Notes under the pieces: model-generated | Seen by the model: the letters and a program-made list of their open reading frames with translations, nothing else | Told to the model about the DNA's origin: nothing | Databases searched by the model: none | Position numbers and translations under genes: made by a program | Assembly (NCBI RefSeq): GCF_004137795.1 | Contig: NZ_NWTM01000001.1 | Coordinates: 2,779,229 to 2,843,228, forward strand | Direction: 5' to 3' | DNA from: Pectobacterium zantedeschiae | GTDB lineage: Bacteria > Pseudomonadota > Gammaproteobacteria > Enterobacterales > Enterobacteriaceae | Length of the DNA: 64,000 bases | Shown: in pieces, positions 1 through 64,000 of the stretch | Layout: every line of letters begins with the position of its first letter | Numbering within the stretch: position 1 is the first letter of the stretch

Positions 1-748
1 GTAGCCCAGCCAGCCCCGCAAAGCGCGCGTAGCTGGTAATGCCGATCATTGGGGAAATGAGGACGAGCTGGTCAGGACGCGCCAGTGCAGGATTATCCAG
101 CGTATCCAGTGTGTATTTCAGCGCCAGCGCACCGCCATTGGAAAACCCGACGATATGTAGCGGCAGCGTCTGGCCTTGTTGCGTCTTCAGATGCGATGTC
201 GCCTCACGAACCGCCAGACGCGTGGCTGCCAGCCAATCTTCCCATTGCACATCGGTCAACGCCCCCGGCACCGTACCGTGGGCAGGCAAGCGAATACCGA
301 CGACGAAAAAACCACGCTGGCGATAACGCTCAGCAATATGGCGCAAGCTGTAAGGGGAGTCAGTCAGGCCATGTAACATCACCACTGCGCCTTTCAGTTC
401 CCCTTCCGGCGAGAGCTCATAGGAGCGATTCCAGTCATGCTGAAATTTCCCTGGATAAACCGGGCTCCCCGAAAAGTAACGGTTAACCGGGCGCTGTTCA
501 TCCTCATCCAGTTCCTGAGTGACGTGCTGATTAACCTGCTGGAAGATAAGCGCTTCCTGCTTTAAATACGCAGTCCAGTCGCGCTTATCCAACTCATCAG
601 CCGACAGTTCATCCGGCACATAGGTATGCCAAGGCGCAAGTGGTGGCCCGCTTTGCGTATCATAAACACGAATAGCCAGCAGCGTCATCGCGATAACCCC
701 GATCACGATAAGACCGCGTCTGATAAGTCGCCGTACCGATTTCAGCAT
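1..748 (-). CDS. Alpha/beta hydrolase, membrane-anchored, partial
   Basis: Read on the minus strand from an ATG at 748; the gene leaves the window at base 1, so only about 249 N-terminal residues are visible. A basic start followed by a hydrophobic stretch (about residues 12-26) looks like a signal anchor. The hydrolase core begins near residue 120 with VVMLHGLTDSPYS, typical of the oxyanion-hole strand, and the nucleophile elbow GFSNGG (G-x-S-x-G) follows near residue 205. The catalytic Asp and His would lie beyond the window edge. The substrate cannot be told from this part; carboxylesterase or lysophospholipase-like activity is the family's usual role. It is divergent from hcp, with an AT-rich gap of about 260 bases between. 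Confidence 0.8.
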   Translation of the reverse strand, partial: MLKSVRRLIRRGLIVIGVIAMTLLAIRVYDTQSGPPLAPWHTYVPDELSADELDKRDWTAYLKQEALIFQQVNQHVTQELDEDEQRPVNRYFSGSPVYPGKFQHDWNRSYELSPEGELKGAVVMLHGLTDSPYSLRHIAERYRQRGFFVVGIRLPAHGTVPGALTDVQWEDWLAATRLAVREATSHLKTQQGQTLPLHIVGFSNGGALALKYTLDTLDNPALARPDQLVLISPMIGITSYARFAGLAGL

Positions 749-1009
749 GGTGTATCCCTTCTCATTACCCGTATGACCATGCCGAAGATTCTAAAGAAAA
801 CGATGCAAACACACACCGTATTATTCAGAGAAACCATCATTGATTCATTATTACACACCACCCTTATTATTTTAATAATAACAATGAGTTAATAAATTTT
901 ACTTCACAAAAAGCTTGGACATTTCATTAAACCACGTAGATAATTTTAATTTCACTTAATTAAAAATAAATTAACTTTCTTTCAAACCTCAAATAAAAAA
1001 GGATTTTAT

Positions 1010-1489
1010 ATGGCCAATTCAATTTATGTAACAATAGAAGGTCAAGAACAAGGGACGATATCCTCTGGGTGCTCAACCTTTCCTTCTATAGGAAACAAAT
1101 ACCAAACAGGGCATGAAGACCAGATAATGGTTTATTCCTTTGAACATGCTTTAACTAGAGAGCAAAACATTAATCACGGACCAATATCCTTTATTAAGCC
1201 GATAGATAAATCATCACCACTTCTTGGCATTGCAATATCGAACAACGAATGTCTTAATCTAACATTCGTTTTCTACAGAACATCATCTTCTGGTGCTGCC
1301 GAGCTATTTTATTCAGTTAAATTAAAGGATGCTTATCTGATAAGAGTTAACGTTATATATCCACATGCTATTGACCATGCAAGTAATCAGCCCGAGGAAA
1401 TGATCACATTAAAATATCAAAGCATCACATGGGAACACCATATAGCGGGCACATCAGGATATAACCTGTGGGGCGAAAATATTTATTAA
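1010..1489 (+). CDS. hcp: Hcp family type VI secretion protein
   Basis: A 159-residue protein of normal Hcp length. It shows the family hallmarks: N-terminal IYVTIEGQEQG, then GHEDQIMVYSFEH in the first beta region, and the C-terminal ITWEHHIAGTSGYN. Hcp hexamers stack to form the inner tube of the type VI secretion system and carry effectors in their lumen. No other structural T6SS gene (tssB/C, vgrG, clpV) is in the window, so this is an orphan hcp outside the main cluster. The start has an AGGA ribosome site about 8 bases upstream. It converges on a candidate effector/immunity pair (1551-2587), the usual arrangement for an auxiliary T6SS cargo module. The surrounding DNA is clearly AT-rich compared with the neighbouring bud genes, which suggests transfer. 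Confidence 0.9.
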   Translation: MANSIYVTIEGQEQGTISSGCSTFPSIGNKYQTGHEDQIMVYSFEHALTREQNINHGPISFIKPIDKSSPLLGIAISNNECLNLTFVFYRTSSSGAAELFYSVKLKDAYLIRVNVIYPHAIDHASNQPEEMITLKYQSITWEHHIAGTSGYNLWGENIY

Positions 1490-1493
1490 AAAT

Positions 1494-1530
1494 CTAAAAA
1501 AAAACAACTCACCTTCTTGAAGGTGAGTTA
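1494..1530 (-). terminator. Terminator between hcp and the immunity gene
   Basis: An inverted repeat pairs AACTCACCTTC (1506-1516) with GAAGGTGAGTT (1519-1529). On the minus strand it is followed by a long T run (complement of 1494-1504), so it is a good intrinsic terminator for the effector/immunity pair. It can also stop hcp transcription from the other side, though the plus side lacks a U tract. Confidence 0.8.
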
Positions 1531-1550
1531 CAAAAACACATTATTCGATA

Positions 1551-1877
1551 CTAAAACCAAAGACAATCTCTATATTTATAAATAAACCCCAAACACCAAA
1601 CCAAGAAAAAAAACATCAAACTAAAATTTAAAATAATTTTTTTAAATTTCGTTTTTATAGAATATGCAATTACAGGGATTATCGCGACTAATATTGCTAA
1701 AGCCATGGGACCCCGATGGTCATCAACGACAAAGACTCTGACTGCATCACAAATGTTTTTTATCTCATCTCCATCGATAAAAGACTCTTCCTTTAACGAG
1801 CTAAAAACTAAGGATATAAAAATTAAAAACCATGTATATGTAAATATTATTATTGATACTGGCGTTATTTTTTTCAT
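1551..1877 (-). CDS. Small membrane protein, candidate T6SS immunity protein
   Basis: About 108 residues with three hydrophobic segments (near residues 7-27, 55-72 and 80-100) and short charged loops, so an inner-membrane protein is likely. I do not recognise a family. It lies directly behind the candidate effector: the effector ends ATG-TGA and this frame can begin at a GTG that overlaps that stop (1883) or at the ATG at 1877. Such translational coupling is typical of effector/immunity pairs. By position and topology I infer that it protects the producer from the neighbouring lysozyme-like toxin in the periplasm. It could instead be an unrelated hypothetical protein. Confidence 0.6.
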   Translation of the reverse strand: MKKITPVSIIIFTYTWFLIFISLVFSSLKEESFIDGDEIKNICDAVRVFVVDDHRGPMALAILVAIIPVIAYSIKTKFKKIILNFSLMFFFLVWCLGFIYKYRDCLWF

Positions 1878-1879
1878 AT

Positions 1880-2587
1880 TCACATGCCTAATATTTTATT
1901 GATAATATTTCTTCTTTTTATTATCACCCGACCATAAGAAGAATAATCTCTCATTGGACTTCCTACTTCCGCATTAATTGATGCAATGAAGTCTTCTTTT
2001 CTTCTTTCTATACCTCTGTTGTATCTTGATGCAGCCAAGATTAATTGCTCATCTGTTATATTTAACGTATCAATGATACCTGGATTATCATAGATAATAA
2101 GATCTCTAAGATGACCGGCCACAATACGGATATTGAAATCATCATCTAACAAACAATTAGCTAATTGTAATTGCTGCGTTGAAGTCAAAGTTTCAGGATC
2201 GATACCTAATGTTTCGGCGGCAGCTCTAAGTTGAATAGCCAAGCTCCCAACTGAGGTTGAATTTGATTTTTTATTACCACTTCTTTTGAATAAATCCAGC
2301 AATTGATATACTTGAAGAACACCGTAAGACTTCGCACGCTCAGGCACTCCGCCAACCTCAGCAACAGCAACCCCAGCCAAAAGTAAAATAGGCACCCTTT
2401 CACTTAGAGCATATTTTTTAATTTTATCTCGATTATAACTAAGGTAGGCTGCCTTATATGCCCACAATCTAGGCTCACCGGTAACAAGCATTTCATCATC
2501 AGGAAAATATTGCCACAGAGCAAAGTCAATACCATTCCATTTAGGAAAAGAAGACGTTGAGTTCACATCACAGAATTGATTTTTCAT
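1880..2587 (-). CDS. Lysozyme-fold protein, candidate T6SS muramidase effector
   Basis: A 235-residue protein without a signal peptide. The middle part reads like the lysozyme/soluble lytic transglycosylase fold: AVAEVGG (about 74-80, Glu78 as candidate catalytic acid), then SYGVLQV (87-93), which resembles the SxxGxxQ element, and later NIRIVAGHLRDL plus LAASRYNRG (about 152-192), which match the helix and the AYNAG-type motif of SLT enzymes. The similarity is by eye and remote. Its place beside an orphan hcp, and a coupled small membrane gene behind it, argue for an antibacterial peptidoglycan-cleaving effector carried by Hcp. An AGGATGG ribosome site precedes the ATG. The gene is AT-rich like its neighbours. 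Confidence 0.6.
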   Translation of the reverse strand: MKNQFCDVNSTSSFPKWNGIDFALWQYFPDDEMLVTGEPRLWAYKAAYLSYNRDKIKKYALSERVPILLLAGVAVAEVGGVPERAKSYGVLQVYQLLDLFKRSGNKKSNSTSVGSLAIQLRAAAETLGIDPETLTSTQQLQLANCLLDDDFNIRIVAGHLRDLIIYDNPGIIDTLNITDEQLILAASRYNRGIERRKEDFIASINAEVGSPMRDYSSYGRVIIKRRNIINKILGM

Positions 2588-2730
2588 TAGGCCATCCTTG
2601 CCTTATTTTAATAATAAGAAAGTAAATAATATTACTCTATATATATCCTATCTTAACGCAAGGGAAGACATTTAAAAAGAGGGATTTTGAGAAACTACAT
2701 CATATTATTTAGGAATATCTTTCTATGTCA

Positions 2731-2758
2731 TGTCCGCCCGAGTCAATGCGGGCGGACA
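2731..2758 (-). terminator. Hairpin after budB
   Basis: A perfect 10-bp inverted repeat (TGTCCGCCCG / CGGGCGGACA) with an 8-base loop, 14 bases beyond the budB stop. There is no strong T tract after it on the minus strand, so termination may be partial or the hairpin may protect the 3' end. Confidence 0.55.
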
Positions 2759-2771
2759 GTCGTCTAAAATA

Positions 2772-4451
2772 TCAGATCAGTACGCTAATATTCAGATTCT
2801 CCATCAGCCAATGGTTGTCGGAATAATCAACCGGAATGGCAATCACTGCGGGGCCGTCAACGTCCATTGCCTGCCGGAGCTTGCTGACCAGTTCATCAGC
2901 AGATTCTACCGCAAACCCTTTCGCGCCAAACGCTTCCGCATAGGCTTTGAAATCTATTGGTCCAAATACGACGCCCGCCGGGCGATGGTATTTGTGTAAC
3001 TGCTGGATTTCTACCATGTTGTAGCCGTTATCAACCCAGATAATATGCAGGAGATTGCTTTTCAGGCGCACTGCCGTTTCCAGCTCCATGCTGGATTGCA
3101 TAAATCCACCGTCACCAGAGACAGAAACCACTTTTTTGCCAGGTTGTACCAGCGATGCGGCTATCGCCCATGGTAATGCCACGCCCATGGTTTGCTGACC
3201 GTTAGTCATCAGAATCTGCCGAGCCCGGAAGCTATATAGGTAACGTGCCAGCCAGATATGGAAACTGCCCATATCCACGCACAGTGTGACATCCTCATTC
3301 ACGATGTCCTGCATTGCCCGAACAAGGCGCAGCGGGTGGATCGCAAATCCCGCCATGTTGATGGCGCGCGTGCTGAGATCGTGGCGCTGGCGCTGGCGAT
3401 CCTGCAATACGGACTGTGTATCAACAGACAAGATAAACGGTTCGCTGATACACGTATTCAACGTGTCTACCGTCATCGCAATATTACCGATCAGTTCTAT
3501 ATCAGGCCGATAGGCGCTATCAATCTCTGCCCGCAACACATCAATGTGGATGAGTGTCGCCTTACCGTTGTTCCACAACGATGGATCGTACTCAACCGGG
3601 CTGTAGCCCACCGTAACGATCACATCCGCCTGCTGTAGCAGCTTATCTCCTGCCTGATTGTTGAATAATCCGACACGTCCGGCAAAGTGACCAAAATGTT
3701 GCTGGTCAATCACCCCTGCTGCCTGATACGTGCTGGTAACCGGTAACTGGCTATGACGTAGAAAACGGCGCAATGCCTGTGCATTTTCCTGTTGGCTGGC
3801 CATTAATCCAAGCAACAACACCGGATTTTTAGCCTGCCGCAACCGTTTAGCCGCTTCCGCAATGTCACTCTGTGGTGCGCCGTTTAACAACGGCAAATGT
3901 GGGCAGGCCAGTACCGGGCTCGTCACCGGTTCATTGACGATATCCTGCGGCAGGCTGACAAACGCAGCCCCCGGACGTCCGCTCTCCGCGGCCCGGAAAG
4001 CATTAGCAAGCACTTCCGAGATGGCACTGGATGCGGTGACTTCCGCACTGAATTTACTGACCGGTTGAAACAGACTGACAGTATCGAGGCTCTGGTGCGT
4101 CAACTTGAGCTTATCTGCCCGTTTAACCGCTCCACCTAGTGCTACGACAGCATCCCCCTCTGCGGTTGCCGTCGCCAATCCAGTTACCAGATTGGAACAG
4201 CCAGGGCCGGATGTCACCAGCGTCACGCCGGCTTTCCCTGTGAGTCGCCCTATCGCCGCCGCCATAAACGCGCCGTTCGCCTCATGCCGTACCGGAATCG
4301 TTTGAATCGTCGAGTCTTCCAGCTCATCAAACACACGATCGATTTTTGCGCCGGGAATACCAAAAATATGCTTTACGCCCTGCGCTTCCAGGTGTTTTAC
4401 CACTAGCTCTGCCCCGCAGTGCCAGCTCTGTGGTTCCGTTGACTTTTCCAT
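2772..4451 (-). CDS. budB: Catabolic acetolactate synthase
   Basis: A 559-residue ThDP enzyme, the same length as Klebsiella BudB. It joins two pyruvates to alpha-acetolactate plus CO2 in the cytoplasm, the first step of acetoin/2,3-butanediol fermentation. The N-terminal pyrimidine-binding domain carries the catalytic Glu in [13 protein letters not shown], followed by [10 protein letters not shown]. The C-terminal domain has the ThDP/Mg motif with [10 protein letters not shown] and the downstream NGYN. It lacks the FAD-linked features and regulatory subunit of the anabolic IlvBN type. It lies 21 bases behind budA in one minus-strand operon, with the LysR gene budR on the other side. No budC reductase is in the window, so acetoin reduction must be encoded elsewhere. 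Confidence 0.95.
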
Positions 4452-4472
4452 GACATAACTCCGATGAAATGA

Positions 4473-5255
4473 CTAGCTTTCTACTGACTTGATTACGCTA
4501 TTGAGGTTTTCTGATGACAGATCGGTATTGAGGAATTCCCGATCCTGAGGCAGGTCGATGATCAATTTGGCGATCACGCCAAATGTCAGCGTGCCGTTTT
4601 CAACGTCATAATTCAGAATATGGCCGCCGCCTTGGCGATCGTCAGTAATGAAATGTTCGTGGTAACCCGCGACATTAATTCCCTGGGTATAAGCTGGGCT
4701 GCGAAACCCAATAACACTGCCACTGCGGTGTTCAAAATGAAATGTTGGCTGTCCTTCAACCGCTTCTTGCATCGGTTTATAAGGCCGACACTGGCGGGGT
4801 ACAGTACGGGTTTCCACGCAGCGAAAACGTCCATCAATCCGCAAGGCACAGAACAAATTGTCCGTCCCTACGATTTCATCGATTTGACGATGTACTTCCT
4901 CGCGTGAGGTCCAGCGCTCAAAATGGATCGTTTCTGTTGGGCGAAAAAACGTCATAACTGCAAACGGCGTTTTCTGATCTGGCTTCGCCGCCCGAGCGCT
5001 GCCATCGGATAACAGCTGGAAAATCTGGCTATTCAACGCAACCAGTTCCCCATCCAAACAGTTAAATGTTCCTAATCCAAAGTCACCATACTCCAGTAAT
5101 TCAGCCATCGTTCGGCTGCCTTCGTATATGCCATTTATTAGCCCACTCATTAATGATGTCTGATAAATAACGCAGTCTGCACGCTGACGCCGGAAATCAT
5201 AAGCATAGCTAGCAAAGGCTTCCTCACAGGATTGTTCACCCACACTCATTTTCAT
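4473..5255 (-). CDS. budA: Alpha-acetolactate decarboxylase
   Basis: A 260-residue protein that converts alpha-acetolactate to acetoin. The family pattern is clear: YQTSLMSGLINGIYEG near residue 31, GDFGLGTFNCLDGE in the middle, and the zinc-ligand region with HFEHRSG, VAGYHEHFITDDRQGGGH and a conserved Glu. It is first in the budAB operon and reads away from budR. Acetoin formation in soft-rot bacteria raises the pH during fermentative growth in plant tissue (established role of the pathway). The operon is probably activated by BudR when acetate accumulates. Confidence 0.95.
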   Translation of the reverse strand: MKMSVGEQSCEEAFASYAYDFRRQRADCVIYQTSLMSGLINGIYEGSRTMAELLEYGDFGLGTFNCLDGELVALNSQIFQLLSDGSARAAKPDQKTPFAVMTFFRPTETIHFERWTSREEVHRQIDEIVGTDNLFCALRIDGRFRCVETRTVPRQCRPYKPMQEAVEGQPTFHFEHRSGSVIGFRSPAYTQGINVAGYHEHFITDDRQGGGHILNYDVENGTLTFGVIAKLIIDLPQDREFLNTDLSSENLNSVIKSVES

Positions 5256-5293
5256 ACGTTCCTTCTCACCACATCAATTACTTAAAAATTACT

Positions 5294-5311
5294 AATCTTT
5301 AGATAAAGATT
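5294..5311. promoter_or_regulatory. Dyad in the budA-budR gap, candidate BudR operator
   Basis: A perfect 8-bp inverted repeat, AATCTTTA-GA-TAAAGATT, in the 129-base gap between budA and divergent budR. It is AT-rich and symmetric as expected for a LysR-type operator (T-N11-A core). Assignment to BudR is inferred from position. Confidence 0.5.
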
Positions 5312-5384
5312 GACGCGGGAGGGGACAAAATTCCAATATGCAATCAAGGTCATTTCAAGATCGGAAAGATATGGAGTTACGTGA

Positions 5385-6287
5385 ATGGATCTACGTTACC
5401 TGCGCTATTTTGTCGCCGTTGCACAAGCCCGGCATTTCACACGTGCGGCAGAAAGTCTGGGGATGTCACAACCGCCTCTCAGCCAACAGATCAAGAAATT
5501 CGAACAGGAGATTGGTACACCGCTGTTCAAGCGACTAGCGCGCGGTGTAGAAATGACGGAAGCGGGGCAAGCGCTGTATGAGGACGCACGCCGGATTCTA
5601 CAACTTACCGATTCGGCAATCGCCCGGATCAGCAGCATTGCGCGAGGAGAGAAAGGGAGCCTGAACGTGGGATTCTCATCATCGGCGATGTTCCATCCCA
5701 CCGTGCTTAGGCTGCTGCATCGCTACTGTCAACAGCATCCGCATGTTCAGCCGTTACCGAAGGAAGAAAACCCGGCTGCGCTCATCACCGCGTTGCAAGA
5801 ACGCCATATCGATATCGCATTTCTGCGCTTACCCTGCGATCTCAGTGATGATATTAACGGGGAAATTTTGGCAGAAGAGCCAATGACATTGGTCTTGCCT
5901 GCTGAACACCCGCTTAGCCATAAAACACAGGTTTCGTTGAGCGAACTGCGTCAGGAACCGCTGATTATTTTCCCGCGCGAGGTGTGTCCGGGACTGCACG
6001 ATATGATTATTCGTACCTGCTATCTGTCAGGCTATGGTCCCAGACCCAGCCCCTTTGCCCCGCAGTTGACAGCCACCATCGGGATGGTCGCCGCAGGTTT
6101 CGGTATCACCCTTGTACCAGAATCACTCGCCTGTATTAAGGCTGATAATGTGACCTATCATGATATCGGCATGCCAGAAGTCCATACACAAATTGCGGCT
6201 ATCTGGCGTAAACATGAACGATCGGCCGCGATCGTGAACATGATTCACTTAATACGCCATTATCTGAGCAGCCAACATCCCGATTAA
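5385..6287 (+). CDS. budR: LysR-type activator of the bud operon
   Basis: A 300-residue LysR family regulator of the AlsR/BudR type. The N-terminal winged helix begins MDLRYLRYFVAVAQ, with the recognition part AAESLGMSQPPLSQQIKKFE. The C-terminal inducer domain ends in a short HLIRHYL helix. In Klebsiella the orthologue responds to acetate and activates the acetoin genes. It is divergent from budA, the normal position of this regulator, and shares the short gap containing a perfect dyad. GGAG about 14 bases upstream is a possible ribosome site. Confidence 0.88.
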   Translation: MDLRYLRYFVAVAQARHFTRAAESLGMSQPPLSQQIKKFEQEIGTPLFKRLARGVEMTEAGQALYEDARRILQLTDSAIARISSIARGEKGSLNVGFSSSAMFHPTVLRLLHRYCQQHPHVQPLPKEENPAALITALQERHIDIAFLRLPCDLSDDINGEILAEEPMTLVLPAEHPLSHKTQVSLSELRQEPLIIFPREVCPGLHDMIIRTCYLSGYGPRPSPFAPQLTATIGMVAAGFGITLVPESLACIKADNVTYHDIGMPEVHTQIAAIWRKHERSAAIVNMIHLIRHYLSSQHPD

Positions 6288-6355
6288 GGCTGTCTGGTAG
6301 AAAATTCCAGCAATCTACTCGTCAAAAAACTAGTAATTGATATAAATTCTTATAT

Positions 6356-6374
6356 GATATTAGTTATCATTATC
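6356..6374 (+). promoter_or_regulatory. Fur box upstream of yjjZ
   Basis: GATATTAGTTATCATTATC matches the 19-bp Fur consensus GATAATGATAATCATTATC at 15 of 19 positions by my count. It ends 19 bases before the yjjZ start codon. This fits repression of yjjZ by iron-loaded Fur, as I recall for E. coli. Confidence 0.7.
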
Positions 6375-6393
6375 ATTTTTGACGGGTGGAAAA

Positions 6394-6684
6394 ATGCTGG
6401 CAGCAATGATCACAGCTTGCGGGCTATGGGGTGTGAGTTGGTGTATGGGGAAGCATCTGTCTAGTGCCTGGGGCGTGCTGTTACCTTGCGCTATTATGCC
6501 ACTACTGGCGCTGCTCAATCTAAACCTGACACACCTGAAAGTGATTATCGCCATCGCTCTGCTGGCGACTCTCGTCATGCTGTTTCATCAACGTTTACGC
6601 CACTATTTACTTCTGCCATCCTGCATTGCACTGGCTGGCGGTTTAGCGGCGCTATCCGTCATGTTTAATTTGACGACGTTATAA
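6394..6684 (+). CDS. yjjZ: DUF1435 small membrane protein, YjjZ-like
   Basis: A 96-residue hydrophobic protein with about four short membrane segments. The core SAWGVLLPCAIMPLLAL and QRLRHYLLLPSCIALAGG look like the DUF1435 family, which includes E. coli YjjZ. Context supports this: E. coli yjjZ lies in the same neighbourhood as rsmC-holD-rimI and the leu tRNAs. The ATG at 6394 is chosen because GGGTGGA lies just before it; an in-frame TTG at 6379 is less likely. A strong Fur box sits directly upstream, so expression under iron starvation is expected. The biochemical role is unknown. Confidence 0.7.
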   Translation: MLAAMITACGLWGVSWCMGKHLSSAWGVLLPCAIMPLLALLNLNLTHLKVIIAIALLATLVMLFHQRLRHYLLLPSCIALAGGLAALSVMFNLTTL

Positions 6685-6794
6685 ACACAGGTGGAATGAT
6701 AAACGACACAGTATTACAGAGAATACACGATAGTAAGAAATGAGATAAAAGAGAATAAACGGGAAGAAAATCAGGAAAATACCGAGGCGTTCGA

Positions 6795-6881
6795 TGGTGC
6801 GAAGAGAGGGACTTGAACCCTCACGTCCGTAAGGACACTAACACCTGAAGCTAGCGCGTCTACCAATTCCGCCACCTTCGC
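6795..6881 (-). tRNA. tRNA-Leu(CAG), copy 3 of the cluster
   Basis: 87 bases including an encoded CCA end. Long class II variable arm, TTCAAGTC T-arm, and anticodon loop CTT-CAG-GTG. It is last in the minus-strand run of three. Its variable arm has GTGTCCTTAC where the other two copies have GTGTTCTTAC. Confidence 0.97.
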
Positions 6882-6954
6882 ACTGAGAACGTTGTTTGTC
6901 TTATGCAGTAGTATCTTATGCAATAACTGTCTTATGCGGTAACCTATCACGACA

Positions 6955-7041
6955 TGGTGCGAAGAGAGGGACTTGAACCCTCACGTCCGTAAGAACACTA
7001 ACACCTGAAGCTAGCGCGTCTACCAATTCCGCCACCTTCGC
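6955..7041 (-). tRNA. tRNA-Leu(CAG), copy 2 of the cluster
   Basis: 87 bases with encoded CCA, identical to the copy at 7119-7205 as far as I can see. Separated from its neighbours by spacers of 73 and 77 bases, so all three are probably cut from one transcript, as for leuQPV of E. coli. Confidence 0.97.
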
Positions 7042-7118
7042 AACTCTGTCATGCAATTTTTGCTACGCAATACTAATTACTGCATCGGTTCGACAAACCA
7101 GAACCATTGTAGTGATGT

Positions 7119-7205
7119 TGGTGCGAAGAGAGGGACTTGAACCCTCACGTCCGTAAGAACACTAACACCTGAAGCTAGCGCGTCTACCAATTCCGCCACC
7201 TTCGC
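7119..7205 (-). tRNA. tRNA-Leu(CAG), copy 1 of the cluster
   Basis: 87 bases with encoded CCA, anticodon CAG and class II variable arm. It is first in the minus-strand transcription order. The promoter should lie in the gap between 7206 and the LysR gene stop at 7309. Confidence 0.97.
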
Positions 7206-7308
7206 AACTCTGCTTTACGCAATATCACTACGGGGGCGAATTCTAGAGGTTTTCGCGTTCACGTCAATGATTATTTCCTCTGGAATGCGGGGTTTGCTGT
7301 AAAAATCA

Positions 7309-8214
7309 TCATCTCACCACAGCGTTGCGCGTAAAGAGTTCATCGAGCCACTCTATGAACACCCGAATCCGCGGCGCAAGAAAGCGGCCGGGCGTATACA
7401 TCACGTAGAGCGGCATTACGGGTGGCGGTATCTCCGGCAAAATTTCTACCAGTTCTCCGCTTTCAAGAAAAGGTCGCAGACCACGGCGCGGCGCCTGAAT
7501 AATGCCCAATCCAGCACATGCGCTGGCAATGTAAGCATCTGTGCCGTTAACCTGCAATGCACTGGGCAACATACGCGTAACGCACTCATCACCAGACATG
7601 AATTCCAGCGGGTAAAGGTATTCAGTTCGCAGGGAAAAATAGCCGACCATTCGATGCCCTGATAACTCATCAAGCGAACGCGGCACACCGTATCGCGCCA
7701 GATAGTCAGCCGACGCACAGGTAACCTGCGGCATCGACGGCAAATGACGGGTTGCTAGCGTCTCGTCATCCGTCTGCCAGGCACGCAGCACGCAGTCGAC
7801 CCCCTCACGCAACACATTGATCGCCGCATCGTTGGCACTCAGCATCAACGTCACTTGCGGATAACGCGCATAGAACTCGCCCAACGCAGGAACAACGATT
7901 TCCCGCGCCAGCGAATGCGGCATATCCACCCGCACTTTACCCACTGGCTGCTGCTTTCGCTGCGTAAAAAGCGTGTCGATTTCTTCAATTTCCGCGAGCA
8001 ATTGCAGGCAGCGTTCATAATAAACGCGCCCTTCATCGGTAATTTGCACCTGACGGGTCGTACGTTGCAGTAAACGTACCCCCAATCGCCCTTCAAGCTG
8101 TTTGATGGTGTTGCTCACCGTCGCGCGCGGTAACGTTAGCCGCTCCGCCGCACGGCTGAAACTGCCCAGTTCAACAATACGCACAAAGACCCGCATCGCT
8201 TGAATATGATCCAT
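7309..8214 (-). CDS. LysR family transcriptional regulator
   Basis: About 301 residues. The N-terminal DNA-binding domain reads MDHIQAMRVFVRIVELGSFS, then AAERLTLPRATVSNTIKQLE, typical of the CrgA/DhR-like branch of LysR proteins. The effector domain runs to the C-terminal EWLDELFTRNAVVR. The start is uncertain: three in-frame ATGs lie at 8226, 8217 and 8214; I chose the last because family members usually begin MD at this point. It is divergent from an aldo/keto reductase, so control of that gene is the obvious guess. The ligand is unknown. Confidence 0.85.
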   Translation of the reverse strand: MDHIQAMRVFVRIVELGSFSRAAERLTLPRATVSNTIKQLEGRLGVRLLQRTTRQVQITDEGRVYYERCLQLLAEIEEIDTLFTQRKQQPVGKVRVDMPHSLAREIVVPALGEFYARYPQVTLMLSANDAAINVLREGVDCVLRAWQTDDETLATRHLPSMPQVTCASADYLARYGVPRSLDELSGHRMVGYFSLRTEYLYPLEFMSGDECVTRMLPSALQVNGTDAYIASACAGLGIIQAPRRGLRPFLESGELVEILPEIPPPVMPLYVMYTPGRFLAPRIRVFIEWLDELFTRNAVVR

Positions 8215-8232
8215 CATCGCCACCATTGTTAG

Positions 8233-8246
8233 CTATTTTTGAATAG
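8233..8246. promoter_or_regulatory. Short dyad between the LysR gene and the aldo/keto reductase
   Basis: CTATT-TTTG-AATAG, a 5-bp inverted repeat with the T-N11-A pattern of LysR binding sites, in the divergent gap. Role inferred from position only. Confidence 0.35.
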
Positions 8247-8327
8247 TGTTGCATAAAAAGCAGTATTTATCTTTTTTGGATAAACAACCAGACTGCTAGC
8301 ACTGCCAACGAGATGAGGAAGATAACA

Positions 8328-9320
<993 letters not shown>

Positions 9321-9324
9321 GATT

Positions 9325-10368
9325 TTACCGACGGCCTTTGCCTGTGCGTGGCGGACGACCCACGGTGGCCTGATACACTTTGAAGCGTCCGGTCTGCGCC
9401 AGTACCTCATGGCTACCAAATGCGGCATCTAACAGTGCCGGATAAGGCAGGAAGGCGTTAGCCACGATGCGTAATTGTCCACCAATCGGTAGATGGGTCA
9501 CCGCACCACGAATCAACATTTCCGCGGCTTGCAGACTGGTCTGTAAGCCGTCGTGGAATGGCGGGTTAGAGACGATCATATCGAAGCGGCCGTTGATATC
9601 TGAATAGACGTTGCTCGCAATCACACTGCCTTCCAGCGCATTCGCCGCTAGCGTAGCTTTGCTGGATTCCACCGCCGCAGCGCTGACATCGCTCAGCGTC
9701 AGGCGGATTTTCGGCGACTGTTTCGCTAATACTGACGCCAACACGCCCGCACCACAGGCGATATCCAGCACTTTGCCTTTCATATGTGGCTCAAACGTAG
9801 ACAGCAGCAGTCGGCTACCCGGATCCAGGTCATCACGGCTGAATACGCCCGGAAGCGTTTTAACGATAACGCCCTCTGTCACATATTCATCCCACCAGTC
9901 GTCCAGCACAAAGCTGGTCTGTTTATCAATTCGTCCGTGGTAAAGCCCGCAGCGACGCGCGCTGTCGATTTTCACCAGCTCAACGAAATCAGACAGCACG
10001 GTTTCAGCACTACGTACACCGCTACGGTTTTCCCCAACAACAAAGATCTCCGCGCCGACGGGCAACAGAGACAGCAGATTACGCAGTTGAAATTCCGCTT
10101 CCTGTTTGCTCTTCGGCCAGTAATAAATCAGCGTGTCGCTATCCGCCACCAGCGCTGCATCCGCGACCAGACCATATTGAGCGTTATCCCCAAGTGGCTT
10201 TGCCATCTGTTGCCAGTGGTGATATTGGTTGCAATGGACACGCACCGATGCCGCCTCAAATTGTGCGGGTAGGGTATCCTGCAAATCACCGGCAAACAGA
10301 ACTCGGCGTGAAAGAAATTCGTCACTATGGCGCAGTATGACTTCACTGGCGGGGGTTAATGCGGACAT
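9325..10368 (-). CDS. rsmC: 16S rRNA (guanine-1207-N2) methyltransferase
   Basis: A 347-residue protein matching RsmC over its whole length (E. coli 343). The N-terminal half is the degenerate methyltransferase-like domain that helps bind rRNA. The C-terminal half is the active SAM-dependent domain with [12 protein letters not shown] (about residues 198-209) and the N6/N2 methylase motif SNPPFHDG. It methylates G1207 of 16S rRNA in the 30S subunit. It is divergent from holD, as in E. coli. Confidence 0.95.
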
Positions 10369-10527
10369 CAGGCTACGGCTCCTTAATCATTGAGCGGGGG
10401 ATTATATACGCTTCGCCTCCGAAGTTGCAGAGCGGAGAGGAAATAACCGCACCGACATTGGCGCAGCCTAACGGGGTTTGTTAGCATAGGCACGAATCAT
10501 TTTTTCGCACGCCAGACAGGATAACGC

Positions 10528-10959
10528 ATGGAATCAAGACGTGACAGGCTGCTACAGCAACTGGGGATTACGCAGTGGACACTGCGTCGCCCGACGGTGC
10601 TGCAAGGAGAAATCGCCGTCAGTCTGCCCGAACAGGTGCGTCTGGTGATCGTCTCAGCCGAACCGCTGGCCGATGATGAACAGTTACTGACCGACGTTCT
10701 GCACAGCCTTGCGCTCACTCCCGCGCAAGCCTATCGCCTGACACCGCAGCAGCTAGAAATGCTGCCCGCCGACGCACACTGCCATAGTTGGCGATTGGGT
10801 ATCGCAGAGCCTATTGCGCTACAGGGCGTTCAGCTTTCCAGCCCTCTGCTTTCCGAACTTTATCAAAATGCCGACGCCAAACGGGCGCTGTGGCAACAGA
10901 TCTGTGAACATGAACACGATATCTTCTCTGACGCCAGCCGATCTGGCACAAGCCTTTAA
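10528..10959 (+). CDS. holD: DNA polymerase III psi subunit
   Basis: A 143-residue protein with the HolD pattern: MESRRDRLLQQLGITQW at the start, which binds chi, and the WTLRRPTVLQGE element that follows. Psi bridges the clamp loader to chi and single-strand binding protein at the replication fork. Its 3' end overlaps rimI by 50 bases, a conserved arrangement that couples the two genes. Confidence 0.93.
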   Translation: MESRRDRLLQQLGITQWTLRRPTVLQGEIAVSLPEQVRLVIVSAEPLADDEQLLTDVLHSLALTPAQAYRLTPQQLEMLPADAHCHSWRLGIAEPIALQGVQLSSPLLSELYQNADAKRALWQQICEHEHDIFSDASRSGTSL

Positions 10960-11353
10960 AATTGAACAAGCTAGCCATGCCTTTCCCTGGACGGAAAAAA
11001 CGTTTATCAGCAATCAGGGTGAACGTTATTTCAATCTGAAACTCAGCCATGACGGGAAGCTTGCCGCTTACGCCATCACGCAAGTGGTGCTGGATGAGGC
11101 GACGCTATTCAATATCGCCGTGCATCCTGACCACCAGCGTCAGGGGCTGGGCCGCCAGCTATTGGAACATCTGATCGAAGAGATGGAGCAGCGAAGTATT
11201 GTGACGCTGTGGCTGGAAGTCCGCGAGTCAAACGCACGGGCCATTGCGCTGTATGAAAGCCTCGGATTTAACGAAGTCTCCGTGCGCCGCGACTATTACC
11301 CCGCGGCACAAGGCCGGGAAGACGCAATTCTCATGGCGCTACCACTCGGTTAA
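10910..11353 (+). CDS. rimI: Ribosomal protein bS18 N-alpha-acetyltransferase
   Basis: A 147-residue GNAT enzyme, nearly the same length as E. coli RimI (148). The start MNTISSLTPADLAQAF was chosen by this match; a longer open frame upstream lies within holD. The acetyl-CoA binding motif is HPDHQRQGLGRQLLEHL, and the C-terminal ALYESLGFNEVSVRRDYYP is diagnostic. It acetylates the N-terminal Ala of S18. It overlaps holD by 50 bases and must be translated from inside it. Confidence 0.95.
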   Translation: MNTISSLTPADLAQAFKIEQASHAFPWTEKTFISNQGERYFNLKLSHDGKLAAYAITQVVLDEATLFNIAVHPDHQRQGLGRQLLEHLIEEMEQRSIVTLWLEVRESNARAIALYESLGFNEVSVRRDYYPAAQGREDAILMALPLG

Positions 11354-11369
11354 CCTCTTCGATACTCCC

Positions 11370-11438
11370 AATAATTCGAGTTTCAGGACAAAACGATAAC
11401 GTGTTGAACAACGCACATGCTACTTGACGTATTACGAA
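11370..11438. repeat. Degenerate copy of a palindromic intergenic repeat
   Basis: The left end AATAATTCGAGTTTCAGG and right end GCACATGCTACTTGACGT resemble the ends of the fuller copy at 28470-28587, and the two ends are imperfect inverted repeats of each other. The inside is shorter and different. This looks like the non-coding intergenic palindrome I recall from Pectobacterium, Serratia and relatives; the identification is from memory. Confidence 0.6.
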
Positions 11439-11632
11439 CGTCTGGCACTAGCGACAAATCGGGTGCCATAATGTGCGCTCCGTCCCGCTCTGCCTTTTTT
11501 CCCGACAGAAAAATCCCCGCAACGTGATCGATATAAATAAAACCTCGTTTCTTTTTTATCACAATAAGGTTCCATTTCATGTTTCTGATTTGCAGGCATG
11601 GCATGGTTTACCCGTTATCTACGAGGAATAAT

Positions 11633-12112
11633 ATGAAAAAATATACTCTGGCTACGACGCTCCTGTGCGGCTTATTCTCTCTTTCCGCTTACGCGGTACA
11701 AATAACGGCGGTTACGGCCTCCGCTTATGATTCAGACAAGGGCCACAAGCCTGCCAATATTGCCGACGGTGACGTAAAAACGCGCTGGGCAGCAAATGGG
11801 GAGAGCTGGGTTCAGTTAGAACTGGATAAAGAACAATCAGTTGAAAACTTTGTCCTGGTTCCTTTCAAAGCGGACGAACGCAAGCTGAAGTTCTCCGTTT
11901 CTTACTCCACCGATGGTAAAACCTGGAAAAAACTGGCAGACAATCTGGTCACCTCCAGCAATGCCAAAGACGGTGAAAAATTCACCTTTACTGCCGTTAA
12001 AGCAAAATTCTTCAAGCTGGATACGTTTGGCACCGATGTGAACAAATGGAGCGCCATCAACGAGATCAGCTTTAACAGCGCTGCGCAGGTTCCTGCTCAG
12101 GCGATTAAGTAA
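11633..12112 (+). CDS. Secreted discoidin (F5/8 type C)-like protein
   Basis: A 159-residue protein with a clear signal peptide: MKKYTLATTLLCGLFSLSAYA, cut after AYA. The mature part is one discoidin/CBM32-like beta-sandwich, shown by ASAYDSDKGHKPANIADGD, TRWAANGESWVQLELDKE, the strand YSTDGKTWKKLAD, and a final VNKWSAINEI strand. Such domains bind sugars or other surfaces; here nothing else is attached, so it is a stand-alone exported binding protein. I chose the ATG at 11633 behind AGGAAT rather than the longer frame at 11579. It is followed by a hairpin and then the iron-signalling operon. The ligand is unknown. Confidence 0.75.
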   Translation: MKKYTLATTLLCGLFSLSAYAVQITAVTASAYDSDKGHKPANIADGDVKTRWAANGESWVQLELDKEQSVENFVLVPFKADERKLKFSVSYSTDGKTWKKLADNLVTSSNAKDGEKFTFTAVKAKFFKLDTFGTDVNKWSAINEISFNSAAQVPAQAIK

Positions 12113-12163
12113 CGTATTGGGATGGTCTGCACTTAGGCCGGTCCATGCAGATTTCGTTGGACA

Positions 12164-12196
12164 GCACCACACCGCAGCGACTAATGGGTGTGGTGC
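12164..12196 (+). terminator. Hairpin after the discoidin-like gene
   Basis: GCACCACACC pairs with GGTGTGGTGC around a 13-base loop, 52 bases beyond the stop. The tail after it is only weakly T-rich, so an intrinsic terminator of moderate quality. Confidence 0.55.
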
Positions 12197-12266
12197 ATTC
12201 TAGCCTTGCAGCCCACAGTACCCTCACCTCGCCCCTCAAGATCGTTACCCACATTTTCCTTAGCGT

Positions 12267-12285
12267 TGAAATAAAAATCATTCTC
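12267..12285 (+). promoter_or_regulatory. Candidate Fur box upstream of the sigma gene
   Basis: TGAAATAAAAATCATTCTC: the core ATAAAAATCATTCTC matches the second part of the Fur consensus at 11 of 15 positions. It sits 55 bases before the FecI-type start, where iron control of such operons is normally placed. Confidence 0.55.
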
Positions 12286-12339
12286 AACTAAGATGCGCCT
12301 GAAATTTGACCTCCTATTGCTCCGTTTCAGGCACCAGAT

Positions 12340-12882
12340 ATGTCATCAGCCAATATTGATACCTCAGCAGATATGCACCAGCTCTATTGTCAGCATCACG
12401 GCTGGTTGCAGGGGCTATTGCGTAAGCGGCTGGGGAATCTGTGTGATGCGGCCGATCTGGCGCAGGATGTGTTTTTACGACTGCTGCTGAAACCGCGTCA
12501 GTTCGACAGCCACGCCGGTGCACGGGCTTATCTGAGCGTAATGGCGCAAGGTATGTGTGTCGATCTCTGGCGCAAGCGGGAGATTGAGCGAGTCTGGCTC
12601 ACTTCGCTGGCCGAACAGCCGGAGCCGGTTGCCCTGTCGGCGGAAGATAGCAATATCATTCTCGAAACCCTGTATCAAGTCGATGCGATGCTGCGAGCGC
12701 TGCCAGAGAAGGTACGTGTCGCCTTTATCATGGCGCAGGTTCAAGGCCGACCTTATCGGGACATTGCCGAGGCGCTGGGCGTTTCCGAACGCATGGTGAA
12801 AAAATATATGGCGCAGGCCATGCTGCACTGCGTGCTGCTAGAGGCAGAAATAGACGCGGACGGTCAGGCCACTCAGTCATGA
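12340..12882 (+). CDS. FecI-type ECF sigma factor
   Basis: A 180-residue extracytoplasmic sigma factor of the iron-starvation group. Region 2 contains DAADLAQDVFLRLLLKP and the -10 binding VMAQGMCVDLWRKREIER; region 4 contains LPEKVRVAFIMAQVQG and the helix-turn-helix YRDIAEALGVSERMVKKYM. It directs RNA polymerase to the receptor gene when the receptor signals substrate binding. It overlaps the FecR-type gene by 4 bases (ATGA), so the two are coupled. A Fur-like site lies upstream. Confidence 0.9.
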   Translation: MSSANIDTSADMHQLYCQHHGWLQGLLRKRLGNLCDAADLAQDVFLRLLLKPRQFDSHAGARAYLSVMAQGMCVDLWRKREIERVWLTSLAEQPEPVALSAEDSNIILETLYQVDAMLRALPEKVRVAFIMAQVQGRPYRDIAEALGVSERMVKKYMAQAMLHCVLLEAEIDADGQATQS

Positions 12883-13841
12883 ATAAACCCAGTTTTATTG
12901 CCTTGCAGCAGGCATCGCAATGGTACGCCCAACTGTGCGATCGGGAACCTGGCGATGAGCACTACCACCACTGGCAGCGCTGGATGGAGGAAAGCGAAGA
13001 GCATCGCCATGCCTGGGAATACGTACAAATGGTCAGCCAGCGTTTCCAACCATTGCGCGGCGACGGTCAGCAGCCCGCACTGAACACGTTACTGCACAAA
13101 CCTGAACCCATTACCCGCCGTCGCGCACTCAAGCTCGCCGCCCTACTCAGCACCGGTTCCTTACTTTCCTGGCTAACGTACCACCATACGCCGTTAAAAG
13201 GCTCGCTGCTGGCGATGACGGCCGATCATCACAGTGCAGTAGGGGAAATCAAATCACTCACGTTGCCAGACAACACCCGTCTGTGGCTGAACACAGCCAG
13301 CGCCATTGATATTCGCTACAGCGATCGGCGTCGGGAAATCGCGCTGCTGGCAGGCGATATTCTGATTGATACCGCCGCCGACGCCCGCCCTTTCTTTGTG
13401 ACCACGGCACAAGGGCGCTTGCAGGCGCTGGGCACGCGATTCAGCGTCGCGCAGGAGTCAGATACCACAACGCTGGCTGTTTACCAACATGCTGTCGATG
13501 TCAGCGCCACATACGCCTCCACCGCACGTCGGGTTAATGCGGGCTATCACCTGCGTTTTAACGCAAACGGTCAGGGCGATATCTTGCCCAACCAGCAGAA
13601 CGATGCCGACTGGTCACACGGCATGTTACAGGCGGACAACATGCCGCTGGGAGAACTCGTAGCCCAGCTGTCGCGCTATCGCCACGGCTATCTGGCGTGT
13701 CAACCTGCTATCGCTGATTTACGTGTGATGGGCACCTTCCCGTTAACCGATACCGACATGGCGCTAAACATGCTGGCGCAGGCCTTCCCGGTCCGCATCC
13801 ATCAACGTTTTCCGTGGTGGGTAACCGTCGAACCACGCTGA
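12879..13841 (+). CDS. FecR-type membrane anti-sigma/sigma regulator
   Basis: A 320-residue protein with the full FecR layout: an N-terminal cytoplasmic DUF4880 part (FIALQQASQWYAQLCDRE, then HHWQRWMEESEEHRHAWEYV), one membrane segment near residues 87-102, the periplasmic FecR domain (about 125-230, with LPDNTRLWLNTASAIDIRY), and a C-terminal STN-like part (MPLGELVAQLSRYRHGYLAC). It holds the sigma factor inactive and passes on the signal from the TonB receptor. It follows the sigma gene with a 4-base overlap and precedes the receptor by 144 bases. Confidence 0.9.
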   Translation: MNKPSFIALQQASQWYAQLCDREPGDEHYHHWQRWMEESEEHRHAWEYVQMVSQRFQPLRGDGQQPALNTLLHKPEPITRRRALKLAALLSTGSLLSWLTYHHTPLKGSLLAMTADHHSAVGEIKSLTLPDNTRLWLNTASAIDIRYSDRRREIALLAGDILIDTAADARPFFVTTAQGRLQALGTRFSVAQESDTTTLAVYQHAVDVSATYASTARRVNAGYHLRFNANGQGDILPNQQNDADWSHGMLQADNMPLGELVAQLSRYRHGYLACQPAIADLRVMGTFPLTDTDMALNMLAQAFPVRIHQRFPWWVTVEPR

Positions 13842-13985
13842 TGTCGTTCTCATACCAGTCACCTTTTTAGAACGCTTTTTGGGATAAAGACAAAAAATTT
13901 TCTCTTTTGAGTTCCCCTTTTTCCACTGTCGTTCGATTCACAGTAAAACCACCAATTTTTACTCTGGGTCAGAAGGCGAATTTTC

Positions 13986-16481
13986 ATGGCATTGATTCCA
14001 TTTTTCTCTACACAGCGCACACCTTCCAAACTGGCAATTGCCGTTCATCTGTTGCTGTGCGGCGCACCGCTGTTCGTACACTCCACCGCAACGGCAGCAG
14101 AAACGACCACAGCTGCGGCAACCAAAACGTATTCCATCCCTGCCGGACCGCTTAATCAGCAACTCAACCAGTTTGCCGCCCAGTCGGGCGTTTATCTGGT
14201 CGGCGATGCACAGTTGGCAACAGGAAAAACCGGGCAGTCCCTAAAAGGGAATTACAGCGTGGATGATGGGTTTTCAGCGCTGCTAGCTGGAAGTGGGCTT
14301 CAGGTGATTCCGCAGCCTAATAGCGTCTGGCGCTTACAGAGAATACCGCAAGGGGATGAAATGCTGGTCGTAGCGGGCGTCAACCGCAACGGCGTGACCG
14401 AGGGCACACAGTCCTACACCACTCGCAGCATGAACACCGCAACACAGTTGAATTTGTCACCGCGAGAAACACCGCAATCAGTGAGTGTCGTGACGCGCCA
14501 GCGCATGGACGATCAGAATATGACCTCACTGGACGAGGCCATGAAGCAAACCACTGGCGTCAACGTGGTCAATCAGAATAGCTTTCAGGTGAAATACGAA
14601 TCGCGCGCGTTCGCGATGGATAACATCAAAGAAGATGGCGTCAACCAGTCGTCGCAAAATAGCGTAATGAACGCCTCCCAATCGACCAGTGAATCACCCG
14701 ATCTGGCGATTTACGATCGCGTCGAAGTTCTGCGCGGTGCTTCCGGCCTAACACAAGGCAGTGGCGAACCCGGCGGCACCGTCAATCTGGTACGTAAAAA
14801 ACCAACCTATGAATTTCAGGCGTCTGCCAGTGCAGGGATCGGTAGTTGGGACAATTACCGTAGCGAGATAGATATTTCTGGTCCACTCAATGACGATGCC
14901 AGTCTGCGTGGCCGTCTGGTCAGCGTATACCAGGACAAACAGAGTTTTACGGATTATGTCGGCAGCGAACGTAAGGTGCTGTTCGGGACACTGGCTTGGG
15001 ATATCACACCCGACACTACCGTGACAACCGGAATAAACTGGCAGAAAACCGATGTAGTGCCCGATCTTTATGGCGTTCCTTTCGGCACCGATAAAAGCAA
15101 CTTACACCTCCCGCGTTCAACGTTTCTGGGGGCGAGTTGGAACCGAATTAATTTTGAAAGGATTAATCCATTTGCTGAATTCGAGCATCGCTTTACCAAC
15201 GACTGGACACTGAAAAGTGCGCTCAGCTACACACGAGCCACGTCTAAAGAACGCTATATCGGTATTATGAACGGCACGGCAGGCGTCGATCCCGCTACGG
15301 GAGTCAGCCGATTAAACAATGCGCTGCACTATGACAACAAGAGCGATCAATGGGGCTATAACCTCAGTGTAAGTGGTCCGTTTGAGTTATTGGGACGTAG
15401 CCATGAGCTGGTGTTCGGCGGTGATTATCAGAAAGAGAACTTCGACAACGCTATTGGCCGTATTGCTAACACCACCAGTGCCAATATCTATAATTGGAAC
15501 CCCAACTCAGTCGCAGAACCCGATTGGTCGAACCTTAGCCTCTACAGTTCCCGTTATAGAGAACAATATAATATTTATCAGCGCGGACTGTTTACTACCA
15601 CACGCTGGGAGCTGGCCGATGACTGGAAACTCATCCTCGGCGGCCGCTACAGCGCTTATAGCTACGACTACTATTACGATAACCAGCGCAACACCAGCGA
15701 CAAGGAATACAGCAGCCTGCACGTTCGCGATAAATTTGTCCCTTATAGCGGCCTGCTATGGAATTTTGCCGACAATTACACCTGGTATGCCAGCTATGCT
15801 GAAATCTATAAACCGCAGAGTGCACGCGATAAGGACGATAAGCTGCTGCCTGCCATTACTGGCACCAACTATGAAACCGGCGTGAAAGGGGAGTTTTTTG
15901 ACGGCGATCTGAATGCTTCACTGGCACTGTTCCGCATTATTCAGTCCAACCGTGCACGCGCCGAGGCAGACAGTTCCGTTTGCCGAAATTCTAATAGCGG
16001 TTGTTCCAGTGCTGAAGGCAAAGTACGCAGCCAAGGGGTCGAACTGGATGTCACAGGGCAACTGGCTGAAGGCTGGCAGATTCAGACGGGTTATACCCTG
16101 ACTAACAGTAAATATTTGGAAGCATCAGAGAGTGAGAAAGCGGCACAGTTCAGCCCACGCACACCAAAGCATATGTTCAAACTGTACACCTCCTACAATC
16201 TGCCGGGAGTGTTAAACCCATGGACGATTGGTGCAGGCATGACCGCTCAGACGGGTACGCAAACCTATCCAAACCGCGCTTTTGGCCTGTCTCAGGGCGG
16301 CTACACGCTGTTTAACGCCAATGTCCGCTATCAGTACAGCAAAAACCTGAGTTTCAATCTGGTGGGCAATAACCTGACGGATAAAACCTACTTCCTGAAC
16401 CTGAACAACCGCCACCGCAGCGGCTACAACTATTACGGCGACCCGCGTAATTTTATGCTGACCGCGAAGTGGAATTTCTAA
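13986..16481 (+). CDS. TonB-dependent siderophore receptor with signalling domain
   Basis: An 831-residue outer-membrane receptor. The signal peptide ends near AETTTAAA (about residue 38). A secretin/TonB N-terminal signalling domain follows (YSIPAGPLNQQLNQFAAQSG, about 46-120), then the plug with ETPQSVSVVTRQRMDDQNM and YDRVEVLRGASGLTQGSGEP, and a 22-strand barrel ending in the usual aromatic residue (LTAKWNF). It belongs to the FpvA/FhuE hydroxamate-type family; the ligand cannot be named from sequence. The signalling domain should contact the FecR-type protein at 12879, and the sigma factor should act on the promoter in the 13842-13985 gap. No siderophore synthesis genes are near it, so a foreign siderophore is plausible. 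Confidence 0.92.
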   Translation: MALIPFFSTQRTPSKLAIAVHLLLCGAPLFVHSTATAAETTTAAATKTYSIPAGPLNQQLNQFAAQSGVYLVGDAQLATGKTGQSLKGNYSVDDGFSALLAGSGLQVIPQPNSVWRLQRIPQGDEMLVVAGVNRNGVTEGTQSYTTRSMNTATQLNLSPRETPQSVSVVTRQRMDDQNMTSLDEAMKQTTGVNVVNQNSFQVKYESRAFAMDNIKEDGVNQSSQNSVMNASQSTSESPDLAIYDRVEVLRGASGLTQGSGEPGGTVNLVRKKPTYEFQASASAGIGSWDNYRSEIDISGPLNDDASLRGRLVSVYQDKQSFTDYVGSERKVLFGTLAWDITPDTTVTTGINWQKTDVVPDLYGVPFGTDKSNLHLPRSTFLGASWNRINFERINPFAEFEHRFTNDWTLKSALSYTRATSKERYIGIMNGTAGVDPATGVSRLNNALHYDNKSDQWGYNLSVSGPFELLGRSHELVFGGDYQKENFDNAIGRIANTTSANIYNWNPNSVAEPDWSNLSLYSSRYREQYNIYQRGLFTTTRWELADDWKLILGGRYSAYSYDYYYDNQRNTSDKEYSSLHVRDKFVPYSGLLWNFADNYTWYASYAEIYKPQSARDKDDKLLPAITGTNYETGVKGEFFDGDLNASLALFRIIQSNRARAEADSSVCRNSNSGCSSAEGKVRSQGVELDVTGQLAEGWQIQTGYTLTNSKYLEASESEKAAQFSPRTPKHMFKLYTSYNLPGVLNPWTIGAGMTAQTGTQTYPNRAFGLSQGGYTLFNANVRYQYSKNLSFNLVGNNLTDKTYFLNLNNRHRSGYNYYGDPRNFMLTAKWNF

Positions 16482-16489
16482 GCGCACTC

Positions 16490-16513
16490 GCCTGCCAGCG
16501 TCTGCTGGCAGGC
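16490..16513 (+). terminator. Hairpin between receptor and ABC genes
   Basis: A perfect 10-bp stem, GCCTGCCAGC / GCTGGCAGGC, with a 4-base loop starting 9 bases after the receptor stop. There is no U tract, so it more likely protects the receptor mRNA or reduces read-through into the ABC gene than fully terminates. Confidence 0.5.
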
Positions 16514-16529
16514 TATCGCTCAACCGATT

Positions 16530-18278
16530 ATGCAAACGCTTAAACGCTTTTATTCGCTGGTCGCGCCTTTCTGGCTGACCACGCGAGCAGCGCTGCTCTG
16601 GCTGCTACTGTTACTGATTATGAGCCTGACACTCTCCGTCGTGTGGATCAGCGTGCAATACAATAACTGGAGCCGGGATTTTTACGACGCGCTAGCCGAC
16701 TACTTTCAGCACGCGTCAATCTACGATATGGCTGTACGCTATCTGGCTTATACGCTGCTGTTCGTGCTGGTGATCATCTGCGGAAACTGGTTCAAAAAAC
16801 AGCTGATTATCCGCTGGCGCGATACCATGACACGCCAGTATGAACAAGATTGGCTGCGCAATCACGCGCACTACCAGCTCAATTCAGGGCTGGATAATCC
16901 CGACCAGCGTATTGCAGAAGATATTCGTCTACTGATCGAACAAAGCCTCGAACTCCTGCTCTCTTTACTCAAGAATATCGCCCGCTTTTTCTCTTTCATC
17001 GCCATTCTCTGGCAGCTTTCCGGCGTCCATACCTTCATGCTGGGCGGCTACACCATCACGATACACGGCTATCTGGTATGGATTGCTCTGGCTTATGCAG
17101 CATTAGCCAGCGTTGCGACACACCTATTGGGGCACCGCCTGCACAAGCTGAATATTGAACGCCAGCGTACAGAAGCCGACTACCGCGCCACGCTGCTGCG
17201 AGTACGGGATAATAGCGAGCAAATCGCGTTTTATCAGGGCAGCGACGCCGAGCAGCAGCGAATGCGGCAACACTTCTTACCCATCGTGCAAAATTGGCAG
17301 CGCTTAATGGCGCGGGAATTCCGACTGGAGAGTTTTACCACCAGCTATTTTCGTTTCAGCCTGATCATCCCCGTTTTCGCTACCCTGCCGCTGTTTCTCG
17401 CCCGTCAGGTTAGCCTTGGAGCGATTATGCAGGCGCGATCCGCCTTCGGCTATGTGCTGGATGCCTTTGGCTGGTTTATCGATGCGTATCGTCAGCTAGT
17501 TCAGTGGTCTTCAACGATTGAACGGCTGTGGGAATTCCAGCACCGCTTACAGCAATTACCGACGCCAGACGCACCGCACCATGAAGGGCAAGTTCTGCAT
17601 ATCAACGAATTATCTGTAGCGCGCCCTAATGGTTCAGCCTATTTCGCCCCGCTCACGCTCACGCTACAGGCTGGCGAGTGGGCCGTGCTCAGCGCAGCTA
17701 GCGGCAGTGGGAAAACCACCCTGCTGCGGGCGCTGGCGGGGCTGTGGCCTGAATCGCAAGGAGAGTGGCATTTTCCGGTGGGTCGAGCGTTATTCTTGCC
17801 GCAAAAGGCCTATTTACCGCAGGATACGTTGCGTCAGGTATTGTGTTACCCGCAAGCGCAGCTAGCCGATCACTCACAGCTATCCACCGTGTTGGAACAA
17901 ACCGGACTCGCCTCACTGATTCCGCGTTTGGATGACAAGGCGAACTGGAGCCGAGAGCTGTCTGGTGGCGAACAACAGCGTTTGTCACTCGCGCGTGCGC
18001 TGCTACTGCGCCCAACATTACTTTGTCTGGATGAAGCCACCAGCCAGCTCGATGATGCGGCGGCACTTCAGTTATTGGAGCAAATCAGGATAGCGCTGCC
18101 ACAAACCATCGTACTGGCAGTCAGCCATCAGCCTGCCGTGCTGGCTTGCTTCACACATCAGATACGGTTGACACCACTCGCTCCAGAGGAGAAAGAGGAA
18201 GCAGAGAGTCACGCGATCGCTCTTGCGGTTACATCACCAGAGACGAATATCCAGCAGGCTTCTTACGAAAGGATGTGA
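16530..18278 (+). CDS. SbmA/YddA-type ABC transporter (permease-ATPase fusion)
   Basis: A 582-residue half-transporter. The N-terminal membrane domain (about residues 1-320, six segments) matches the SbmA/BacA/YddA family: NNWSRDFYDALADYF, then WRDTMTRQYEQDWLRNHAHYQL. The nucleotide-binding domain (about 350-560) has Walker A as SGSGKTTLL, signature LSGGEQQRLSLARALL, and Walker B LCLDEATSQLDD. It is probably a homodimer in the inner membrane. It lies 48 bases behind the TonB receptor, so I infer a role in handling the same siderophore, such as import through the inner membrane or export of the iron-free ligand. Direction and substrate are not visible. Confidence 0.88.
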   Translation: MQTLKRFYSLVAPFWLTTRAALLWLLLLLIMSLTLSVVWISVQYNNWSRDFYDALADYFQHASIYDMAVRYLAYTLLFVLVIICGNWFKKQLIIRWRDTMTRQYEQDWLRNHAHYQLNSGLDNPDQRIAEDIRLLIEQSLELLLSLLKNIARFFSFIAILWQLSGVHTFMLGGYTITIHGYLVWIALAYAALASVATHLLGHRLHKLNIERQRTEADYRATLLRVRDNSEQIAFYQGSDAEQQRMRQHFLPIVQNWQRLMAREFRLESFTTSYFRFSLIIPVFATLPLFLARQVSLGAIMQARSAFGYVLDAFGWFIDAYRQLVQWSSTIERLWEFQHRLQQLPTPDAPHHEGQVLHINELSVARPNGSAYFAPLTLTLQAGEWAVLSAASGSGKTTLLRALAGLWPESQGEWHFPVGRALFLPQKAYLPQDTLRQVLCYPQAQLADHSQLSTVLEQTGLASLIPRLDDKANWSRELSGGEQQRLSLARALLLRPTLLCLDEATSQLDDAAALQLLEQIRIALPQTIVLAVSHQPAVLACFTHQIRLTPLAPEEKEEAESHAIALAVTSPETNIQQASYERM

Positions 18279-18295
18279 AGGGACAACAGGAAAAT

Positions 18296-18322
18296 ACAGC
18301 CCGGAGCGCATGTCCGGGCTGT
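18296..18322 (-). terminator. Terminator after deoD
   Basis: A perfect 10-bp stem (ACAGCCCGGA / TCCGGGCTGT) with a short T-rich tail on the minus strand, 7 bases beyond the deoD stop. It probably also serves the convergent ABC gene. Confidence 0.75.
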
Positions 18323-18329
18323 GATGGTG

Positions 18330-19049
18330 TTACTCGTTATCGCCCAGTAGAACGGACTCCAGCGCGATCTCGATCATCTCATTGAACGTGTTTTGACGCT
18401 CTTCTGACGTGGTCTGCGCACCAGTACGAATGTGGTCAGAAACGGTACAGATTGCCAGCGCTTTCGCACCGAACTCAGCCGCTACGCCGTAGATACCCGC
18501 CGCTTCCATTTCTACACCCAGGATGCCGTATTTTTCCATCACATCGAACATCTGCGGGTCTGGCGTATAGAACAGATCGGCAGAGAAGATGTTACCTACG
18601 CGTACAGAAACATCGCGTGCTTTAGCCGCATCAACGGCATTACGCACCATGTCGAAATCGGCAATCGCCGCATAGTCGTGATCTTTGAAGCGCATACGGT
18701 TCACTTTGGAATCCGTACAGGCGCCCATACCGATCACCACATCGCGCAATTTAACATCTTCACGTACCGCACCACAGGAACCCACACGGATGATCTTCTT
18801 CACGCCGAATTCGGTGATCAGTTCTTTCGCATAGATCGAGCAGGATGGGATCCCCATACCGTGACCCATGACCGAAATTTTACGGCCTTTATACGTGCCA
18901 GTGAAACCCAGCATGCCACGCACGTTGTTCACTTCGCGGGCATTTTCCAGAAAGGTTTCTGCAATGAACTTAGCACGCAGCGGGTCGCCCGGCATCAGTA
19001 CAACGTCAGCGAAATCACCCATTTCTGCATTAATATGTGGCGTAGCCAT
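18330..19049 (-). CDS. deoD: Purine nucleoside phosphorylase
   Basis: A 239-residue protein of the hexameric bacterial PNP type, the same length as E. coli DeoD. It splits purine (deoxy)ribonucleosides with phosphate. Diagnostic stretches are [20 protein letters not shown] at the start, [12 protein letters not shown], the phosphate-site RVGSCGAV, and the catalytic Asp in TVSDHIRTG. It is last in the deoCABD operon. Confidence 0.97.
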
Positions 19050-19092
19050 GCGTTTATTCCTTAATTAATCAAGTTTCACTAAAACGGTGTTT

Positions 19093-20316
19093 TTACAGTA
19101 TCGATTTGCCGTAGTCCATAGGTGACAAGCCAAAGTAGGTTGCAACCGTCTGCCCAATATCGGCGAAGGTTTCACGGTGACCGTATGACCCCGGCTTCAC
19201 TTTCGGCCCATAGATCAACACCGGTACGTTCTCGCGAGTATGATCGGTGCCGTGCCAGCTTGGGTCACAGCCGTGGTCAGCCGTCAGAATCAGAATGTCA
19301 TCACCTTTCACGCGTGACATCAGCTCAGGTAAACGGCGATCAAACAGCTCCAGCGCGGCCGCATAGCCTGGAATATCACGGCGGTGGCCGTAGGCAGAGT
19401 CGAAATCAACAAAGTTGGTAAATACGATCGTGTTGTCGCCCGCGCTATCCATCTCTTTCAGCGTGGCGTCAAACAGCGCATCGATGCCGGTAGCCTTCAC
19501 TTTCTTCGTGATACCGACCTGCGCATAAATATCCGCAATTTTACCGACGGAAACCACTTCACCGCCCTTTTCATCCACTAGCTTTTTCAGGATGGTTGGC
19601 GCTGGCGGTTCAACAGCCAGATCGTGACGGTTGCCGGTACGCTCGAAGCTGCCGGGTTTGTCGCCAATAAACGGACGTGCGATTACTCGCCCGATGTTGT
19701 AATTCCCTTCAGTCAGCTCTTCGCGGGCTATTTCACACAGCTCGTACAGCTTATCCAGGCCGAACGTTTCTTCATGGCAAGCAATCTGGAACACCGAATC
19801 CGCAGAAGTGTAGAAAATCGGCTTGCCCGTTTTCATGTGCTCTTCTGCTAGCTGATCCAGAATCACCGTACCAGAAGAGTGACAGTTGCCCAGATAGCCT
19901 GGCAGATTGGCACGTTTTACCAGTGTATCCAGCAGTTCCTGCGGAAAACTGTTTTCTTCATCTTTAAAATAGCCCCAGTCAAACAGGACAGGCACACCAG
20001 CAATTTCCCAGTGGCCAGACGGCGTATCTTTACCCGAAGAAATTTCACTGGCATGTGCGTAAGCGCCGATAATGTCTGCGTTTTCATCCAGCCCTGCCGG
20101 GAATGTCCCCGTTGAGGCCTCAGCGGCTTTACCTAGCCCCAAACGGCTCAGGTTCGGCAAATGCAGTGCGCCACTGCGCCCTTTATCCGCCGTACCCGCG
20201 GCACATGCCTGAGCGATATGACCAAGCGTGTCAGACCCTGCATCACCAAAACGTTCGGCATCAGCACTGCTGCCGATCCCAAACGAATCAAGAACCATAA
20301 TATATGCACGTTTCAT
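19093..20316 (-). CDS. deoB: Phosphopentomutase
   Basis: A 407-residue enzyme of the alkaline-phosphatase superfamily that interconverts (deoxy)ribose 1- and 5-phosphates. The metal ligands lie in MVLDSFGIG near the start and in [20 protein letters not shown] near residue 340; the phosphorylated Thr is in [10 protein letters not shown] (about residue 97). It links deoA/deoD products to the DeoC aldolase. It sits 43 bases before deoD. Confidence 0.97.
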
Positions 20317-20405
20317 TCTTTCTCTCCTGCGCAGCTATGCGCTAACGCCCCGCCTACCGGTAGGGGAAAATCAATTCAAGGTTACCTGTCGCCAACCCTG
20401 CGCAA

Positions 20406-21734
20406 TCACGCTTCCGCACTCACCCGACGATAGACCATCGGGGTCTTTTCTGGTGCCGTGTCGCCCAATTGGATCGCGGCTCGGACGTCATTCGCCGCCT
20501 GCTGCCACTGCGCTTCCGTATTGGCGTGGATTACCGCCAGCGGACGCTGCGCGTCAACGCGCTCGCCCAGGCTAATCATGCTATCCAGACCGACACTGTA
20601 ATCGATCGTATCGGTGGCCTGACGACGTCCGCCGCCCAGCGATACCACCGCCATGCCCAGCGCACGGGTATCCATCGCGGTCACAATGCCCTCACGCGCC
20701 GCGAACACTGGCTTACTTAACGTCGCCACTGGCAGGTAACGATCGTAGTGTTCAACAAAATCGCCCGGTCCACGCTGTGCGGCAACCATGCGACCAAAAA
20801 CATCGGCCGCTTTGCCGTTATCCAACACGGCCTGTAAACGTGAATGCGCCTCGTCCGCTGAACTTGCCAATCCGCCTGCCAGCAGCATCTCGCCACATAG
20901 CGCCATAGTAACATCATACAAGCGTGGATTGCGGCTCTCTCCCGTCAGGAAACGCACGGCTTCTCGCACTTCCAGCGCATTACCCGCGCTGGAAGCCAGC
21001 ACCTGATTCATGTCAGTCAGCAAAGCACTGGTACGGCACCCTGCGTTATTCGCTACGCCGACAATCGCCTGTGCCAGCTGTTCGGACAATTCATAGGTCG
21101 GCATAAATGCCCCGGAACCCACTTTAACGTCCATCACTAACGCATCCAGCCCTTCGGCCAGCTTCTTCGCCAGAATCGACGCGGTGATCAGGGGAATCGA
21201 ATCGACCGTAGCGGTAATATCGCGCGTGGCGTAAAAGCGTTTATCCGCCGGAGCCAGCGATGAGGTCTGCCCAATAATCGCGACGCCCACCTGCTGGATG
21301 ATGCGACGAAAATCGTCATCGTTTGGGAAAATATCCAGTCCCGGAATCGCTTCAAGTTTATCTAACGTGCCACCAGTATGCCCCAGCCCACGCCCGGAGA
21401 TCATCGGCACATATCCCCCGCAGGCGGCGACCATTGGCCCCAGCATCAACGAGGTCACATCCCCTACGCCGCCAGTAGAATGTTTGTCCACCAGCGGGCC
21501 GTTCAGGTTCAGACTCTTCCAGTCCAGCACCGTGCCGGAGTCACGCATCGCCAACGTCAGCGCCACACGCTCATCCATCGACATGTCGTGAAAGTAAATG
21601 GTCATCGCCAACGCGGCGATCTGACCTTCAGAAACAGTATTGTCACGAATACCGTTGATAAAGAAGCGGATTTCTTCTTCGCTCAGAGCTTTTCCATCAC
21701 GCTTCTTACGAATAATTTCTTGAATCAGAAACAA
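20406..21734 (-). CDS. deoA: Thymidine phosphorylase
   Basis: A 442-residue enzyme (E. coli DeoA 440) that phosphorolyses thymidine and deoxyuridine. The glycosyltransferase signature [16 protein letters not shown] (about residues 115-130) is intact, as is KHSTGGVGD, which binds phosphate, near residue 84. It stands between deoC (128-base gap) and deoB (89-base gap) in the operon. Confidence 0.97.
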
Positions 21735-21862
21735 GGTCTGTACTCCTGATGAATTCTGATATGGCTTAGCAACCTATCGCTGCAAGCACATTTGCTGTTG
21801 TGAACCAATACCGTCATCAACAACATGTTTTCACAAATAAATAGTGCACTATGTGCGCGTGA

Positions 21863-22642
21863 TTAGTAGCTGCCGCGTTGCGCCACTGTCTCGTGGCCGA
21901 GCGTCGTCAGCAGGCTAGCCAGCAAACTGGATGCGCCAAAGCGAAAATGCTGTGCATCCGCCCACTCAGCGCCCATGATATCGTCCGCCAGTTGCAGATA
22001 GATGGCGGCATCTTCCGCATTACGCACGCCGCCAGCGGCTTTAAAGCCAACATGCCCACCCACACCTTTATCGCGGATCGTCTTCAGCATGATCGACGCA
22101 CTTTCTGGTGTCGCATTCACAGGTACTTTGCCGGTTGAGGTTTTAATAAAATCGGCCCCCGCATCAATGGCAATCTCACTGGCCTGACGAATCAGCGCGT
22201 CTTGTTTCAGCTCGCCTGTCTCGATGATCACTTTCAGCAGCACGTTGGCATCCTGACACACCGCTTTACATGCCTGTACCAGATCAAAACCGATTTGCGA
22301 ATTGCCAGCTATCAGTGCTCGATAGGGGAATACAACATCCACTTCATCAGCGCCGTAGGCTATCGCCGCTCTGGTTTCTGCAACAGCAGCGTCAATATCA
22401 TTATTGCCGTGCGGGAAGTTGGTTACTGTCGCAATGCGGATATCTGGCGTACCCTGCTCACGCAGGATCTTTTTCGCCAGAGGGATAAAACGTGGATAGA
22501 TACAGATAGCAGCAGTTTTTCCTGCCGGGCTGTTCGCCTGACGGCAGAGTGCCGTCACTTTTTCATCCGTATCATCCTCATTCAGCGTGGTTAAATCCAT
22601 CAGCGCCAGCGCGCGTTGCGCGGCCGTGGTTAGCTTGGTCAT
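21863..22642 (-). CDS. deoC: Deoxyribose-phosphate aldolase
   Basis: A 259-residue class I aldolase, the same length as E. coli DeoC. It cleaves deoxyribose 5-phosphate to glyceraldehyde 3-phosphate and acetaldehyde. The Schiff-base Lys is in [11 protein letters not shown] (about residue 167) and the proton-relay Lys in VGFKAAGG (about 201). I chose the ATG at 22642 behind GGAGAG; an upstream TTG (22654) is less likely. It is first in the operon, behind a control region with two CRP sites. Confidence 0.97.
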
Positions 22643-22906
22643 ACAACTCTCCAACTCGTCAGCCAGTCTAACTGGCCTTGAACATTAACTGGTGCAAAAC
22701 CAGCACGTTTGGCGAGCGGACTTGGTTCCTTGAAGATAACGCTCAGGAGAAACAACCTGTAGCGGCACCGAGATCCTTCTCACCGCAGTCAGCCTTCCTC
22801 TACCCTTCATCCTGTGATTGTTTCAACACCGAAAGAACGATATCGAAAGAAACGCTTTATACACGTGGACAGATAAGATATTTGAACACGCCATGCCAGA
22901 CTATTT

Positions 22907-22922
22907 TGTGCATTCATTCACA
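22907..22922. promoter_or_regulatory. Proximal CRP site of the deo promoter
   Basis: TGTGC-ATTCAT-TCACA matches 9 of 10 conserved CRP positions. A minus-strand -10 candidate (TATCTT, complement of 22875-22880) puts the centre about 42-47 bases upstream of the expected transcription start, as for the proximal CRP site of E. coli deoP2. Confidence 0.65.
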
Positions 22923-22958
22923 CTTGATGTAATAGAAATGCAATGGACAATGATTATA

Positions 22959-22974
22959 TGTGATTTTAATCACA
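22959..22974. promoter_or_regulatory. Distal CRP site of the deo promoter
   Basis: TGTGA-TTTTAA-TCACA is a perfect CRP palindrome. Its centre is exactly 52 bp from the proximal site, the same spacing as the tandem sites of E. coli deoP2, between which CytR binds. The rest of the 535-base gap 22643-23177 holds no gene that I can support. Confidence 0.75.
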
Positions 22975-23130
22975 CATACTTCCCCAGATAAGGCTAATGC
23001 AATGAATACCAGTGACAGCCTTGTCAGCCAAAGCATCCATTTTCATCGGGAAAAAGAAGACGCTAACCACGGGCAACATGCAGGTTGGAAATCACCGGAT
23101 GCCGCGGGTTAAGATCATGTAATAAGCATA

Positions 23131-23162
23131 GCGGTTTCTCCCTAAGGGCAGAGGGAAACCGC
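23131..23162 (-). terminator. Hairpin after the amidohydrolase gene
   Basis: GCGGTTTCTCCCT pairs with AGGGAAACCGC with one bulge, starting 16 bases after the stop. The tail is weakly T-rich. Confidence 0.55.
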
Positions 23163-23177
23163 GGCAGAGCGGGAAAA

Positions 23178-24656
23178 TTATTTCCCTTTGGCAGGTTTGC
23201 GGTAGTCCAGAGCAGGTTTTCGGTCACCCAGTAACGGTTTATAATGGAAGTTCTCTCCACGACTCTTGTTGAACTCAGCCTTTGCCTGTTCAATTAATGT
23301 GGGGTCGCTCAGCAGCTTGGCCCCCGTGACAGCCAGCGTTTTAGCCGCAACATCCATGCCTTTATAGCCAATCGCCATACCACCTGATGCCACCGCCTGC
23401 CAGCTATGTGCCGGTACGCCAGGCACCCAGGTCGCGGTTCCTAAGCCCACTGTCGGCACAACCCAACTGACATCACCCACATCGGTTGACGCGTATCCCG
23501 TTTCGCCAAAGTGGTACGGGGCGATGCTAGCAGCACTAGAAAGCGGTGGCAGTTTGGATTGATCCAACGTTTTCTGTAACGCGGTGGCGAAATCCGTATC
23601 CGCTTTGTCCCACTGCGGCGCACCGACGCTTCTGAGACTGTCATCCATCACTTTCCCCAACACGTTGTTCGGTAACAGGCTGTACACGCCGCCGAGAATT
23701 TCAAATTCATACCGTGTTTCGGTTCCCAGCGCCGCACCTTCCGCCGCCTTGCGGATGCGATCGGTCACGCTAGCAACCACGGCGGGATCGGGGTGGCGCA
23801 CGTAGTAATACACTTCAGCGAAATCTGGCACCACATTCGGCGCTTTGCCGCCATCAGTAATCACATAGTGAATACGCGTTTCCTGCGGCACATGTTCACG
23901 CATCGCGTTCACCATAAAATTCAGTGCTTCCACGCCGTCCAACGCCGAACGCCCCTTGTCTGGCGCTATCGCGGCATGAGCAGAACGACCATAGAAACGG
24001 AATTTACCGTTCACGTTCGCCAGAGAATAATCTTGCGAGGCGGAGTTCTCATCGCCGGGATGCCAGTGCAGCATCACATCAACATCCTTAAACAGCCCTT
24101 CCCGTGTCATATAGACTTTACCGGAACCCCCTTCTTCAGCTGGCGTGCCATAGACTCGAATTTGACCAGGTTTACCCGTCGCATCCAGCCACTGTTTCAG
24201 CGCAATCGCAGCACCAACCGACCCCGCACCAAACAGGTGATGCCCGCAGGCATGTCCCGCCTCAATACCATCCACTGGAGAACGCTCCGGCGTAGCGGCC
24301 TGGGAGAAGCCCGGTAGCGCATCCATCTCGGCCAGAATACCAATAACCGGCCCGTCGGATTTCCCCGCCGTCGCTACAAATGCGGTTGGAATCCCCGCGA
24401 CACCCGTTTCAACACTGAACCCAGCGGCTTTCAGTTCTTCCTGTAGCAGTCTGGACGTGTTGGTTTCCAAATAGCCCAGTTCGGGCTTTGACCATATCTG
24501 CTGAGCAACGGTTGTCATCTGATTAGAATAACTCGCGACGGCATTAACTATTGTTTCCCGATCCTTCTCAGCCAGTTCCGCGGCATAGCCCAATGAAAGG
24601 AAGCAAGAAGAGAACGCTACGGCCAACGCTGGCGGCATATATCGTTTCAATGTCAT
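23178..24656 (-). CDS. Exported M20 family amidohydrolase
   Basis: About 492 residues. The start at 24656 gives a signal peptide, MTLKRYMPPALAVAFSSCF, cut after SLGYAA. The rest is an M20D amidohydrolase of the AbgB/HipO type: GILAEMDALPGFSQ, AGHACGHHLFGAG (metal ligands Cys/His), YGTPAEEGGSGK (catalytic Glu), and FRFYGRSAHAA, which begins the dimerisation domain. Cytoplasmic AbgB cleaves p-aminobenzoyl-glutamate; this one is periplasmic, so the substrate may differ (N-acylated amino acids or plant auxin conjugates are family substrates). A longer open frame starts at 24689 but would hide the signal peptide. It is a single gene that reads toward deoC. Confidence 0.82.
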   Translation of the reverse strand: MTLKRYMPPALAVAFSSCFLSLGYAAELAEKDRETIVNAVASYSNQMTTVAQQIWSKPELGYLETNTSRLLQEELKAAGFSVETGVAGIPTAFVATAGKSDGPVIGILAEMDALPGFSQAATPERSPVDGIEAGHACGHHLFGAGSVGAAIALKQWLDATGKPGQIRVYGTPAEEGGSGKVYMTREGLFKDVDVMLHWHPGDENSASQDYSLANVNGKFRFYGRSAHAAIAPDKGRSALDGVEALNFMVNAMREHVPQETRIHYVITDGGKAPNVVPDFAEVYYYVRHPDPAVVASVTDRIRKAAEGAALGTETRYEFEILGGVYSLLPNNVLGKVMDDSLRSVGAPQWDKADTDFATALQKTLDQSKLPPLSSAASIAPYHFGETGYASTDVGDVSWVVPTVGLGTATWVPGVPAHSWQAVASGGMAIGYKGMDVAAKTLAVTGAKLLSDPTLIEQAKAEFNKSRGENFHYKPLLGDRKPALDYRKPAKGK

Positions 24657-24826
24657 ACGTTTTTCCCTATCGGTAAAAGAAATGCACATGGTGAGTAACG
24701 ACTCTTGATGTGATGTAGTATTGGTTCTTTGAAATGCTAATTGTTTTAAATACGATTGGAGTGAGGTGCTATTTATGTTTAGCTGTGCCGAGCCACTTTT
24801 TCAAACAATAATCCACAGACAACGCG

Positions 24827-25138
24827 ATGACTGAACACGTCGAACATTCTCAATGGTATCTGTACATGCTGCGTACGGTCACCGGGGCGCTGTACACGGG
24901 TATCACGACGGATGTCAGCCGCCGCCTGAATCAACATCAAGCAGGAAAAGGGGCAAAAGCACTGCGTGGGAAAGGGGAGCTGACGCTGGTGTTTCACTGT
25001 CTGGCAGGCGATCGTTCAAACGCACTCAAGCTGGAATATCGCATTAAGCAGTTGAGCAAAAGCCAAAAAGAAAGGCTGGTACAGGACCAGCCTCAGATGC
25101 TTTGTATTGATACACTATCGGTTAGAGAAAGCGCTTAA
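24827..25138 (+). CDS. yhbQ: GIY-YIG nuclease-like protein
   Basis: A 103-residue UPF0213 protein. The GIY-YIG fold is seen in [20 protein letters not shown], followed by [20 protein letters not shown]. coli YhbQ has the same length, and the place next to yhbS/ubiT is conserved. Family members act on DNA, but the role is not settled. Its stop overlaps the convergent yhbS stop by 17 bases. Confidence 0.93.
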
Positions 25139-25664
25139 ACGGCTCGGCATATTCAACCAACCCGATCGCCTCTTCAAATCCGCTTTCGCCTTCAGGCGAA
25201 TCTTCACCAGCAACCTGATTGTCCGCCAATGGATAGACCTGAAAAGTCGATTCGCTGTCTGGCCAACGACAATGCAGCTGGTGCTCTGTAGCGGGAACGA
25301 AACCAAAGCGAGAGTAGTACGCAGGTTCACCCAGTACAACGACAGCGGTGTAGCTAAATTCATTCAGCGCATCCAACCCTTCGTAGACCAGATTCTCCCC
25401 TACACCTTGTCGACGCAGACTTTCATCTACCGCCAACGGCGCAAGTGCGACCCACTGCCGATCCTCACCTTCGATCAGCACCGGGCTGAATGCAGCATAG
25501 CCCACCACACCACCTTCATCGTCAGTTGCCACAACGCCAAGCGTCAATAAGCCGTCTTCACGCAGTTGATGCACCAAATCTGCTTCTGCTCCCGTAGGAA
25601 AAGAACGGCGCAATAAGCTGTCGATCCCTGCGGCATCGACGGGAATTTCCACCCGAACTAGCAT
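25122..25664 (-). CDS. yhbS: GNAT family acetyltransferase
   Basis: A 180-residue GNAT protein with the acetyl-CoA loop [20 protein letters not shown] (about residues 84-103) and [12 protein letters not shown] after it. E. coli YhbS has the same context. The substrate is not certain. Its ATG overlaps the ubiT stop by 7 bases, so it is translated together with ubiT. Confidence 0.9.
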
Positions 25665-26182
25665 GATACTGGCGCGTGATTCGTTGTTTGCACTACGCCC
25701 TCCTGTAAACCGGCCTCAACAAAGTTCGCCAGTTGCAACAGGCCAATACGCAGCGGCGCAGGCATGGCTTCCAGCTCAATGGCATCCATCAGGTTCTTCA
25801 CATACAAACCTAATTCGGTATCGCCCTCAATGCGTAGACGACGTTGGAAAAACAACGTATCAGGATCCTCTTTGCGTGCGGCGATCAAAATCAGATCATT
25901 TGCATCCGCGCTGAAGCTGACATCCGGCGTCTCATCATGGCTCACCACCAAGCGCCCCTCACGCAGCGTCATAAACCACTGCAAGCCGACATCACGCACC
26001 TCAATTTTCAGCCAGCGGCTTTCGAGAAATGCCAGATCGCCCTCTTCCAGCGCCTGACGGAACTGCCAGCCCAACATCTGTTCCAAAACCTGACGCTGTA
26101 GCGCAAAGGGGGTGAACTTGAGTGGCTTACCTAATAAGCTCGGCCCCTGACGCACAATCTGCGCTCGTAGTTTTTCCAACAC
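25658..26182 (-). CDS. ubiT: Oxygen-independent ubiquinone biosynthesis lipid carrier UbiT
   Basis: 174 residues from a GTG at 26182, the same length as E. coli UbiT (YhbT). The start is decided by the family match (VLEKLRAQIVRQGPSLL) and an AGGAG site 11 bases upstream; a longer frame to 26251 is open but unlikely. It is an SCP2-domain protein, shown by VSFSADANDLILIAARKEDP and DTELGLYVKNLMDAIELE. UbiT is the anaerobic counterpart of UbiJ and holds the hydrophobic ubiquinone intermediates. It is divergent from ubiU and shares a gap with a candidate FNR site. Confidence 0.95.
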   Translation of the reverse strand: MLEKLRAQIVRQGPSLLGKPLKFTPFALQRQVLEQMLGWQFRQALEEGDLAFLESRWLKIEVRDVGLQWFMTLREGRLVVSHDETPDVSFSADANDLILIAARKEDPDTLFFQRRLRIEGDTELGLYVKNLMDAIELEAMPAPLRIGLLQLANFVEAGLQEGVVQTTNHAPVSC

Positions 26183-26337
26183 TGGCGTACTCCTCTTAAA
26201 GCAATCTGACTGTTCAGATAATCTGCAAACATTTTGCCACATCCACCGCAAGTGGCAGAGGTCTATGTCAATAATTTAGTCGCTTATCCGATTATGCCCA
26301 ACAGATTTTGTCCTTGTGCGACGATTAGCACCATAAA

Positions 26338-26351
26338 CTGCCTTAAATCAA
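26338..26351. promoter_or_regulatory. Candidate FNR site between ubiT and ubiU
   Basis: Read on the minus strand: TTGAT-TTAA-GGCAG. One half-site is perfect and the other weak against TTGAT-N4-ATCAA. FNR control of these anaerobic genes is known in E. coli. The site lies in the middle of the 356-base divergent gap, which holds no other gene. Confidence 0.45.
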
Positions 26352-26538
26352 AGTCCTTACCTGATGGGTTAATTAAGATTCCCAATCGTTAACAACATTC
26401 ATCGACTGAAAAATAATTGCTTGCGACAGCCCGCAAAGGGGACAGGCTAGGTGCCTGTCATAGTAGCTATTATCAGTCTGAACATCATTGATCGCACCGG
26501 CCCGCTACGGCCCCGAAGGGATTAATGAAGGATTGTGT

Positions 26539-27534
26539 ATGGAACTGCTTTGTCCCGCTGGTAACCTGCCAGCACTGAAAGCTGCTATCGATAATGGCGC
26601 AGATGCGGTCTATATCGGCCTAAAAGATGACACCAACGCACGTCATTTTGCCGGGTTGAACTTTACTGATAAGAAACTACAGGAAGCACGTGAGTACGTG
26701 CATCGCCACCGGCGTAAGCTGCATATCGCCATCAATACGTTTGCGCACCCGGATGGCTATCAGCGCTGGCAACGCGCCGTGGATATGGCAGCACAGATCG
26801 GTGCCGATGTGCTGATCCTCGCCGATCTCGCCATGCTGGAATATGCCGCCGAACGCTATCCCAACATCGAACGCCACGTGTCGGTTCAGGCTTCCGCAAC
26901 AAACACCGAAGCGATCCGTTTCTATCATCGCCATTTCGATGTCTCACGCATCGTGCTGCCGCGCGTGCTGTCCATTCATCAGGTGAAGCAAATCGCTCGC
27001 ACCAGCCCGGTACCGCTCGAGGTTTTCGCCTTCGGTAGCCTGTGCATCATGGCGGAAGGACGTTGTTATCTCTCTTCTTATCTGACGGGTGAATCGCCGA
27101 ACACCGTAGGTGCTTGCTCGCCTGCACGGTTTGTACGCTGGCAGCAGACGGAAAACGGCATGGAATCGCGACTGAACAATATCCTGATCGACCGCTATCA
27201 GGACGATGAAAACGCCGGTTACCCTACGTTGTGTAAAGGCCGCTATTTGGTCGATGGGCAGCGCTACCATGCACTGGAAGAACCCACCAGCCTGAATACG
27301 CTGGAGCTTCTGCCTGAGTTGATGGCTGCCAATATTGCCTCCGTAAAAATAGAGGGTCGCCAGCGCAGCCCGGCTTACGTCAGCCAGATTACGCAGGTGT
27401 GGCGGCAGGCTATCGATCGCTGCCGCGCCAATCCTGAGACATTCGTACCCACTCAGTCCTGGATGGATGCGTTAGGCGCAGTGGCAGAAGGCACGCAGAC
27501 CACACTCGGTGCGTATCATCGCAAATGGCAGTAG
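26539..27534 (+). CDS. ubiU: Oxygen-independent ubiquinone hydroxylase subunit UbiU
   Basis: 331 residues, as in E. coli UbiU (YhbU), a peptidase U32 family protein. The start MELLCPAGNLPALKAAID was chosen by family match. The four iron-sulphur Cys ligands include those in GSLCIMAEGRCYLSSY and NTVGACSPARF, with a later one in YPTLCKG. Together with UbiV it adds the ring hydroxyls of ubiquinone without O2, using prephenate as oxygen donor. The gap to ubiV is 11 bases, so the two are made together. Confidence 0.96.
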   Translation: MELLCPAGNLPALKAAIDNGADAVYIGLKDDTNARHFAGLNFTDKKLQEAREYVHRHRRKLHIAINTFAHPDGYQRWQRAVDMAAQIGADVLILADLAMLEYAAERYPNIERHVSVQASATNTEAIRFYHRHFDVSRIVLPRVLSIHQVKQIARTSPVPLEVFAFGSLCIMAEGRCYLSSYLTGESPNTVGACSPARFVRWQQTENGMESRLNNILIDRYQDDENAGYPTLCKGRYLVDGQRYHALEEPTSLNTLELLPELMAANIASVKIEGRQRSPAYVSQITQVWRQAIDRCRANPETFVPTQSWMDALGAVAEGTQTTLGAYHRKWQ

Positions 27535-27545
27535 CAGGAGAACAC

Positions 27546-28424
27546 ATGAAATACGCATTAGGGAATATCCTCTACTATTGGCCGAAAGAAGACGTCGAGG
27601 CGTTTTATCAGGCCGCGGTGAACAGCAGTGCCGATATCGTTTATCTCGGCGAAACGGTGTGCAGCAAGCGCCGTATAATGAAAGTGACGGACTGGTTCAA
27701 CGTTGCTCGTGAGGTTGCCAGTAGCGGCAAACAGGTGGTGATCTCTACACTGGCGCTCTTACAGGCTCCGTCTGAACTCACGGAGCTAAAACGCTATGTG
27801 GAGAACGGCGAATTCTTGCTGGAAGCTAACGATCTGGGCGCAGTTAACATCGCTGCTGAACGCAATCTGCCATTTGTCGCCGGACACGCGCTCAATTGCT
27901 ATAACGCCTACACCCTGCGAGTGCTGCACAAGCAAGGGATGGTACGCTGGTGTATGCCGGTTGAGCTATCTCGTGACTGGCTGCAAAACCTGCTAAACCA
28001 ATGCGAAGAGCTTGGCTTTCGCCATCAGTTTGAAGTGGAAGTACTCAGCTACGGCCACCTGCCATTAGCCTACTCCGCACGCTGCTTCACCGCTCGTTCA
28101 GAAGATCGGCCAAAAGATGAATGTGAAACCTGCTGCCTCAGCTATCCGCAAGGCAGAAAAATGTTGTCGCAGGAGAACCAGCAGGTCTTTGTCCTCAATG
28201 GCATCCAGACACAAAGCGGCTACTGCTACAACCTCGGCAACGAGCTGACATCAATGCAGGATTTGGTCGATATTGTCCGGCTGTCTCCAAACGATATCAC
28301 CACTCCGGCGATGCTGGATAAATTCCGCGCCAACGAGCAAGGCAATAGGCCATTAACGCTGGAGAATCAGGCCGATTGTAACGGCTACTGGCGTCGTGTC
28401 GCTGGCCTGGAACTCGTTCAATAA
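27546..28424 (+). CDS. ubiV: Oxygen-independent ubiquinone hydroxylase subunit UbiV
   Basis: 292 residues, the same as E. coli UbiV (YhbV). The 4Fe-4S Cys ligands are in the strongly conserved YSARCFTARSEDRPKDECET with the CC pair right after it. It forms the UbiU-UbiV complex. The start at 27546 follows GGAGAACAC, which contains the ribosome site; a longer frame begins at 27525 inside ubiU. Confidence 0.96.
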   Translation: MKYALGNILYYWPKEDVEAFYQAAVNSSADIVYLGETVCSKRRIMKVTDWFNVAREVASSGKQVVISTLALLQAPSELTELKRYVENGEFLLEANDLGAVNIAAERNLPFVAGHALNCYNAYTLRVLHKQGMVRWCMPVELSRDWLQNLLNQCEELGFRHQFEVEVLSYGHLPLAYSARCFTARSEDRPKDECETCCLSYPQGRKMLSQENQQVFVLNGIQTQSGYCYNLGNELTSMQDLVDIVRLSPNDITTPAMLDKFRANEQGNRPLTLENQADCNGYWRRVAGLELVQ

Positions 28425-28437
28425 CGCCCATACTATT

Positions 28438-28457
28438 AGGGCGGCCAGCCGCCCTTT
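28438..28457 (+). terminator. Terminator after ubiUV
   Basis: AGGGCGGC pairs with GCCGCCCT around a 2-base gap (a realistic loop costs one or two pairs) and is followed by TTTCC, 13 bases after the ubiV stop. Confidence 0.6.
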
Positions 28458-28469
28458 CCATCTATTCTA

Positions 28470-28587
28470 AATAACTCAAGTTTCAGGCAGGCGGCTAGCA
28501 GAGGCATCCCAATGGGCTTATCTAAGTGAGTGATTCGGGTAGCGACACAATACCAACGCACATGCAACGTGAAGTATGACGAATATA
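28470..28587. repeat. Palindromic intergenic repeat, fuller copy
   Basis: About 118 bases. The left end AATAACTCAAGTTTCAGG and the right end GCAACGTGAAGTATGACG are imperfect inverted repeats; the inside has a second dyad around GGGCTTATCTAAGTGAGTG. I recall this element as a common non-coding repeat of Pectobacterium and other enterobacteria. A degenerate copy is at 11370-11438. It fills most of the ubiV-yhbW gap (28425-28712). Confidence 0.7.
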
Positions 28588-28712
28588 AACGCATCTTTTG
28601 AATTACGCAGTGCTGCGACATTCCCTCATACTGCTCTGACTTTCATCATTGACTGACGGCGTTAGCATCCACTAAACAAGTGGAGTCAGTGAACAACAAA
28701 GTGAGCCATATT

Positions 28713-29720
28713 ATGTCCACATCTTCTCAATCCGCTGTGTTTTCCGTCCTCGATCTGGCACCGATTCCACAAGGCGCGACAGCGCGTGACGCCTTCCATC
28801 GCTCGCTGGATCTGGCGCAACATACAGAAAAATGGGGCTATCACCGCTATTGGCTGGCAGAACACCACAGCATGACCGGTATCGCCAGTGCGGCGACATC
28901 AGTGCTACTTGGCTATCTTGCCTCCGGTACGCAGCGCATCCGTCTCGGTTCCGGTGGTGTAATGTTGCCGAATCACTCACCGCTCGTCATCGCCGAGCAG
29001 TTCGGTACGTTGGAATCGCTGTATCCCGGCCGTATCGATTTGGGATTAGGCCGTGCTCCCGGCACAGATCAACGCACCATGATGGCACTTCGCCGTCACC
29101 TTAATGCCGATATCGACGATTTCCCACGCGATGTACAGGAATTGCAGCGCTATTTCGCTGATGCACAACCGGGTCAGGCAGTGCAGGCTGTCCCCGGACA
29201 GGGTCTAAATGTTCCTATCTGGCTATTGGGATCGAGCCTGTATAGCGCGCAGCTAGCCGCGAGACTGGGGCTGCCTTTTGCCTTCGCTGCCCATTTCGCA
29301 CCGGATATGCTGCTAGAAGCATTCCGCCTGTACCGCGAAAACTTTGTCCCTTCAGCCACTCACGCTAAACCCTATGCGATGGTTTGTGTCAATGTGGTTG
29401 CGGCCGATAGCGATCGGGATGCGCGCTTCCTCTTCACGTCAATGCAGCAACAATTCATCAACCTGCGCCGTGGCACGCCGGGCCCGCTGCCCGCACCGGT
29501 GGAAAATATCGATACGGTTGGATCTCCCGTTGAACAATTTGGCGCGGAGCAAGCACTGCGGCTGTCGATTGTCGGCGATCGCACAAAAGTCCGTCATGGG
29601 TTGCAGAGCCTTTTACGTGAAACGCAGGCAGATGAAGTGATGATCAATGGCCAAATCTTTGACCATCAGGCACGTTTACAATCTTTTGAAATCGCGATGG
29701 ATGTACGGCAGACGCTATAA
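28713..29720 (+). CDS. yhbW: Luciferase-like monooxygenase family protein
   Basis: 335 residues, as E. coli YhbW. It is a flavin-dependent bacterial-luciferase fold protein: [17 protein letters not shown] at the start, [39 protein letters not shown] and [13 protein letters not shown]. The start at 28713 fits the family; a longer frame starts at 28680. The reaction is not known. It converges on deaD with a shared terminator. Confidence 0.93.
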
Positions 29721-29756
29721 CACGAAATATTTAGAGCCCCGATAGATTTGTTGTGA

Positions 29757-29790
29757 CCAAAAAAAACGACCCTGAACGGGTCGTTTTGCA
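29757..29790. terminator. Bidirectional terminator between yhbW and deaD
   Basis: AAAACGACCC pairs with GGGTCGTTTT around a 5-base loop, with A runs on the left and T runs on the right, so it works for both converging genes. Confidence 0.85.
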
Positions 29791-29842
29791 TTGCAGCTTA
29801 TTTCGTTGAAACAGTTCGAATTAAAACAAACTGTATTGCAGC

Positions 29843-31741
29843 TTACGCGTCAGCAGGACGACGACGTGGAGCGCGCGAAGCACCGTCACGGTTATCACGG
29901 TTGAAAGAACGTTCACGACGCTCACCGCCGTTACCATTACCTTCACGGCGTTCACCACCGCCGAAAGAGCGACGTGGTGCTGCGCCATCACGACGTTCGC
30001 CACCAGGACGGCCACCGCCACGACGTTCTGGCTGTGCTACTGCATCACCCAGCAATTGCATATTCATTGGTTTGTTCAGAATACGCGTGCGGGTAAAGTG
30101 TGATAACAGATCGCCCGGCATACCTTTCGGCAGTTCGATCGTTGAGTGGGACCCGAACAGCTTGATGTTACCGATGTAACGACTGCTGATATCCCCTTCG
30201 TTAGCGATAGCACCAACAATATGACGAACTTCAACGCCGTCATCACGACCCACTTCGATACGATACAGTTCCATCTCACCAGCATCACGACGCTCACGGC
30301 GTTGCGGACGGTCACCGTCACGGCTTTCGCGAGAATCACGTGGATCGCGGCGACGATCGCCACGTGAATCACCACGAGACTCATCGCGATCGCGGAATTC
30401 ACGGCGAGGACGGAATGCCGGATCTGGCGGCAGAATCAGAGGACGTTCGCCCTGTGCCATTTTCAGCAGTGCGGCAGCCAGCGTTTCAACATCCAGCTCT
30501 TCCTGCGGTTGCAGTTTCGTCAGCAGCGCACGGTACATGTCCAGATCGCTGCTTTCCAGCTGTTGCTGTACTTTCGCAGCAAATTTAGCCAGACGGCGTT
30601 GACCCAGCAGTTCTGCGTTTGGCAATTCCACTTCAGGAATCGTCAGCTTCATGGTGCGCTCAACGTTACGCAGCAGGCGGCGCTCACGGTTTTCAACAAA
30701 CAGCAGTGCGCGACCCGCACGACCAGCACGGCCAGTACGGCCAATACGGTGGACGTAAGACTCGGCATCCATCGGAATATCGTAGTTCACGACCAGGCTG
30801 ATACGTTCAACGTCCAGACCACGTGCCGCAACGTCGGTGGCGATCAGGATATCAAGACGACCATCTTTCAGACGCTCCAGCGTTTGCTCACGCAGCGCCT
30901 GGTTCATGTCACCGTTCAGCGCAGCACTGTTATAACCGCTACGTTCCAGGGCTTCAGCCACTTCCAACGTCGCATTCTTGGTACGAACGAAAATAATCGC
31001 CGCGTCAAAATCTTCCGCTTCCAGGAAGCGAACCAGCGCTTCATTTTTACGCATGCCCTGCACCGTCCAGTAGCTCTGGCTGATGTCTGGACGCGTCGTC
31101 ACGCTTGATTGGATGCGAACTTCTTGCGGATCTTTCATGAAACGGCGCGTAATGCGGCGAATCGCTTCAGGCATGGTCGCAGAGAACAGCGCAGTCTGAT
31201 GCTCAGCAGGGATCTGAGCCATGATGTTTTCAACATCTTCGATGAAGCCCATACGCAGCATTTCATCAGCTTCGTCCAGAACCAGACCGCTCAGGTTGGA
31301 CAGATCCAGCGTACCGCGCTTCAGGTGGTCCAGCAGACGACCTGGCGTACCAACAACGATCTGTGCTCCACCACGCAAAGCGCGCAGCTGCACGTCATAG
31401 CGTTGTCCGCCGTACAGTGCAACGACGTTCACGCCGTGCATATGTTTGGAGAAATCATTGCAGGCCTCTGCTACCTGCACCGCCAGTTCGCGGGTCGGTG
31501 CCAGCACCAGAATCTGTGGTGCTTTCAGCTCAGGCTTCAGATTATTCAGTAATGGCAGAGAGAACGCTGCTGTTTTACCGCTACCGGTCTGTGCCATACC
31601 CAGCACATCGCGACCATTCAGCAGGTGAGGAATACATTCCGCCTGAATCGGAGACGGTTTTTCATAGCCCAAATCAGTCAGGGCATTAAGGATAGAGGTG
31701 TTCAGCCCCAAATCGGCAAAAGAAGTTACTAAATCAGTCAT
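29843..31741 (-). CDS. deaD: Cold-shock DEAD-box RNA helicase
   Basis: 632 residues from the ATG at 31741 (E. coli DeaD/CsdA 629). The helicase core has the Q motif (YEKPSPIQ), motif I AQTGSGKT, motif II DEAD in [13 protein letters not shown], and [11 protein letters not shown]. It is followed by the RNA-binding C-terminal domain (about 480-560) and a long Arg/Gly-rich tail with ERRDG and GGERREG repeats. It unwinds structured RNA, helps 50S assembly, and works with the degradosome at low temperature. The start codon lies inside the 3' end of yrbN, so translation is probably coupled to that small frame. Confidence 0.97.
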
Positions 31742-31811
31742 GTACACGTGCCTCATTAAACATGGCGGCCAGTCTACATAACTCGTCGTGAAAATTTTCA
31801 GTCATTTTCAT
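31734..31811 (-). CDS. yrbN: Small protein YrbN, overlaps deaD
   Basis: A 25-codon frame: ATG at 31811, TGA at 31734-31736, so it overlaps deaD by 8 bases in another frame. It begins [16 protein letters not shown] and ends with RVHD. From memory this matches E. coli YrbN, which also sits between nlpI and deaD. The function is unknown; the overlap suggests that its translation leads ribosomes to the deaD start. Confidence 0.8.
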
Positions 31812-31915
31812 TGAAAAGTGTGAACCGGCTCAAATTGGATTAAAAAGCGAACAAAAAAGCCCTCACCCGTTAAGGTGATAACCGAAGTTTTTCAGGCTGA
31901 TTAAGTGTTCGTCAG

Positions 31916-32800
31916 CTATTGCTGGTCCGATCCTGATAGGTCGTCTTGCTCTTGGCCTAATAGCGCCAATTCCAACAATGCATAGCGGTGCTCAACAAAG
32001 TTGTGGACGTTGTTGGCAACCGTCAGCTTGAACAGCGCCAAAGCGGTGTTCTTGTCCCCCAGACTTAGGTAATGCTTACCTAAATAGAAGTCAGTTTCAC
32101 TGAGATGCTCAGCGAGCGAAGTGTTATCCGTAGCTTCTTCCTGTAAACGCTGCATCAGTGTCTTTTCACTGATACTGCCCAGGTAGAATTCGACAATATT
32201 CCATCCCCAAGGCCCTTTCTTGGCGTCGTCATAGCGTTTTTTCAACGCAATTTTGGCCGTCTCTGGATTGATTTCTCTCTCCACAAGATACAGCCATAAC
32301 GAACGGAAAGGATCATTCGGATCGTCTCGATAAAACGCCAGCAGATCATCCTGCGCTAACAGATAGCGACCGCCATAATACAAAGCGATGCCACGGTTTA
32401 AACGCGCATAATTGTAAGTTGGATCAAGCTCTAGTACAGAATCAAACGCTTCATAGGCAGCATCAAAATTGCCTGCCTGCGTTAAATAGATACCCAAATA
32501 GTTAAAAACTTCTGGAATATCAGGGCGGATCGTCAACGCTTGTGAAAAATCATTCCGCGCTAATGCCCGTAACCCGAGACTATCATACAGCACTCCGCGC
32601 TCATATAATAGCTGTGCTCGCTCATCATCGGTTAATGCCCGGCTTGCAAGGATTTGTTCCATGCGTGCCAGAATCACTTCCTGCTGTAAAGTCGGCTGTA
32701 ACGGAATCGCCAATACTGCGTCTTTACGCCAATCCGTGTTGCTGCATCCTGCCAGCATGAGTGCTGTTGCAACATAACACCAGCGCAAGAAAGGCTTCAT
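31916..32800 (-). CDS. nlpI: Outer-membrane lipoprotein NlpI
   Basis: 294 residues, as E. coli NlpI. The lipobox LAGC (Cys19) follows a short signal peptide. The body is made of TPR helices, e.g. [20 protein letters not shown] and [20 protein letters not shown]. NlpI is the adaptor that brings the protease Prc to the murein hydrolase MepS, among other peptidoglycan enzymes. It lies between pnp and yrbN-deaD, as in E. coli. Confidence 0.97.
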
Positions 32801-32886
32801 TTCCCACTCCCGAAGACAAACATTGGATGAACATCCTGTCCCGGACCGCTCAACGCAAGGACATCCATACCCTTACGATACACACA

Positions 32887-32913
32887 GCACCTTGCCATAA
32901 TCAGGCAAGGTGC
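32887..32913 (-). terminator. Hairpin after pnp
   Basis: A perfect 10-bp stem, GCACCTTGCC / GGCAAGGTGC, 25 bases after the pnp stop. There is no clear T tract; it may stabilise the 3' end or terminate in part, with read-through to nlpI. Confidence 0.55.
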
Positions 32914-32937
32914 CATAAGACCGTTTTCTAACAGTCG

Positions 32938-35058
32938 TTATTCCTCAGAAGACGGTGCTGCCGCTTCCTGAGTTTGTGCATTTGCTTCTTTGATGCTTAA
33001 GCGCACGCGGCCCTGGCGATCAACTTCCAGAACCTTGACCGGCACTTCCTGACCCATTTGCAGGTAGTCAGTTACTTTCTCTACGCGCTTATCGGCGATC
33101 TGAGAAATATGTACCAGGCCTTCTTTGCCGCCGCCGATAGCGACGAAAGCACCAAAATCAACGATGCGGGTAACTTTACCCTGATACACTCGGCCAACTT
33201 CAATTTCGGCAGTGATCTCTTCAATACGACGAATCGCGTGTTTCGCTTTTTCGCCATCGGTTGAAGCGATCTTCACAGTACCATCGTCTTCGATTTCAAT
33301 GGTGGTGCCCGTCTCTTCGGTCAGCGCACGAATCACAGAACCACCTTTACCGATCACATCTTTGATCTTATCGGTACTGATTTTGATGGTGTGAATACGC
33401 GGTGCGAATTCGGAGATGTCGCCACGCGGCGTGCTGATTGCCTGTTCCATCACACCCAGAATGTGCAAACGTGCACCTTTGGCCTGATTCAAAGCAACCT
33501 GCATGATCTCACGGGTAATCCCTTCGATCTTGATATCCATTTGCAGCGCGGTAATACCTTCACGGCTACCAGCAACTTTAAAGTCCATATCGCCCAGGTG
33601 GTCTTCGTCACCCAGAATGTCGGACAGAACAACAAAGTTGTCGCCTTCTTTCACCAGACCCATCGCGATACCCGCAACGGCTGATTTGATTGGCACACCC
33701 GCATCCATCAGTGCCAGAGAAGCACCGCAGACAGACGCCATGGAAGAAGAACCGTTAGATTCCGTGATTTCAGATACCACACGCACGGTGTACGGGAATT
33801 CGTTCGCCTTCGGCATAACTGCCAGCACGCCGCGCTTAGCCAGACGACCGTGACCAATTTCACGACGTTTAGGCGAGCCAACCATACCGGTTTCACCGAC
33901 AGAGTACGGAGGGAAGTTGTAGTGCAGCAGGAAGCGATCGGTACGTTCACCGGTCAGTTCGTCGATGGTCTGCGCGTCACGCTCAGTACCCAGCGTTGCC
34001 GTTACCAACGCCTGCGTTTCACCACGGGTGAACAGTGCAGAACCGTGGGTACGCGGCAGCACGCCAGTGCGCACATCCAGACCACGAATCATGTCTTTTT
34101 CACGGCCATCAATACGCGGTTCGCCAGCCAGTACGCGGCTACGCACAACGTTTTTCTCGATGTTACCCAGGATTTCCTGAATCTCACCGGCATTCAGCGT
34201 TTCATCTTCGGCTTGCAGCGCAGCAACAACGTCAGATTTGATGACGTCAACCTGTGCATAACGCTCTTGTTTTTCGGTGATACGATAAGCGTCACCCAAA
34301 CGTGCTTCCGACAGAGCCTGTACACGCTGTTCTAAGGAAACATTAACTTCTGGCGCATGCCATTCCCACTTCGGTTTGCCAGCTTCTGCAACCAGTGAGT
34401 TGATGTTTTCGATAACGATCTGCTGTTGGTCGTGGCCAAACACCACCGCACCCAGCATCTGATCTTCACTCAGCAGTTCAGCTTCGGATTCCACCATCAG
34501 AACCGCGCCTTCTGTACCAGCAACAACCAGATCCAAACGGCTTTCTTTCAGCTCATCTGTCGTTGGGTTCAGAACATACTGGTCATTCAGGTAACCAACG
34601 CGAGCAGCACCGATAGGGCCGCTGAACGGAATACCAGACAGACTCAGCGCCGCAGAGGCACCAATCATGGCAACGATGTCAGGGTTAACTTGTGGGTTAA
34701 CGGAAACCACAGTGGCAATAACCTGAACTTCATTCAGGAAGCCTTCTGGGAACAGAGGGCGAATCGGACGGTCAATCAGACGAGAAATCAGCGTTTCGCC
34801 TTCGCTTGGACGACCTTCACGGCGGAAAAAACCACCAGGGAAACGTCCAGCAGCGTAGGTACGCTCCTGATAGTTAACCGTCAACGGGAAGAAACTTTGG
34901 CCGGGCTTAGCGTTTTTAGCGCCGACAACGGTAACGAATACCGCTGTGTCATCCATGCTTACCATTACAGCGGCGGTAGCCTGGCGTGCCATCATACCCG
35001 TCTCTAATGTGACGGTATGCTGACCATATTGAAACTTACGAACGATCGGATTCAGCAA
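32938..35058 (-). CDS. pnp: Polynucleotide phosphorylase
   Basis: 706 residues (E. coli 711). Two RNase PH-like cores flank an all-alpha linker; the second core has the active-site region of [23 protein letters not shown] domain (about 553-610, with [16 protein letters not shown]) and an S1 domain (about 620-690, with [13 protein letters not shown]) bind RNA. It degrades RNA 3' to 5' with phosphate and joins the degradosome through RNase E. Made from its own promoter and by read-through from rpsO. Confidence 0.97.
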
Positions 35059-35143
35059 AATAATATCCTTAGCTGGGGCGCGTTACACGTATTCTAGATA
35101 AACGCACCAGTGAACTCCCGACCTTTACACTACATCCTCACGA

Positions 35144-35190
35144 CTAATGACAACCCTTATCTTGCTTATGCAGATAAAGCCTCTCATTAG
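35144..35190 (-). promoter_or_regulatory. Candidate stem-loop in the pnp leader
   Basis: CTAATGA (35144-35150) pairs with TCATTAG (35184-35190), and the inside can pair CTTATCT with AGATAAAG. In E. coli the pnp leader forms a long hairpin cut by RNase III, which lets PNPase repress its own synthesis. The match here is by position and structure, not sequence. Confidence 0.45.
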
Positions 35191-35264
35191 CCGCGCGAAC
35201 CTCTGTAATGAAAGATCATATTTAACAACAATACACTACTCTGTTTTGCTAACGCTTCCTAGAA

Positions 35265-35288
35265 GAAAGGGGCCAAAAGAGGCCCCTT
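35265..35288 (-). terminator. Terminator after rpsO
   Basis: AAGGGGCC pairs with GGCCCCTT around a 6-base loop, 20 bases after the rpsO stop, followed on the minus strand by TTTCTTCT. It resembles the leaky rpsO t1 terminator ahead of pnp. Confidence 0.75.
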
Positions 35289-35308
35289 CCCACTGAAACT
35301 CAGAAGAC

Positions 35309-35578
35309 TTAGCGACGCAGACCCAGACGCTCGATCAGACTGGTGTAACGTGCTACATCTTTACGCTTCAGGTAGTCCAGCAGCTTACGACGCTGAGAAA
35401 CCATACGCAGCAGACCACGACGGCTGTGGTGATCTTTTTTGTGCTCAGAAAAGTGGCCTTGCAGATGGTTGATCTGCGCAGTCAGCAAAGCAACCTGAAC
35501 TTCAGTAGAACCACTATCGTTAGTGCCACGACCGAAGTCTGCTACGATTTTAGCTTTAGCTTCAACACTTAGAGACAT
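35309..35578 (-). CDS. rpsO: 30S ribosomal protein uS15
   Basis: 89 residues, the usual length for S15. It starts [16 protein letters not shown] and contains [20 protein letters not shown], the 16S rRNA-binding helix pair. It is an early binder in 30S assembly. A longer frame (to 35683) covers the leader only. Confidence 0.98.
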
Positions 35579-35700
35579 TGTAATACTCCAAACATTATAG
35601 ATAAAAAAACAGGCGCCGATCTCTAATTCAGCCACCCAATAGTCAAGCCGCGCTATTCTACCCTCAGCGTTCTGCGATAGCAAGGCAGCAACGGACGGGT

Positions 35701-36645
35701 TTACATCGGAAACTCAACAACCAAACGCCGTGGTGCAACGCGCCCATCGCCGTCAATTTCACCCATTCCGATAAATTTGTGCTCATCACCTTCGGTGATT
35801 CTCACCATGCCGTTCAACGGCGCATTTGCTGCCTGAACCGCCTGCCCCAGTTTCAAATAACCTGCGACAACGGGCGTCAAATTTACTTCAGGAAAATCAA
35901 TAACCGGGCTTTCCATCGGCATGAGCAGCGGATCAAGGCTCAGAGAAAGCGAGTTTTCTTGCGTCTGAGCCTGCTCGGCCAAGGCCGCTAGCTGCTCCAG
36001 CGTCACCATTCTTTCAGTAGGATATGTGGCAACCTGCAAGCGGCGCAGGTAAATCACATGCGCGCCACAGCCCAGTTGTTCACCCAGATCGTCAATAATG
36101 GTACGGATGTACGTCCCTTTCGAGCAGTGAATCTCCAGTTCCAGCTCATCACCTTCCCAGCGAATGAACTGAAGTTCGTAAACGGTGATTTCACGCGCTT
36201 CACGCGGAACCGTCAGTCCCTGACGTGCATACTCATACAGCTTACGCCCCTGATATTTCAGCGCCGAATACATGGATGGTACTTGCTGCGTGGTGCCACG
36301 AAAGCTCTCAAGCGCCTGTTCCAGATTCTCAGCAGAAAAACCAATAGCACGTTCTTCAATCACGTTACCATCAGCATCAGAAGTATCGGTTCGTTGCCCA
36401 AGGCGAGCAATGACACGATAACGTTTATCAGAATCCAGCAAATACTGAGAAAACTTCGTCGCTTCCCCAAGACAAATCGGCAGCATACCGGTTGCTAATG
36501 GATCCAACGCACCCGTATGGCCCGCTCTGTTAGCGTTAAAAATCCGTTTTACCTTCTGTAAAACATCATTAGACGACACGCCCTGCGGCTTATCTAACAA
36601 CAATACGCCGTGTACATCACGGCCACGGCGACGAGGACGACTCAT
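35701..36645 (-). CDS. truB: tRNA pseudouridine-55 synthase
   Basis: 314 residues, as E. coli TruB. The catalytic Asp is in [15 protein letters not shown] (about residues 37-51). [18 protein letters not shown] and the conserved [13 protein letters not shown] follow, and a C-terminal PUA domain is present. It makes pseudouridine 55 in the T loop of all tRNAs. Its ATG shares one base with the rbfA stop. Confidence 0.97.
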
Positions 36646-37043
36646 TAATCCTCCTGATCTTCGCCCGTAACAGAACGACGTTCCGTATCGTTTCTAACCA
36701 CATTGGTCACCAGATTGGACATTCTCATCCCTTCAACCAATGAGTTGTCATAGGAGAACGTCAATTCTGGAACAACGCGCAGGCGCATTGCCTTGCCGAT
36801 CATCATACGGATAAAACCAGACGCATCTTGCAGTGCTTTAACCGCTATTTTAACTTGCTCTGGCTCGTTATCATTCAGGAAGGTCACAAAAACCTTGGCG
36901 TACGCCAGATCGCGAGAAACTTCCACACCGGATACGGTCGCCATGCCGATGCGCGGATCTTTCACTTCACGTTGAATGATAATGGCGATTTCTTTTTGCA
37001 TTTCCTGCGCAACGCGCTGGGTGCGGCTGAATTCTTTTGCCAT
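36645..37043 (-). CDS. rbfA: 30S ribosome-binding factor A
   Basis: 132 residues (E. coli 133). It is a KH-like fold: [20 protein letters not shown], then [20 protein letters not shown] and [12 protein letters not shown]. It is needed for 16S rRNA maturation, notably in the cold. Its stop overlaps the truB start. Confidence 0.97.
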
Positions 37044-37117
37044 GATAAATCCTCCAGTAAAAATCGGGGGGCACTAGGCCCCCCTTACGAATCACTTACG
37101 TCGTCGCTGAAAACGGA

Positions 37118-39817
37118 TTACGCGATCGTACGTTTGATCTCGATCGTTTCAAAGACTTCGATCATATCGCCTGGGCGAACGTCGTTGTAGTTCTTCACGC
37201 CGATACCACATTCCATGCCGTTACGGACTTCGTTAACGTCATCTTTGAAGCGGCGCAGAGATTCCAGCTCGCCTTCATAGATAACCACGTTGTCACGCAA
37301 TACACGGATCTTGTTGTGACGCTTAACGATACCTTCAGTCACCATACAGCCAGCGATAGCGCCAAATTTCGGTGATTTAAAGACGTCACGCACTTCGGCC
37401 AGACCGATGATCTCTTGCTTATATTCCGGCGCCAGCATACCGCTCATCGCCTGTTTCACTTCGTCGATCAAATCATAGATGACGGAGTAATAACGCAGAT
37501 CCAGGCTTTCCGCTTCAACTACGCGGCGAGCTGATGCATCTGCACGAACGTTAAAGCCAAGGATAATCGCATTCGATGCGGCTGCCAGCGTGGCGTCAGT
37601 TTCTGTGATACCGCCCACACCAGAACCGACGATCTTCACTTTCACTTCATCAGTAGACAGTTTTTGCAGTGAATCGGAAATCGCTTCGCAAGAACCCTGA
37701 ACGTCAGATTTCAGAACGATGTTCAGCTCAGAAACTTCACCTTCTGTCATGTTGGCGAACATGTTTTCCAGTTTAGATTTCTGCTGACGAGCCAGTTTGA
37801 CTTCGCGGAATTTACCCTGACGATACAAGGCAACTTCACGCGCTTTCTTCTCGTCACGAACAACCGTAGCTTCATCACCTGCGGCAGGCACACCGGACAT
37901 ACCGAGAATTTCTACAGGAATAGAAGGACCCGCTGACGCGATTTCGCGGCCTAACTCATCACGCATCGCACGGACACGGCCATATTCAAAGCCGCACAGA
38001 ACGATGTCGCCTTTATTCAGCGTACCTTCACGTACCAGTACAGTTGCAACCGGGCCACGACCTTTATCCAGGAAGGATTCGATCACTACACCGTTTGCCA
38101 TGCCGCTGCGAACGGCTTTCAGTTCGAGAACTTCGGCCTGCAACAGAATCGCATCCAACAGTTCATCGATACCCGTACCAGCTTTAGCAGATACGTGGAC
38201 AAACTGAGATTCACCACCCCACTCTTCTGGCATGATACCGTACTGAGACAGCTCGGTTTTCACACGGTCTGGATCAGCATCAGGTTTATCGATTTTGTTT
38301 ACAGCGACAACAACCGGAACCTGCGCAGCTTTCGCATGCTGAATAGCTTCGATTGTCTGAGGCATCACGCCGTCATCCGCCGCAACAACCAGTACCACGA
38401 TATCCGTAGCCTGAGCACCACGAGCACGCATTGCGGTAAACGCGGCGTGTCCCGGTGTATCCAGGAACGTAATCATACCGTTGTCGGTTTCAACGTGATA
38501 AGCACCGATGTGCTGGGTAATACCACCCGCTTCGCCTGCTGCTACTTTAGTTGAACGGATATAGTCAAGCAGGGAGGTTTTACCGTGGTCAACGTGACCC
38601 ATGATGGTCACGACCGGCGCGCGGGATTCTGCCGCAACACCCATATCACGGTCGCTCATTACCGCTTCTTCCAGCTCGTTTTCACGACGCAGGATAACTT
38701 TATGGCCCATCTCTTCCGCGACGAGTTGCGCAGTTTCCTGGTCGATGACCTGGTTGATGGTTGCCATCGCACCCAGTTTCATCATCGTTTTGATGACCTG
38801 AGAGCCTTTAACTGCCATTTTGTTAGCCAGCTCAGCAACGGTAACCGTTTCACCAATCACGACATCACGGTTAACCGCCTGAGCAGGCTTATTGAAGCTC
38901 TGCTGCAATGAACTTGGCTTACGCTTACCTTTACCACCACGGGTAACAGCACGCGCTTCTTCACGGTCAGCTTTGGATTCAGACTGGCGATTGCCTTTCT
39001 TCTGCTTGGTGACTTTAGCAGCACGAGTGCGGCTACGGCGTTCACCTTCAACCTGACGGTCGTTTTCATCTTCCGCTTCGCGGGCATGATGAGACGTCGT
39101 CACATGATAATCGGCAGATTCTTCAGGTTTAGCGCTTTCCGCTTCCCAACGTCCGGCATTTTCTTCAGCCATACGACGGGCTTCTTCAGCAATACGACGG
39201 GCTTCTTCTTCAACTTTAAGACGTGCAGTTTCTTCTGCTTTACGCTTAAGTTCAGCAGCTTCCGCTTCGCGTTTCGCTTTCTCAGACTGAGCCGGCTTGG
39301 TCATATTTTCGTTTTGTTGGTTCGTCACTTTTTCTTTTTCCGCTACATCACGCTTAGCTTTTTCAGCGGCTTCACGTTTGGCTTGCTCGTCGGCAGCACG
39401 CTTCGCTTTCTCAGCGGCTTCGCGCAGATCGGCCTCGCGTTTAGCCTGCTCTTCAGCGGCACGTTGTGCCTGTTCTTCCGCTTCACGCCGTGCCTGCTCT
39501 TCCTCTTCAGCCTGTTGGGCATCAATTGGATCGCGTTTTACATAAGTGCGTGTCTTGCGGACTTCAATCTGCACCGACTTACTTTTACCGCCAGTGCTAG
39601 GGACATTTAACGTGCTGCGCGTTTTGCGTTGCAGCGTCAATTTACTCGGCGCATTACCGCGATCGCGGTTCAGATGCGCTAATAACGTTTCTTTTTCATG
39701 CTGGGTCACAGAGTCCGATGCAGACTTGGTCATTCCCGCATCAGCAAACTGCTGTACCAGGCGGTCAACCGGAGTTTGAATCTCTGCGGCCAGCGATTTT
39801 ACGGTTACATCTGTCAT
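37118..39817 (-). CDS. infB: Translation initiation factor IF-2
   Basis: 899 residues (E. coli 890). The N-terminal IF2N domain is followed by a long Ala/Glu/Lys/Arg coiled region (about 105-230) with repeats such as AEEQAKREA. The GTPase domain starts near residue 400: G1 GHVDHGKT, G3 DTPGHAAF, G4 NKID. The C-terminal domains end in [14 protein letters not shown]. It brings initiator tRNA to the 30S subunit; the adjacent metY gene encodes that tRNA. Confidence 0.98.
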
Positions 39818-39842
39818 GCTGTTCCTTTCCTGCTACAGTTCG

Positions 39843-41372
39843 TTATTCGTTGTCGTCGCCAAACCAACAGATATTACGTGCGGCCATAATCAGTTCGCCC
39901 GCTTGCTCATCATTGAGCTCTTCAATATCTGTCAGGTCGTCAACACCCTGTTCAGCAAGATCTTCCAGCGTACAAACACCGATCGCAGCAAGCTTGAACG
40001 CCAACTCACGCGACAGCCCAGGCAAGCTAAGCAAGTCTTCAGCAGGTTGACCGTCACCAAGGCTTTCTTCATGCGCCAGTGCCAGCGTTGTTAATGCAGC
40101 TTTAGCACGCTCACGCAATGCTTCAACGGTTTCTTCATCAAGGCCTTCAATAGCCAACAGTTCCTTGATTGGAACGTAGGCCAGTTCTTCAAGTGAGGAG
40201 AAACCTTCTTCAACCAGCACAGTGGCAAACTCTTCATCGATATCAAGGTGCTTGGTAAAGACGTCGATTGCGGCATGTGCTTCGGCCTGATGCTTGGCTT
40301 GAAGATCTTCCACTGTCATCACGTTCAGTTCCCAACGGTCGTCTGAACGATGCTGTTTCAACAGTTGAGAAGCCAGACGTACGTTCTGCCCGTTGCGACC
40401 AATCGCCTGAGCCAAATTGCTCGACTCAACGGCGATATCCATCGTGCAGGTATCTTCATCAACCACGATCGATACTACATCGGCAGGTGCCATTGCATTG
40501 ATCACAAACTGCGCAGGATTGTCATCCCACAGAATGATATCAATACGCTCGCCGCCCAGTTCACTGGAGACGGCCTGCACACGTGCACCGCGCATACCAA
40601 CACAAGCACCGACAGGATCGATACGCTTGTCATTCGTCTTCACTGCAATTTTCGCACGTGAACCCGGATCGCGGGCCGCGGCCTTAATCTCGATAACTTC
40701 TTCACCGATTTCTGGCACTTCAATGCGGAAGAGTTCAACCAGCATTTCCGGGCGGGAACGGCTGACAAACAGTTGAGCACCGCGAGCTTCAGGACGAACA
40801 GAGTACAGTACGCCACGAATACGGTCGCCAGGGCGGAAGTTTTCACGAGGCAGCATATCTTCACGGCCAATTACCGCTTCTGCACTGGTGTTAGAACCAT
40901 CGATGGGTCTGACTTCAAGCGAAATATTATCACGGTTCACCTTCTTCACGACACCGGTGATAATTTCGCCTTCTTGCTCACGGAACTGATCAACAACCAT
41001 CGCACGTTCTGCTTCACGAACTTTCTGTACGATAACTTGTTTTGCCGTTTGCGTCGTAATACGGTCAAAGGTTACAGATTCGATTTGATCTTCAACGTAA
41101 CCGCCAACATCAAGAGCAGGGTCTTCAAACTGAGCGGCTTCAAGCGTAATTTCACGCGTTGGCTGAGTGACTTCATTCACCACTAACCAACGACGGAAGG
41201 TATCAAAATCGCCTGTTTTACGATCGATACTGACGCGAACATCAATTTCCTGCTCGTATTTTTTCTTGGTCGCTGTCGCCAGTGCGGTTTCCAGCGCTTC
41301 AAAAATCTTCTCGCGCGGAAGGGCTTTCTCATTGGAAACTGCTTCAACAACAGCCAGAATCTCTTTGTTCAT
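39843..41372 (-). CDS. nusA: Transcription termination/antitermination factor NusA
   Basis: About 509 residues from the ATG at 41372 ([16 protein letters not shown]); E. coli has 495, so it is slightly longer. Domains in order: N-terminal RNA polymerase-binding domain (1-130), S1 (about 135-200), KH1 and KH2 (about 205-345, with [20 protein letters not shown] and [13 protein letters not shown]), and two acidic C-terminal repeats with the HhH-like [17 protein letters not shown]. It modulates pausing and termination. The gap to infB is 25 bases. Confidence 0.97.
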
Positions 41373-41393
41373 CCTAGTTGCCTCATCCAAACT

Positions 41394-41846
41394 TTAAAAG
41401 TGGGGTACAAGATTCGCTTTCTGAATGTTGCTCAGCGCGAATACTTCATCTTTGCCTTCCACTGTTATGGTGATCATTTCGCCGTCAACAGCTTTGATCA
41501 CACCCAACCATTTACGGCGATTCTGGACTGCCATACGCAGCACCACTGTCACCTCTTCACCGACGAAATGCAGATAATGTGCCGCCGTGAATAAGGGACG
41601 CTCAAGCCCTGGAGACGAAACTTCCAGGTTGTAGGCGACAGTGATTGGATCTTCTACGTCCAATACCGCACTGACCTGGTGGCTGACATCAGCACAATCA
41701 TCAACAGTGATCCCATCTTCACTATCAATATAGATACGCAGCGTCGATTGACGGCTGCGGATGAACTCAATTCCAACCAATTCGTAGCCTAATGCGGCAA
41801 CGGGTGCTGAAATCATCTCTGTTAATTTTTGCTCTAATGTGGACAA
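41394..41846 (-). CDS. rimP: Ribosome maturation factor RimP
   Basis: 150 residues from a TTG at 41846, the same as E. coli RimP; the start is decided by the match [21 protein letters not shown] longer frame up to 41900 would read through a terminator hairpin and is not used. [16 protein letters not shown] and KVEGKD-like C-terminal strands complete the family pattern. It helps assemble the 30S head. It is first in the rimP-nusA-infB operon. Confidence 0.96.
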
Positions 41847-41863
41847 GTCCACCCCCAAGACAT

Positions 41864-41884
41864 AAAAAAAGGGCCTAATAGCCC
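41864..41884 (-). terminator. Attenuator-like hairpin in the rimP leader
   Basis: On the minus strand GGGC-TATTAG-GCCC is followed by seven T. It lies between metY and the rimP start, so it can limit read-through. Confidence 0.6.
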
Positions 41885-41902
41885 AGTTGTTTGTTGCCAA
41901 AT

Positions 41903-41928
41903 AACAAAAAACCCCGATAAATCGGGGC
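41903..41928 (-). terminator. Terminator after metY
   Basis: On the minus strand CCCCGA-TTTA-TCGGGG is followed by six T. It is a classical terminator 136 bases after metY; partial read-through feeds rimP-nusA. Confidence 0.8.
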
Positions 41929-42063
41929 TTTATGCAACTGGACCCTAATACCGCTTACCACGCGGCATAACTTTCGGTGAAGGATTTTTTCAAAAATCAC
42001 TGCAAAAAGAGATAGAAATTGAGTGAAGAACGTATTTGAAAAAACACTTTACTGGAAGTTAAG

Positions 42064-42140
<77 letters not shown>

Positions 42141-42456
42141 TCCGAAAACGTGGCAAATACTACGCTGACAACTGCATAAATGCAAGTCATCTATAGGATT
42201 GGTACGAAGGCGATTCTTATACGCGGAATACGTTTCTTTGTCAACAAACCCGGGTTGCCAAGAGGCGGCAATCACGACACTGGGTATGCCACTTTTTATG
42301 CGTCGATCTTATACTGTCACGCTAGCCGCAAAGAGGCCAGCCATTAAGGAAAGACCCGGCAGCCCAAGGATGGCAAAAAGAGATGACGCAATAATGAGGA
42401 TTCCCTGATGCTTAAATCAAACAATAACTAAATCTAAATAATGTAATAAATAAAAT
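42141..42456. other. Gap between metY and the island regulator
   Basis: 316 bases. It must contain the metY promoter (minus strand). I see no convincing gene; one 69-codon open frame at 42199-42408 has no ribosome site and no recognisable protein. E. coli has yhbX and argG at this place. Confidence 0.5.
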
Positions 42457-43071
42457 TTATCTTCGTTCTTCTTCTAACAGCACGATCGCAGCCTGCGTTC
42501 TGTTACGCACATTAAGTCGTCTGAAAATCGACTCCAAATGTGATTTCACAGTTCCTGCACTAATGTTCAATGTCCGACTAATTTGTTTATTAGAGGCGCC
42601 GGATGCAATCAGTTGCAAAACTTCATGCTGTCTTTCACTGAGTTTACCTTTTACGCTGTTATCGACACTCCACCCTTCATAGACCACCCCATCATCTGGC
42701 AAGCAGACCATTCCCATAGAGACCGTTTTTAATGCTTGCGCAATAGAGTCGATAGGCGATGTTTTAAGAATGACACCCATAACATGGTGTTTCAGATAAT
42801 TATTCAAAACATTCTTTTCAATAACATCAACCATAATAATCACACTGACACCGACATATTTATCATGCAGAGTTTCAAGAAAAAAACCGTACTCTCCATT
42901 TTCTTTATCACAATTAATTAAAATAAAAGCGTTATTCATCCCCTCAAGGCAGGACCATACATCGTCAATTTCCTTTACGCCAACAACATTGACATCGTGA
43001 ATAAAATCATTCAGTCCAACAGATAAGCCTTGAATGAAAACAGGGGATTTATCAATAATAACAACATTCAC
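42457..43071 (-). CDS. Orphan LuxR-type regulator with degenerate receiver
   Basis: 204 residues from a GTG at 43071, placed 8 bases behind GGAGA; an ATG at 43110 is open but has no good site. The N-terminal receiver (about 1-115) begins MNVVIIDKSPVFIQG: the usual acidic pair is Asp-Lys, and the phosphate-accepting Asp in the DLxLLD strand appears as Asn (AFILINCD). The Lys of strand 5 (GVILKTSP) is kept. The C-terminal NarL/FixJ helix-turn-helix (about 140-204) is intact: LSERQHEVLQLIASGASNKQ and SAGTVKSHLESIFRRLN. No sensor kinase is near. I infer phosphorylation-independent control of the NRPS/PKS island. Confidence 0.85.
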   Translation of the reverse strand: MNVVIIDKSPVFIQGLSVGLNDFIHDVNVVGVKEIDDVWSCLEGMNNAFILINCDKENGEYGFFLETLHDKYVGVSVIIMVDVIEKNVLNNYLKHHVMGVILKTSPIDSIAQALKTVSMGMVCLPDDGVVYEGWSVDNSVKGKLSERQHEVLQLIASGASNKQISRTLNISAGTVKSHLESIFRRLNVRNRTQAAIVLLEEERR

Positions 43072-43110
43072 TGTGCAATCTCCATTTATCTTTATTTTAA
43101 AATGCCACAT

Positions 43111-43498
43111 TTAAAAATGCCTCTAAGAAGTTTTAGCTTATCTTGAAAGAATGATATCACGCCATTTGGCATATGCCGTTTACCTTATGGACGCTGCTAT
43201 GCTTATTCGCACATACTGAGATGATATTTTCAGATAAGAAACCATAGAGAAATACTATTATCAATGAAATAGCACCTTAGAATAAACCCTAATGGTGTAA
43301 TGATTTCATAAATGTATAAAAATTAGCACAATTGGTTTTTTAATTATGGATAAATGGCCTATGCCACATTACATGATATATCCAACACAATGACTGATAC
43401 GTTCCATACTCATTATCTGTTAACGTTTTCTCAAATTATCATTTATTTCCTCCAGAGTATTTACGTTTAGCTACTGGAAAATAAAATAAGGAGAGAGC
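43111..43498. promoter_or_regulatory. Divergent AT-rich control region at the island's left edge
   Basis: 388 bases between the regulator and the first DUF2589 gene, rich in A and T. It must hold both promoters. No gene or clear operator stands out. AAGGAGAGAGC before 43499 is a strong ribosome site. Confidence 0.45.
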
Positions 43499-44092
43499 AT
43501 GTCATTCAAGAATTGGCTAACGGGGAAAAATAAAAAAACAGATAATGCTAATAATACCCAAGAAGAAAACTCTCACTCCACGTCAAACGATCGCGTCACG
43601 ACATCAAAGGCAATGACATTAGCAGACATTGCTTGCGGCATGCAGCACGCCGCTACCGCCGCCAACCAATTTATTGCTCATCAATATCAACAAACTCTCG
43701 ATCCTTTTTTTGATCGTAGTGCTGATGGCGCGTTAACCCCAAAGACTATTGCAATTCAGCTTGATTCTCGACACCACATAGAACTACCGCTAGTTGCCCT
43801 TTCTACACCACGGGGATTGATGCTGGAAAAAATGAAAGTGCAAATGACAGTGAGAACCGATGCGGTCAGCAACGATGAAGTCACCTCGTCTTTGGACGGT
43901 TATAACATCAGTAATTTTCACGTCAGTATGTCACCTTCAGGAAAAAACAAAAACGGCAGAAATAGTCAACATATCGATATAGAAATGCAGTTCACGGCGA
44001 TTGAACCACCAGAAAGCATCATGCGGTTAATTGATGAATATACCAATCTCGTTATCCCCCGAATAATCCAAGAGGAAAAGAATAATGGCTAA
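43499..44092 (+). CDS. DUF2589 family protein A
   Basis: 197 residues. The N-terminal 35 residues are polar and low in complexity. The helix LADIACGMQHAATAANQFI (about 42-60) followed by KTIAIQLDSRHHIELPLVAL and LEKMKVQMTV is the DUF2589 pattern: an amphipathic Ala-rich helix, then beta strands. The family has no established function. A second member lies at 48585, and the two share the same helix-then-sheet order. It overlaps the lysozyme gene by 8 bases, so the two are translated together. Confidence 0.72.
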   Translation: MSFKNWLTGKNKKTDNANNTQEENSHSTSNDRVTTSKAMTLADIACGMQHAATAANQFIAHQYQQTLDPFFDRSADGALTPKTIAIQLDSRHHIELPLVALSTPRGLMLEKMKVQMTVRTDAVSNDEVTSSLDGYNISNFHVSMSPSGKNKNGRNSQHIDIEMQFTAIEPPESIMRLIDEYTNLVIPRIIQEEKNNG

Positions 44093-44546
44093 TATTCCAG
44101 AAACGATCAACGACGCAGGTCTTAATCTGATTAAGAGTTTTGAAGGATTAAGATTAACAAAGTATCTTGATACAGCTGGTAGGTGGACCATTGGATATGG
44201 GCACTTAATTCTATCAAATGAAAACTTTAATAATGGCATTACCACACAGGAAGCTGACTTGCTATTACGGCAAGACTTAAAGACGGCGGAAACTGGGGTT
44301 CAGCATTGTGTGAAAGTTGATCTCAATGGAAATCAATTTGGTGCGTTAACCTCATTTGCCTATAATCTGGGAGTAGAAAATCTAGAGGAGTCGACATTAT
44401 TACGCCTGCTTAATCAGGGCGACTATGACGCCGCTGCCGATCAATTCCCACGGTGGGATAAAGATGGTGAACAAATCGTGGAAGGACTCCTACACCGTAG
44501 GGAAGCAGAAAAAGCGCTGTTCCTAAAACCCATCGCAACAAACTAA
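44085..44546 (+). CDS. Phage-type lysozyme (GH24)
   Basis: 153 residues, about the size of T4-type/P22-type endolysins. The catalytic triad is visible: Glu in LIKSFEGLRLTKY (about residue 20), Asp in YLDTAGRWTIGYGH (about 29) and Thr in the same stretch (about 35). The C-terminal helix FAYNLGVENL and QFPRWDKDGEQIVEGLLHRR are family features. It cleaves peptidoglycan between MurNAc and GlcNAc. There is no signal peptide, so it would need a holin or lysis to reach the wall; a holin-like gene follows 54 bases later. No other phage genes are present. Confidence 0.9.
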   Translation: MANIPETINDAGLNLIKSFEGLRLTKYLDTAGRWTIGYGHLILSNENFNNGITTQEADLLLRQDLKTAETGVQHCVKVDLNGNQFGALTSFAYNLGVENLEESTLLRLLNQGDYDAAADQFPRWDKDGEQIVEGLLHRREAEKALFLKPIATN

Positions 44547-44600
44547 CATTTAAAAAGGCCTAGAACTCTACCTCATAGAAACCATCATCACGGATATATT

Positions 44601-45032
44601 ATGGATCTTTCAACATCCCCTATCATCTATGGCATTTTGCTCAGCGATATGATTGCATCAATTTCAGGACTATTCGGCGGACTCAGTATTTCTTTCTTTT
44701 GGAGACCGCAGAAATTGAACAATTATGACAAATTTGTCGGTGCATTAATCATTATTATCATCAGTATTTCAGCAGCATTCTCACTGGTAGGTATTATCGC
44801 AGAATTACTACACGTTAATATCAACAAAATGGAGAATGCAATAGGATTAGGTTATCTGATTGGTGCGATTAGCGTAGGACTCGTTACGCTGTTGGCTAAT
44901 TTCTTCAGCTACCGAGAGAATAACGATATTCTGGATGTCGCATCGGAAATAAAACAGGCGACAAAGGGCGTTCATTCGATCAATGAGGCTCGGGAAAAAA
45001 CGTCCGATGACAAAAACGCATCAGACAGCTGA
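44601..45032 (+). CDS. Holin-like three-helix membrane protein
   Basis: 143 residues with three membrane segments (about 8-30, 46-69 and 80-103) and a hydrophilic, charged C-terminal tail of about 40 residues. The size, topology and place directly after a lysozyme gene are like a class I holin, but I see no sequence family that proves it. It could also be an immunity or accessory membrane protein. It is last in the DUF2589-lysozyme operon and converges on the NRPS gene. Confidence 0.55.
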   Translation: MDLSTSPIIYGILLSDMIASISGLFGGLSISFFWRPQKLNNYDKFVGALIIIIISISAAFSLVGIIAELLHVNINKMENAIGLGYLIGAISVGLVTLLANFFSYRENNDILDVASEIKQATKGVHSINEAREKTSDDKNASDS

Positions 45033-45056
45033 TGCCCTATATTCAACAGTCCATAT

Positions 45057-45086
45057 GACAGGAAGGTGCATGACAGCCTTCCTGTC
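45057..45086 (+). terminator. Terminator after the holin-like gene
   Basis: A perfect 10-bp stem, GACAGGAAGG / CCTTCCTGTC, followed by CTCGTTTTCCCC. Confidence 0.75.
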
Positions 45087-45127
45087 CTCGTTTTCCCCTT
45101 TCCCACTTGCCCAGCCATCCTCAACGA

Positions 45128-45150
45128 AGGCGTCTCAGTATGGGACGCCT
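45128..45150. terminator. Second hairpin in the convergent gap
   Basis: AGGCGTC pairs with GACGCCT just outside the NRPS stop at 45163. Likely stops the minus-strand NRPS transcript. Confidence 0.55.
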
Positions 45151-45162
45151 CGTTTGCATGAG

Positions 45163-48100
45163 CTACAGGTTACTGCATAAGAGAACGGTATTTGGCTGCA
45201 CCATATCCATGAGAATTTGATGATACTGATGCGACAGCACGGCGATATCTTCCGCTTTAAACGCCGCTTGCTGATAATTAAAACACAGCGTCAGTGCCTC
45301 ATCGTCATAAACAGAGAGCGTTAAATCCAGCCGTGCCTGGCGATTAGCAATGTCCGCAATCCTATATTCAGCATCATTGAGCCTTACAGCTGGCGGCATC
45401 GCCGTCAGATAGTTAAAGCTGACTGGAAAACGTAGCCGATCAGACCATCCTTTGGCCCGGACATCAGTCATTAACACATCATAGGGCAACGTCTGATTGT
45501 CCAAAATGGCATGAACCTTATTCTGACTACGAGCTAAGAGCGTGTTGAAAGATTCCTGAGCAGGTGAATCATCATAGTAAGTCACCATATTAACGAAACA
45601 GCCTATCGTGGTGGCGTTGTCCGTCAACATACGGTTCGATACTGGAATACCGATGGGAACATGACGATAGTCTGTTGTTTTGAGCAACAGAGTAAAAGCA
45701 GTCAGCATACAGACAAACGGCGTCGTGCGATGCTGCTGGGCATAGTGTTTTATCGCCTGCGTTAGCGTATCAGACAAAATGCACCAATAGTTTTCTCCAT
45801 CCTGGCTTGCACTTAGCGGAAATGCTGTCGCATCAGCCCCCGCGGTCAGATAATCCTCCATCTTGTTCAACCAGAACTGGCGCTCTATCGGATAGCATTT
45901 ATCTTTGATACGCAATTGCTGTTGCCGGTAACGCAGATGACGCTCCCCATCGCCTATTTTATAGCTGCGGTCACCCGCGCTATAAGCACGGACATACTCA
46001 ACAAATTGACTAAAAAACAATCCGATAGCATCATGATCGAATACAGTATGATGCACACGCACCAGCAGAATATGCCGTTGCGTCGTCAGCGAAACCAGAT
46101 GAAAACAGATGAGCGGTGAATGTTCTATATCCATCTCTGGCGTATTGACCAGTTCCAGCAATTGTCGGTCGCTTAGCGTATTGGCAAACCCACCGGGAGG
46201 GAGCGCCGTCAGCCGTTCAATCTGAATAGCCTCGGTAGGATAATCGCCTTCAAGACACAGTATCCCGTCCAGATCAAAGCGGGTTCTCAGCACCGGATTA
46301 CCTTCCAGAATACGCCGGATACTCCACTCGACAGCAGACTCATCCAGTGTCCCATCTATCGTCAAACGAAAAGCCAACTGATAAACCGAAGGTTCTGGGC
46401 TGAGCTGATCCAACGTCAGAAAATAGCGCTGCTGTGATGATGGAGCACATTCCTCGGTATCCGTTTTACCCCCGTCAAATGTGGGCTCGTCGTCATTAAC
46501 ATAGTAAGGAACGATGAAAGCAAGCAAGTGGGGAGTCGCGTTGTTGAAAAATAGCGGGTAGTCGATTTCACTAAACAGCCGTTTGCGAATCAGTAGCCTG
46601 GCCTTCATCGCCTGGAGTGAATCTCCCCCCAGATCGAAAAAGTTATCATTGGCTCCGAGTTCACGAAAACCAAGCACTTCCTGCCAGATATCGATCAGTT
46701 CCTGCTCCAGCTCATTACCTGCGGTTTTAACAGGATATCCTAGCTCAGGGCGCTGCGGGCAAGGCGCCGGAAGTCGGCTAACATCCAGTTTTCCGTTAGG
46801 CAATTTCGGCAAGGTTTCCAGCATAATAAAATGGGCTGGATGCATCGCTCTCGGCAGCTTGTCTTGCAAGAATCGGCGCAGGTCGTTCGTAGCAAGCGAC
46901 GGATTGCGACTCACCAGATAGGCCACCAGGCGCTGGCGTCCGTTTTCCTGAATCGGCCGCACCAGTGCCGTATCGATATCAGCATGCTGACGCAAAACAA
47001 TCTCAACCTCTTCAGGTTCAATTCGAATACCATTAATCTTAATCTGCCGATCGAGACGCCCCAGATATACGATCTCCCCTTCCGGCGTCCTTTTCCCCAG
47101 ATCGCCGGTGCGATGTCCCCAATAGCGTTTATCGCCGCTGACGTGGGTAAAGAAACGCTGTTGAGTGAGTTCATCGCGGTTAATGTAACCACGGGCAACG
47201 CCTTCACCGATAGCGCAAATCTCCCCTTCTTCCCCTTCAGACACGGGGCGCAGACTCTCATCTACGATCAGAATTTCGCTGCCACGCAGTGCCTTACCGA
47301 GCGTCACACTTTTGCCTGGTTTTAATTCAGCGAACGAGCAGTTGGCCGTCGTTTCCGTCGGGCCATAGAGATTAAAAAGCCTGACATTAGGGATCTGCTC
47401 GAATGTGCGCTCTTTTAAATCAAAAGAGACGGGCTCGCCAGAGAGAAAGACCGTTTTGGGCAAAGCCCACGCGTGAGAAGACGATTTCTGGTAGCGCAGT
47501 AGCTCATCCCAAACGGTCGGTACGCAGTAAATGGCCCCCTCTGGATGCTGTTGATGCCAGCGTAATAAAACCTCGGGTTCATTCAAACTATCGGCAGGCA
47601 AAATAAATAGGGTATCGCCGCGTAATAAAGGCGCATAAAGCTGTGTCACGGCGGCGGCAAAACTGAGTGTCGATGTCAGAGGAAGCGTCGCACACGTCTC
47701 CGGCCACACATCTTCGTTAAACCAATTCAGGTAGTAGCTCAGGTTACGATGCTCAATGGCCACGCCTTTTGGCTTTCCTGTAGAACCGGAAGTGTAAAGA
47801 ATATAAGCGAGATCGTTTTCGGAAACAGGTGGTAATGTTGCAGCGGATTCAGCAGGATAATGGATATCCTCTAATACGAGCGTAGAGGAAAAAACCTTAT
47901 CGATAGCCGTTTTATTTAACATCGAACGTGTGGAAATAAGTAAAAATGCCGAAGAGTCATCAAGAATCTGAATGATTCTTTCTGACGGATGAAAATGCGA
48001 AAGAGGAACATAAGTATGTCCTGCTTTTAAAATAGCTAGCAAGACTACGGGCATCATCACACCGGGTTCCAGATAGACAGCAATTCTGCCACGTTTATTA

Positions 48101-48261
48101 TTCGGGTAGCGTGATAACAGATAATCAGCCAACAGGCGTGAGCGTGTTTCTAGTTGTTGATAACTCAACCTATCGCCATTAAATTCCACCGCAGTCTTAT
48201 TAGGACTTTTCAATGACCATTCAGAGATAATTTCAAAGACAGCTTTTCTATTCTTCATCAT
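45163..48261 (-). CDS. NRPS, A-T-C (probable starter protein)
   Basis: 1032 residues. An adenylation domain (1-500) has A3 YTSGSTGKPKG (156-166), A5 LYGPTETT, A8 GRLDRQIKINGIRIEPEEVE and the A10 Lys (about 491). A carrier domain follows with its Ser in DLGGDSLQ (548), then a condensation domain (about 608-1020) with HHTVFDH (737-743). In the A domain the Asp that normally holds the alpha-amino group is Ala (SFAAAVTQ, 200-207), so the substrate is probably not an ordinary alpha-amino acid. The order A-T-C, without an upstream C, suits a starter module that passes its unit to the free carrier protein at 50849. It is the only synthesis gene on the minus strand. GGAAGG lies before the double ATG (48261/48258). 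Confidence 0.92.
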   Translation of the reverse strand: MMKNRKAVFEIISEWSLKSPNKTAVEFNGDRLSYQQLETRSRLLADYLLSRYPNNKRGRIAVYLEPGVMMPVVLLAILKAGHTYVPLSHFHPSERIIQILDDSSAFLLISTRSMLNKTAIDKVFSSTLVLEDIHYPAESAATLPPVSENDLAYILYTSGSTGKPKGVAIEHRNLSYYLNWFNEDVWPETCATLPLTSTLSFAAAVTQLYAPLLRGDTLFILPADSLNEPEVLLRWHQQHPEGAIYCVPTVWDELLRYQKSSSHAWALPKTVFLSGEPVSFDLKERTFEQIPNVRLFNLYGPTETTANCSFAELKPGKSVTLGKALRGSEILIVDESLRPVSEGEEGEICAIGEGVARGYINRDELTQQRFFTHVSGDKRYWGHRTGDLGKRTPEGEIVYLGRLDRQIKINGIRIEPEEVEIVLRQHADIDTALVRPIQENGRQRLVAYLVSRNPSLATNDLRRFLQDKLPRAMHPAHFIMLETLPKLPNGKLDVSRLPAPCPQRPELGYPVKTAGNELEQELIDIWQEVLGFRELGANDNFFDLGGDSLQAMKARLLIRKRLFSEIDYPLFFNNATPHLLAFIVPYYVNDDEPTFDGGKTDTEECAPSSQQRYFLTLDQLSPEPSVYQLAFRLTIDGTLDESAVEWSIRRILEGNPVLRTRFDLDGILCLEGDYPTEAIQIERLTALPPGGFANTLSDRQLLELVNTPEMDIEHSPLICFHLVSLTTQRHILLVRVHHTVFDHDAIGLFFSQFVEYVRAYSAGDRSYKIGDGERHLRYRQQQLRIKDKCYPIERQFWLNKMEDYLTAGADATAFPLSASQDGENYWCILSDTLTQAIKHYAQQHRTTPFVCMLTAFTLLLKTTDYRHVPIGIPVSNRMLTDNATTIGCFVNMVTYYDDSPAQESFNTLLARSQNKVHAILDNQTLPYDVLMTDVRAKGWSDRLRFPVSFNYLTAMPPAVRLNDAEYRIADIANRQARLDLTLSVYDDEALTLCFNYQQAAFKAEDIAVLSHQYHQILMDMVQPNTVLLCSNL

Positions 48262-48584
48262 TTTCCTTCCATATTGTAAAAGGATGCTTTTTCGGGAATG
48301 GTTCTAACGCGACTTCCGGTATCTCACGCGGTGAAAAATTAATGCTGTAGAAATGAGAGCATGTAACGATAAGCTCGTCATGTTAGTACCAGAAAGAAAC
48401 ATGAAATAACGCGTATATCTGAGTATGGGTTTAACAAATAAAAGACATTATTGCCTATATACCAAAAGGACTATGCCAGAATGCGAAAGCCCACCTGCAC
48501 CCTGACGGGTATTTTTTTTCCTTCCCTTTGCTATTTTTTATTGACAGTACATCACACCCTATTCGCAGATAATTGGAGGTCCCG
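48262..48584. promoter_or_regulatory. Divergent promoter region of the synthesis genes
   Basis: About 320 bases between the minus-strand NRPS and the plus-strand synthesis operon. It must hold both promoters. One feature is visible: ACCC-TGAC-GGGT followed by A and eight T (48499-48519), a very short stem with a U tract, 65 bases before the next gene. It contains no gene that I can support. Confidence 0.5.
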
Positions 48585-49214
48585 ATGGATTCACAATTTA
48601 TCGGTTCGGTTATTAATGCGTTACCGCTGGAAAATATGATTAGCGGGCCATTACAGGCAATGATTAACGCACAGGTTCAAGCCAGCAAGGCCTATACGGA
48701 TTTTCTATTATCCGTATGTATTCAGAATAATAAAGCCGTCGCCATCCAATTCGATTACGACGAAACACTGATAGACGAAAGTGGTGTAGCAAAAGGCGCG
48801 GTGACAAAAACGATGCGCATACCGCTGATTGCCGCCATTACCCATCCGATTATTTCTATTGAAGAAGGAACAATCGATTTTGAGCTTGAAGTGACACAGA
48901 GTGAATCTTCATCCGATGACATCGGAGAAGACGGCAATTTGGCGGCTTCACTGGGATGGGGCGCTTTCAAGGTCAAAATGGCAGGCCGGGTGTCACACAA
49001 ATCGGCGCAGACCCGGACTACGGACACGCGAGCCAAATACAGCATCCACACGCAGGTAAAACGCCAACCCGCACCTGAGGCGCTCATGCGCGTCATCGAT
49101 TTTCTGACCGATGCGGCAACCAGACCCAGTATTCCCGCTGAAGAAAGTACGCCGCAGACAGCAGAAAGCGCCGCTCCACCAGCGTCTACAGAGCAACAAG
49201 AAACATCATCATAA
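48585..49214 (+). CDS. DUF2589 family protein B
   Basis: 209 residues from the ATG at 48585, placed behind GGAGG. The N-terminal helix MISGPLQAMINAQVQASKAY with TDFLLSV after it is the DUF2589 signature, followed by strands with MRIPLIAAITHPIISIEEG. The C-terminal 30 residues are Pro/Ala/Ser/Glu-rich and probably unstructured. Function unknown. It is the first gene of the main synthesis operon (118 bases before the free A domain). With the related protein at 43499, the island holds two divergent members, which suggests that they act together. Confidence 0.75.
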   Translation: MDSQFIGSVINALPLENMISGPLQAMINAQVQASKAYTDFLLSVCIQNNKAVAIQFDYDETLIDESGVAKGAVTKTMRIPLIAAITHPIISIEEGTIDFELEVTQSESSSDDIGEDGNLAASLGWGAFKVKMAGRVSHKSAQTRTTDTRAKYSIHTQVKRQPAPEALMRVIDFLTDAATRPSIPAEESTPQTAESAAPPASTEQQETSS

Positions 49215-49332
49215 TCAAAGAACACTATTCAGCGACAACATTACTCAGCGGCATAGTGTATGCGTGCCGTATCTGCATAACGCGTAAAAGGATGCCTGGC
49301 GTGATTTCCTGGCATCACCAGAGGATCAGATC

Positions 49333-50838
49333 ATGGCATCGGCAAGAGTGCTCCATACCCTATTTGAACAGCAGCGGCATCAAACGCCGGACGCCATCGC
49401 TCTGAGAAGCGATACAGAAACGTTGACCTACCGGCAATTGGATCTGCGTGCAAATGCAATGGCGCACGATCTGTTGCAGCGGGGCGTAAAGCCGCAGGAT
49501 GTTGTCGGTATTTATTTGAATAAAAGCCCGAATCTTATCGTCAGCCTGCTCGGCGTTTTGAAAACCGGTGCCTGTTATTTACCACTTGATCCGTACTATC
49601 CACATGAACGTCTGGATTATATGGTCAATCATGCCGATGCGCGTCTGGTCATTACTGACGATGAACACGCGCTGACGCTAGGCCGTCGTAAGATGGTTGA
49701 TATCAACCAGGTCGATTTGACCTCTCAGCTAGCGCCAACACTTCCCACGGTTAGCGAAGAACATCTTTGCTATGTGATGTACACCTCCGGCTCCACCGGA
49801 ACGCCAAAGGGCGTTATGGTCAGCCACCGGACGGTGGTCAATTATTTGGCATGGATGCAAAGCGCCTTCGGCCTGCATCACAAAGACGTTGTCCTTAACC
49901 AGTCCACATTCAGTTTTGACGTGTCAGTGTGGGAAATTTTCTGGCCGCTGATCGCTGGCGCAAGCTGTGCCGTCATCACGGAGGACGCCAAGTACGATCC
50001 GCTGCTGCTGGCAGAATTTATATACCGTCATCAGGTCACCGTCGCACAGTTTGTGCCAACGGCGCTGCGCGTCATTGCTGATGCGGAGGTGCTATCTCGT
50101 TGCCCCTCTCTATGCCATATCTTTTCCGGTGGTGAAGCGCTCGATCAAACTCTGGTCAACGATCTTTCCCAACAATATCTGGGAAAAATCCACAACCTCT
50201 ACGGCCCCACCGAGGCAACAATATTTGCCTGTCACTGGCTCTGCCAACCGGGGGCAGAGGAAAAAATTGCTCCAATTGGCAAGCCAATCCCTCATGCCGC
50301 CGCTTATGTATTAGATGAAGCACAACAGCCTGTCGAATTGGGGGAAAGCGGTGAACTTTATCTGGCAGGGGATATTTTGGCAAAGGGCTATCTGCATGCG
50401 GAAAAACTGACGCAGGAGCGGTTTGTTGATGACCCTTTTAGCCATCAGGTCGGGCAGAAAATGTATAAAACCGGCGACTGGGTTAAGCAGCGCGCCGATG
50501 GCGTTCTGGAGTTCATTGGCCGAATAGACAGCCAGGTTAAATTGCGCGGACACCGTATTGAGTTAGCAGAAATAGAAACTCACTTACAGTCACTGCCGCA
50601 AATTAACCATGCCGCCGTTATTCTCGAAAAACGCTCAGAAAGCTCAACGCCATCGCTATCGGCATTTTATGTATTACGGCATCAAAAGAGCATCGATATT
50701 CAGGAAATAAAAGCGCACCTTGCCAAAGCTCTGCCTTTTTTTATGGTGCCATCCCATTTCATTGTGCTGGAAAAAATGCCAACGCATCCTAATGGAAAAA
50801 TTGACAAATCCAAACTGTGTTCCTGCGTAAATAACTAA
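49333..50838 (+). CDS. Free-standing NRPS adenylation enzyme
   Basis: 501 residues, one complete adenylation domain with no carrier or condensation part. A3 is YTSGSTGTPKG (150-160), A4 FSFDVSVWE (193-201), A5 NLYGPTEAT, A8 GRIDSQVKLRGHRIELAE, and the A10 Lys lies near 494. Aligning by eye to GrsA, the specificity residues read D196 V197 W200 Q239 F264 G266 L289 I297 F298. From memory this is closest to the Gln code (DAWQFGLI), though the last position differs, so the call is weak. It should load the separate carrier protein encoded 10 bases downstream. Confidence 0.9.
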   Translation: MASARVLHTLFEQQRHQTPDAIALRSDTETLTYRQLDLRANAMAHDLLQRGVKPQDVVGIYLNKSPNLIVSLLGVLKTGACYLPLDPYYPHERLDYMVNHADARLVITDDEHALTLGRRKMVDINQVDLTSQLAPTLPTVSEEHLCYVMYTSGSTGTPKGVMVSHRTVVNYLAWMQSAFGLHHKDVVLNQSTFSFDVSVWEIFWPLIAGASCAVITEDAKYDPLLLAEFIYRHQVTVAQFVPTALRVIADAEVLSRCPSLCHIFSGGEALDQTLVNDLSQQYLGKIHNLYGPTEATIFACHWLCQPGAEEKIAPIGKPIPHAAAYVLDEAQQPVELGESGELYLAGDILAKGYLHAEKLTQERFVDDPFSHQVGQKMYKTGDWVKQRADGVLEFIGRIDSQVKLRGHRIELAEIETHLQSLPQINHAAVILEKRSESSTPSLSAFYVLRHQKSIDIQEIKAHLAKALPFFMVPSHFIVLEKMPTHPNGKIDKSKLCSCVNN

Positions 50839-50848
50839 TGGTGAAAAA

Positions 50849-51121
50849 ATGTCAAATGACAAAGCAATATTACCTTCAGAGATAGAGAAAAATATTATTT
50901 CTATCTGGCGGAGCGTACTTAATAATCCCAAAGTTTCTATTCAAGAAAATTTTTTCGATGCAGGAGGGAACTCCCTGCTGATGTCCAAAGTTTATCGAGA
51001 AATAAAAAACAAAATAGAGTCACCTATCTCTATTGTTGATTTATTCCAATACCCAACGGTACAGATGCTAAGCAAACGCATTAGCGAAATACACGCTGGG
51101 AAATCAAGTAGCAAGAAGTAA
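50849..51121 (+). CDS. Free-standing peptidyl carrier protein
   Basis: 90 residues, one carrier domain. The phosphopantetheine Ser is in FFDAGGNSLLMSKV (about residue 48). The helix-1 pattern IEKNIISIWRSVLNNPK and the C-terminal VDLFQYPTVQMLSKRI are typical of PCPs. Its tail is Lys/Ser-rich. It lies 10 bases after the free A domain, its likely loader. As part of the assembly line it probably takes the starter unit through the C domain of the A-T-C protein and hands the product to the ketosynthase at 51629. Confidence 0.92.
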   Translation: MSNDKAILPSEIEKNIISIWRSVLNNPKVSIQENFFDAGGNSLLMSKVYREIKNKIESPISIVDLFQYPTVQMLSKRISEIHAGKSSSKK

Positions 51122-51219
51122 TTACGCAAAAAGCGTATTCATACTCCAGGGGAATAACCGCCCTATAATGGGTAATATGTTTCATCATCCTTATTTCACT
51201 GATAATAGGTGGTAATACC

Positions 51220-51492
51220 ATGTCTGCAAATCAATTAAGTGCTATTTATGCAACAAAATCAAAAGTGGCTGCTGCTATTCATATTGTAGAAAGCCATAAA
51301 GCCTCATCCAAACCCACTCACTACCATGGTGTTGGCCGAGCGCTTCTGCCAAACGCGCTAAAAAAGTGGGGTAAAAAACCGGCACCAACCATGCCTGCAT
51401 ACATCAAGGCATTATATCAGCACCCTTCTGCACTTTACCTGAAAGATATTCTTAAACAGGTAAAAGCAGAGCTTGCAGCTAGCAAAAACTAA
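51220..51492 (+). CDS. Hypothetical 90-residue basic protein
   Basis: I recognise no family. It is Lys/Ala-rich (strongly basic) with several His, including THYHG near residue 35. There are no membrane segments and no signal peptide; the C-terminal third (YLKDILKQVKAELAASKN) is likely helical. It lies between the carrier protein and the PKS inside the synthesis operon, and is followed by two hairpins. Options are an accessory protein of the assembly line, a resistance factor, or a precursor peptide. The codon use looks like its neighbours. A purine-rich AGGTGGT stretch sits before the ATG. Confidence 0.7.
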   Translation: MSANQLSAIYATKSKVAAAIHIVESHKASSKPTHYHGVGRALLPNALKKWGKKPAPTMPAYIKALYQHPSALYLKDILKQVKAELAASKN

Positions 51493-51524
51493 ATCACGCT
51501 AATTTAGCTGTCCCTTCTATATTC

Positions 51525-51541
51525 ACGACGAAATGCGTCGT
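51525..51541 (+). terminator. Hairpin after the 90-residue gene
   Basis: ACGACG-AAATG-CGTCGT, a 6-bp stem followed by CTTCCTTCT. Weak terminator or attenuator inside the synthesis operon. Confidence 0.45.
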
Positions 51542-51574
51542 CTTCCTTCTCTGGATTTTATTCAGAGAAGGAAG
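51542..51574 (+). terminator. Strong hairpin ahead of the PKS gene
   Basis: A 12-bp perfect stem, CTTCCTTCTCTG / CAGAGAAGGAAG, with a 9-base loop, 55 bases before the PKS start. There is no U tract; it may reduce or time expression of the large synthases. Confidence 0.55.
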
Positions 51575-51628
51575 GTTCATGCAATTTATCGTGACAGAAG
51601 GCGAATATATTCATGGTGAGGTAATTAA

Positions 51629-54600
51629 ATGAAAGAGCAAGAACAGTTCCGCGACAAGGATATTGCCATTGTAGGAATGTCAGCCCGTTTTCCCGGTGCG
51701 GAAGATACCGCGATATTTTGGCAAAATCTGTTGGACGGCGTGGAGACAATCAGCACATTCAGTGAAGAAGAACTGAGGGAGTCAGGCATTGAAGAAGAGA
51801 TGATCGCCTCACCCAACTATATTCGTCGCCGGGGAATTTTAGGCAACGCACAACACTTTGACGCTAATTTTTTTGATATTACGCCCCGCGATGCCGAAAT
51901 TATGGATCCACAACATCGTGTCTTTTTGGAGTGCTGCTGGCATGCCTTTGAAGATGCAGGCTACGTACCCGCTACTTACCCTGGAAAAGTGGGCATCTTC
52001 GGCGGAACGGGAACCGCCTGGCACTTGAGCAAAGTGAATGCCCATCCTGAAGTACAGAAGTATGCCAGTGGCGCATCGGTCGTCACCAACAATGATAAAG
52101 ATTACGTAACGACACGGGTTTCTTACAAGCTCAACCTCAAAGGGCCGAGTGTTAACGTACAGACTGCCTGCTCAACGGCGATGGTGGCCGTCGTCATGGG
52201 CATGAATAGCCTGTTGAACGGGGAAAGCGATCTGATCGTCGCAGGCGGTGTTTCCGTGGATACGCCAGAACGTCGGGGTTACTCCTATATGCAAGGCGGC
52301 ATGGAATCCGCAGATGGCCGCTGCTATGCCTTTGACTCCCGCGCCAACGGTACGGTGTTCAGCCGTGGTGCTGGCGTGGTGCTACTGAAGCGTCTGAATG
52401 ACGCCGTACGCGACGGCGACCATATTTACGCCGTGCTAAAAGGCGGCGCAGTGAATAATGACGGGAATTTGAAAGCCGGTTTTACCGCACCGAGCATCCA
52501 CGGACAAATCGCCGTTGCCAAACAGGCTATCGCTAATGCAGAGCTTGATCCCGCCACAATCAATTTTGTTGAAGCTCACGGTACCGCGACGGCGCTGGGC
52601 GATCCTATTGAATTCACTTCGCTCACCCAAACGTTTCAGGAATATACGGATAAAACCCAGTATTGCCGTCTGGGCTCGGTGAAAACTAACATCGGCCATA
52701 CGGACGCGGCATCAGGCATGGCCAGCCTCATCAAAGCCTCAATGGCACTGGAAACCGGCAAGCTGCCAGCCTCACTTCATTTCGAATCGCCGAACCCTAA
52801 CATTGAGTTTGAAACCAGTCCGTTCATCATGAACACCGAACTCAGCGAGCTGGAACCGTCGGAGACGCCGCACCGTGCGCTGGTGAACTCTTTCGGCGTT
52901 GGCGGCACCAATGCCTGCGTCATTCTGGAAGCCGCTCCGCAGTTAGAAGCGGGTGATGTCCATGACGATAGCCTACTGGTTTTACCTTTCTCCGCTAAAA
53001 GTCGTACGGCGCTGGACGATATGAAACGCCGCCTGCGCGATTACCTTAGTGCACATGACGATGCTAATCTGGCGGATATCGCCTACACCCTACAGGTCGG
53101 AAGACAAAAGTTCTCACACAGCACAGCCATCATCGGGAAAGATCGTGATTCCCTGCTGGCCAAACTGGAACAACCTTCGTTCGTGGTGAGCCAACAGGGA
53201 AAAAATCGAAAATCCGTCGTGTTTATGTTCCCAGGACAGGGCAACCAGTATGTCAACATGGCGCGTGAACTGTACGATACCTACGACGTCTTCCGCGCGA
53301 GCATGGATCAATGCTGTGAGTATCTGGAACCGATTTTGGACGTCAATCTGACGTCTATTATCTTTCAGGACAGCGACGATATCGCCGCTTCCCGCATCAA
53401 TGAAACCCAATTTACCCAACCGTCCCTGTTCGTGGTGGAATACAGTCTGGCAAAACTGTGGATGTCGTGGGGCATTCAGCCGGATGTCATGATCGGCCAC
53501 AGCGTAGGGGAATATGTGGCAGCCTGTCTGTCCGGCGTGTTCTCACTGGAAGATGCGCTGAAAGCCGTGGCGCTGCGGGGCAAAATGGTACAGGCATTAC
53601 CCGCAGGAGATATGCTCGCTGTTCTGCTTGATGAAGAAAGTCTGAGGGCAAAACTGCACGGTAGCAAACTGGAAATTGCGGCGGTGAACTACCCGGGATT
53701 ATGCGTCATCGCCGGTGCTTCAAACGATATCGCGCGTTTCCAACAGCAGTTGGAAGACAGTAATATCTTCTGCAAACATCTGGATACCTCACACGCCTTC
53801 CACTCACACATGATGGAACCGATGCTGCCCGCCTTCAAAAAGGTCATCGACAGCATCAAGCTCCATGCGCCGCAGATCCCATTTGTCTCTACCGTTAACG
53901 GCGCATGGGTCACTGAAGAACTGGCGAAAAACAGCGACTACTGGGTACGTCACGTACGCAATCCGGTGCTGTTCTCTCATGCCTTCAAAACGCTGATGGA
54001 TGAAGAACATCACGACTTCGTGTTCCTTGAAGTCGGGCCGGGGCGCTCACTGGAATCATCCGCCAAGCAGCATTTCAGCGCGGAAGACGGCGCCTTAATT
54101 TATGCCTCACTACCCACGGCAAAAGACGTTGCCTTATCCGGCGAGCATCTCCTCTCAACACTCGGCGCTCTTTGGGCTAGCGGCGTAGACGTTCCCTGGC
54201 ATCTGCATCATCCAGAGCAGCACCGTCGCCGCATCCCGCTGCCGGGCTACCCTTTCGAACGCAAACGCTTCGCCCTGCCAGCCTTGTCGTCAGCCAGTAA
54301 TGACGCGCAGAGTGAACTATCTGTTAAGGCTAAAAAGCGGAAACAGGCCGATATCGGTGACTGGTTCTATATGCCAACCTGGAAAAAAACGATCCCGGCA
54401 AAATACATGACGGGCAAACGTGTTGAAGCCGAGAACACCTGCTGGCTGATCCTGACCGATCCACAGGGCATCGCGGAACGCGCGAAGCAAATACTGGAAA
54501 AAGAGGGGCATAACGTCTTTTTCGTCACCCCAGGGGCACAGTATCAGGAATCGCCTTCCGAAGGTCGGTATACCCTCAACGCCTCCTCGCGCGCCGATTA

Positions 54601-57130
54601 TGTCCGATTACTGAAAAGCCTGACGGAACAAGGGCTACGCCCATCGCGTATCCTGTATTTATGGAACCTGATGGCGGAAGAACAGGTACTACCGCTGAAG
54701 CACACCTATCTCTCCTCACCGCTGAATACGTTCTACCCAGCCCTCTATCTTCAGCAGGCACTGGTGAACGAGAATTTGCTGGACGATCTGCATGTGATCT
54801 TCGCCACCAGCAACACGTTCAGTGTAATGGGTGAGTACGTTGCTTCACCGGAAAATGCGCTGCTGGTAGGGCCCTCTCGTGTGTTCTATCACGAATATCC
54901 CGAAGTACAGTGCCATCTGGTGGATCTCGATCTCAAACAAAACGCCGAACAACTTGATGAACTTGCCCACAGTCTGATTGCGGAAAGCCAAATCACAACA
55001 CACGGCAATCTGGTGGCTTACCGCGGAAATCAGCGCTGGGAAGAAAGTTATCAGGCCGTGTATTTGGAAGATGACGCGATAGGCGAGCCTGCTGAGATAA
55101 AAAATGACGGCGTTTACCTCATTACTGGTGGTCTTGGCGGTCTGGGAATACTGGTCGCCAATCATCTGTGTGAAACAAGCCATGCAACGATAATTCTGAC
55201 TTATCGTTCCGCTCTACCGCCGCGTGAGGAATGGCATAATTGGATCCAGCAGCACTCTGTCGATGATCCTACCAGTGAAAAGCTGGCAAGCATTTTACGT
55301 CTGGAAGCCCATGGCAACCCGGTGCATTTAGCACAGGTGGATGTCTGTGACTATCAGGGAATGAGCACCATGCTATCCGCATTCCCACAGATCGATGGAG
55401 TATTCCATACCGCAGGCGTGCCCGGCGGTGGCATCATTCCTCTGAAAAGCGATGCCGATTGCGCCAGCGTGCTTGATCCTAAGGTCGCAGGTTCGCTCAT
55501 TCTGGATGAGCTTCTGCAAGACAAGCAGCCTGACTTCTTTATTCTTTTCTCCTCCATTACCGCCATTGTGGGTGATGAAGCCCGCATTGACTACTGCTCT
55601 GGCAACGCATTTATGGATGCTTTTGCCCATTATCGCAACCAGCATCGGCGCGGACGTTCAGTATCGATAAATTGGGGACAATGGGGCGATGTTGGCATGG
55701 CGGCCCGTTGGAACAAACAGTTAGAAGAGAAGAAAAACAACAAAGCGCCTGTCGCTGAGGTAGTCACAGGGGATTTACTCACGCTCGTTGAACGTGAAAA
55801 TATGCGGGAAAGCTATCAGGTCAATCTCACCGTAAACGACTGGGTTATCGATGAGCATCGCCTTTCTCAGCAGCCCTCACTGGTGGGAACGACGATCTTA
55901 TCGCTGCTACATGAGTTCATGACATGCTTCAAGCCTCAGGAAAATCTGCAGGTCAAAAACCTGATGATGACCAAACCAATTATCTATACCGATGCCTGGC
56001 CTCGGTTTATGAGACTGTTCGTCACGCAGGATGGAAAAGGCTATCAATTTAGCCTCAAGAGCCGGGGTCTACTTGAACTGACATGGCAAGAGCATGCATT
56101 AGGGGCAATAGGTCACAGCGTTCAGGTGTCTCACATCGTGCCGTCATCGCTCGATGCCATCAAACAGCGCTGCACGACCAAACTCCCCTATTCGCCTTTT
56201 GTTACCGAGTTGGGAAATGCCAGTACTGGCGGTAATTTCCTCTCTTTCAGTCAACGCTGGAATAATCATAGTGAGATCTTCCAGGGGGATAACGAGTGGC
56301 TGATACACAAAGTGTTGGGGAACGAATATCAGCACGATTTGACGCGTTATCCGTACCATCCTGCGATCATCGACTCAACAGCGATATCCTGCATTATCCT
56401 GATTACCACGAATAATTACTTACCGATTAGCTATGGGAAACTCGTCTTCCTGTCTCCATTGGAAAAAGAGTGCTACGCCCACGTCAAACTCAAACAGGCA
56501 TATCAGCCGCAAGACAATTCCATCGTCATGGATATTACTTTCCTTTCGTCGACAGGTACTCCACTGTTGATACTGGAAAACTATACGCTGCTGAAAATTA
56601 CGTCAGACAATCAGGTTGTTACCGCAGAGAAGGTGTCAACGTCGGTCCCCGCAGCGGTCAAAGTCAATCTGGCAGATAAAGACATTATGTTGCCTGAAGG
56701 GATTGACGCCATGAAGCGCCAGTTTGCTCACCTGGAATTTGAGCAAATCGTGATCGTCACCAGCGATCTGGAACAGCTCATTTATGAGACGATTCCAGAA
56801 CAGGAAACACCTGAGTCTATCTTGCAGGATAATGAAGCGACGGAAGGATATTCCAGACCTGCGCTCTCTGTCGATTATGTCGCGCCAGAAAACGACATTG
56901 AAAAGGAAATTATCAAAGTCTGGCAGTCCATTCTGGGGATCTCAGGTATCGGTGTTAACGATAGCTTTACTGAGCTGGGCGGAAACTCGCTGCTGGCAGT
57001 GCAGGTCGTTTCTACGGTTTCGGGCATCTTTGAAATCGATATCCGCGTTGATCTATTTTACCAGAACCAGACAGTGAAAGGGTTAGCCATGCTGATTCTC
57101 ACTGAACTGGAATCCTTACTTCAAGACTAA
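51629..57130 (+). CDS. Type I polyketide synthase, KS-AT-KR-(DH-like)-ACP
   Basis: 1833 residues. The ketosynthase (8-435) has all three catalytic residues: Cys181 in VQTACSTAM, His317 in VEAHGTA and His357 in NIGHTDA. The acyltransferase (about 528-830) has Ser625 in GHSVGE and HAFH (722-725), the malonyl-type motif. The ketoreductase (about 1155-1350) has GGLGGLG and the Ser/Tyr/Asn set in FSSITAIVGDEARIDYCSGN. A region at about 1400-1640 looks like a dehydratase double hotdog: His in VIDEHRLSQQP and YHPAIIDST, but the Gly and Pro of HxxxGxxxxP are missing. The carrier Ser is in ELGGNSLLA (about 1788). It extends an aminoacyl chain by one malonate unit and reduces it; dehydration is doubtful. 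Confidence 0.93.
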   Translation: MKEQEQFRDKDIAIVGMSARFPGAEDTAIFWQNLLDGVETISTFSEEELRESGIEEEMIASPNYIRRRGILGNAQHFDANFFDITPRDAEIMDPQHRVFLECCWHAFEDAGYVPATYPGKVGIFGGTGTAWHLSKVNAHPEVQKYASGASVVTNNDKDYVTTRVSYKLNLKGPSVNVQTACSTAMVAVVMGMNSLLNGESDLIVAGGVSVDTPERRGYSYMQGGMESADGRCYAFDSRANGTVFSRGAGVVLLKRLNDAVRDGDHIYAVLKGGAVNNDGNLKAGFTAPSIHGQIAVAKQAIANAELDPATINFVEAHGTATALGDPIEFTSLTQTFQEYTDKTQYCRLGSVKTNIGHTDAASGMASLIKASMALETGKLPASLHFESPNPNIEFETSPFIMNTELSELEPSETPHRALVNSFGVGGTNACVILEAAPQLEAGDVHDDSLLVLPFSAKSRTALDDMKRRLRDYLSAHDDANLADIAYTLQVGRQKFSHSTAIIGKDRDSLLAKLEQPSFVVSQQGKNRKSVVFMFPGQGNQYVNMARELYDTYDVFRASMDQCCEYLEPILDVNLTSIIFQDSDDIAASRINETQFTQPSLFVVEYSLAKLWMSWGIQPDVMIGHSVGEYVAACLSGVFSLEDALKAVALRGKMVQALPAGDMLAVLLDEESLRAKLHGSKLEIAAVNYPGLCVIAGASNDIARFQQQLEDSNIFCKHLDTSHAFHSHMMEPMLPAFKKVIDSIKLHAPQIPFVSTVNGAWVTEELAKNSDYWVRHVRNPVLFSHAFKTLMDEEHHDFVFLEVGPGRSLESSAKQHFSAEDGALIYASLPTAKDVALSGEHLLSTLGALWASGVDVPWHLHHPEQHRRRIPLPGYPFERKRFALPALSSASNDAQSELSVKAKKRKQADIGDWFYMPTWKKTIPAKYMTGKRVEAENTCWLILTDPQGIAERAKQILEKEGHNVFFVTPGAQYQESPSEGRYTLNASSRADYVRLLKSLTEQGLRPSRILYLWNLMAEEQVLPLKHTYLSSPLNTFYPALYLQQALVNENLLDDLHVIFATSNTFSVMGEYVASPENALLVGPSRVFYHEYPEVQCHLVDLDLKQNAEQLDELAHSLIAESQITTHGNLVAYRGNQRWEESYQAVYLEDDAIGEPAEIKNDGVYLITGGLGGLGILVANHLCETSHATIILTYRSALPPREEWHNWIQQHSVDDPTSEKLASILRLEAHGNPVHLAQVDVCDYQGMSTMLSAFPQIDGVFHTAGVPGGGIIPLKSDADCASVLDPKVAGSLILDELLQDKQPDFFILFSSITAIVGDEARIDYCSGNAFMDAFAHYRNQHRRGRSVSINWGQWGDVGMAARWNKQLEEKKNNKAPVAEVVTGDLLTLVERENMRESYQVNLTVNDWVIDEHRLSQQPSLVGTTILSLLHEFMTCFKPQENLQVKNLMMTKPIIYTDAWPRFMRLFVTQDGKGYQFSLKSRGLLELTWQEHALGAIGHSVQVSHIVPSSLDAIKQRCTTKLPYSPFVTELGNASTGGNFLSFSQRWNNHSEIFQGDNEWLIHKVLGNEYQHDLTRYPYHPAIIDSTAISCIILITTNNYLPISYGKLVFLSPLEKECYAHVKLKQAYQPQDNSIVMDITFLSSTGTPLLILENYTLLKITSDNQVVTAEKVSTSVPAAVKVNLADKDIMLPEGIDAMKRQFAHLEFEQIVIVTSDLEQLIYETIPEQETPESILQDNEATEGYSRPALSVDYVAPENDIEKEIIKVWQSILGISGIGVNDSFTELGGNSLLAVQVVSTVSGIFEIDIRVDLFYQNQTVKGLAMLILTELESLLQD

Positions 57131-57135
57131 ACACA

Positions 57136-57169
57136 CGAAGACCTTCTACAGTCATGTAGAAGGTCTTCG
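57136..57169 (+). terminator. 15-bp perfect hairpin between PKS and NRPS genes
   Basis: CGAAGACCTTCTACA pairs with TGTAGAAGGTCTTCG around GTCA, 5 bases after the PKS stop and 40 before the next start. There is no U tract, so a processing or stabilising element is as likely as termination. Confidence 0.6.
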
Positions 57170-57208
57170 TCATTGTGAAAACAGAAAGTCACAACACGAG
57201 ACTCGACA

Positions 57209-60200
57209 ATGACACAGAATCCTACCGGAAAACTCACTTCACTTAGCATTGATGAACTTAAAAAGTTGGCAAAAGAAAAAAAGAAAGCGGGTGGTACGCA
57301 AGCAGGTAAAACTATTTCCCCACAGACTTCGCCAGGCAGAGTGCATTTCCCCATGACCAGTGCTCAGAAGAGTATTTGGATGCTTTCTCAGTATCTCGAC
57401 AATAATCAGGTCTATAATAATCCCTATGTTCTCGCGAGTAGAATTGAACATGAAATGGAGCCGCATCGCATCCAGCAAACACTTAACTATATAATGAAGC
57501 AACATGACATTCTACGAACGACATTCCGTTTGGTCGACAATGAAGTATGCCAATGTATTGCTGAAGAAATGTCCTTTCCTTTTCATTTTGACGATATCTC
57601 CACATTCAGCGAAGAAGATATTGAGAAATACATCTCGAATATGTCAAAAGAACAAGGGAAGATTATTTTTGATCTGGAAAATGGTCCTTTAGTCTATCTC
57701 CATATGGTCAAAACACGCCAGTACGACTATGTCTTATTTCTAACATTTCACCACATTATTTCCGATGGATGGACGCTAAATCTGTTCATCAAAATGTTAA
57801 TAGAGAACTACTTCCGCCTGTTGCAGGGAGATACACTGCACATCGAAAAAACGCTCCAGTTTTCCGATTACGCCCTGGCAGAAAATCGATGGTATTCCCA
57901 AGGTGAATACCAGACCGGGCTTGCCTATTGGGCTAAGAAGCTGGATGGCATATCAGGGCAACTAGATTTGGCAACAGACTACCCTCGCCCTGCCAAAATG
58001 AGCACCACTGGCGGGATCGTCATTGATTATTTTGACGAAGCTTTCTGTCAGCGCTTAAAAGATTGTGCAACACAGCATCGGGCAACACAATTTCATATCA
58101 TTCTCACGGCCTATAAAATCCTGCTACATAAATACAGCGGACAGCAGGAAATTATCATTGGCGTCCCTTTTGCTAATCGAAATTTACCAACCACGCAAAA
58201 TATGATGGGGTTATTTATGAACACCCTACCATTACGCTTTGATATTATTTCCGACACTAGCATTACCAATCTCATTGATGTTGCTCGCCTCGAATGTGAA
58301 GAAACCATGAAGTATCAGGATGTGCCATTCAATTATATTCTGGATGAAATCACCTATACTCGTAACCCCCAAATAAACCCCATATTTCAGGCAATATTGA
58401 CGTATCAGGTATTCCCTCATTTTCACAATCGAAACAGCGGAATAAAATATAAACCGCTAAAAGTCGATTATGGCAGTGCCAAAGTAGACCTGAATTTATG
58501 GATAGAAGAAGATAGAGATAATGGCGGTTTGCTGTTTACCATGAACTACAGTAATGCATTATTCTCCGGAGCCACCGTCGAGCGCATGCTAAGCAATCTG
58601 CGTACTATCATCGAAACAATAATTACCCAACCGCAGCTAGCCGTTCGAGATATCTCACTGTTAAGCGACGAAGAACGCCGTGCGGCAATCGCACAATGCC
58701 ACCCGACCGCTGACACCCCACCATCAGCCATTCATACGCAGTTTGAAGAACAAGTACGGCAAAGACCTGATGCCATCGCGGTTCGCTGTGAAGGGCGTTC
58801 ATTCACCTATGCCCAGCTCAACGAACGGGCAAACCAGCTGGCTCATCAACTACAGCAAGACGGGCTCGCGCACGGTGAACGTGTCGCGCTCTTTATGCCT
58901 AAAAGCGAGTATTACGTCGTTGCGATTCTGGCTGTGTTAAAAGCAGGCGGATGCTATGTACCAATCGATATGGATCTTCCCACACAGCAGGTTGAATTCA
59001 TATTGCAAAACGCTGACGCCCGTTGCGTCATCATTGATGAACAGACGCCCGGAGAAATGCTCCCCAGCATCTACGTAAGACAAAATCGCAACGTGATGCC
59101 GGTAAGCAATCCATCGCAGCCACAAACAGTTACGGATGGCCCTGCCTACATCATTTATACCTCGGGCAGTACCGGCAAACCTAAGGGCGTTCAGGTCAAA
59201 CACTCACAGCTAAGCCACTACTGTCAGGCCATTCGTCCAGTGCTCAACCTGCCGCCCAATGCCCACTACGGCATGTTCTCATCCTTCACAACCGATTTGG
59301 CACACACGGTATTATTTCCCGCGCTAATCCATCAAGGCCAGCTAGATGTGATCAGCACGGAATTGCTCCGCTCACCACAGGAACTATTTGCTTATCTGAC
59401 GCACTACCCCGTAGATTGCATAAAGATCACTCCGTCCCATTTAGCGACGTTACTGACCTCACCGCAGGCAGAAGCATTATTACCTCGGCAGTTGCTGGTT
59501 ATCGGCGGAGAACGCGTTCCTCTGTCACTCATCAAGCGCATACGTGAGTTCCAAACGTCTTGCCGTATTCTCAATCATTATGGCCCAACTGAGTGTACCG
59601 TCGGCGTCACAACCTATCCGGTACCGAACGACCTTAGCACTCTTTCAGGTGACTACCTGCCCATCGGTAAGCCCCTGTCCGATAGCCATGTCCTGCTGCT
59701 CGATCCTTATCACCAGTTAGTCCCTGCCGGGTTACCGGGCGAAATTTATCTGGGTGGTTCACATGTGGCAGAAGGATACATCGGCCTGCCGGAGCAAAAT
59801 CAGGCACGCTTTATCCCCCATCCTTACCTTGAGGGCGAGCGGCTTTATCGCAGCGGTGACAAAGGCCGCTTCTTGCCTGATGGCAACCTGGAATTTATGG
59901 GGCGTTTGGATCGTCAGGTTAAAGTGCGCGGCTACCGTGTTGAATTGACAGAAATCGAACAGGCATTACAACAGGTCGCTAATGCGACTCACGTTGCCAT
60001 TAAACAAAACACGCTGCCCCATGGCGAAGCCGTCTTAACCGCCTATGTATGCGGTATTACCGAACCCCATCAGGCCGCAGTAAAGGCAGCACTACAAAAG
60101 AAATTGCCGGACTATATGCATCCCGAACGCTGGGTGTGGCTAGAAGCGATGCCATTAACTGCCAGCGGTAAGATAAACTATGCCGCGTTACCCCTACCCT

Positions 60201-61285
60201 CAGCGGAAAAACGGATATCGCTTCATACCCCGGAAAATCAGTGCGAACACGACCTGCACGAGATTTATCGCGATATCTTACAAAACGATACCATTGATAC
60301 GCAGGAGAGCTTTTTCACGCTTGGCGGAAACTCTCTCAGCGCATTAAAACTCATCCTGAGCGTTAATCAGCACTTCGGAACCTCTCTGTCTTTGGGGCTA
60401 CTGTTCGAAAACAGCAGCATTGCTCAGTTGGCACGCGCGATTGAAGAAAAAGGAACCCAGACTCAAGTTGCAAGGGTAACAATCAATCGTGGCCAGCCTG
60501 AAGATAATCCCACCTTGCTTCTGATCCACCCTGCGGGGGGGAATGTCCTGTGCTATTCCGCACTGGCGCGTGAGTTGGGCGAGAGCTATCCGGTCTACGG
60601 TATTCAGGTGCCCGATTTCAGCGTTAACCAGCCTTATAACGCCGATATCAAAGCGCTTGCCGCTTTTTATCTGTCACAAGCCGGTGACGTTATTCATCAC
60701 TCTCGTCTGGTTCTGGGAGGGTGGTCTCTCGGTGCGACCATCGCTTTTGAAATGGCACAGCAACTCGCGGAAAAAGGTATAACCCCCACCGTGTTAGTAC
60801 TGGATCAGCCTGCGCCAGAGATCAATATCGACGACTCGGCAAACATGAATGAGGCTGAACGTCTGGCGTTTTTTGCACATAAAGTGGCCTTATTTACCGG
60901 TGCATCTTTCAATCTTTCAGAACAGTCGCTTTCAAACATGAGTGATGAGCAGCGCACAGCGCGTTTTCTGGAAGAGTTTAAGCGCGTGGGGCTGGTGCCT
61001 GATGAGATTGGACCGCAAGAATTTCAAGATTTTCTCAAAATTTTACAATCACATATTTACGCAGCGGAGACCTACCGCAGCGCACCTTACCCTGGGGACT
61101 TACTGGTCGTTGAAGCAGAAGATATTTTACCGGGTCGTACCCGCCTGCCCGAATCAGGGTTAGGGTGGCATCGTCTGACGGAAGGATATCTGACTGTACT
61201 AACAGCTTCTGGCGATCATATCTCCATGATGAATACACCGCATATTTCGCGCATAGCAGAGAAGTTAAAGCACGTATTGCGGTAA
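57209..61285 (+). CDS. NRPS terminal module C-A-T-TE, aspartate-type
   Basis: 1358 residues. A short basic N-terminal helix (SIDELKKLAKEKKKAGG) may be a docking element. The condensation domain (about 45-480) has HHIISDG (181-187), typical of LCL-type domains. The adenylation domain (about 505-1000) has A3 YTSGSTGKPKG (650-660) and the specificity residues D696 L697 T700 K739 V764 G766 H790 V798 G799, which read as the known Asp code (DLTKVGHIGK type). The carrier Ser is 1042 in LGGNSLS. The thioesterase (about 1100-1355) has Ser1173 in GWSLG, Asp1199 and a His in SGDHISMM. It adds Asp and releases the product by hydrolysis or cyclisation. Confidence 0.93.
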   Translation: MTQNPTGKLTSLSIDELKKLAKEKKKAGGTQAGKTISPQTSPGRVHFPMTSAQKSIWMLSQYLDNNQVYNNPYVLASRIEHEMEPHRIQQTLNYIMKQHDILRTTFRLVDNEVCQCIAEEMSFPFHFDDISTFSEEDIEKYISNMSKEQGKIIFDLENGPLVYLHMVKTRQYDYVLFLTFHHIISDGWTLNLFIKMLIENYFRLLQGDTLHIEKTLQFSDYALAENRWYSQGEYQTGLAYWAKKLDGISGQLDLATDYPRPAKMSTTGGIVIDYFDEAFCQRLKDCATQHRATQFHIILTAYKILLHKYSGQQEIIIGVPFANRNLPTTQNMMGLFMNTLPLRFDIISDTSITNLIDVARLECEETMKYQDVPFNYILDEITYTRNPQINPIFQAILTYQVFPHFHNRNSGIKYKPLKVDYGSAKVDLNLWIEEDRDNGGLLFTMNYSNALFSGATVERMLSNLRTIIETIITQPQLAVRDISLLSDEERRAAIAQCHPTADTPPSAIHTQFEEQVRQRPDAIAVRCEGRSFTYAQLNERANQLAHQLQQDGLAHGERVALFMPKSEYYVVAILAVLKAGGCYVPIDMDLPTQQVEFILQNADARCVIIDEQTPGEMLPSIYVRQNRNVMPVSNPSQPQTVTDGPAYIIYTSGSTGKPKGVQVKHSQLSHYCQAIRPVLNLPPNAHYGMFSSFTTDLAHTVLFPALIHQGQLDVISTELLRSPQELFAYLTHYPVDCIKITPSHLATLLTSPQAEALLPRQLLVIGGERVPLSLIKRIREFQTSCRILNHYGPTECTVGVTTYPVPNDLSTLSGDYLPIGKPLSDSHVLLLDPYHQLVPAGLPGEIYLGGSHVAEGYIGLPEQNQARFIPHPYLEGERLYRSGDKGRFLPDGNLEFMGRLDRQVKVRGYRVELTEIEQALQQVANATHVAIKQNTLPHGEAVLTAYVCGITEPHQAAVKAALQKKLPDYMHPERWVWLEAMPLTASGKINYAALPLPSAEKRISLHTPENQCEHDLHEIYRDILQNDTIDTQESFFTLGGNSLSALKLILSVNQHFGTSLSLGLLFENSSIAQLARAIEEKGTQTQVARVTINRGQPEDNPTLLLIHPAGGNVLCYSALARELGESYPVYGIQVPDFSVNQPYNADIKALAAFYLSQAGDVIHHSRLVLGGWSLGATIAFEMAQQLAEKGITPTVLVLDQPAPEINIDDSANMNEAERLAFFAHKVALFTGASFNLSEQSLSNMSDEQRTARFLEEFKRVGLVPDEIGPQEFQDFLKILQSHIYAAETYRSAPYPGDLLVVEAEDILPGRTRLPESGLGWHRLTEGYLTVLTASGDHISMMNTPHISRIAEKLKHVLR

Positions 61286-61338
61286 CACATCCGCCAAATA
61301 TCTAACGGCGGCTTTATCACATAAGCGAGGAGAAGCAA

Positions 61339-61965
61339 ATGAGCGATACACCGTCGTTAACCGTTTGGCAATATCTGGTATCACGCGATGCCATCCTAAC
61401 CATTATCTTACCGATTATTATTTACAATATCGCTTTCTGGCAATGGGGGGCGGGCGCTGCGCTATTAATTACAGCTATCTATTCTGGTGTCCTGCAATAT
61501 ATCAGTCGTTGGAAAGGCTACCTGCCGATTATCGCCCTTATTTTGGTCTCAGGGCTAAGCCATTATCTTTATTTGGAAGGGTATATGCTGTTTGATATCA
61601 AGCAGGAAAGCGTCTTCTTATCCGTCAGCGGCGCAATGTCCACCGTGATTATCTTCAGCATTTACAGCATGCTCGGACGTCCTGTCATACAGACACTAGC
61701 GGAACAGGCTACACCAAGACTAAAAACACTTCCTAACTATGGCACCCCACGGTACACCAAAATATGGAACGAAGTCTCATTGGTGTGGATTTTGGCCTAT
61801 CTGATAAAAGCTATCGTCATTTATACCCTTTCACACCGACCCGGATTACCAATGGATACCCTCGTCCTGATCAGCGGCTGGCCTCTAACATTGTTGCTCG
61901 TAATTTTCAGCTTCAAATGGCCAAAATATCGCTGGTCTTCACATGCGCGCGATAACGCGGCCTGA
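61339..61965 (+). CDS. Integral membrane protein, VC0807-like
   Basis: 208 residues with about six membrane segments. The VSRDAILTIILPIIIYNIAF start and the middle helices resemble the VC0807 family, which has no known function. It starts 54 bases after the terminal NRPS, behind CGAGGAGAAG, so it is in the same operon. It is not a known drug-efflux type (no MFS, MATE or ABC pattern). It could serve in export or self-protection; this is inferred from position only. Confidence 0.65.
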   Translation: MSDTPSLTVWQYLVSRDAILTIILPIIIYNIAFWQWGAGAALLITAIYSGVLQYISRWKGYLPIIALILVSGLSHYLYLEGYMLFDIKQESVFLSVSGAMSTVIIFSIYSMLGRPVIQTLAEQATPRLKTLPNYGTPRYTKIWNEVSLVWILAYLIKAIVIYTLSHRPGLPMDTLVLISGWPLTLLLVIFSFKWPKYRWSSHARDNAA

Positions 61966-62012
61966 ACCAGCCATCAAGCCATGCGTAATGAATGATGAAT
62001 ATAGGGAATATT

Positions 62013-63029
62013 ATGAACCCGTTAACAAATAAACTAATCGTACTCGCTCACCATCCTGATGGCCCAGCCCAGTTAGAACACTTCAGGCTTGATGAACGCC
62101 AAATCGATGCGTTACAACCCGGCGAATACATAGTTGAAAATAAGTGGCTATCTATTGACCAATACACACGCGCTCGACTCAGCAAAAATACAGCCTTTGT
62201 TAGCCCTATCAAGCCCGGAGAGGTTATTCAAGGGGAAACAATAGGTAATATCATCGCAACGAAAAACCCAAAATTTCAGGTTGGAGACTGCGTATTCACC
62301 TTTTCTGGCTGGCAGAAATACTATATCGGTACGCCTCAGGATTTTATTACTCATCGCGTATTACCGACGACCTTATCGCCTTCTATTTTTTTGGGAGCTG
62401 CAGGCACACCGGGACGTTCCGCTTATTTTGGCCTGAATAAAATAGCCAAACCCAAAGCGGGGGAAACACTGGTGGTATCCGCCGCCTCCGGAGGCGTGGG
62501 ATCCGCTGTCGGTCAGTTAGGTAAACAGGCCGGATGCCGAGTTGTCGGCCTAGCGGGCAGTGAAGAGAAATGTCGCTATGTCGTTGAGACATTAGGCTTT
62601 GATGCCTGCATTAATTATAAAGAAGATGATTTAAATCAGGCCTTGCGGGCCGCTTGTCCTAACGGGATAGATATCTATTTTGAAAATGTTGGTGGTAGAG
62701 TTTCGCTCTTTATTGCCAGATTGCTTAACGAAGGCGCCAGAGTTCCTGTTTGTGGCAGCGCGGCACTCTATAATCAAGGGAGTGATGTTGATGCTTCAAG
62801 CCCAGTGGCATTTTTCTCTTCTTTGCCCGAGGCACCTCTGAGTCGCTTTTTTCTCGTAACTGAATGGTTCAAAGACTATGCGGAAGCCGACATTTGGCTA
62901 CTCGATGCCGTAGAGAAAGGACGATTGAAATATCGGGAGAACATTATTGAGGGAATTGAGAACGCGCCCCAAGCCTTTATCGATTTGTTAGACAGTAAAC
63001 ACTTTGGCAAGCAACTGGTACGTTTGTAA
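62013..63029 (+). CDS. Zinc-free MDR family NADPH oxidoreductase
   Basis: 338 residues of the CurA/YncB/PTGR branch of the medium-chain reductases. The start at 62013 has TAGGGA upstream; another ATG lies at 61992. WLSIDQYTRARLS near residue 45 and the NADPH fold VVSAASGGVGSAVGQLGKQA (about 152-171) with YFENVGG (about 222) are typical. No zinc Cys/His ligands are seen. Members reduce enones and quinones, so it could reduce a double bond of the island's product; it could also be a general stress enzyme. It is the last gene of the synthesis operon and ends at a terminator. Confidence 0.85.
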   Translation: MNPLTNKLIVLAHHPDGPAQLEHFRLDERQIDALQPGEYIVENKWLSIDQYTRARLSKNTAFVSPIKPGEVIQGETIGNIIATKNPKFQVGDCVFTFSGWQKYYIGTPQDFITHRVLPTTLSPSIFLGAAGTPGRSAYFGLNKIAKPKAGETLVVSAASGGVGSAVGQLGKQAGCRVVGLAGSEEKCRYVVETLGFDACINYKEDDLNQALRAACPNGIDIYFENVGGRVSLFIARLLNEGARVPVCGSAALYNQGSDVDASSPVAFFSSLPEAPLSRFFLVTEWFKDYAEADIWLLDAVEKGRLKYRENIIEGIENAPQAFIDLLDSKHFGKQLVRL

Positions 63030-63052
63030 GACTGATACCAGAAATTAAAGAC

Positions 63053-63086
63053 AAAAAAATAGACGTCCATTGACGTCTATTTTTTA
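63053..63086. terminator. Bidirectional terminator between the island and leuU
   Basis: AAAAAATAGACGTC pairs with GACGTCTATTTTTT, a 14-bp stem with a 4-base loop and A and T flanks. It stops the island operon and leuU. Confidence 0.88.
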
Positions 63087-63089
63087 TGT

Positions 63090-63176
63090 TGGTACCGAGG
63101 ACGGGACTTGAACCCGTAAGCCCAATCGGGCACTACCACCTCAAGGTAGCGTGTCTACCAATTCCACCACCACGGC
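63090..63176 (-). tRNA. leuU: tRNA-Leu(GAG)
   Basis: 87 bases with encoded CCA, class II variable arm and anticodon GAG in CTT-GAG-GTG. It is the right border of the accessory island; its 3' end faces the island. In E. coli leuU also follows secG. Confidence 0.97.
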
Positions 63177-63200
63177 ATCACAATTACTGCTTTAAAACGC

Positions 63201-63533
63201 TTACTTCGGAATGTCACTCGCCGGCGTTGAAGGCGCAGCAGGCGTTGTCGTCTGCTCGACTTTTTCTGGCTGGCTCAGGTTATCCCATGCACCGCCTCTT
63301 TTCTGCAGCGAACTTAAGTTGCCGAGAATAAGGCTGATAATGAAGAACAGGGTCGCCAGTATCGCCGTCATGCGGGTCATGAAATTACCAGAGCCGCTCG
63401 AACCGAACAAAGTGGCAGAAGCACCTGCTCCGAACGACGCTCCCATATCAGCACCTTTACCCTGCTGAAGCATGATCAAGGCAACTAACCCGATCGATAC
63501 TAACAGGAAAATCACTAATAGAGCTTCGTACAT
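63201..63533 (-). CDS. secG: Protein translocase subunit SecG
   Basis: 110 residues, as E. coli SecG. Two membrane helices (about 2-22 and 53-73) flank the conserved MLQQGKGADMGASFGAGAS. It stimulates the SecYEG channel. It is followed by leuU and preceded by glmM, the normal order. The 249-base gap to glmM holds no gene that I can support. Confidence 0.97.
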   Translation of the reverse strand: MYEALLVIFLLVSIGLVALIMLQQGKGADMGASFGAGASATLFGSSGSGNFMTRMTAILATLFFIISLILGNLSSLQKRGGAWDNLSQPEKVEQTTTPAAPSTPASDIPK

Positions 63534-63782
63534 AGTCGTACCCGTTAACCGTTTTCCCCATGATTCATGGAGATGCTATATTCTGGCGGTAAACCGCGTG
63601 TCATTCCGCTAAGCAGGATGTAGCGTACATCCCTTATCAAGCGGGTCTGAATACTAACCAAAGGATGTAATGTACGCAAGGGTAATTTGGTCGCCACCGG
63701 TTGATTGCAGAAAAAAACAGCGGCTTTCGACACAAGGTGCACATTGAAAGCCTTATCTACCTGATTGGCGAATCAAAAAACC

Positions 63783-64000
63783 TCAACTGACAGCTTTCAC
63801 GGCATCAGCAATACGATTCGCCAACGCTATCACCGTCTCTTCATGTTCACCTTCAACCATCACACGGATGAGTGGCTCAGTACCCGATTTACGCAGTAAT
63901 ACTCGTCCGCGTCCAGCCAACTCTTTTTCTACATCCTGCGTAATCTGCTGCACATTATCGTCTTCCAGCGGATCGTTTTCACCCGTAAATCGCACGTTAA
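63783..64000 (-). CDS. glmM: Phosphoglucosamine mutase, C-terminal part
   Basis: The last 71 codons only; the gene continues beyond the window. [16 protein letters not shown] is the phosphate-binding loop of domain 4 of the phosphohexomutases. GlmM makes glucosamine 1-phosphate for UDP-GlcNAc. Assignment rests on this motif and the place next to secG. Confidence 0.93.

Follow-up and report, generated by a model that had tools for sequence, protein, structure and literature searches.

A hybrid NRPS/PKS island of Pectobacterium zantedeschiae interleaved with a candidate lytic release cassette

Here we describe a gene island of the plant-rot bacterium Pectobacterium zantedeschiae, bounded by tRNA-Met (metY) and tRNA-Leu(gag) (leuU), which almost certainly encodes a complete hybrid NRPS/PKS assembly line, and in which the NRPS genes are interleaved with a cassette composed of a LuxR regulator, two DUF2589 proteins, a phage-type lysozyme and a holin-like membrane protein. 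Drawing on gene content, synteny, catalytic motifs, the pattern of exporters and cassettes among related loci, and a change of cargo at the same locus, we give about an even chance to the cassette being a cargo-independent, probably lytic release module comparable to type 10 secretion, raising the possibility that a fraction of the cells bursts to set its product free. The matter bears on how several Gram-negative bacteria release antibiotics without a dedicated exporter; if this reading is true, controlled self-lysis would serve natural products as well as large protein toxins, the DUF2589 family would gain a role, and the cassette could serve as a marker for tracing unnoticed toxic cargos in genomes.

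The features of the island are collected in Table 1, numbered along the window, the whole 64-kb stretch of DNA that was analysed. A preliminary description had placed an accessory island at the metY-leuU site, which is borne out by both tRNA borders and by comparison with empty sites in four relatives, where homology stops on the left at about 42247-42273 and restarts on the right at 62943. The G+C content is 0.473 for the whole island versus 0.513 to the left of metY, and 0.391 for the cassette span 42457-45032. That description read the assembly line well but overlooked the DUF2589-lysozyme-holin cassette, the less usual half of the island; absent from it were the genes for LuxR, DUF2589 a and b, the lysozyme, the holin-like protein, orf90, the VC0807-like protein and the NADPH-dependent reductase.

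Table 1. Features of the island, in window coordinates.
Feature	Position	Strand	Evidence
tRNA-Met (metY), left border	42064..42140	-	
LuxR/NarL-type regulator	42457..43110	-	PF00196 E 3.4e-21
Motif GGMMTATGYCA, copy 1 (GGCATATGCC, palindrome)	43167..43177	-	
Motif GGMMTATGYCA, copy 2	43356..43366	+	
DUF2589 protein a	43499..44092	+	PF11655 E 3.4e-14
Phage-type lysozyme (endolysin)	44085..44546	+	PF00959 E 2.2e-45; PHROG endolysin E 6.6e-57
Holin-like membrane protein, 143 aa	44601..45032	+	three hydrophobic segments by hydropathy
NRPS A-T-C (first unit)	45163..48261	-	Pfam
Motif GGMMTATGYCA, copy 3, divergent ATC / DUF2589b promoter region	48468..48478	+	
DUF2589 protein b	48585..49214	+	PF11655 E 6.5e-22
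Free adenylation domain	49333..50838	+	Pfam
Free peptidyl carrier	50849..51121	+	Pfam
orf90, small, no family	51220..51492	+	Pfam, NCBIfam, PHROG profile searches
PKS KS-AT-KR-DH-like-ACP	51629..57130	+	Pfam
Perfect inverted repeat, 16-bp, between PKS and C-A-T-TE	57135..57170	.	
NRPS C-A-T-TE, Asp pocket	57209..61285	+	Pfam
VC0807-like membrane protein, five hydrophobic segments	61339..61965	+	weak family match, hydropathy
NADPH-dependent double-bond reductase, candidate trans enoyl reductase	61992..63029	+	
tRNA-Leu(gag) (leuU), right border	63090..63176	-	

Pfam confirms the domain content first proposed for the assembly line (A-T-C, a free A, a free carrier, KS-AT-KR-DH-like-ACP and C-A-T-TE), and the A, T, C, KS, AT, KR and TE domains that mark a hybrid NRPS/PKS are all present with catalytic motifs. 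The carrier serines and the KS, AT, KR and TE motifs are intact in the aligned orthologues, and the DH His and Asp are retained in 12/12 aligned PKS orthologues. Here the free A and the free carrier form one split module, whose two domains make up a single protein in Xenorhabdus and Shewanella (595-611 aa). The pocket of the last A domain, located via motif anchors, reads DLTKVGHVGK, which we take to be the Asp code, and together with the domain content it supports the earlier proposal of four building units with Asp last. The pocket Asp of an A domain normally holds the alpha-amine of the substrate, and because this residue is missing from the first A domain, with Ala in its place in 9/9 aligned orthologues, the first unit is probably something other than an ordinary alpha-amino acid. 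Between the carrier and the PKS, orf90 occurs as two allele classes that diverge from each other in alignment.

Among the cassette proteins, the receiver half of the LuxR regulator lacks the usual phospho-acceptor Asp, as read from the alignment, and its orthologues begin at a later codon (204 aa). Hydropathy revealed no hydrophobic segment in the lysozyme, and its Glu, Asp and Thr positions, presumably catalytic, are common to all 11 aligned sequences. For DUF2589b an alternative start exists at TTG 48573, and its predicted structure (pLDDT 54.7, pTM 0.35) was too poor to use. A prophage or tailocin remnant was considered and rejected: among the six island proteins scanned for phage families (DUF2589 a and b, lysozyme, holin-like, orf90 and VC0807-like), only the lysozyme had one at E <0.05.

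Possible co-regulation of cassette and cargo is suggested by a common promoter motif, the one sign of it observed. GGMMTATGYCA, which was picked after inspection of the alignments, has 3 matches in 64 kb versus 0.22 expected, all lying within two island promoter regions, and it is present in both promoter regions of the Pectobacterium genomes G203 and G207 as well. An exact match was not found in P. peruviense, B. alni, G220 or G532.

In the related loci compared, cassette and exporter do not occur together. The MFS/HlyD pair is missing from 12/12 loci bearing the cassette (11 in Pectobacterium and one in B. alni, where the contig begins after luxR), while the opened loci free of the cassette have MFS in 9/9 and HlyD in 8/9, contig L052 ending first. 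The closest MFS relative in the whole genome from which the window derives is just 27% identical, versus 61-80% among the eight other dedicated MFS proteins. This 12-versus-9 pattern may represent one evolutionary change. We consider it improbable that the VC0807-like membrane protein is the product exporter and the cassette regulatory or stress-related. Relatives of this protein do occur in all 12 cassette loci and in 8/9 exporter-type loci (L052 again ending first), which speaks for this reading; however, in the latter it is found alongside both MFS and HlyD and is therefore not obviously their replacement, and the family that it matches, weakly and below cut-off, has no assigned transport role.

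Evidence for a change of cargo comes from G203 and G207, in which the cassette lies at metY-leuU with SagB/SagC/SagD-type TOMM genes instead of NRPS/PKS genes, and no relative of the searched transporters was found at this TOMM-bearing locus. An order-wide search for TOMM SagD gave 0/247, but G203 and G207 were themselves missing from that listing, and it hence carries little weight. Other cassettes adjoin a barnase-like RNase (G532; PDB sequence search, E 5.9e-11), a binase-like RNase (G220; E 1.4e-8) and, in Burkholderia stagnalis, where a holin-like relative was looked for and not found, a PHB depolymerase (PDB sequence search, E 2e-47). Pfam matched neither the G532 RNase nor the B. stagnalis depolymerase at E 0.01, and both owe their identity to the PDB sequence search alone; a 182-aa G220 protein was set aside as an RNase candidate (Pfam 20.8 bits versus a cut-off of 27, no PDB match). 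These adjoining enzymes carry N-terminal signal-like stretches and are separate from the DUF2589 proteins, which argues against the latter being the effectors that lysozyme and holin serve in place of a metabolite. DUF2589 pairs are present in every cassette seen and also stand alone, with no detectable lysozyme or holin-like relative, at four loci (G234, G369 and two Vibrio plasmids), yet neither a signal nor a toxin domain was found in them by Pfam or hydropathy, and we regard such an effector role as very unlikely.

A less remote alternative, which we hold to be possible though doubtful, is that LuxR-DUF2589-lysozyme-holin forms an independent hotspot island beside which NRPS/PKS and TOMM genes happened to land, the products being exported by general efflux pumps. 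The metY-leuU site is indeed a hotspot: other DNA borders metY in G200, G208 and G210, G219 has a transposase-like ORF and G218 a further PKS remnant. No NRPS/PKS accompanies the cassettes of G220 and G532, and the G+C of the cassette is unlike that of the NRPS genes. Set against this, DUF2589b is flanked on both sides by the ATC gene and the remaining cluster genes, those downstream of it from A to reductase occupying a single strand, and gene order and content are constant in 12/12 cassette loci, all of which lack the MFS/HlyD pair.

The release module that we favour resembles type 10 secretion and lysis cassettes, described in Serratia marcescens and, as YenLC, in Yersinia entomophaga, which likewise place a non-prophage endolysin and a holin-like protein next to a regulator, sometimes within a toxin operon, and whose cargo, in the cited work, is set free when a subset of cells lyses (PMC10847048). 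The island has an endolysin by PF00959, PHROG and alignment, and its endolysin-adjacent membrane protein is holin-like in its size and three hydrophobic segments but matched no holin family in Pfam, NCBIfam or PHROG profile searches. No Rz/Rz1 spanin pair was matched among the cassette ORFs (Pfam, PHROG), and a crude search of five cassettes for lipoboxes turned up no more than two spanin candidates, both short and unconvincing and neither within the window. With no such pair found, we do not class the cassette as a T10SS but regard it as one that would act in a similar way. It differs from the type 10 systems in the lack of detected spanins, in its GH24 lysozyme and DUF2589 pair, and in having NRPS/PKS and TOMM products among its cargos versus large proteins (PMC10847048). 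Points against a release role are the four lone DUF2589 pairs, the B. stagnalis cassette in which no holin-like relative was found, the missing spanin and holin family matches, the intact cassettes beside split biosynthetic genes described below, and the chance that the VC0807-like protein is an exporter.

We infer substrates, product, lysis, release and regulation as follows. The A-T-C protein would load a starter, probably no ordinary alpha-amino acid, and couple it to a small residue carried by the split A and carrier module; the PKS would insert one malonate, ketoreduced, perhaps dehydrated and perhaps reduced by the trans reductase; and C-A-T-TE would append Asp and then free the product. 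The LuxR-type regulator would turn on the two DUF2589 proteins, the cytoplasmic endolysin and the holin-like membrane protein, which would give the lysozyme access to the wall in expressing cells, and the opening of those cells would release the product, replacing the MFS/HlyD exporter of relatives. A bolder version, which we offer tentatively and think rather unlikely, is a portable, cargo-independent lytic module distinct from type 10, in which DUF2589 replaces spanins, biosynthetic clusters shed their own exporter on joining it, and the cargos span a hybrid peptide-polyketide, a TOMM peptide, a secreted RNase and a depolymerase.

Solanimycin, encoded in Dickeya solani by a trans-AT PKS cluster with SolF/SolG/SolH, likewise derives from a hybrid NRPS/PKS of a soft-rot relative, but the SolF/G/H domain order differs from that of the island (PMC9765074). 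A solanimycin-type cluster is ruled out by the AT domain inside the island PKS and by the SolG model, which scores 297-420 bits here versus a cut-off of 2200. The NCBIfam NRPS/PKS equivalog models were all below their cut-offs among the best 25 listed for each protein, out of up to 108, and the searches run gave no named product for the whole gene set. The cluster had been called unrecognised, which in this sense stands for its product but not for the assembly line itself, as this is conserved over five named genera and extends beyond Pectobacterium to Brenneria, Xenorhabdus, Shewanella and Vibrio.

Surveying related genomes for the island at metY-leuU, as the preliminary description had advised, we found the full gene set in 11/25 Pectobacterium genomes examined. 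The PKS search matched 15 of these 25, of which we accepted 13 as orthologous, 11 at full length and 2 split; the partial matches of G203 and G218, at 38-44% identity, were dropped. In G213 all five cassette genes are intact while A and PKS are split, and in PL152 four of the five are; the cassette may therefore be retained in its own right, unless the splits are sequencing errors. Class-level searches returned four distant PKS matches at 38-43% among 369 and, for DUF2589b, no match among 369 other than the window's own genome. A contig scan recovered 15 loci and favours close relatives, since its queries were the exact peptides of the window. From these, L058 (Verrucomicrobiia, 44%) was excluded because it represents a different cluster, and L055 (B. 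salicis) was omitted from the exporter count as its contig begins after the cassette position. Of 3 Vibrio THAF records found, 1 was opened. Unlike the island, the orthologous clusters in Xenorhabdus, Shewanella and Vibrio sp. THAF64 (L054, L060, L050-L052, L059, L112) carry MFS and HlyD genes but lack the cassette, and the two Xenorhabdus loci have no reductase gene ahead of HlyD; their ATC, A, carrier, PKS, C-A-T-TE and VC0807 genes follow the same order as here, with the pocket residues preserved.

Our analyses point to a putative release cassette with exchangeable cargo as the new element of this locus, comprising luxR, two DUF2589 genes (a and b), and genes for a phage-type lysozyme and a holin-like membrane protein; the assembly line by itself is a conserved orphan of a kind already known. 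The preliminary description of a hybrid NRPS/PKS island between metY and leuU was upheld, with both tRNA borders and the assembly-line genes found. From tRNA-Met to tRNA-Leu(gag), the order is luxR (-), DUF2589a, lysozyme, holin-like membrane protein, ATC (-; an A-T-C NRPS), DUF2589b, free A, carrier, orf90 (a small protein without family), PKS, C-A-T-TE (the last NRPS), VC0807-like membrane protein and NADPH reductase. Since the genes from DUF2589b through the reductase share a single orientation, with intergenic gaps of ~10-140 bases, the biosynthetic operon may begin with DUF2589b. The orf90 product shares 49-53% identity with orthologues of the five relatives compared (neighbours ~80-98%) and 89% with that of G213, a genus member with the window's type; the gene occurs in two allele classes.

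Coordinates of individual features (window numbering unless a contig is named)
Feature	Coordinates	Observation
tRNA-Leu(cag) genes	6795-7205	three in tandem
orf90	51220-51492	
Perfect 16-bp inverted repeat	57135-57170	lies in the short PKS/C-A-T-TE intergenic spacer
Predicted second NRPS cluster, same genome	C3:2954609-2974302	~120 kb from window; several more adenylation-domain frames and a phosphopantetheinyl-transferase match

In a single-run comparison of gene content across 42 loci (relatives at E 1e-5), none of the 12 NRPS/PKS loci carrying the cassette had MFS or HlyD exporter relatives. MFS was present in all nine other loci, from Xenorhabdus (2), Shewanella (4), Vibrio (1), G057 and G184, and HlyD in eight, the exception being L052, where the contig ends; cassette genes were absent from these nine. 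A whole-genome search found no close MFS relative elsewhere in the window's genome (best 27% identity). Because the cassette loci all come from one family of bacteria, this split may represent a single evolutionary event.

Two genus members, G203 and G207, carry cassette genes with 74-93% identity to the window's in the same genomic place, followed by a putative TOMM cluster. Its genes encode SagB (149 bits, cut-off 78), SagD (291 bits, cut-off 219), a SagC-type protein, a TPR protein and a C70/C39-like peptidase. The SagC-type protein matches the leader-binding model (46.5, cut-off 36.9) but scores under the threshold of the SagC model, and a precursor-like ORF has a below-cut-off streptolysin S family match. 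Away from metY-leuU, G220 and G532 possess all five cassette genes (luxR, DUF2589 b, DUF2589 a, lysozyme, holin-like), and between the last two they encode an RNase that is barnase- or binase-like and has a signal-like stretch; the G220 flanks are presumably sucCD-like and cydA-like genes. In Burkholderia stagnalis, luxR, DUF2589 b, DUF2589 a and lysozyme are followed by a relative of PHB depolymerase, and holin-like relatives were absent. Neither lysozyme nor holin-like relatives were found beside the DUF2589 pairs of G234, G369 and two Vibrio plasmids (L135, L136), four loci that count against a strict module. Both plasmid pairs lie close to genes annotated as TcdA/TcdB-domain proteins, and on one of the plasmids HlyD and an ABC transporter with a peptidase domain are encoded next to the pair. 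We propose that the cassette may work similarly to type 10 secretion systems, although it is not classed as one; secretion of this type through lysis is treated in portions of PMC9125672 and PMC10847048. In the literature searched, a single paper mentions DUF2589.

An alignment of LuxR from nine cassettes and B. stagnalis revealed a retained DNA-binding half; as read from it, metY-leuU copies have a residue other than Asp where the phospho-acceptor normally stands. The motif GGMMTATGYCA, picked post hoc from alignments, occurs three times in 64 kb versus 0.22 expected, always within the island's two promoter regions, and is present in both regions of G203 and G207. Exact copies were absent from promoter regions of P. 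peruviense, G220 and G532, and from B. alni, whose first promoter region lies off contig.

Adenylation pockets were read via motif anchors with GrsA numbering and no predictor. That of C-A-T-TE (D-L-T-K-V-G-H-V-G-K) we take to be an Asp code, and that of free A (D-V-W-Q-F-G-L-I-F-K) presumably resembles Gly/Ser-type codes, with no single residue assigned. The ATC pocket (A-A-T-Y-F-S-L-A-N-K) has Ala at the position of the Asp of amino-acid pockets (9/9 orthologues). The PKS AT has an HAFH stretch, which we assume to be malonyl-type, in 10/12 orthologues (HGFH in the two from Xenorhabdus). Its DH-like region retains His and Asp in 12/12, and since the usual Gln/His is missing, it is a candidate dehydratase only. 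The nearest relatives of the reductase are NADPH double-bond reductases; no reductase gene was detected ahead of HlyD in the two Xenorhabdus loci, and this step is therefore not universal. Outside the window, the genome has two phosphopantetheinyl-transferase-type matches.

The cluster is not named in the literature searched, which covered few subscription papers, so an earlier description is possible. Consulted in part, these sources cover solanimycin (PMC9765074), Xenorhabdus/Photorhabdus clusters (PMC9177418), relatively conserved NRPS/PKS arrays among taro Pectobacterium (PMC11231085) and, in the portions seen of a genus survey (PMC6963963), cfa, syringomycin-like NRPS, carotovoricin and others, with this cluster not among them.

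Among 25 Pectobacterium genomes, the window's included, sorted by metY-leuU content, 11 hold the complete gene set (G000, G198, G199, G201, G202, G204, G205, G206, G209, G212, G216), with a transposase-like ORF inserted ahead of orf90 in G209. Two have split genes (G213; G217, Pectobacterium sp. PL152), one has island remnants (G151), and two have the cassette with TOMM genes (G203, G207). The site holds a transposase-like ORF in G219, a remnant of another PKS in G218, and other DNA in three (G200, G208, G210), where the fetched stretch ends before leuU. It is empty in four (G211, G214, G215, G220), which look as if they formerly carried the island and lost it by deletion, because in all four homology restarts within the reductase gene, no more than 87 bases from its end. 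In Brenneria alni the island likewise adjoins a tRNA-Leu(gag).
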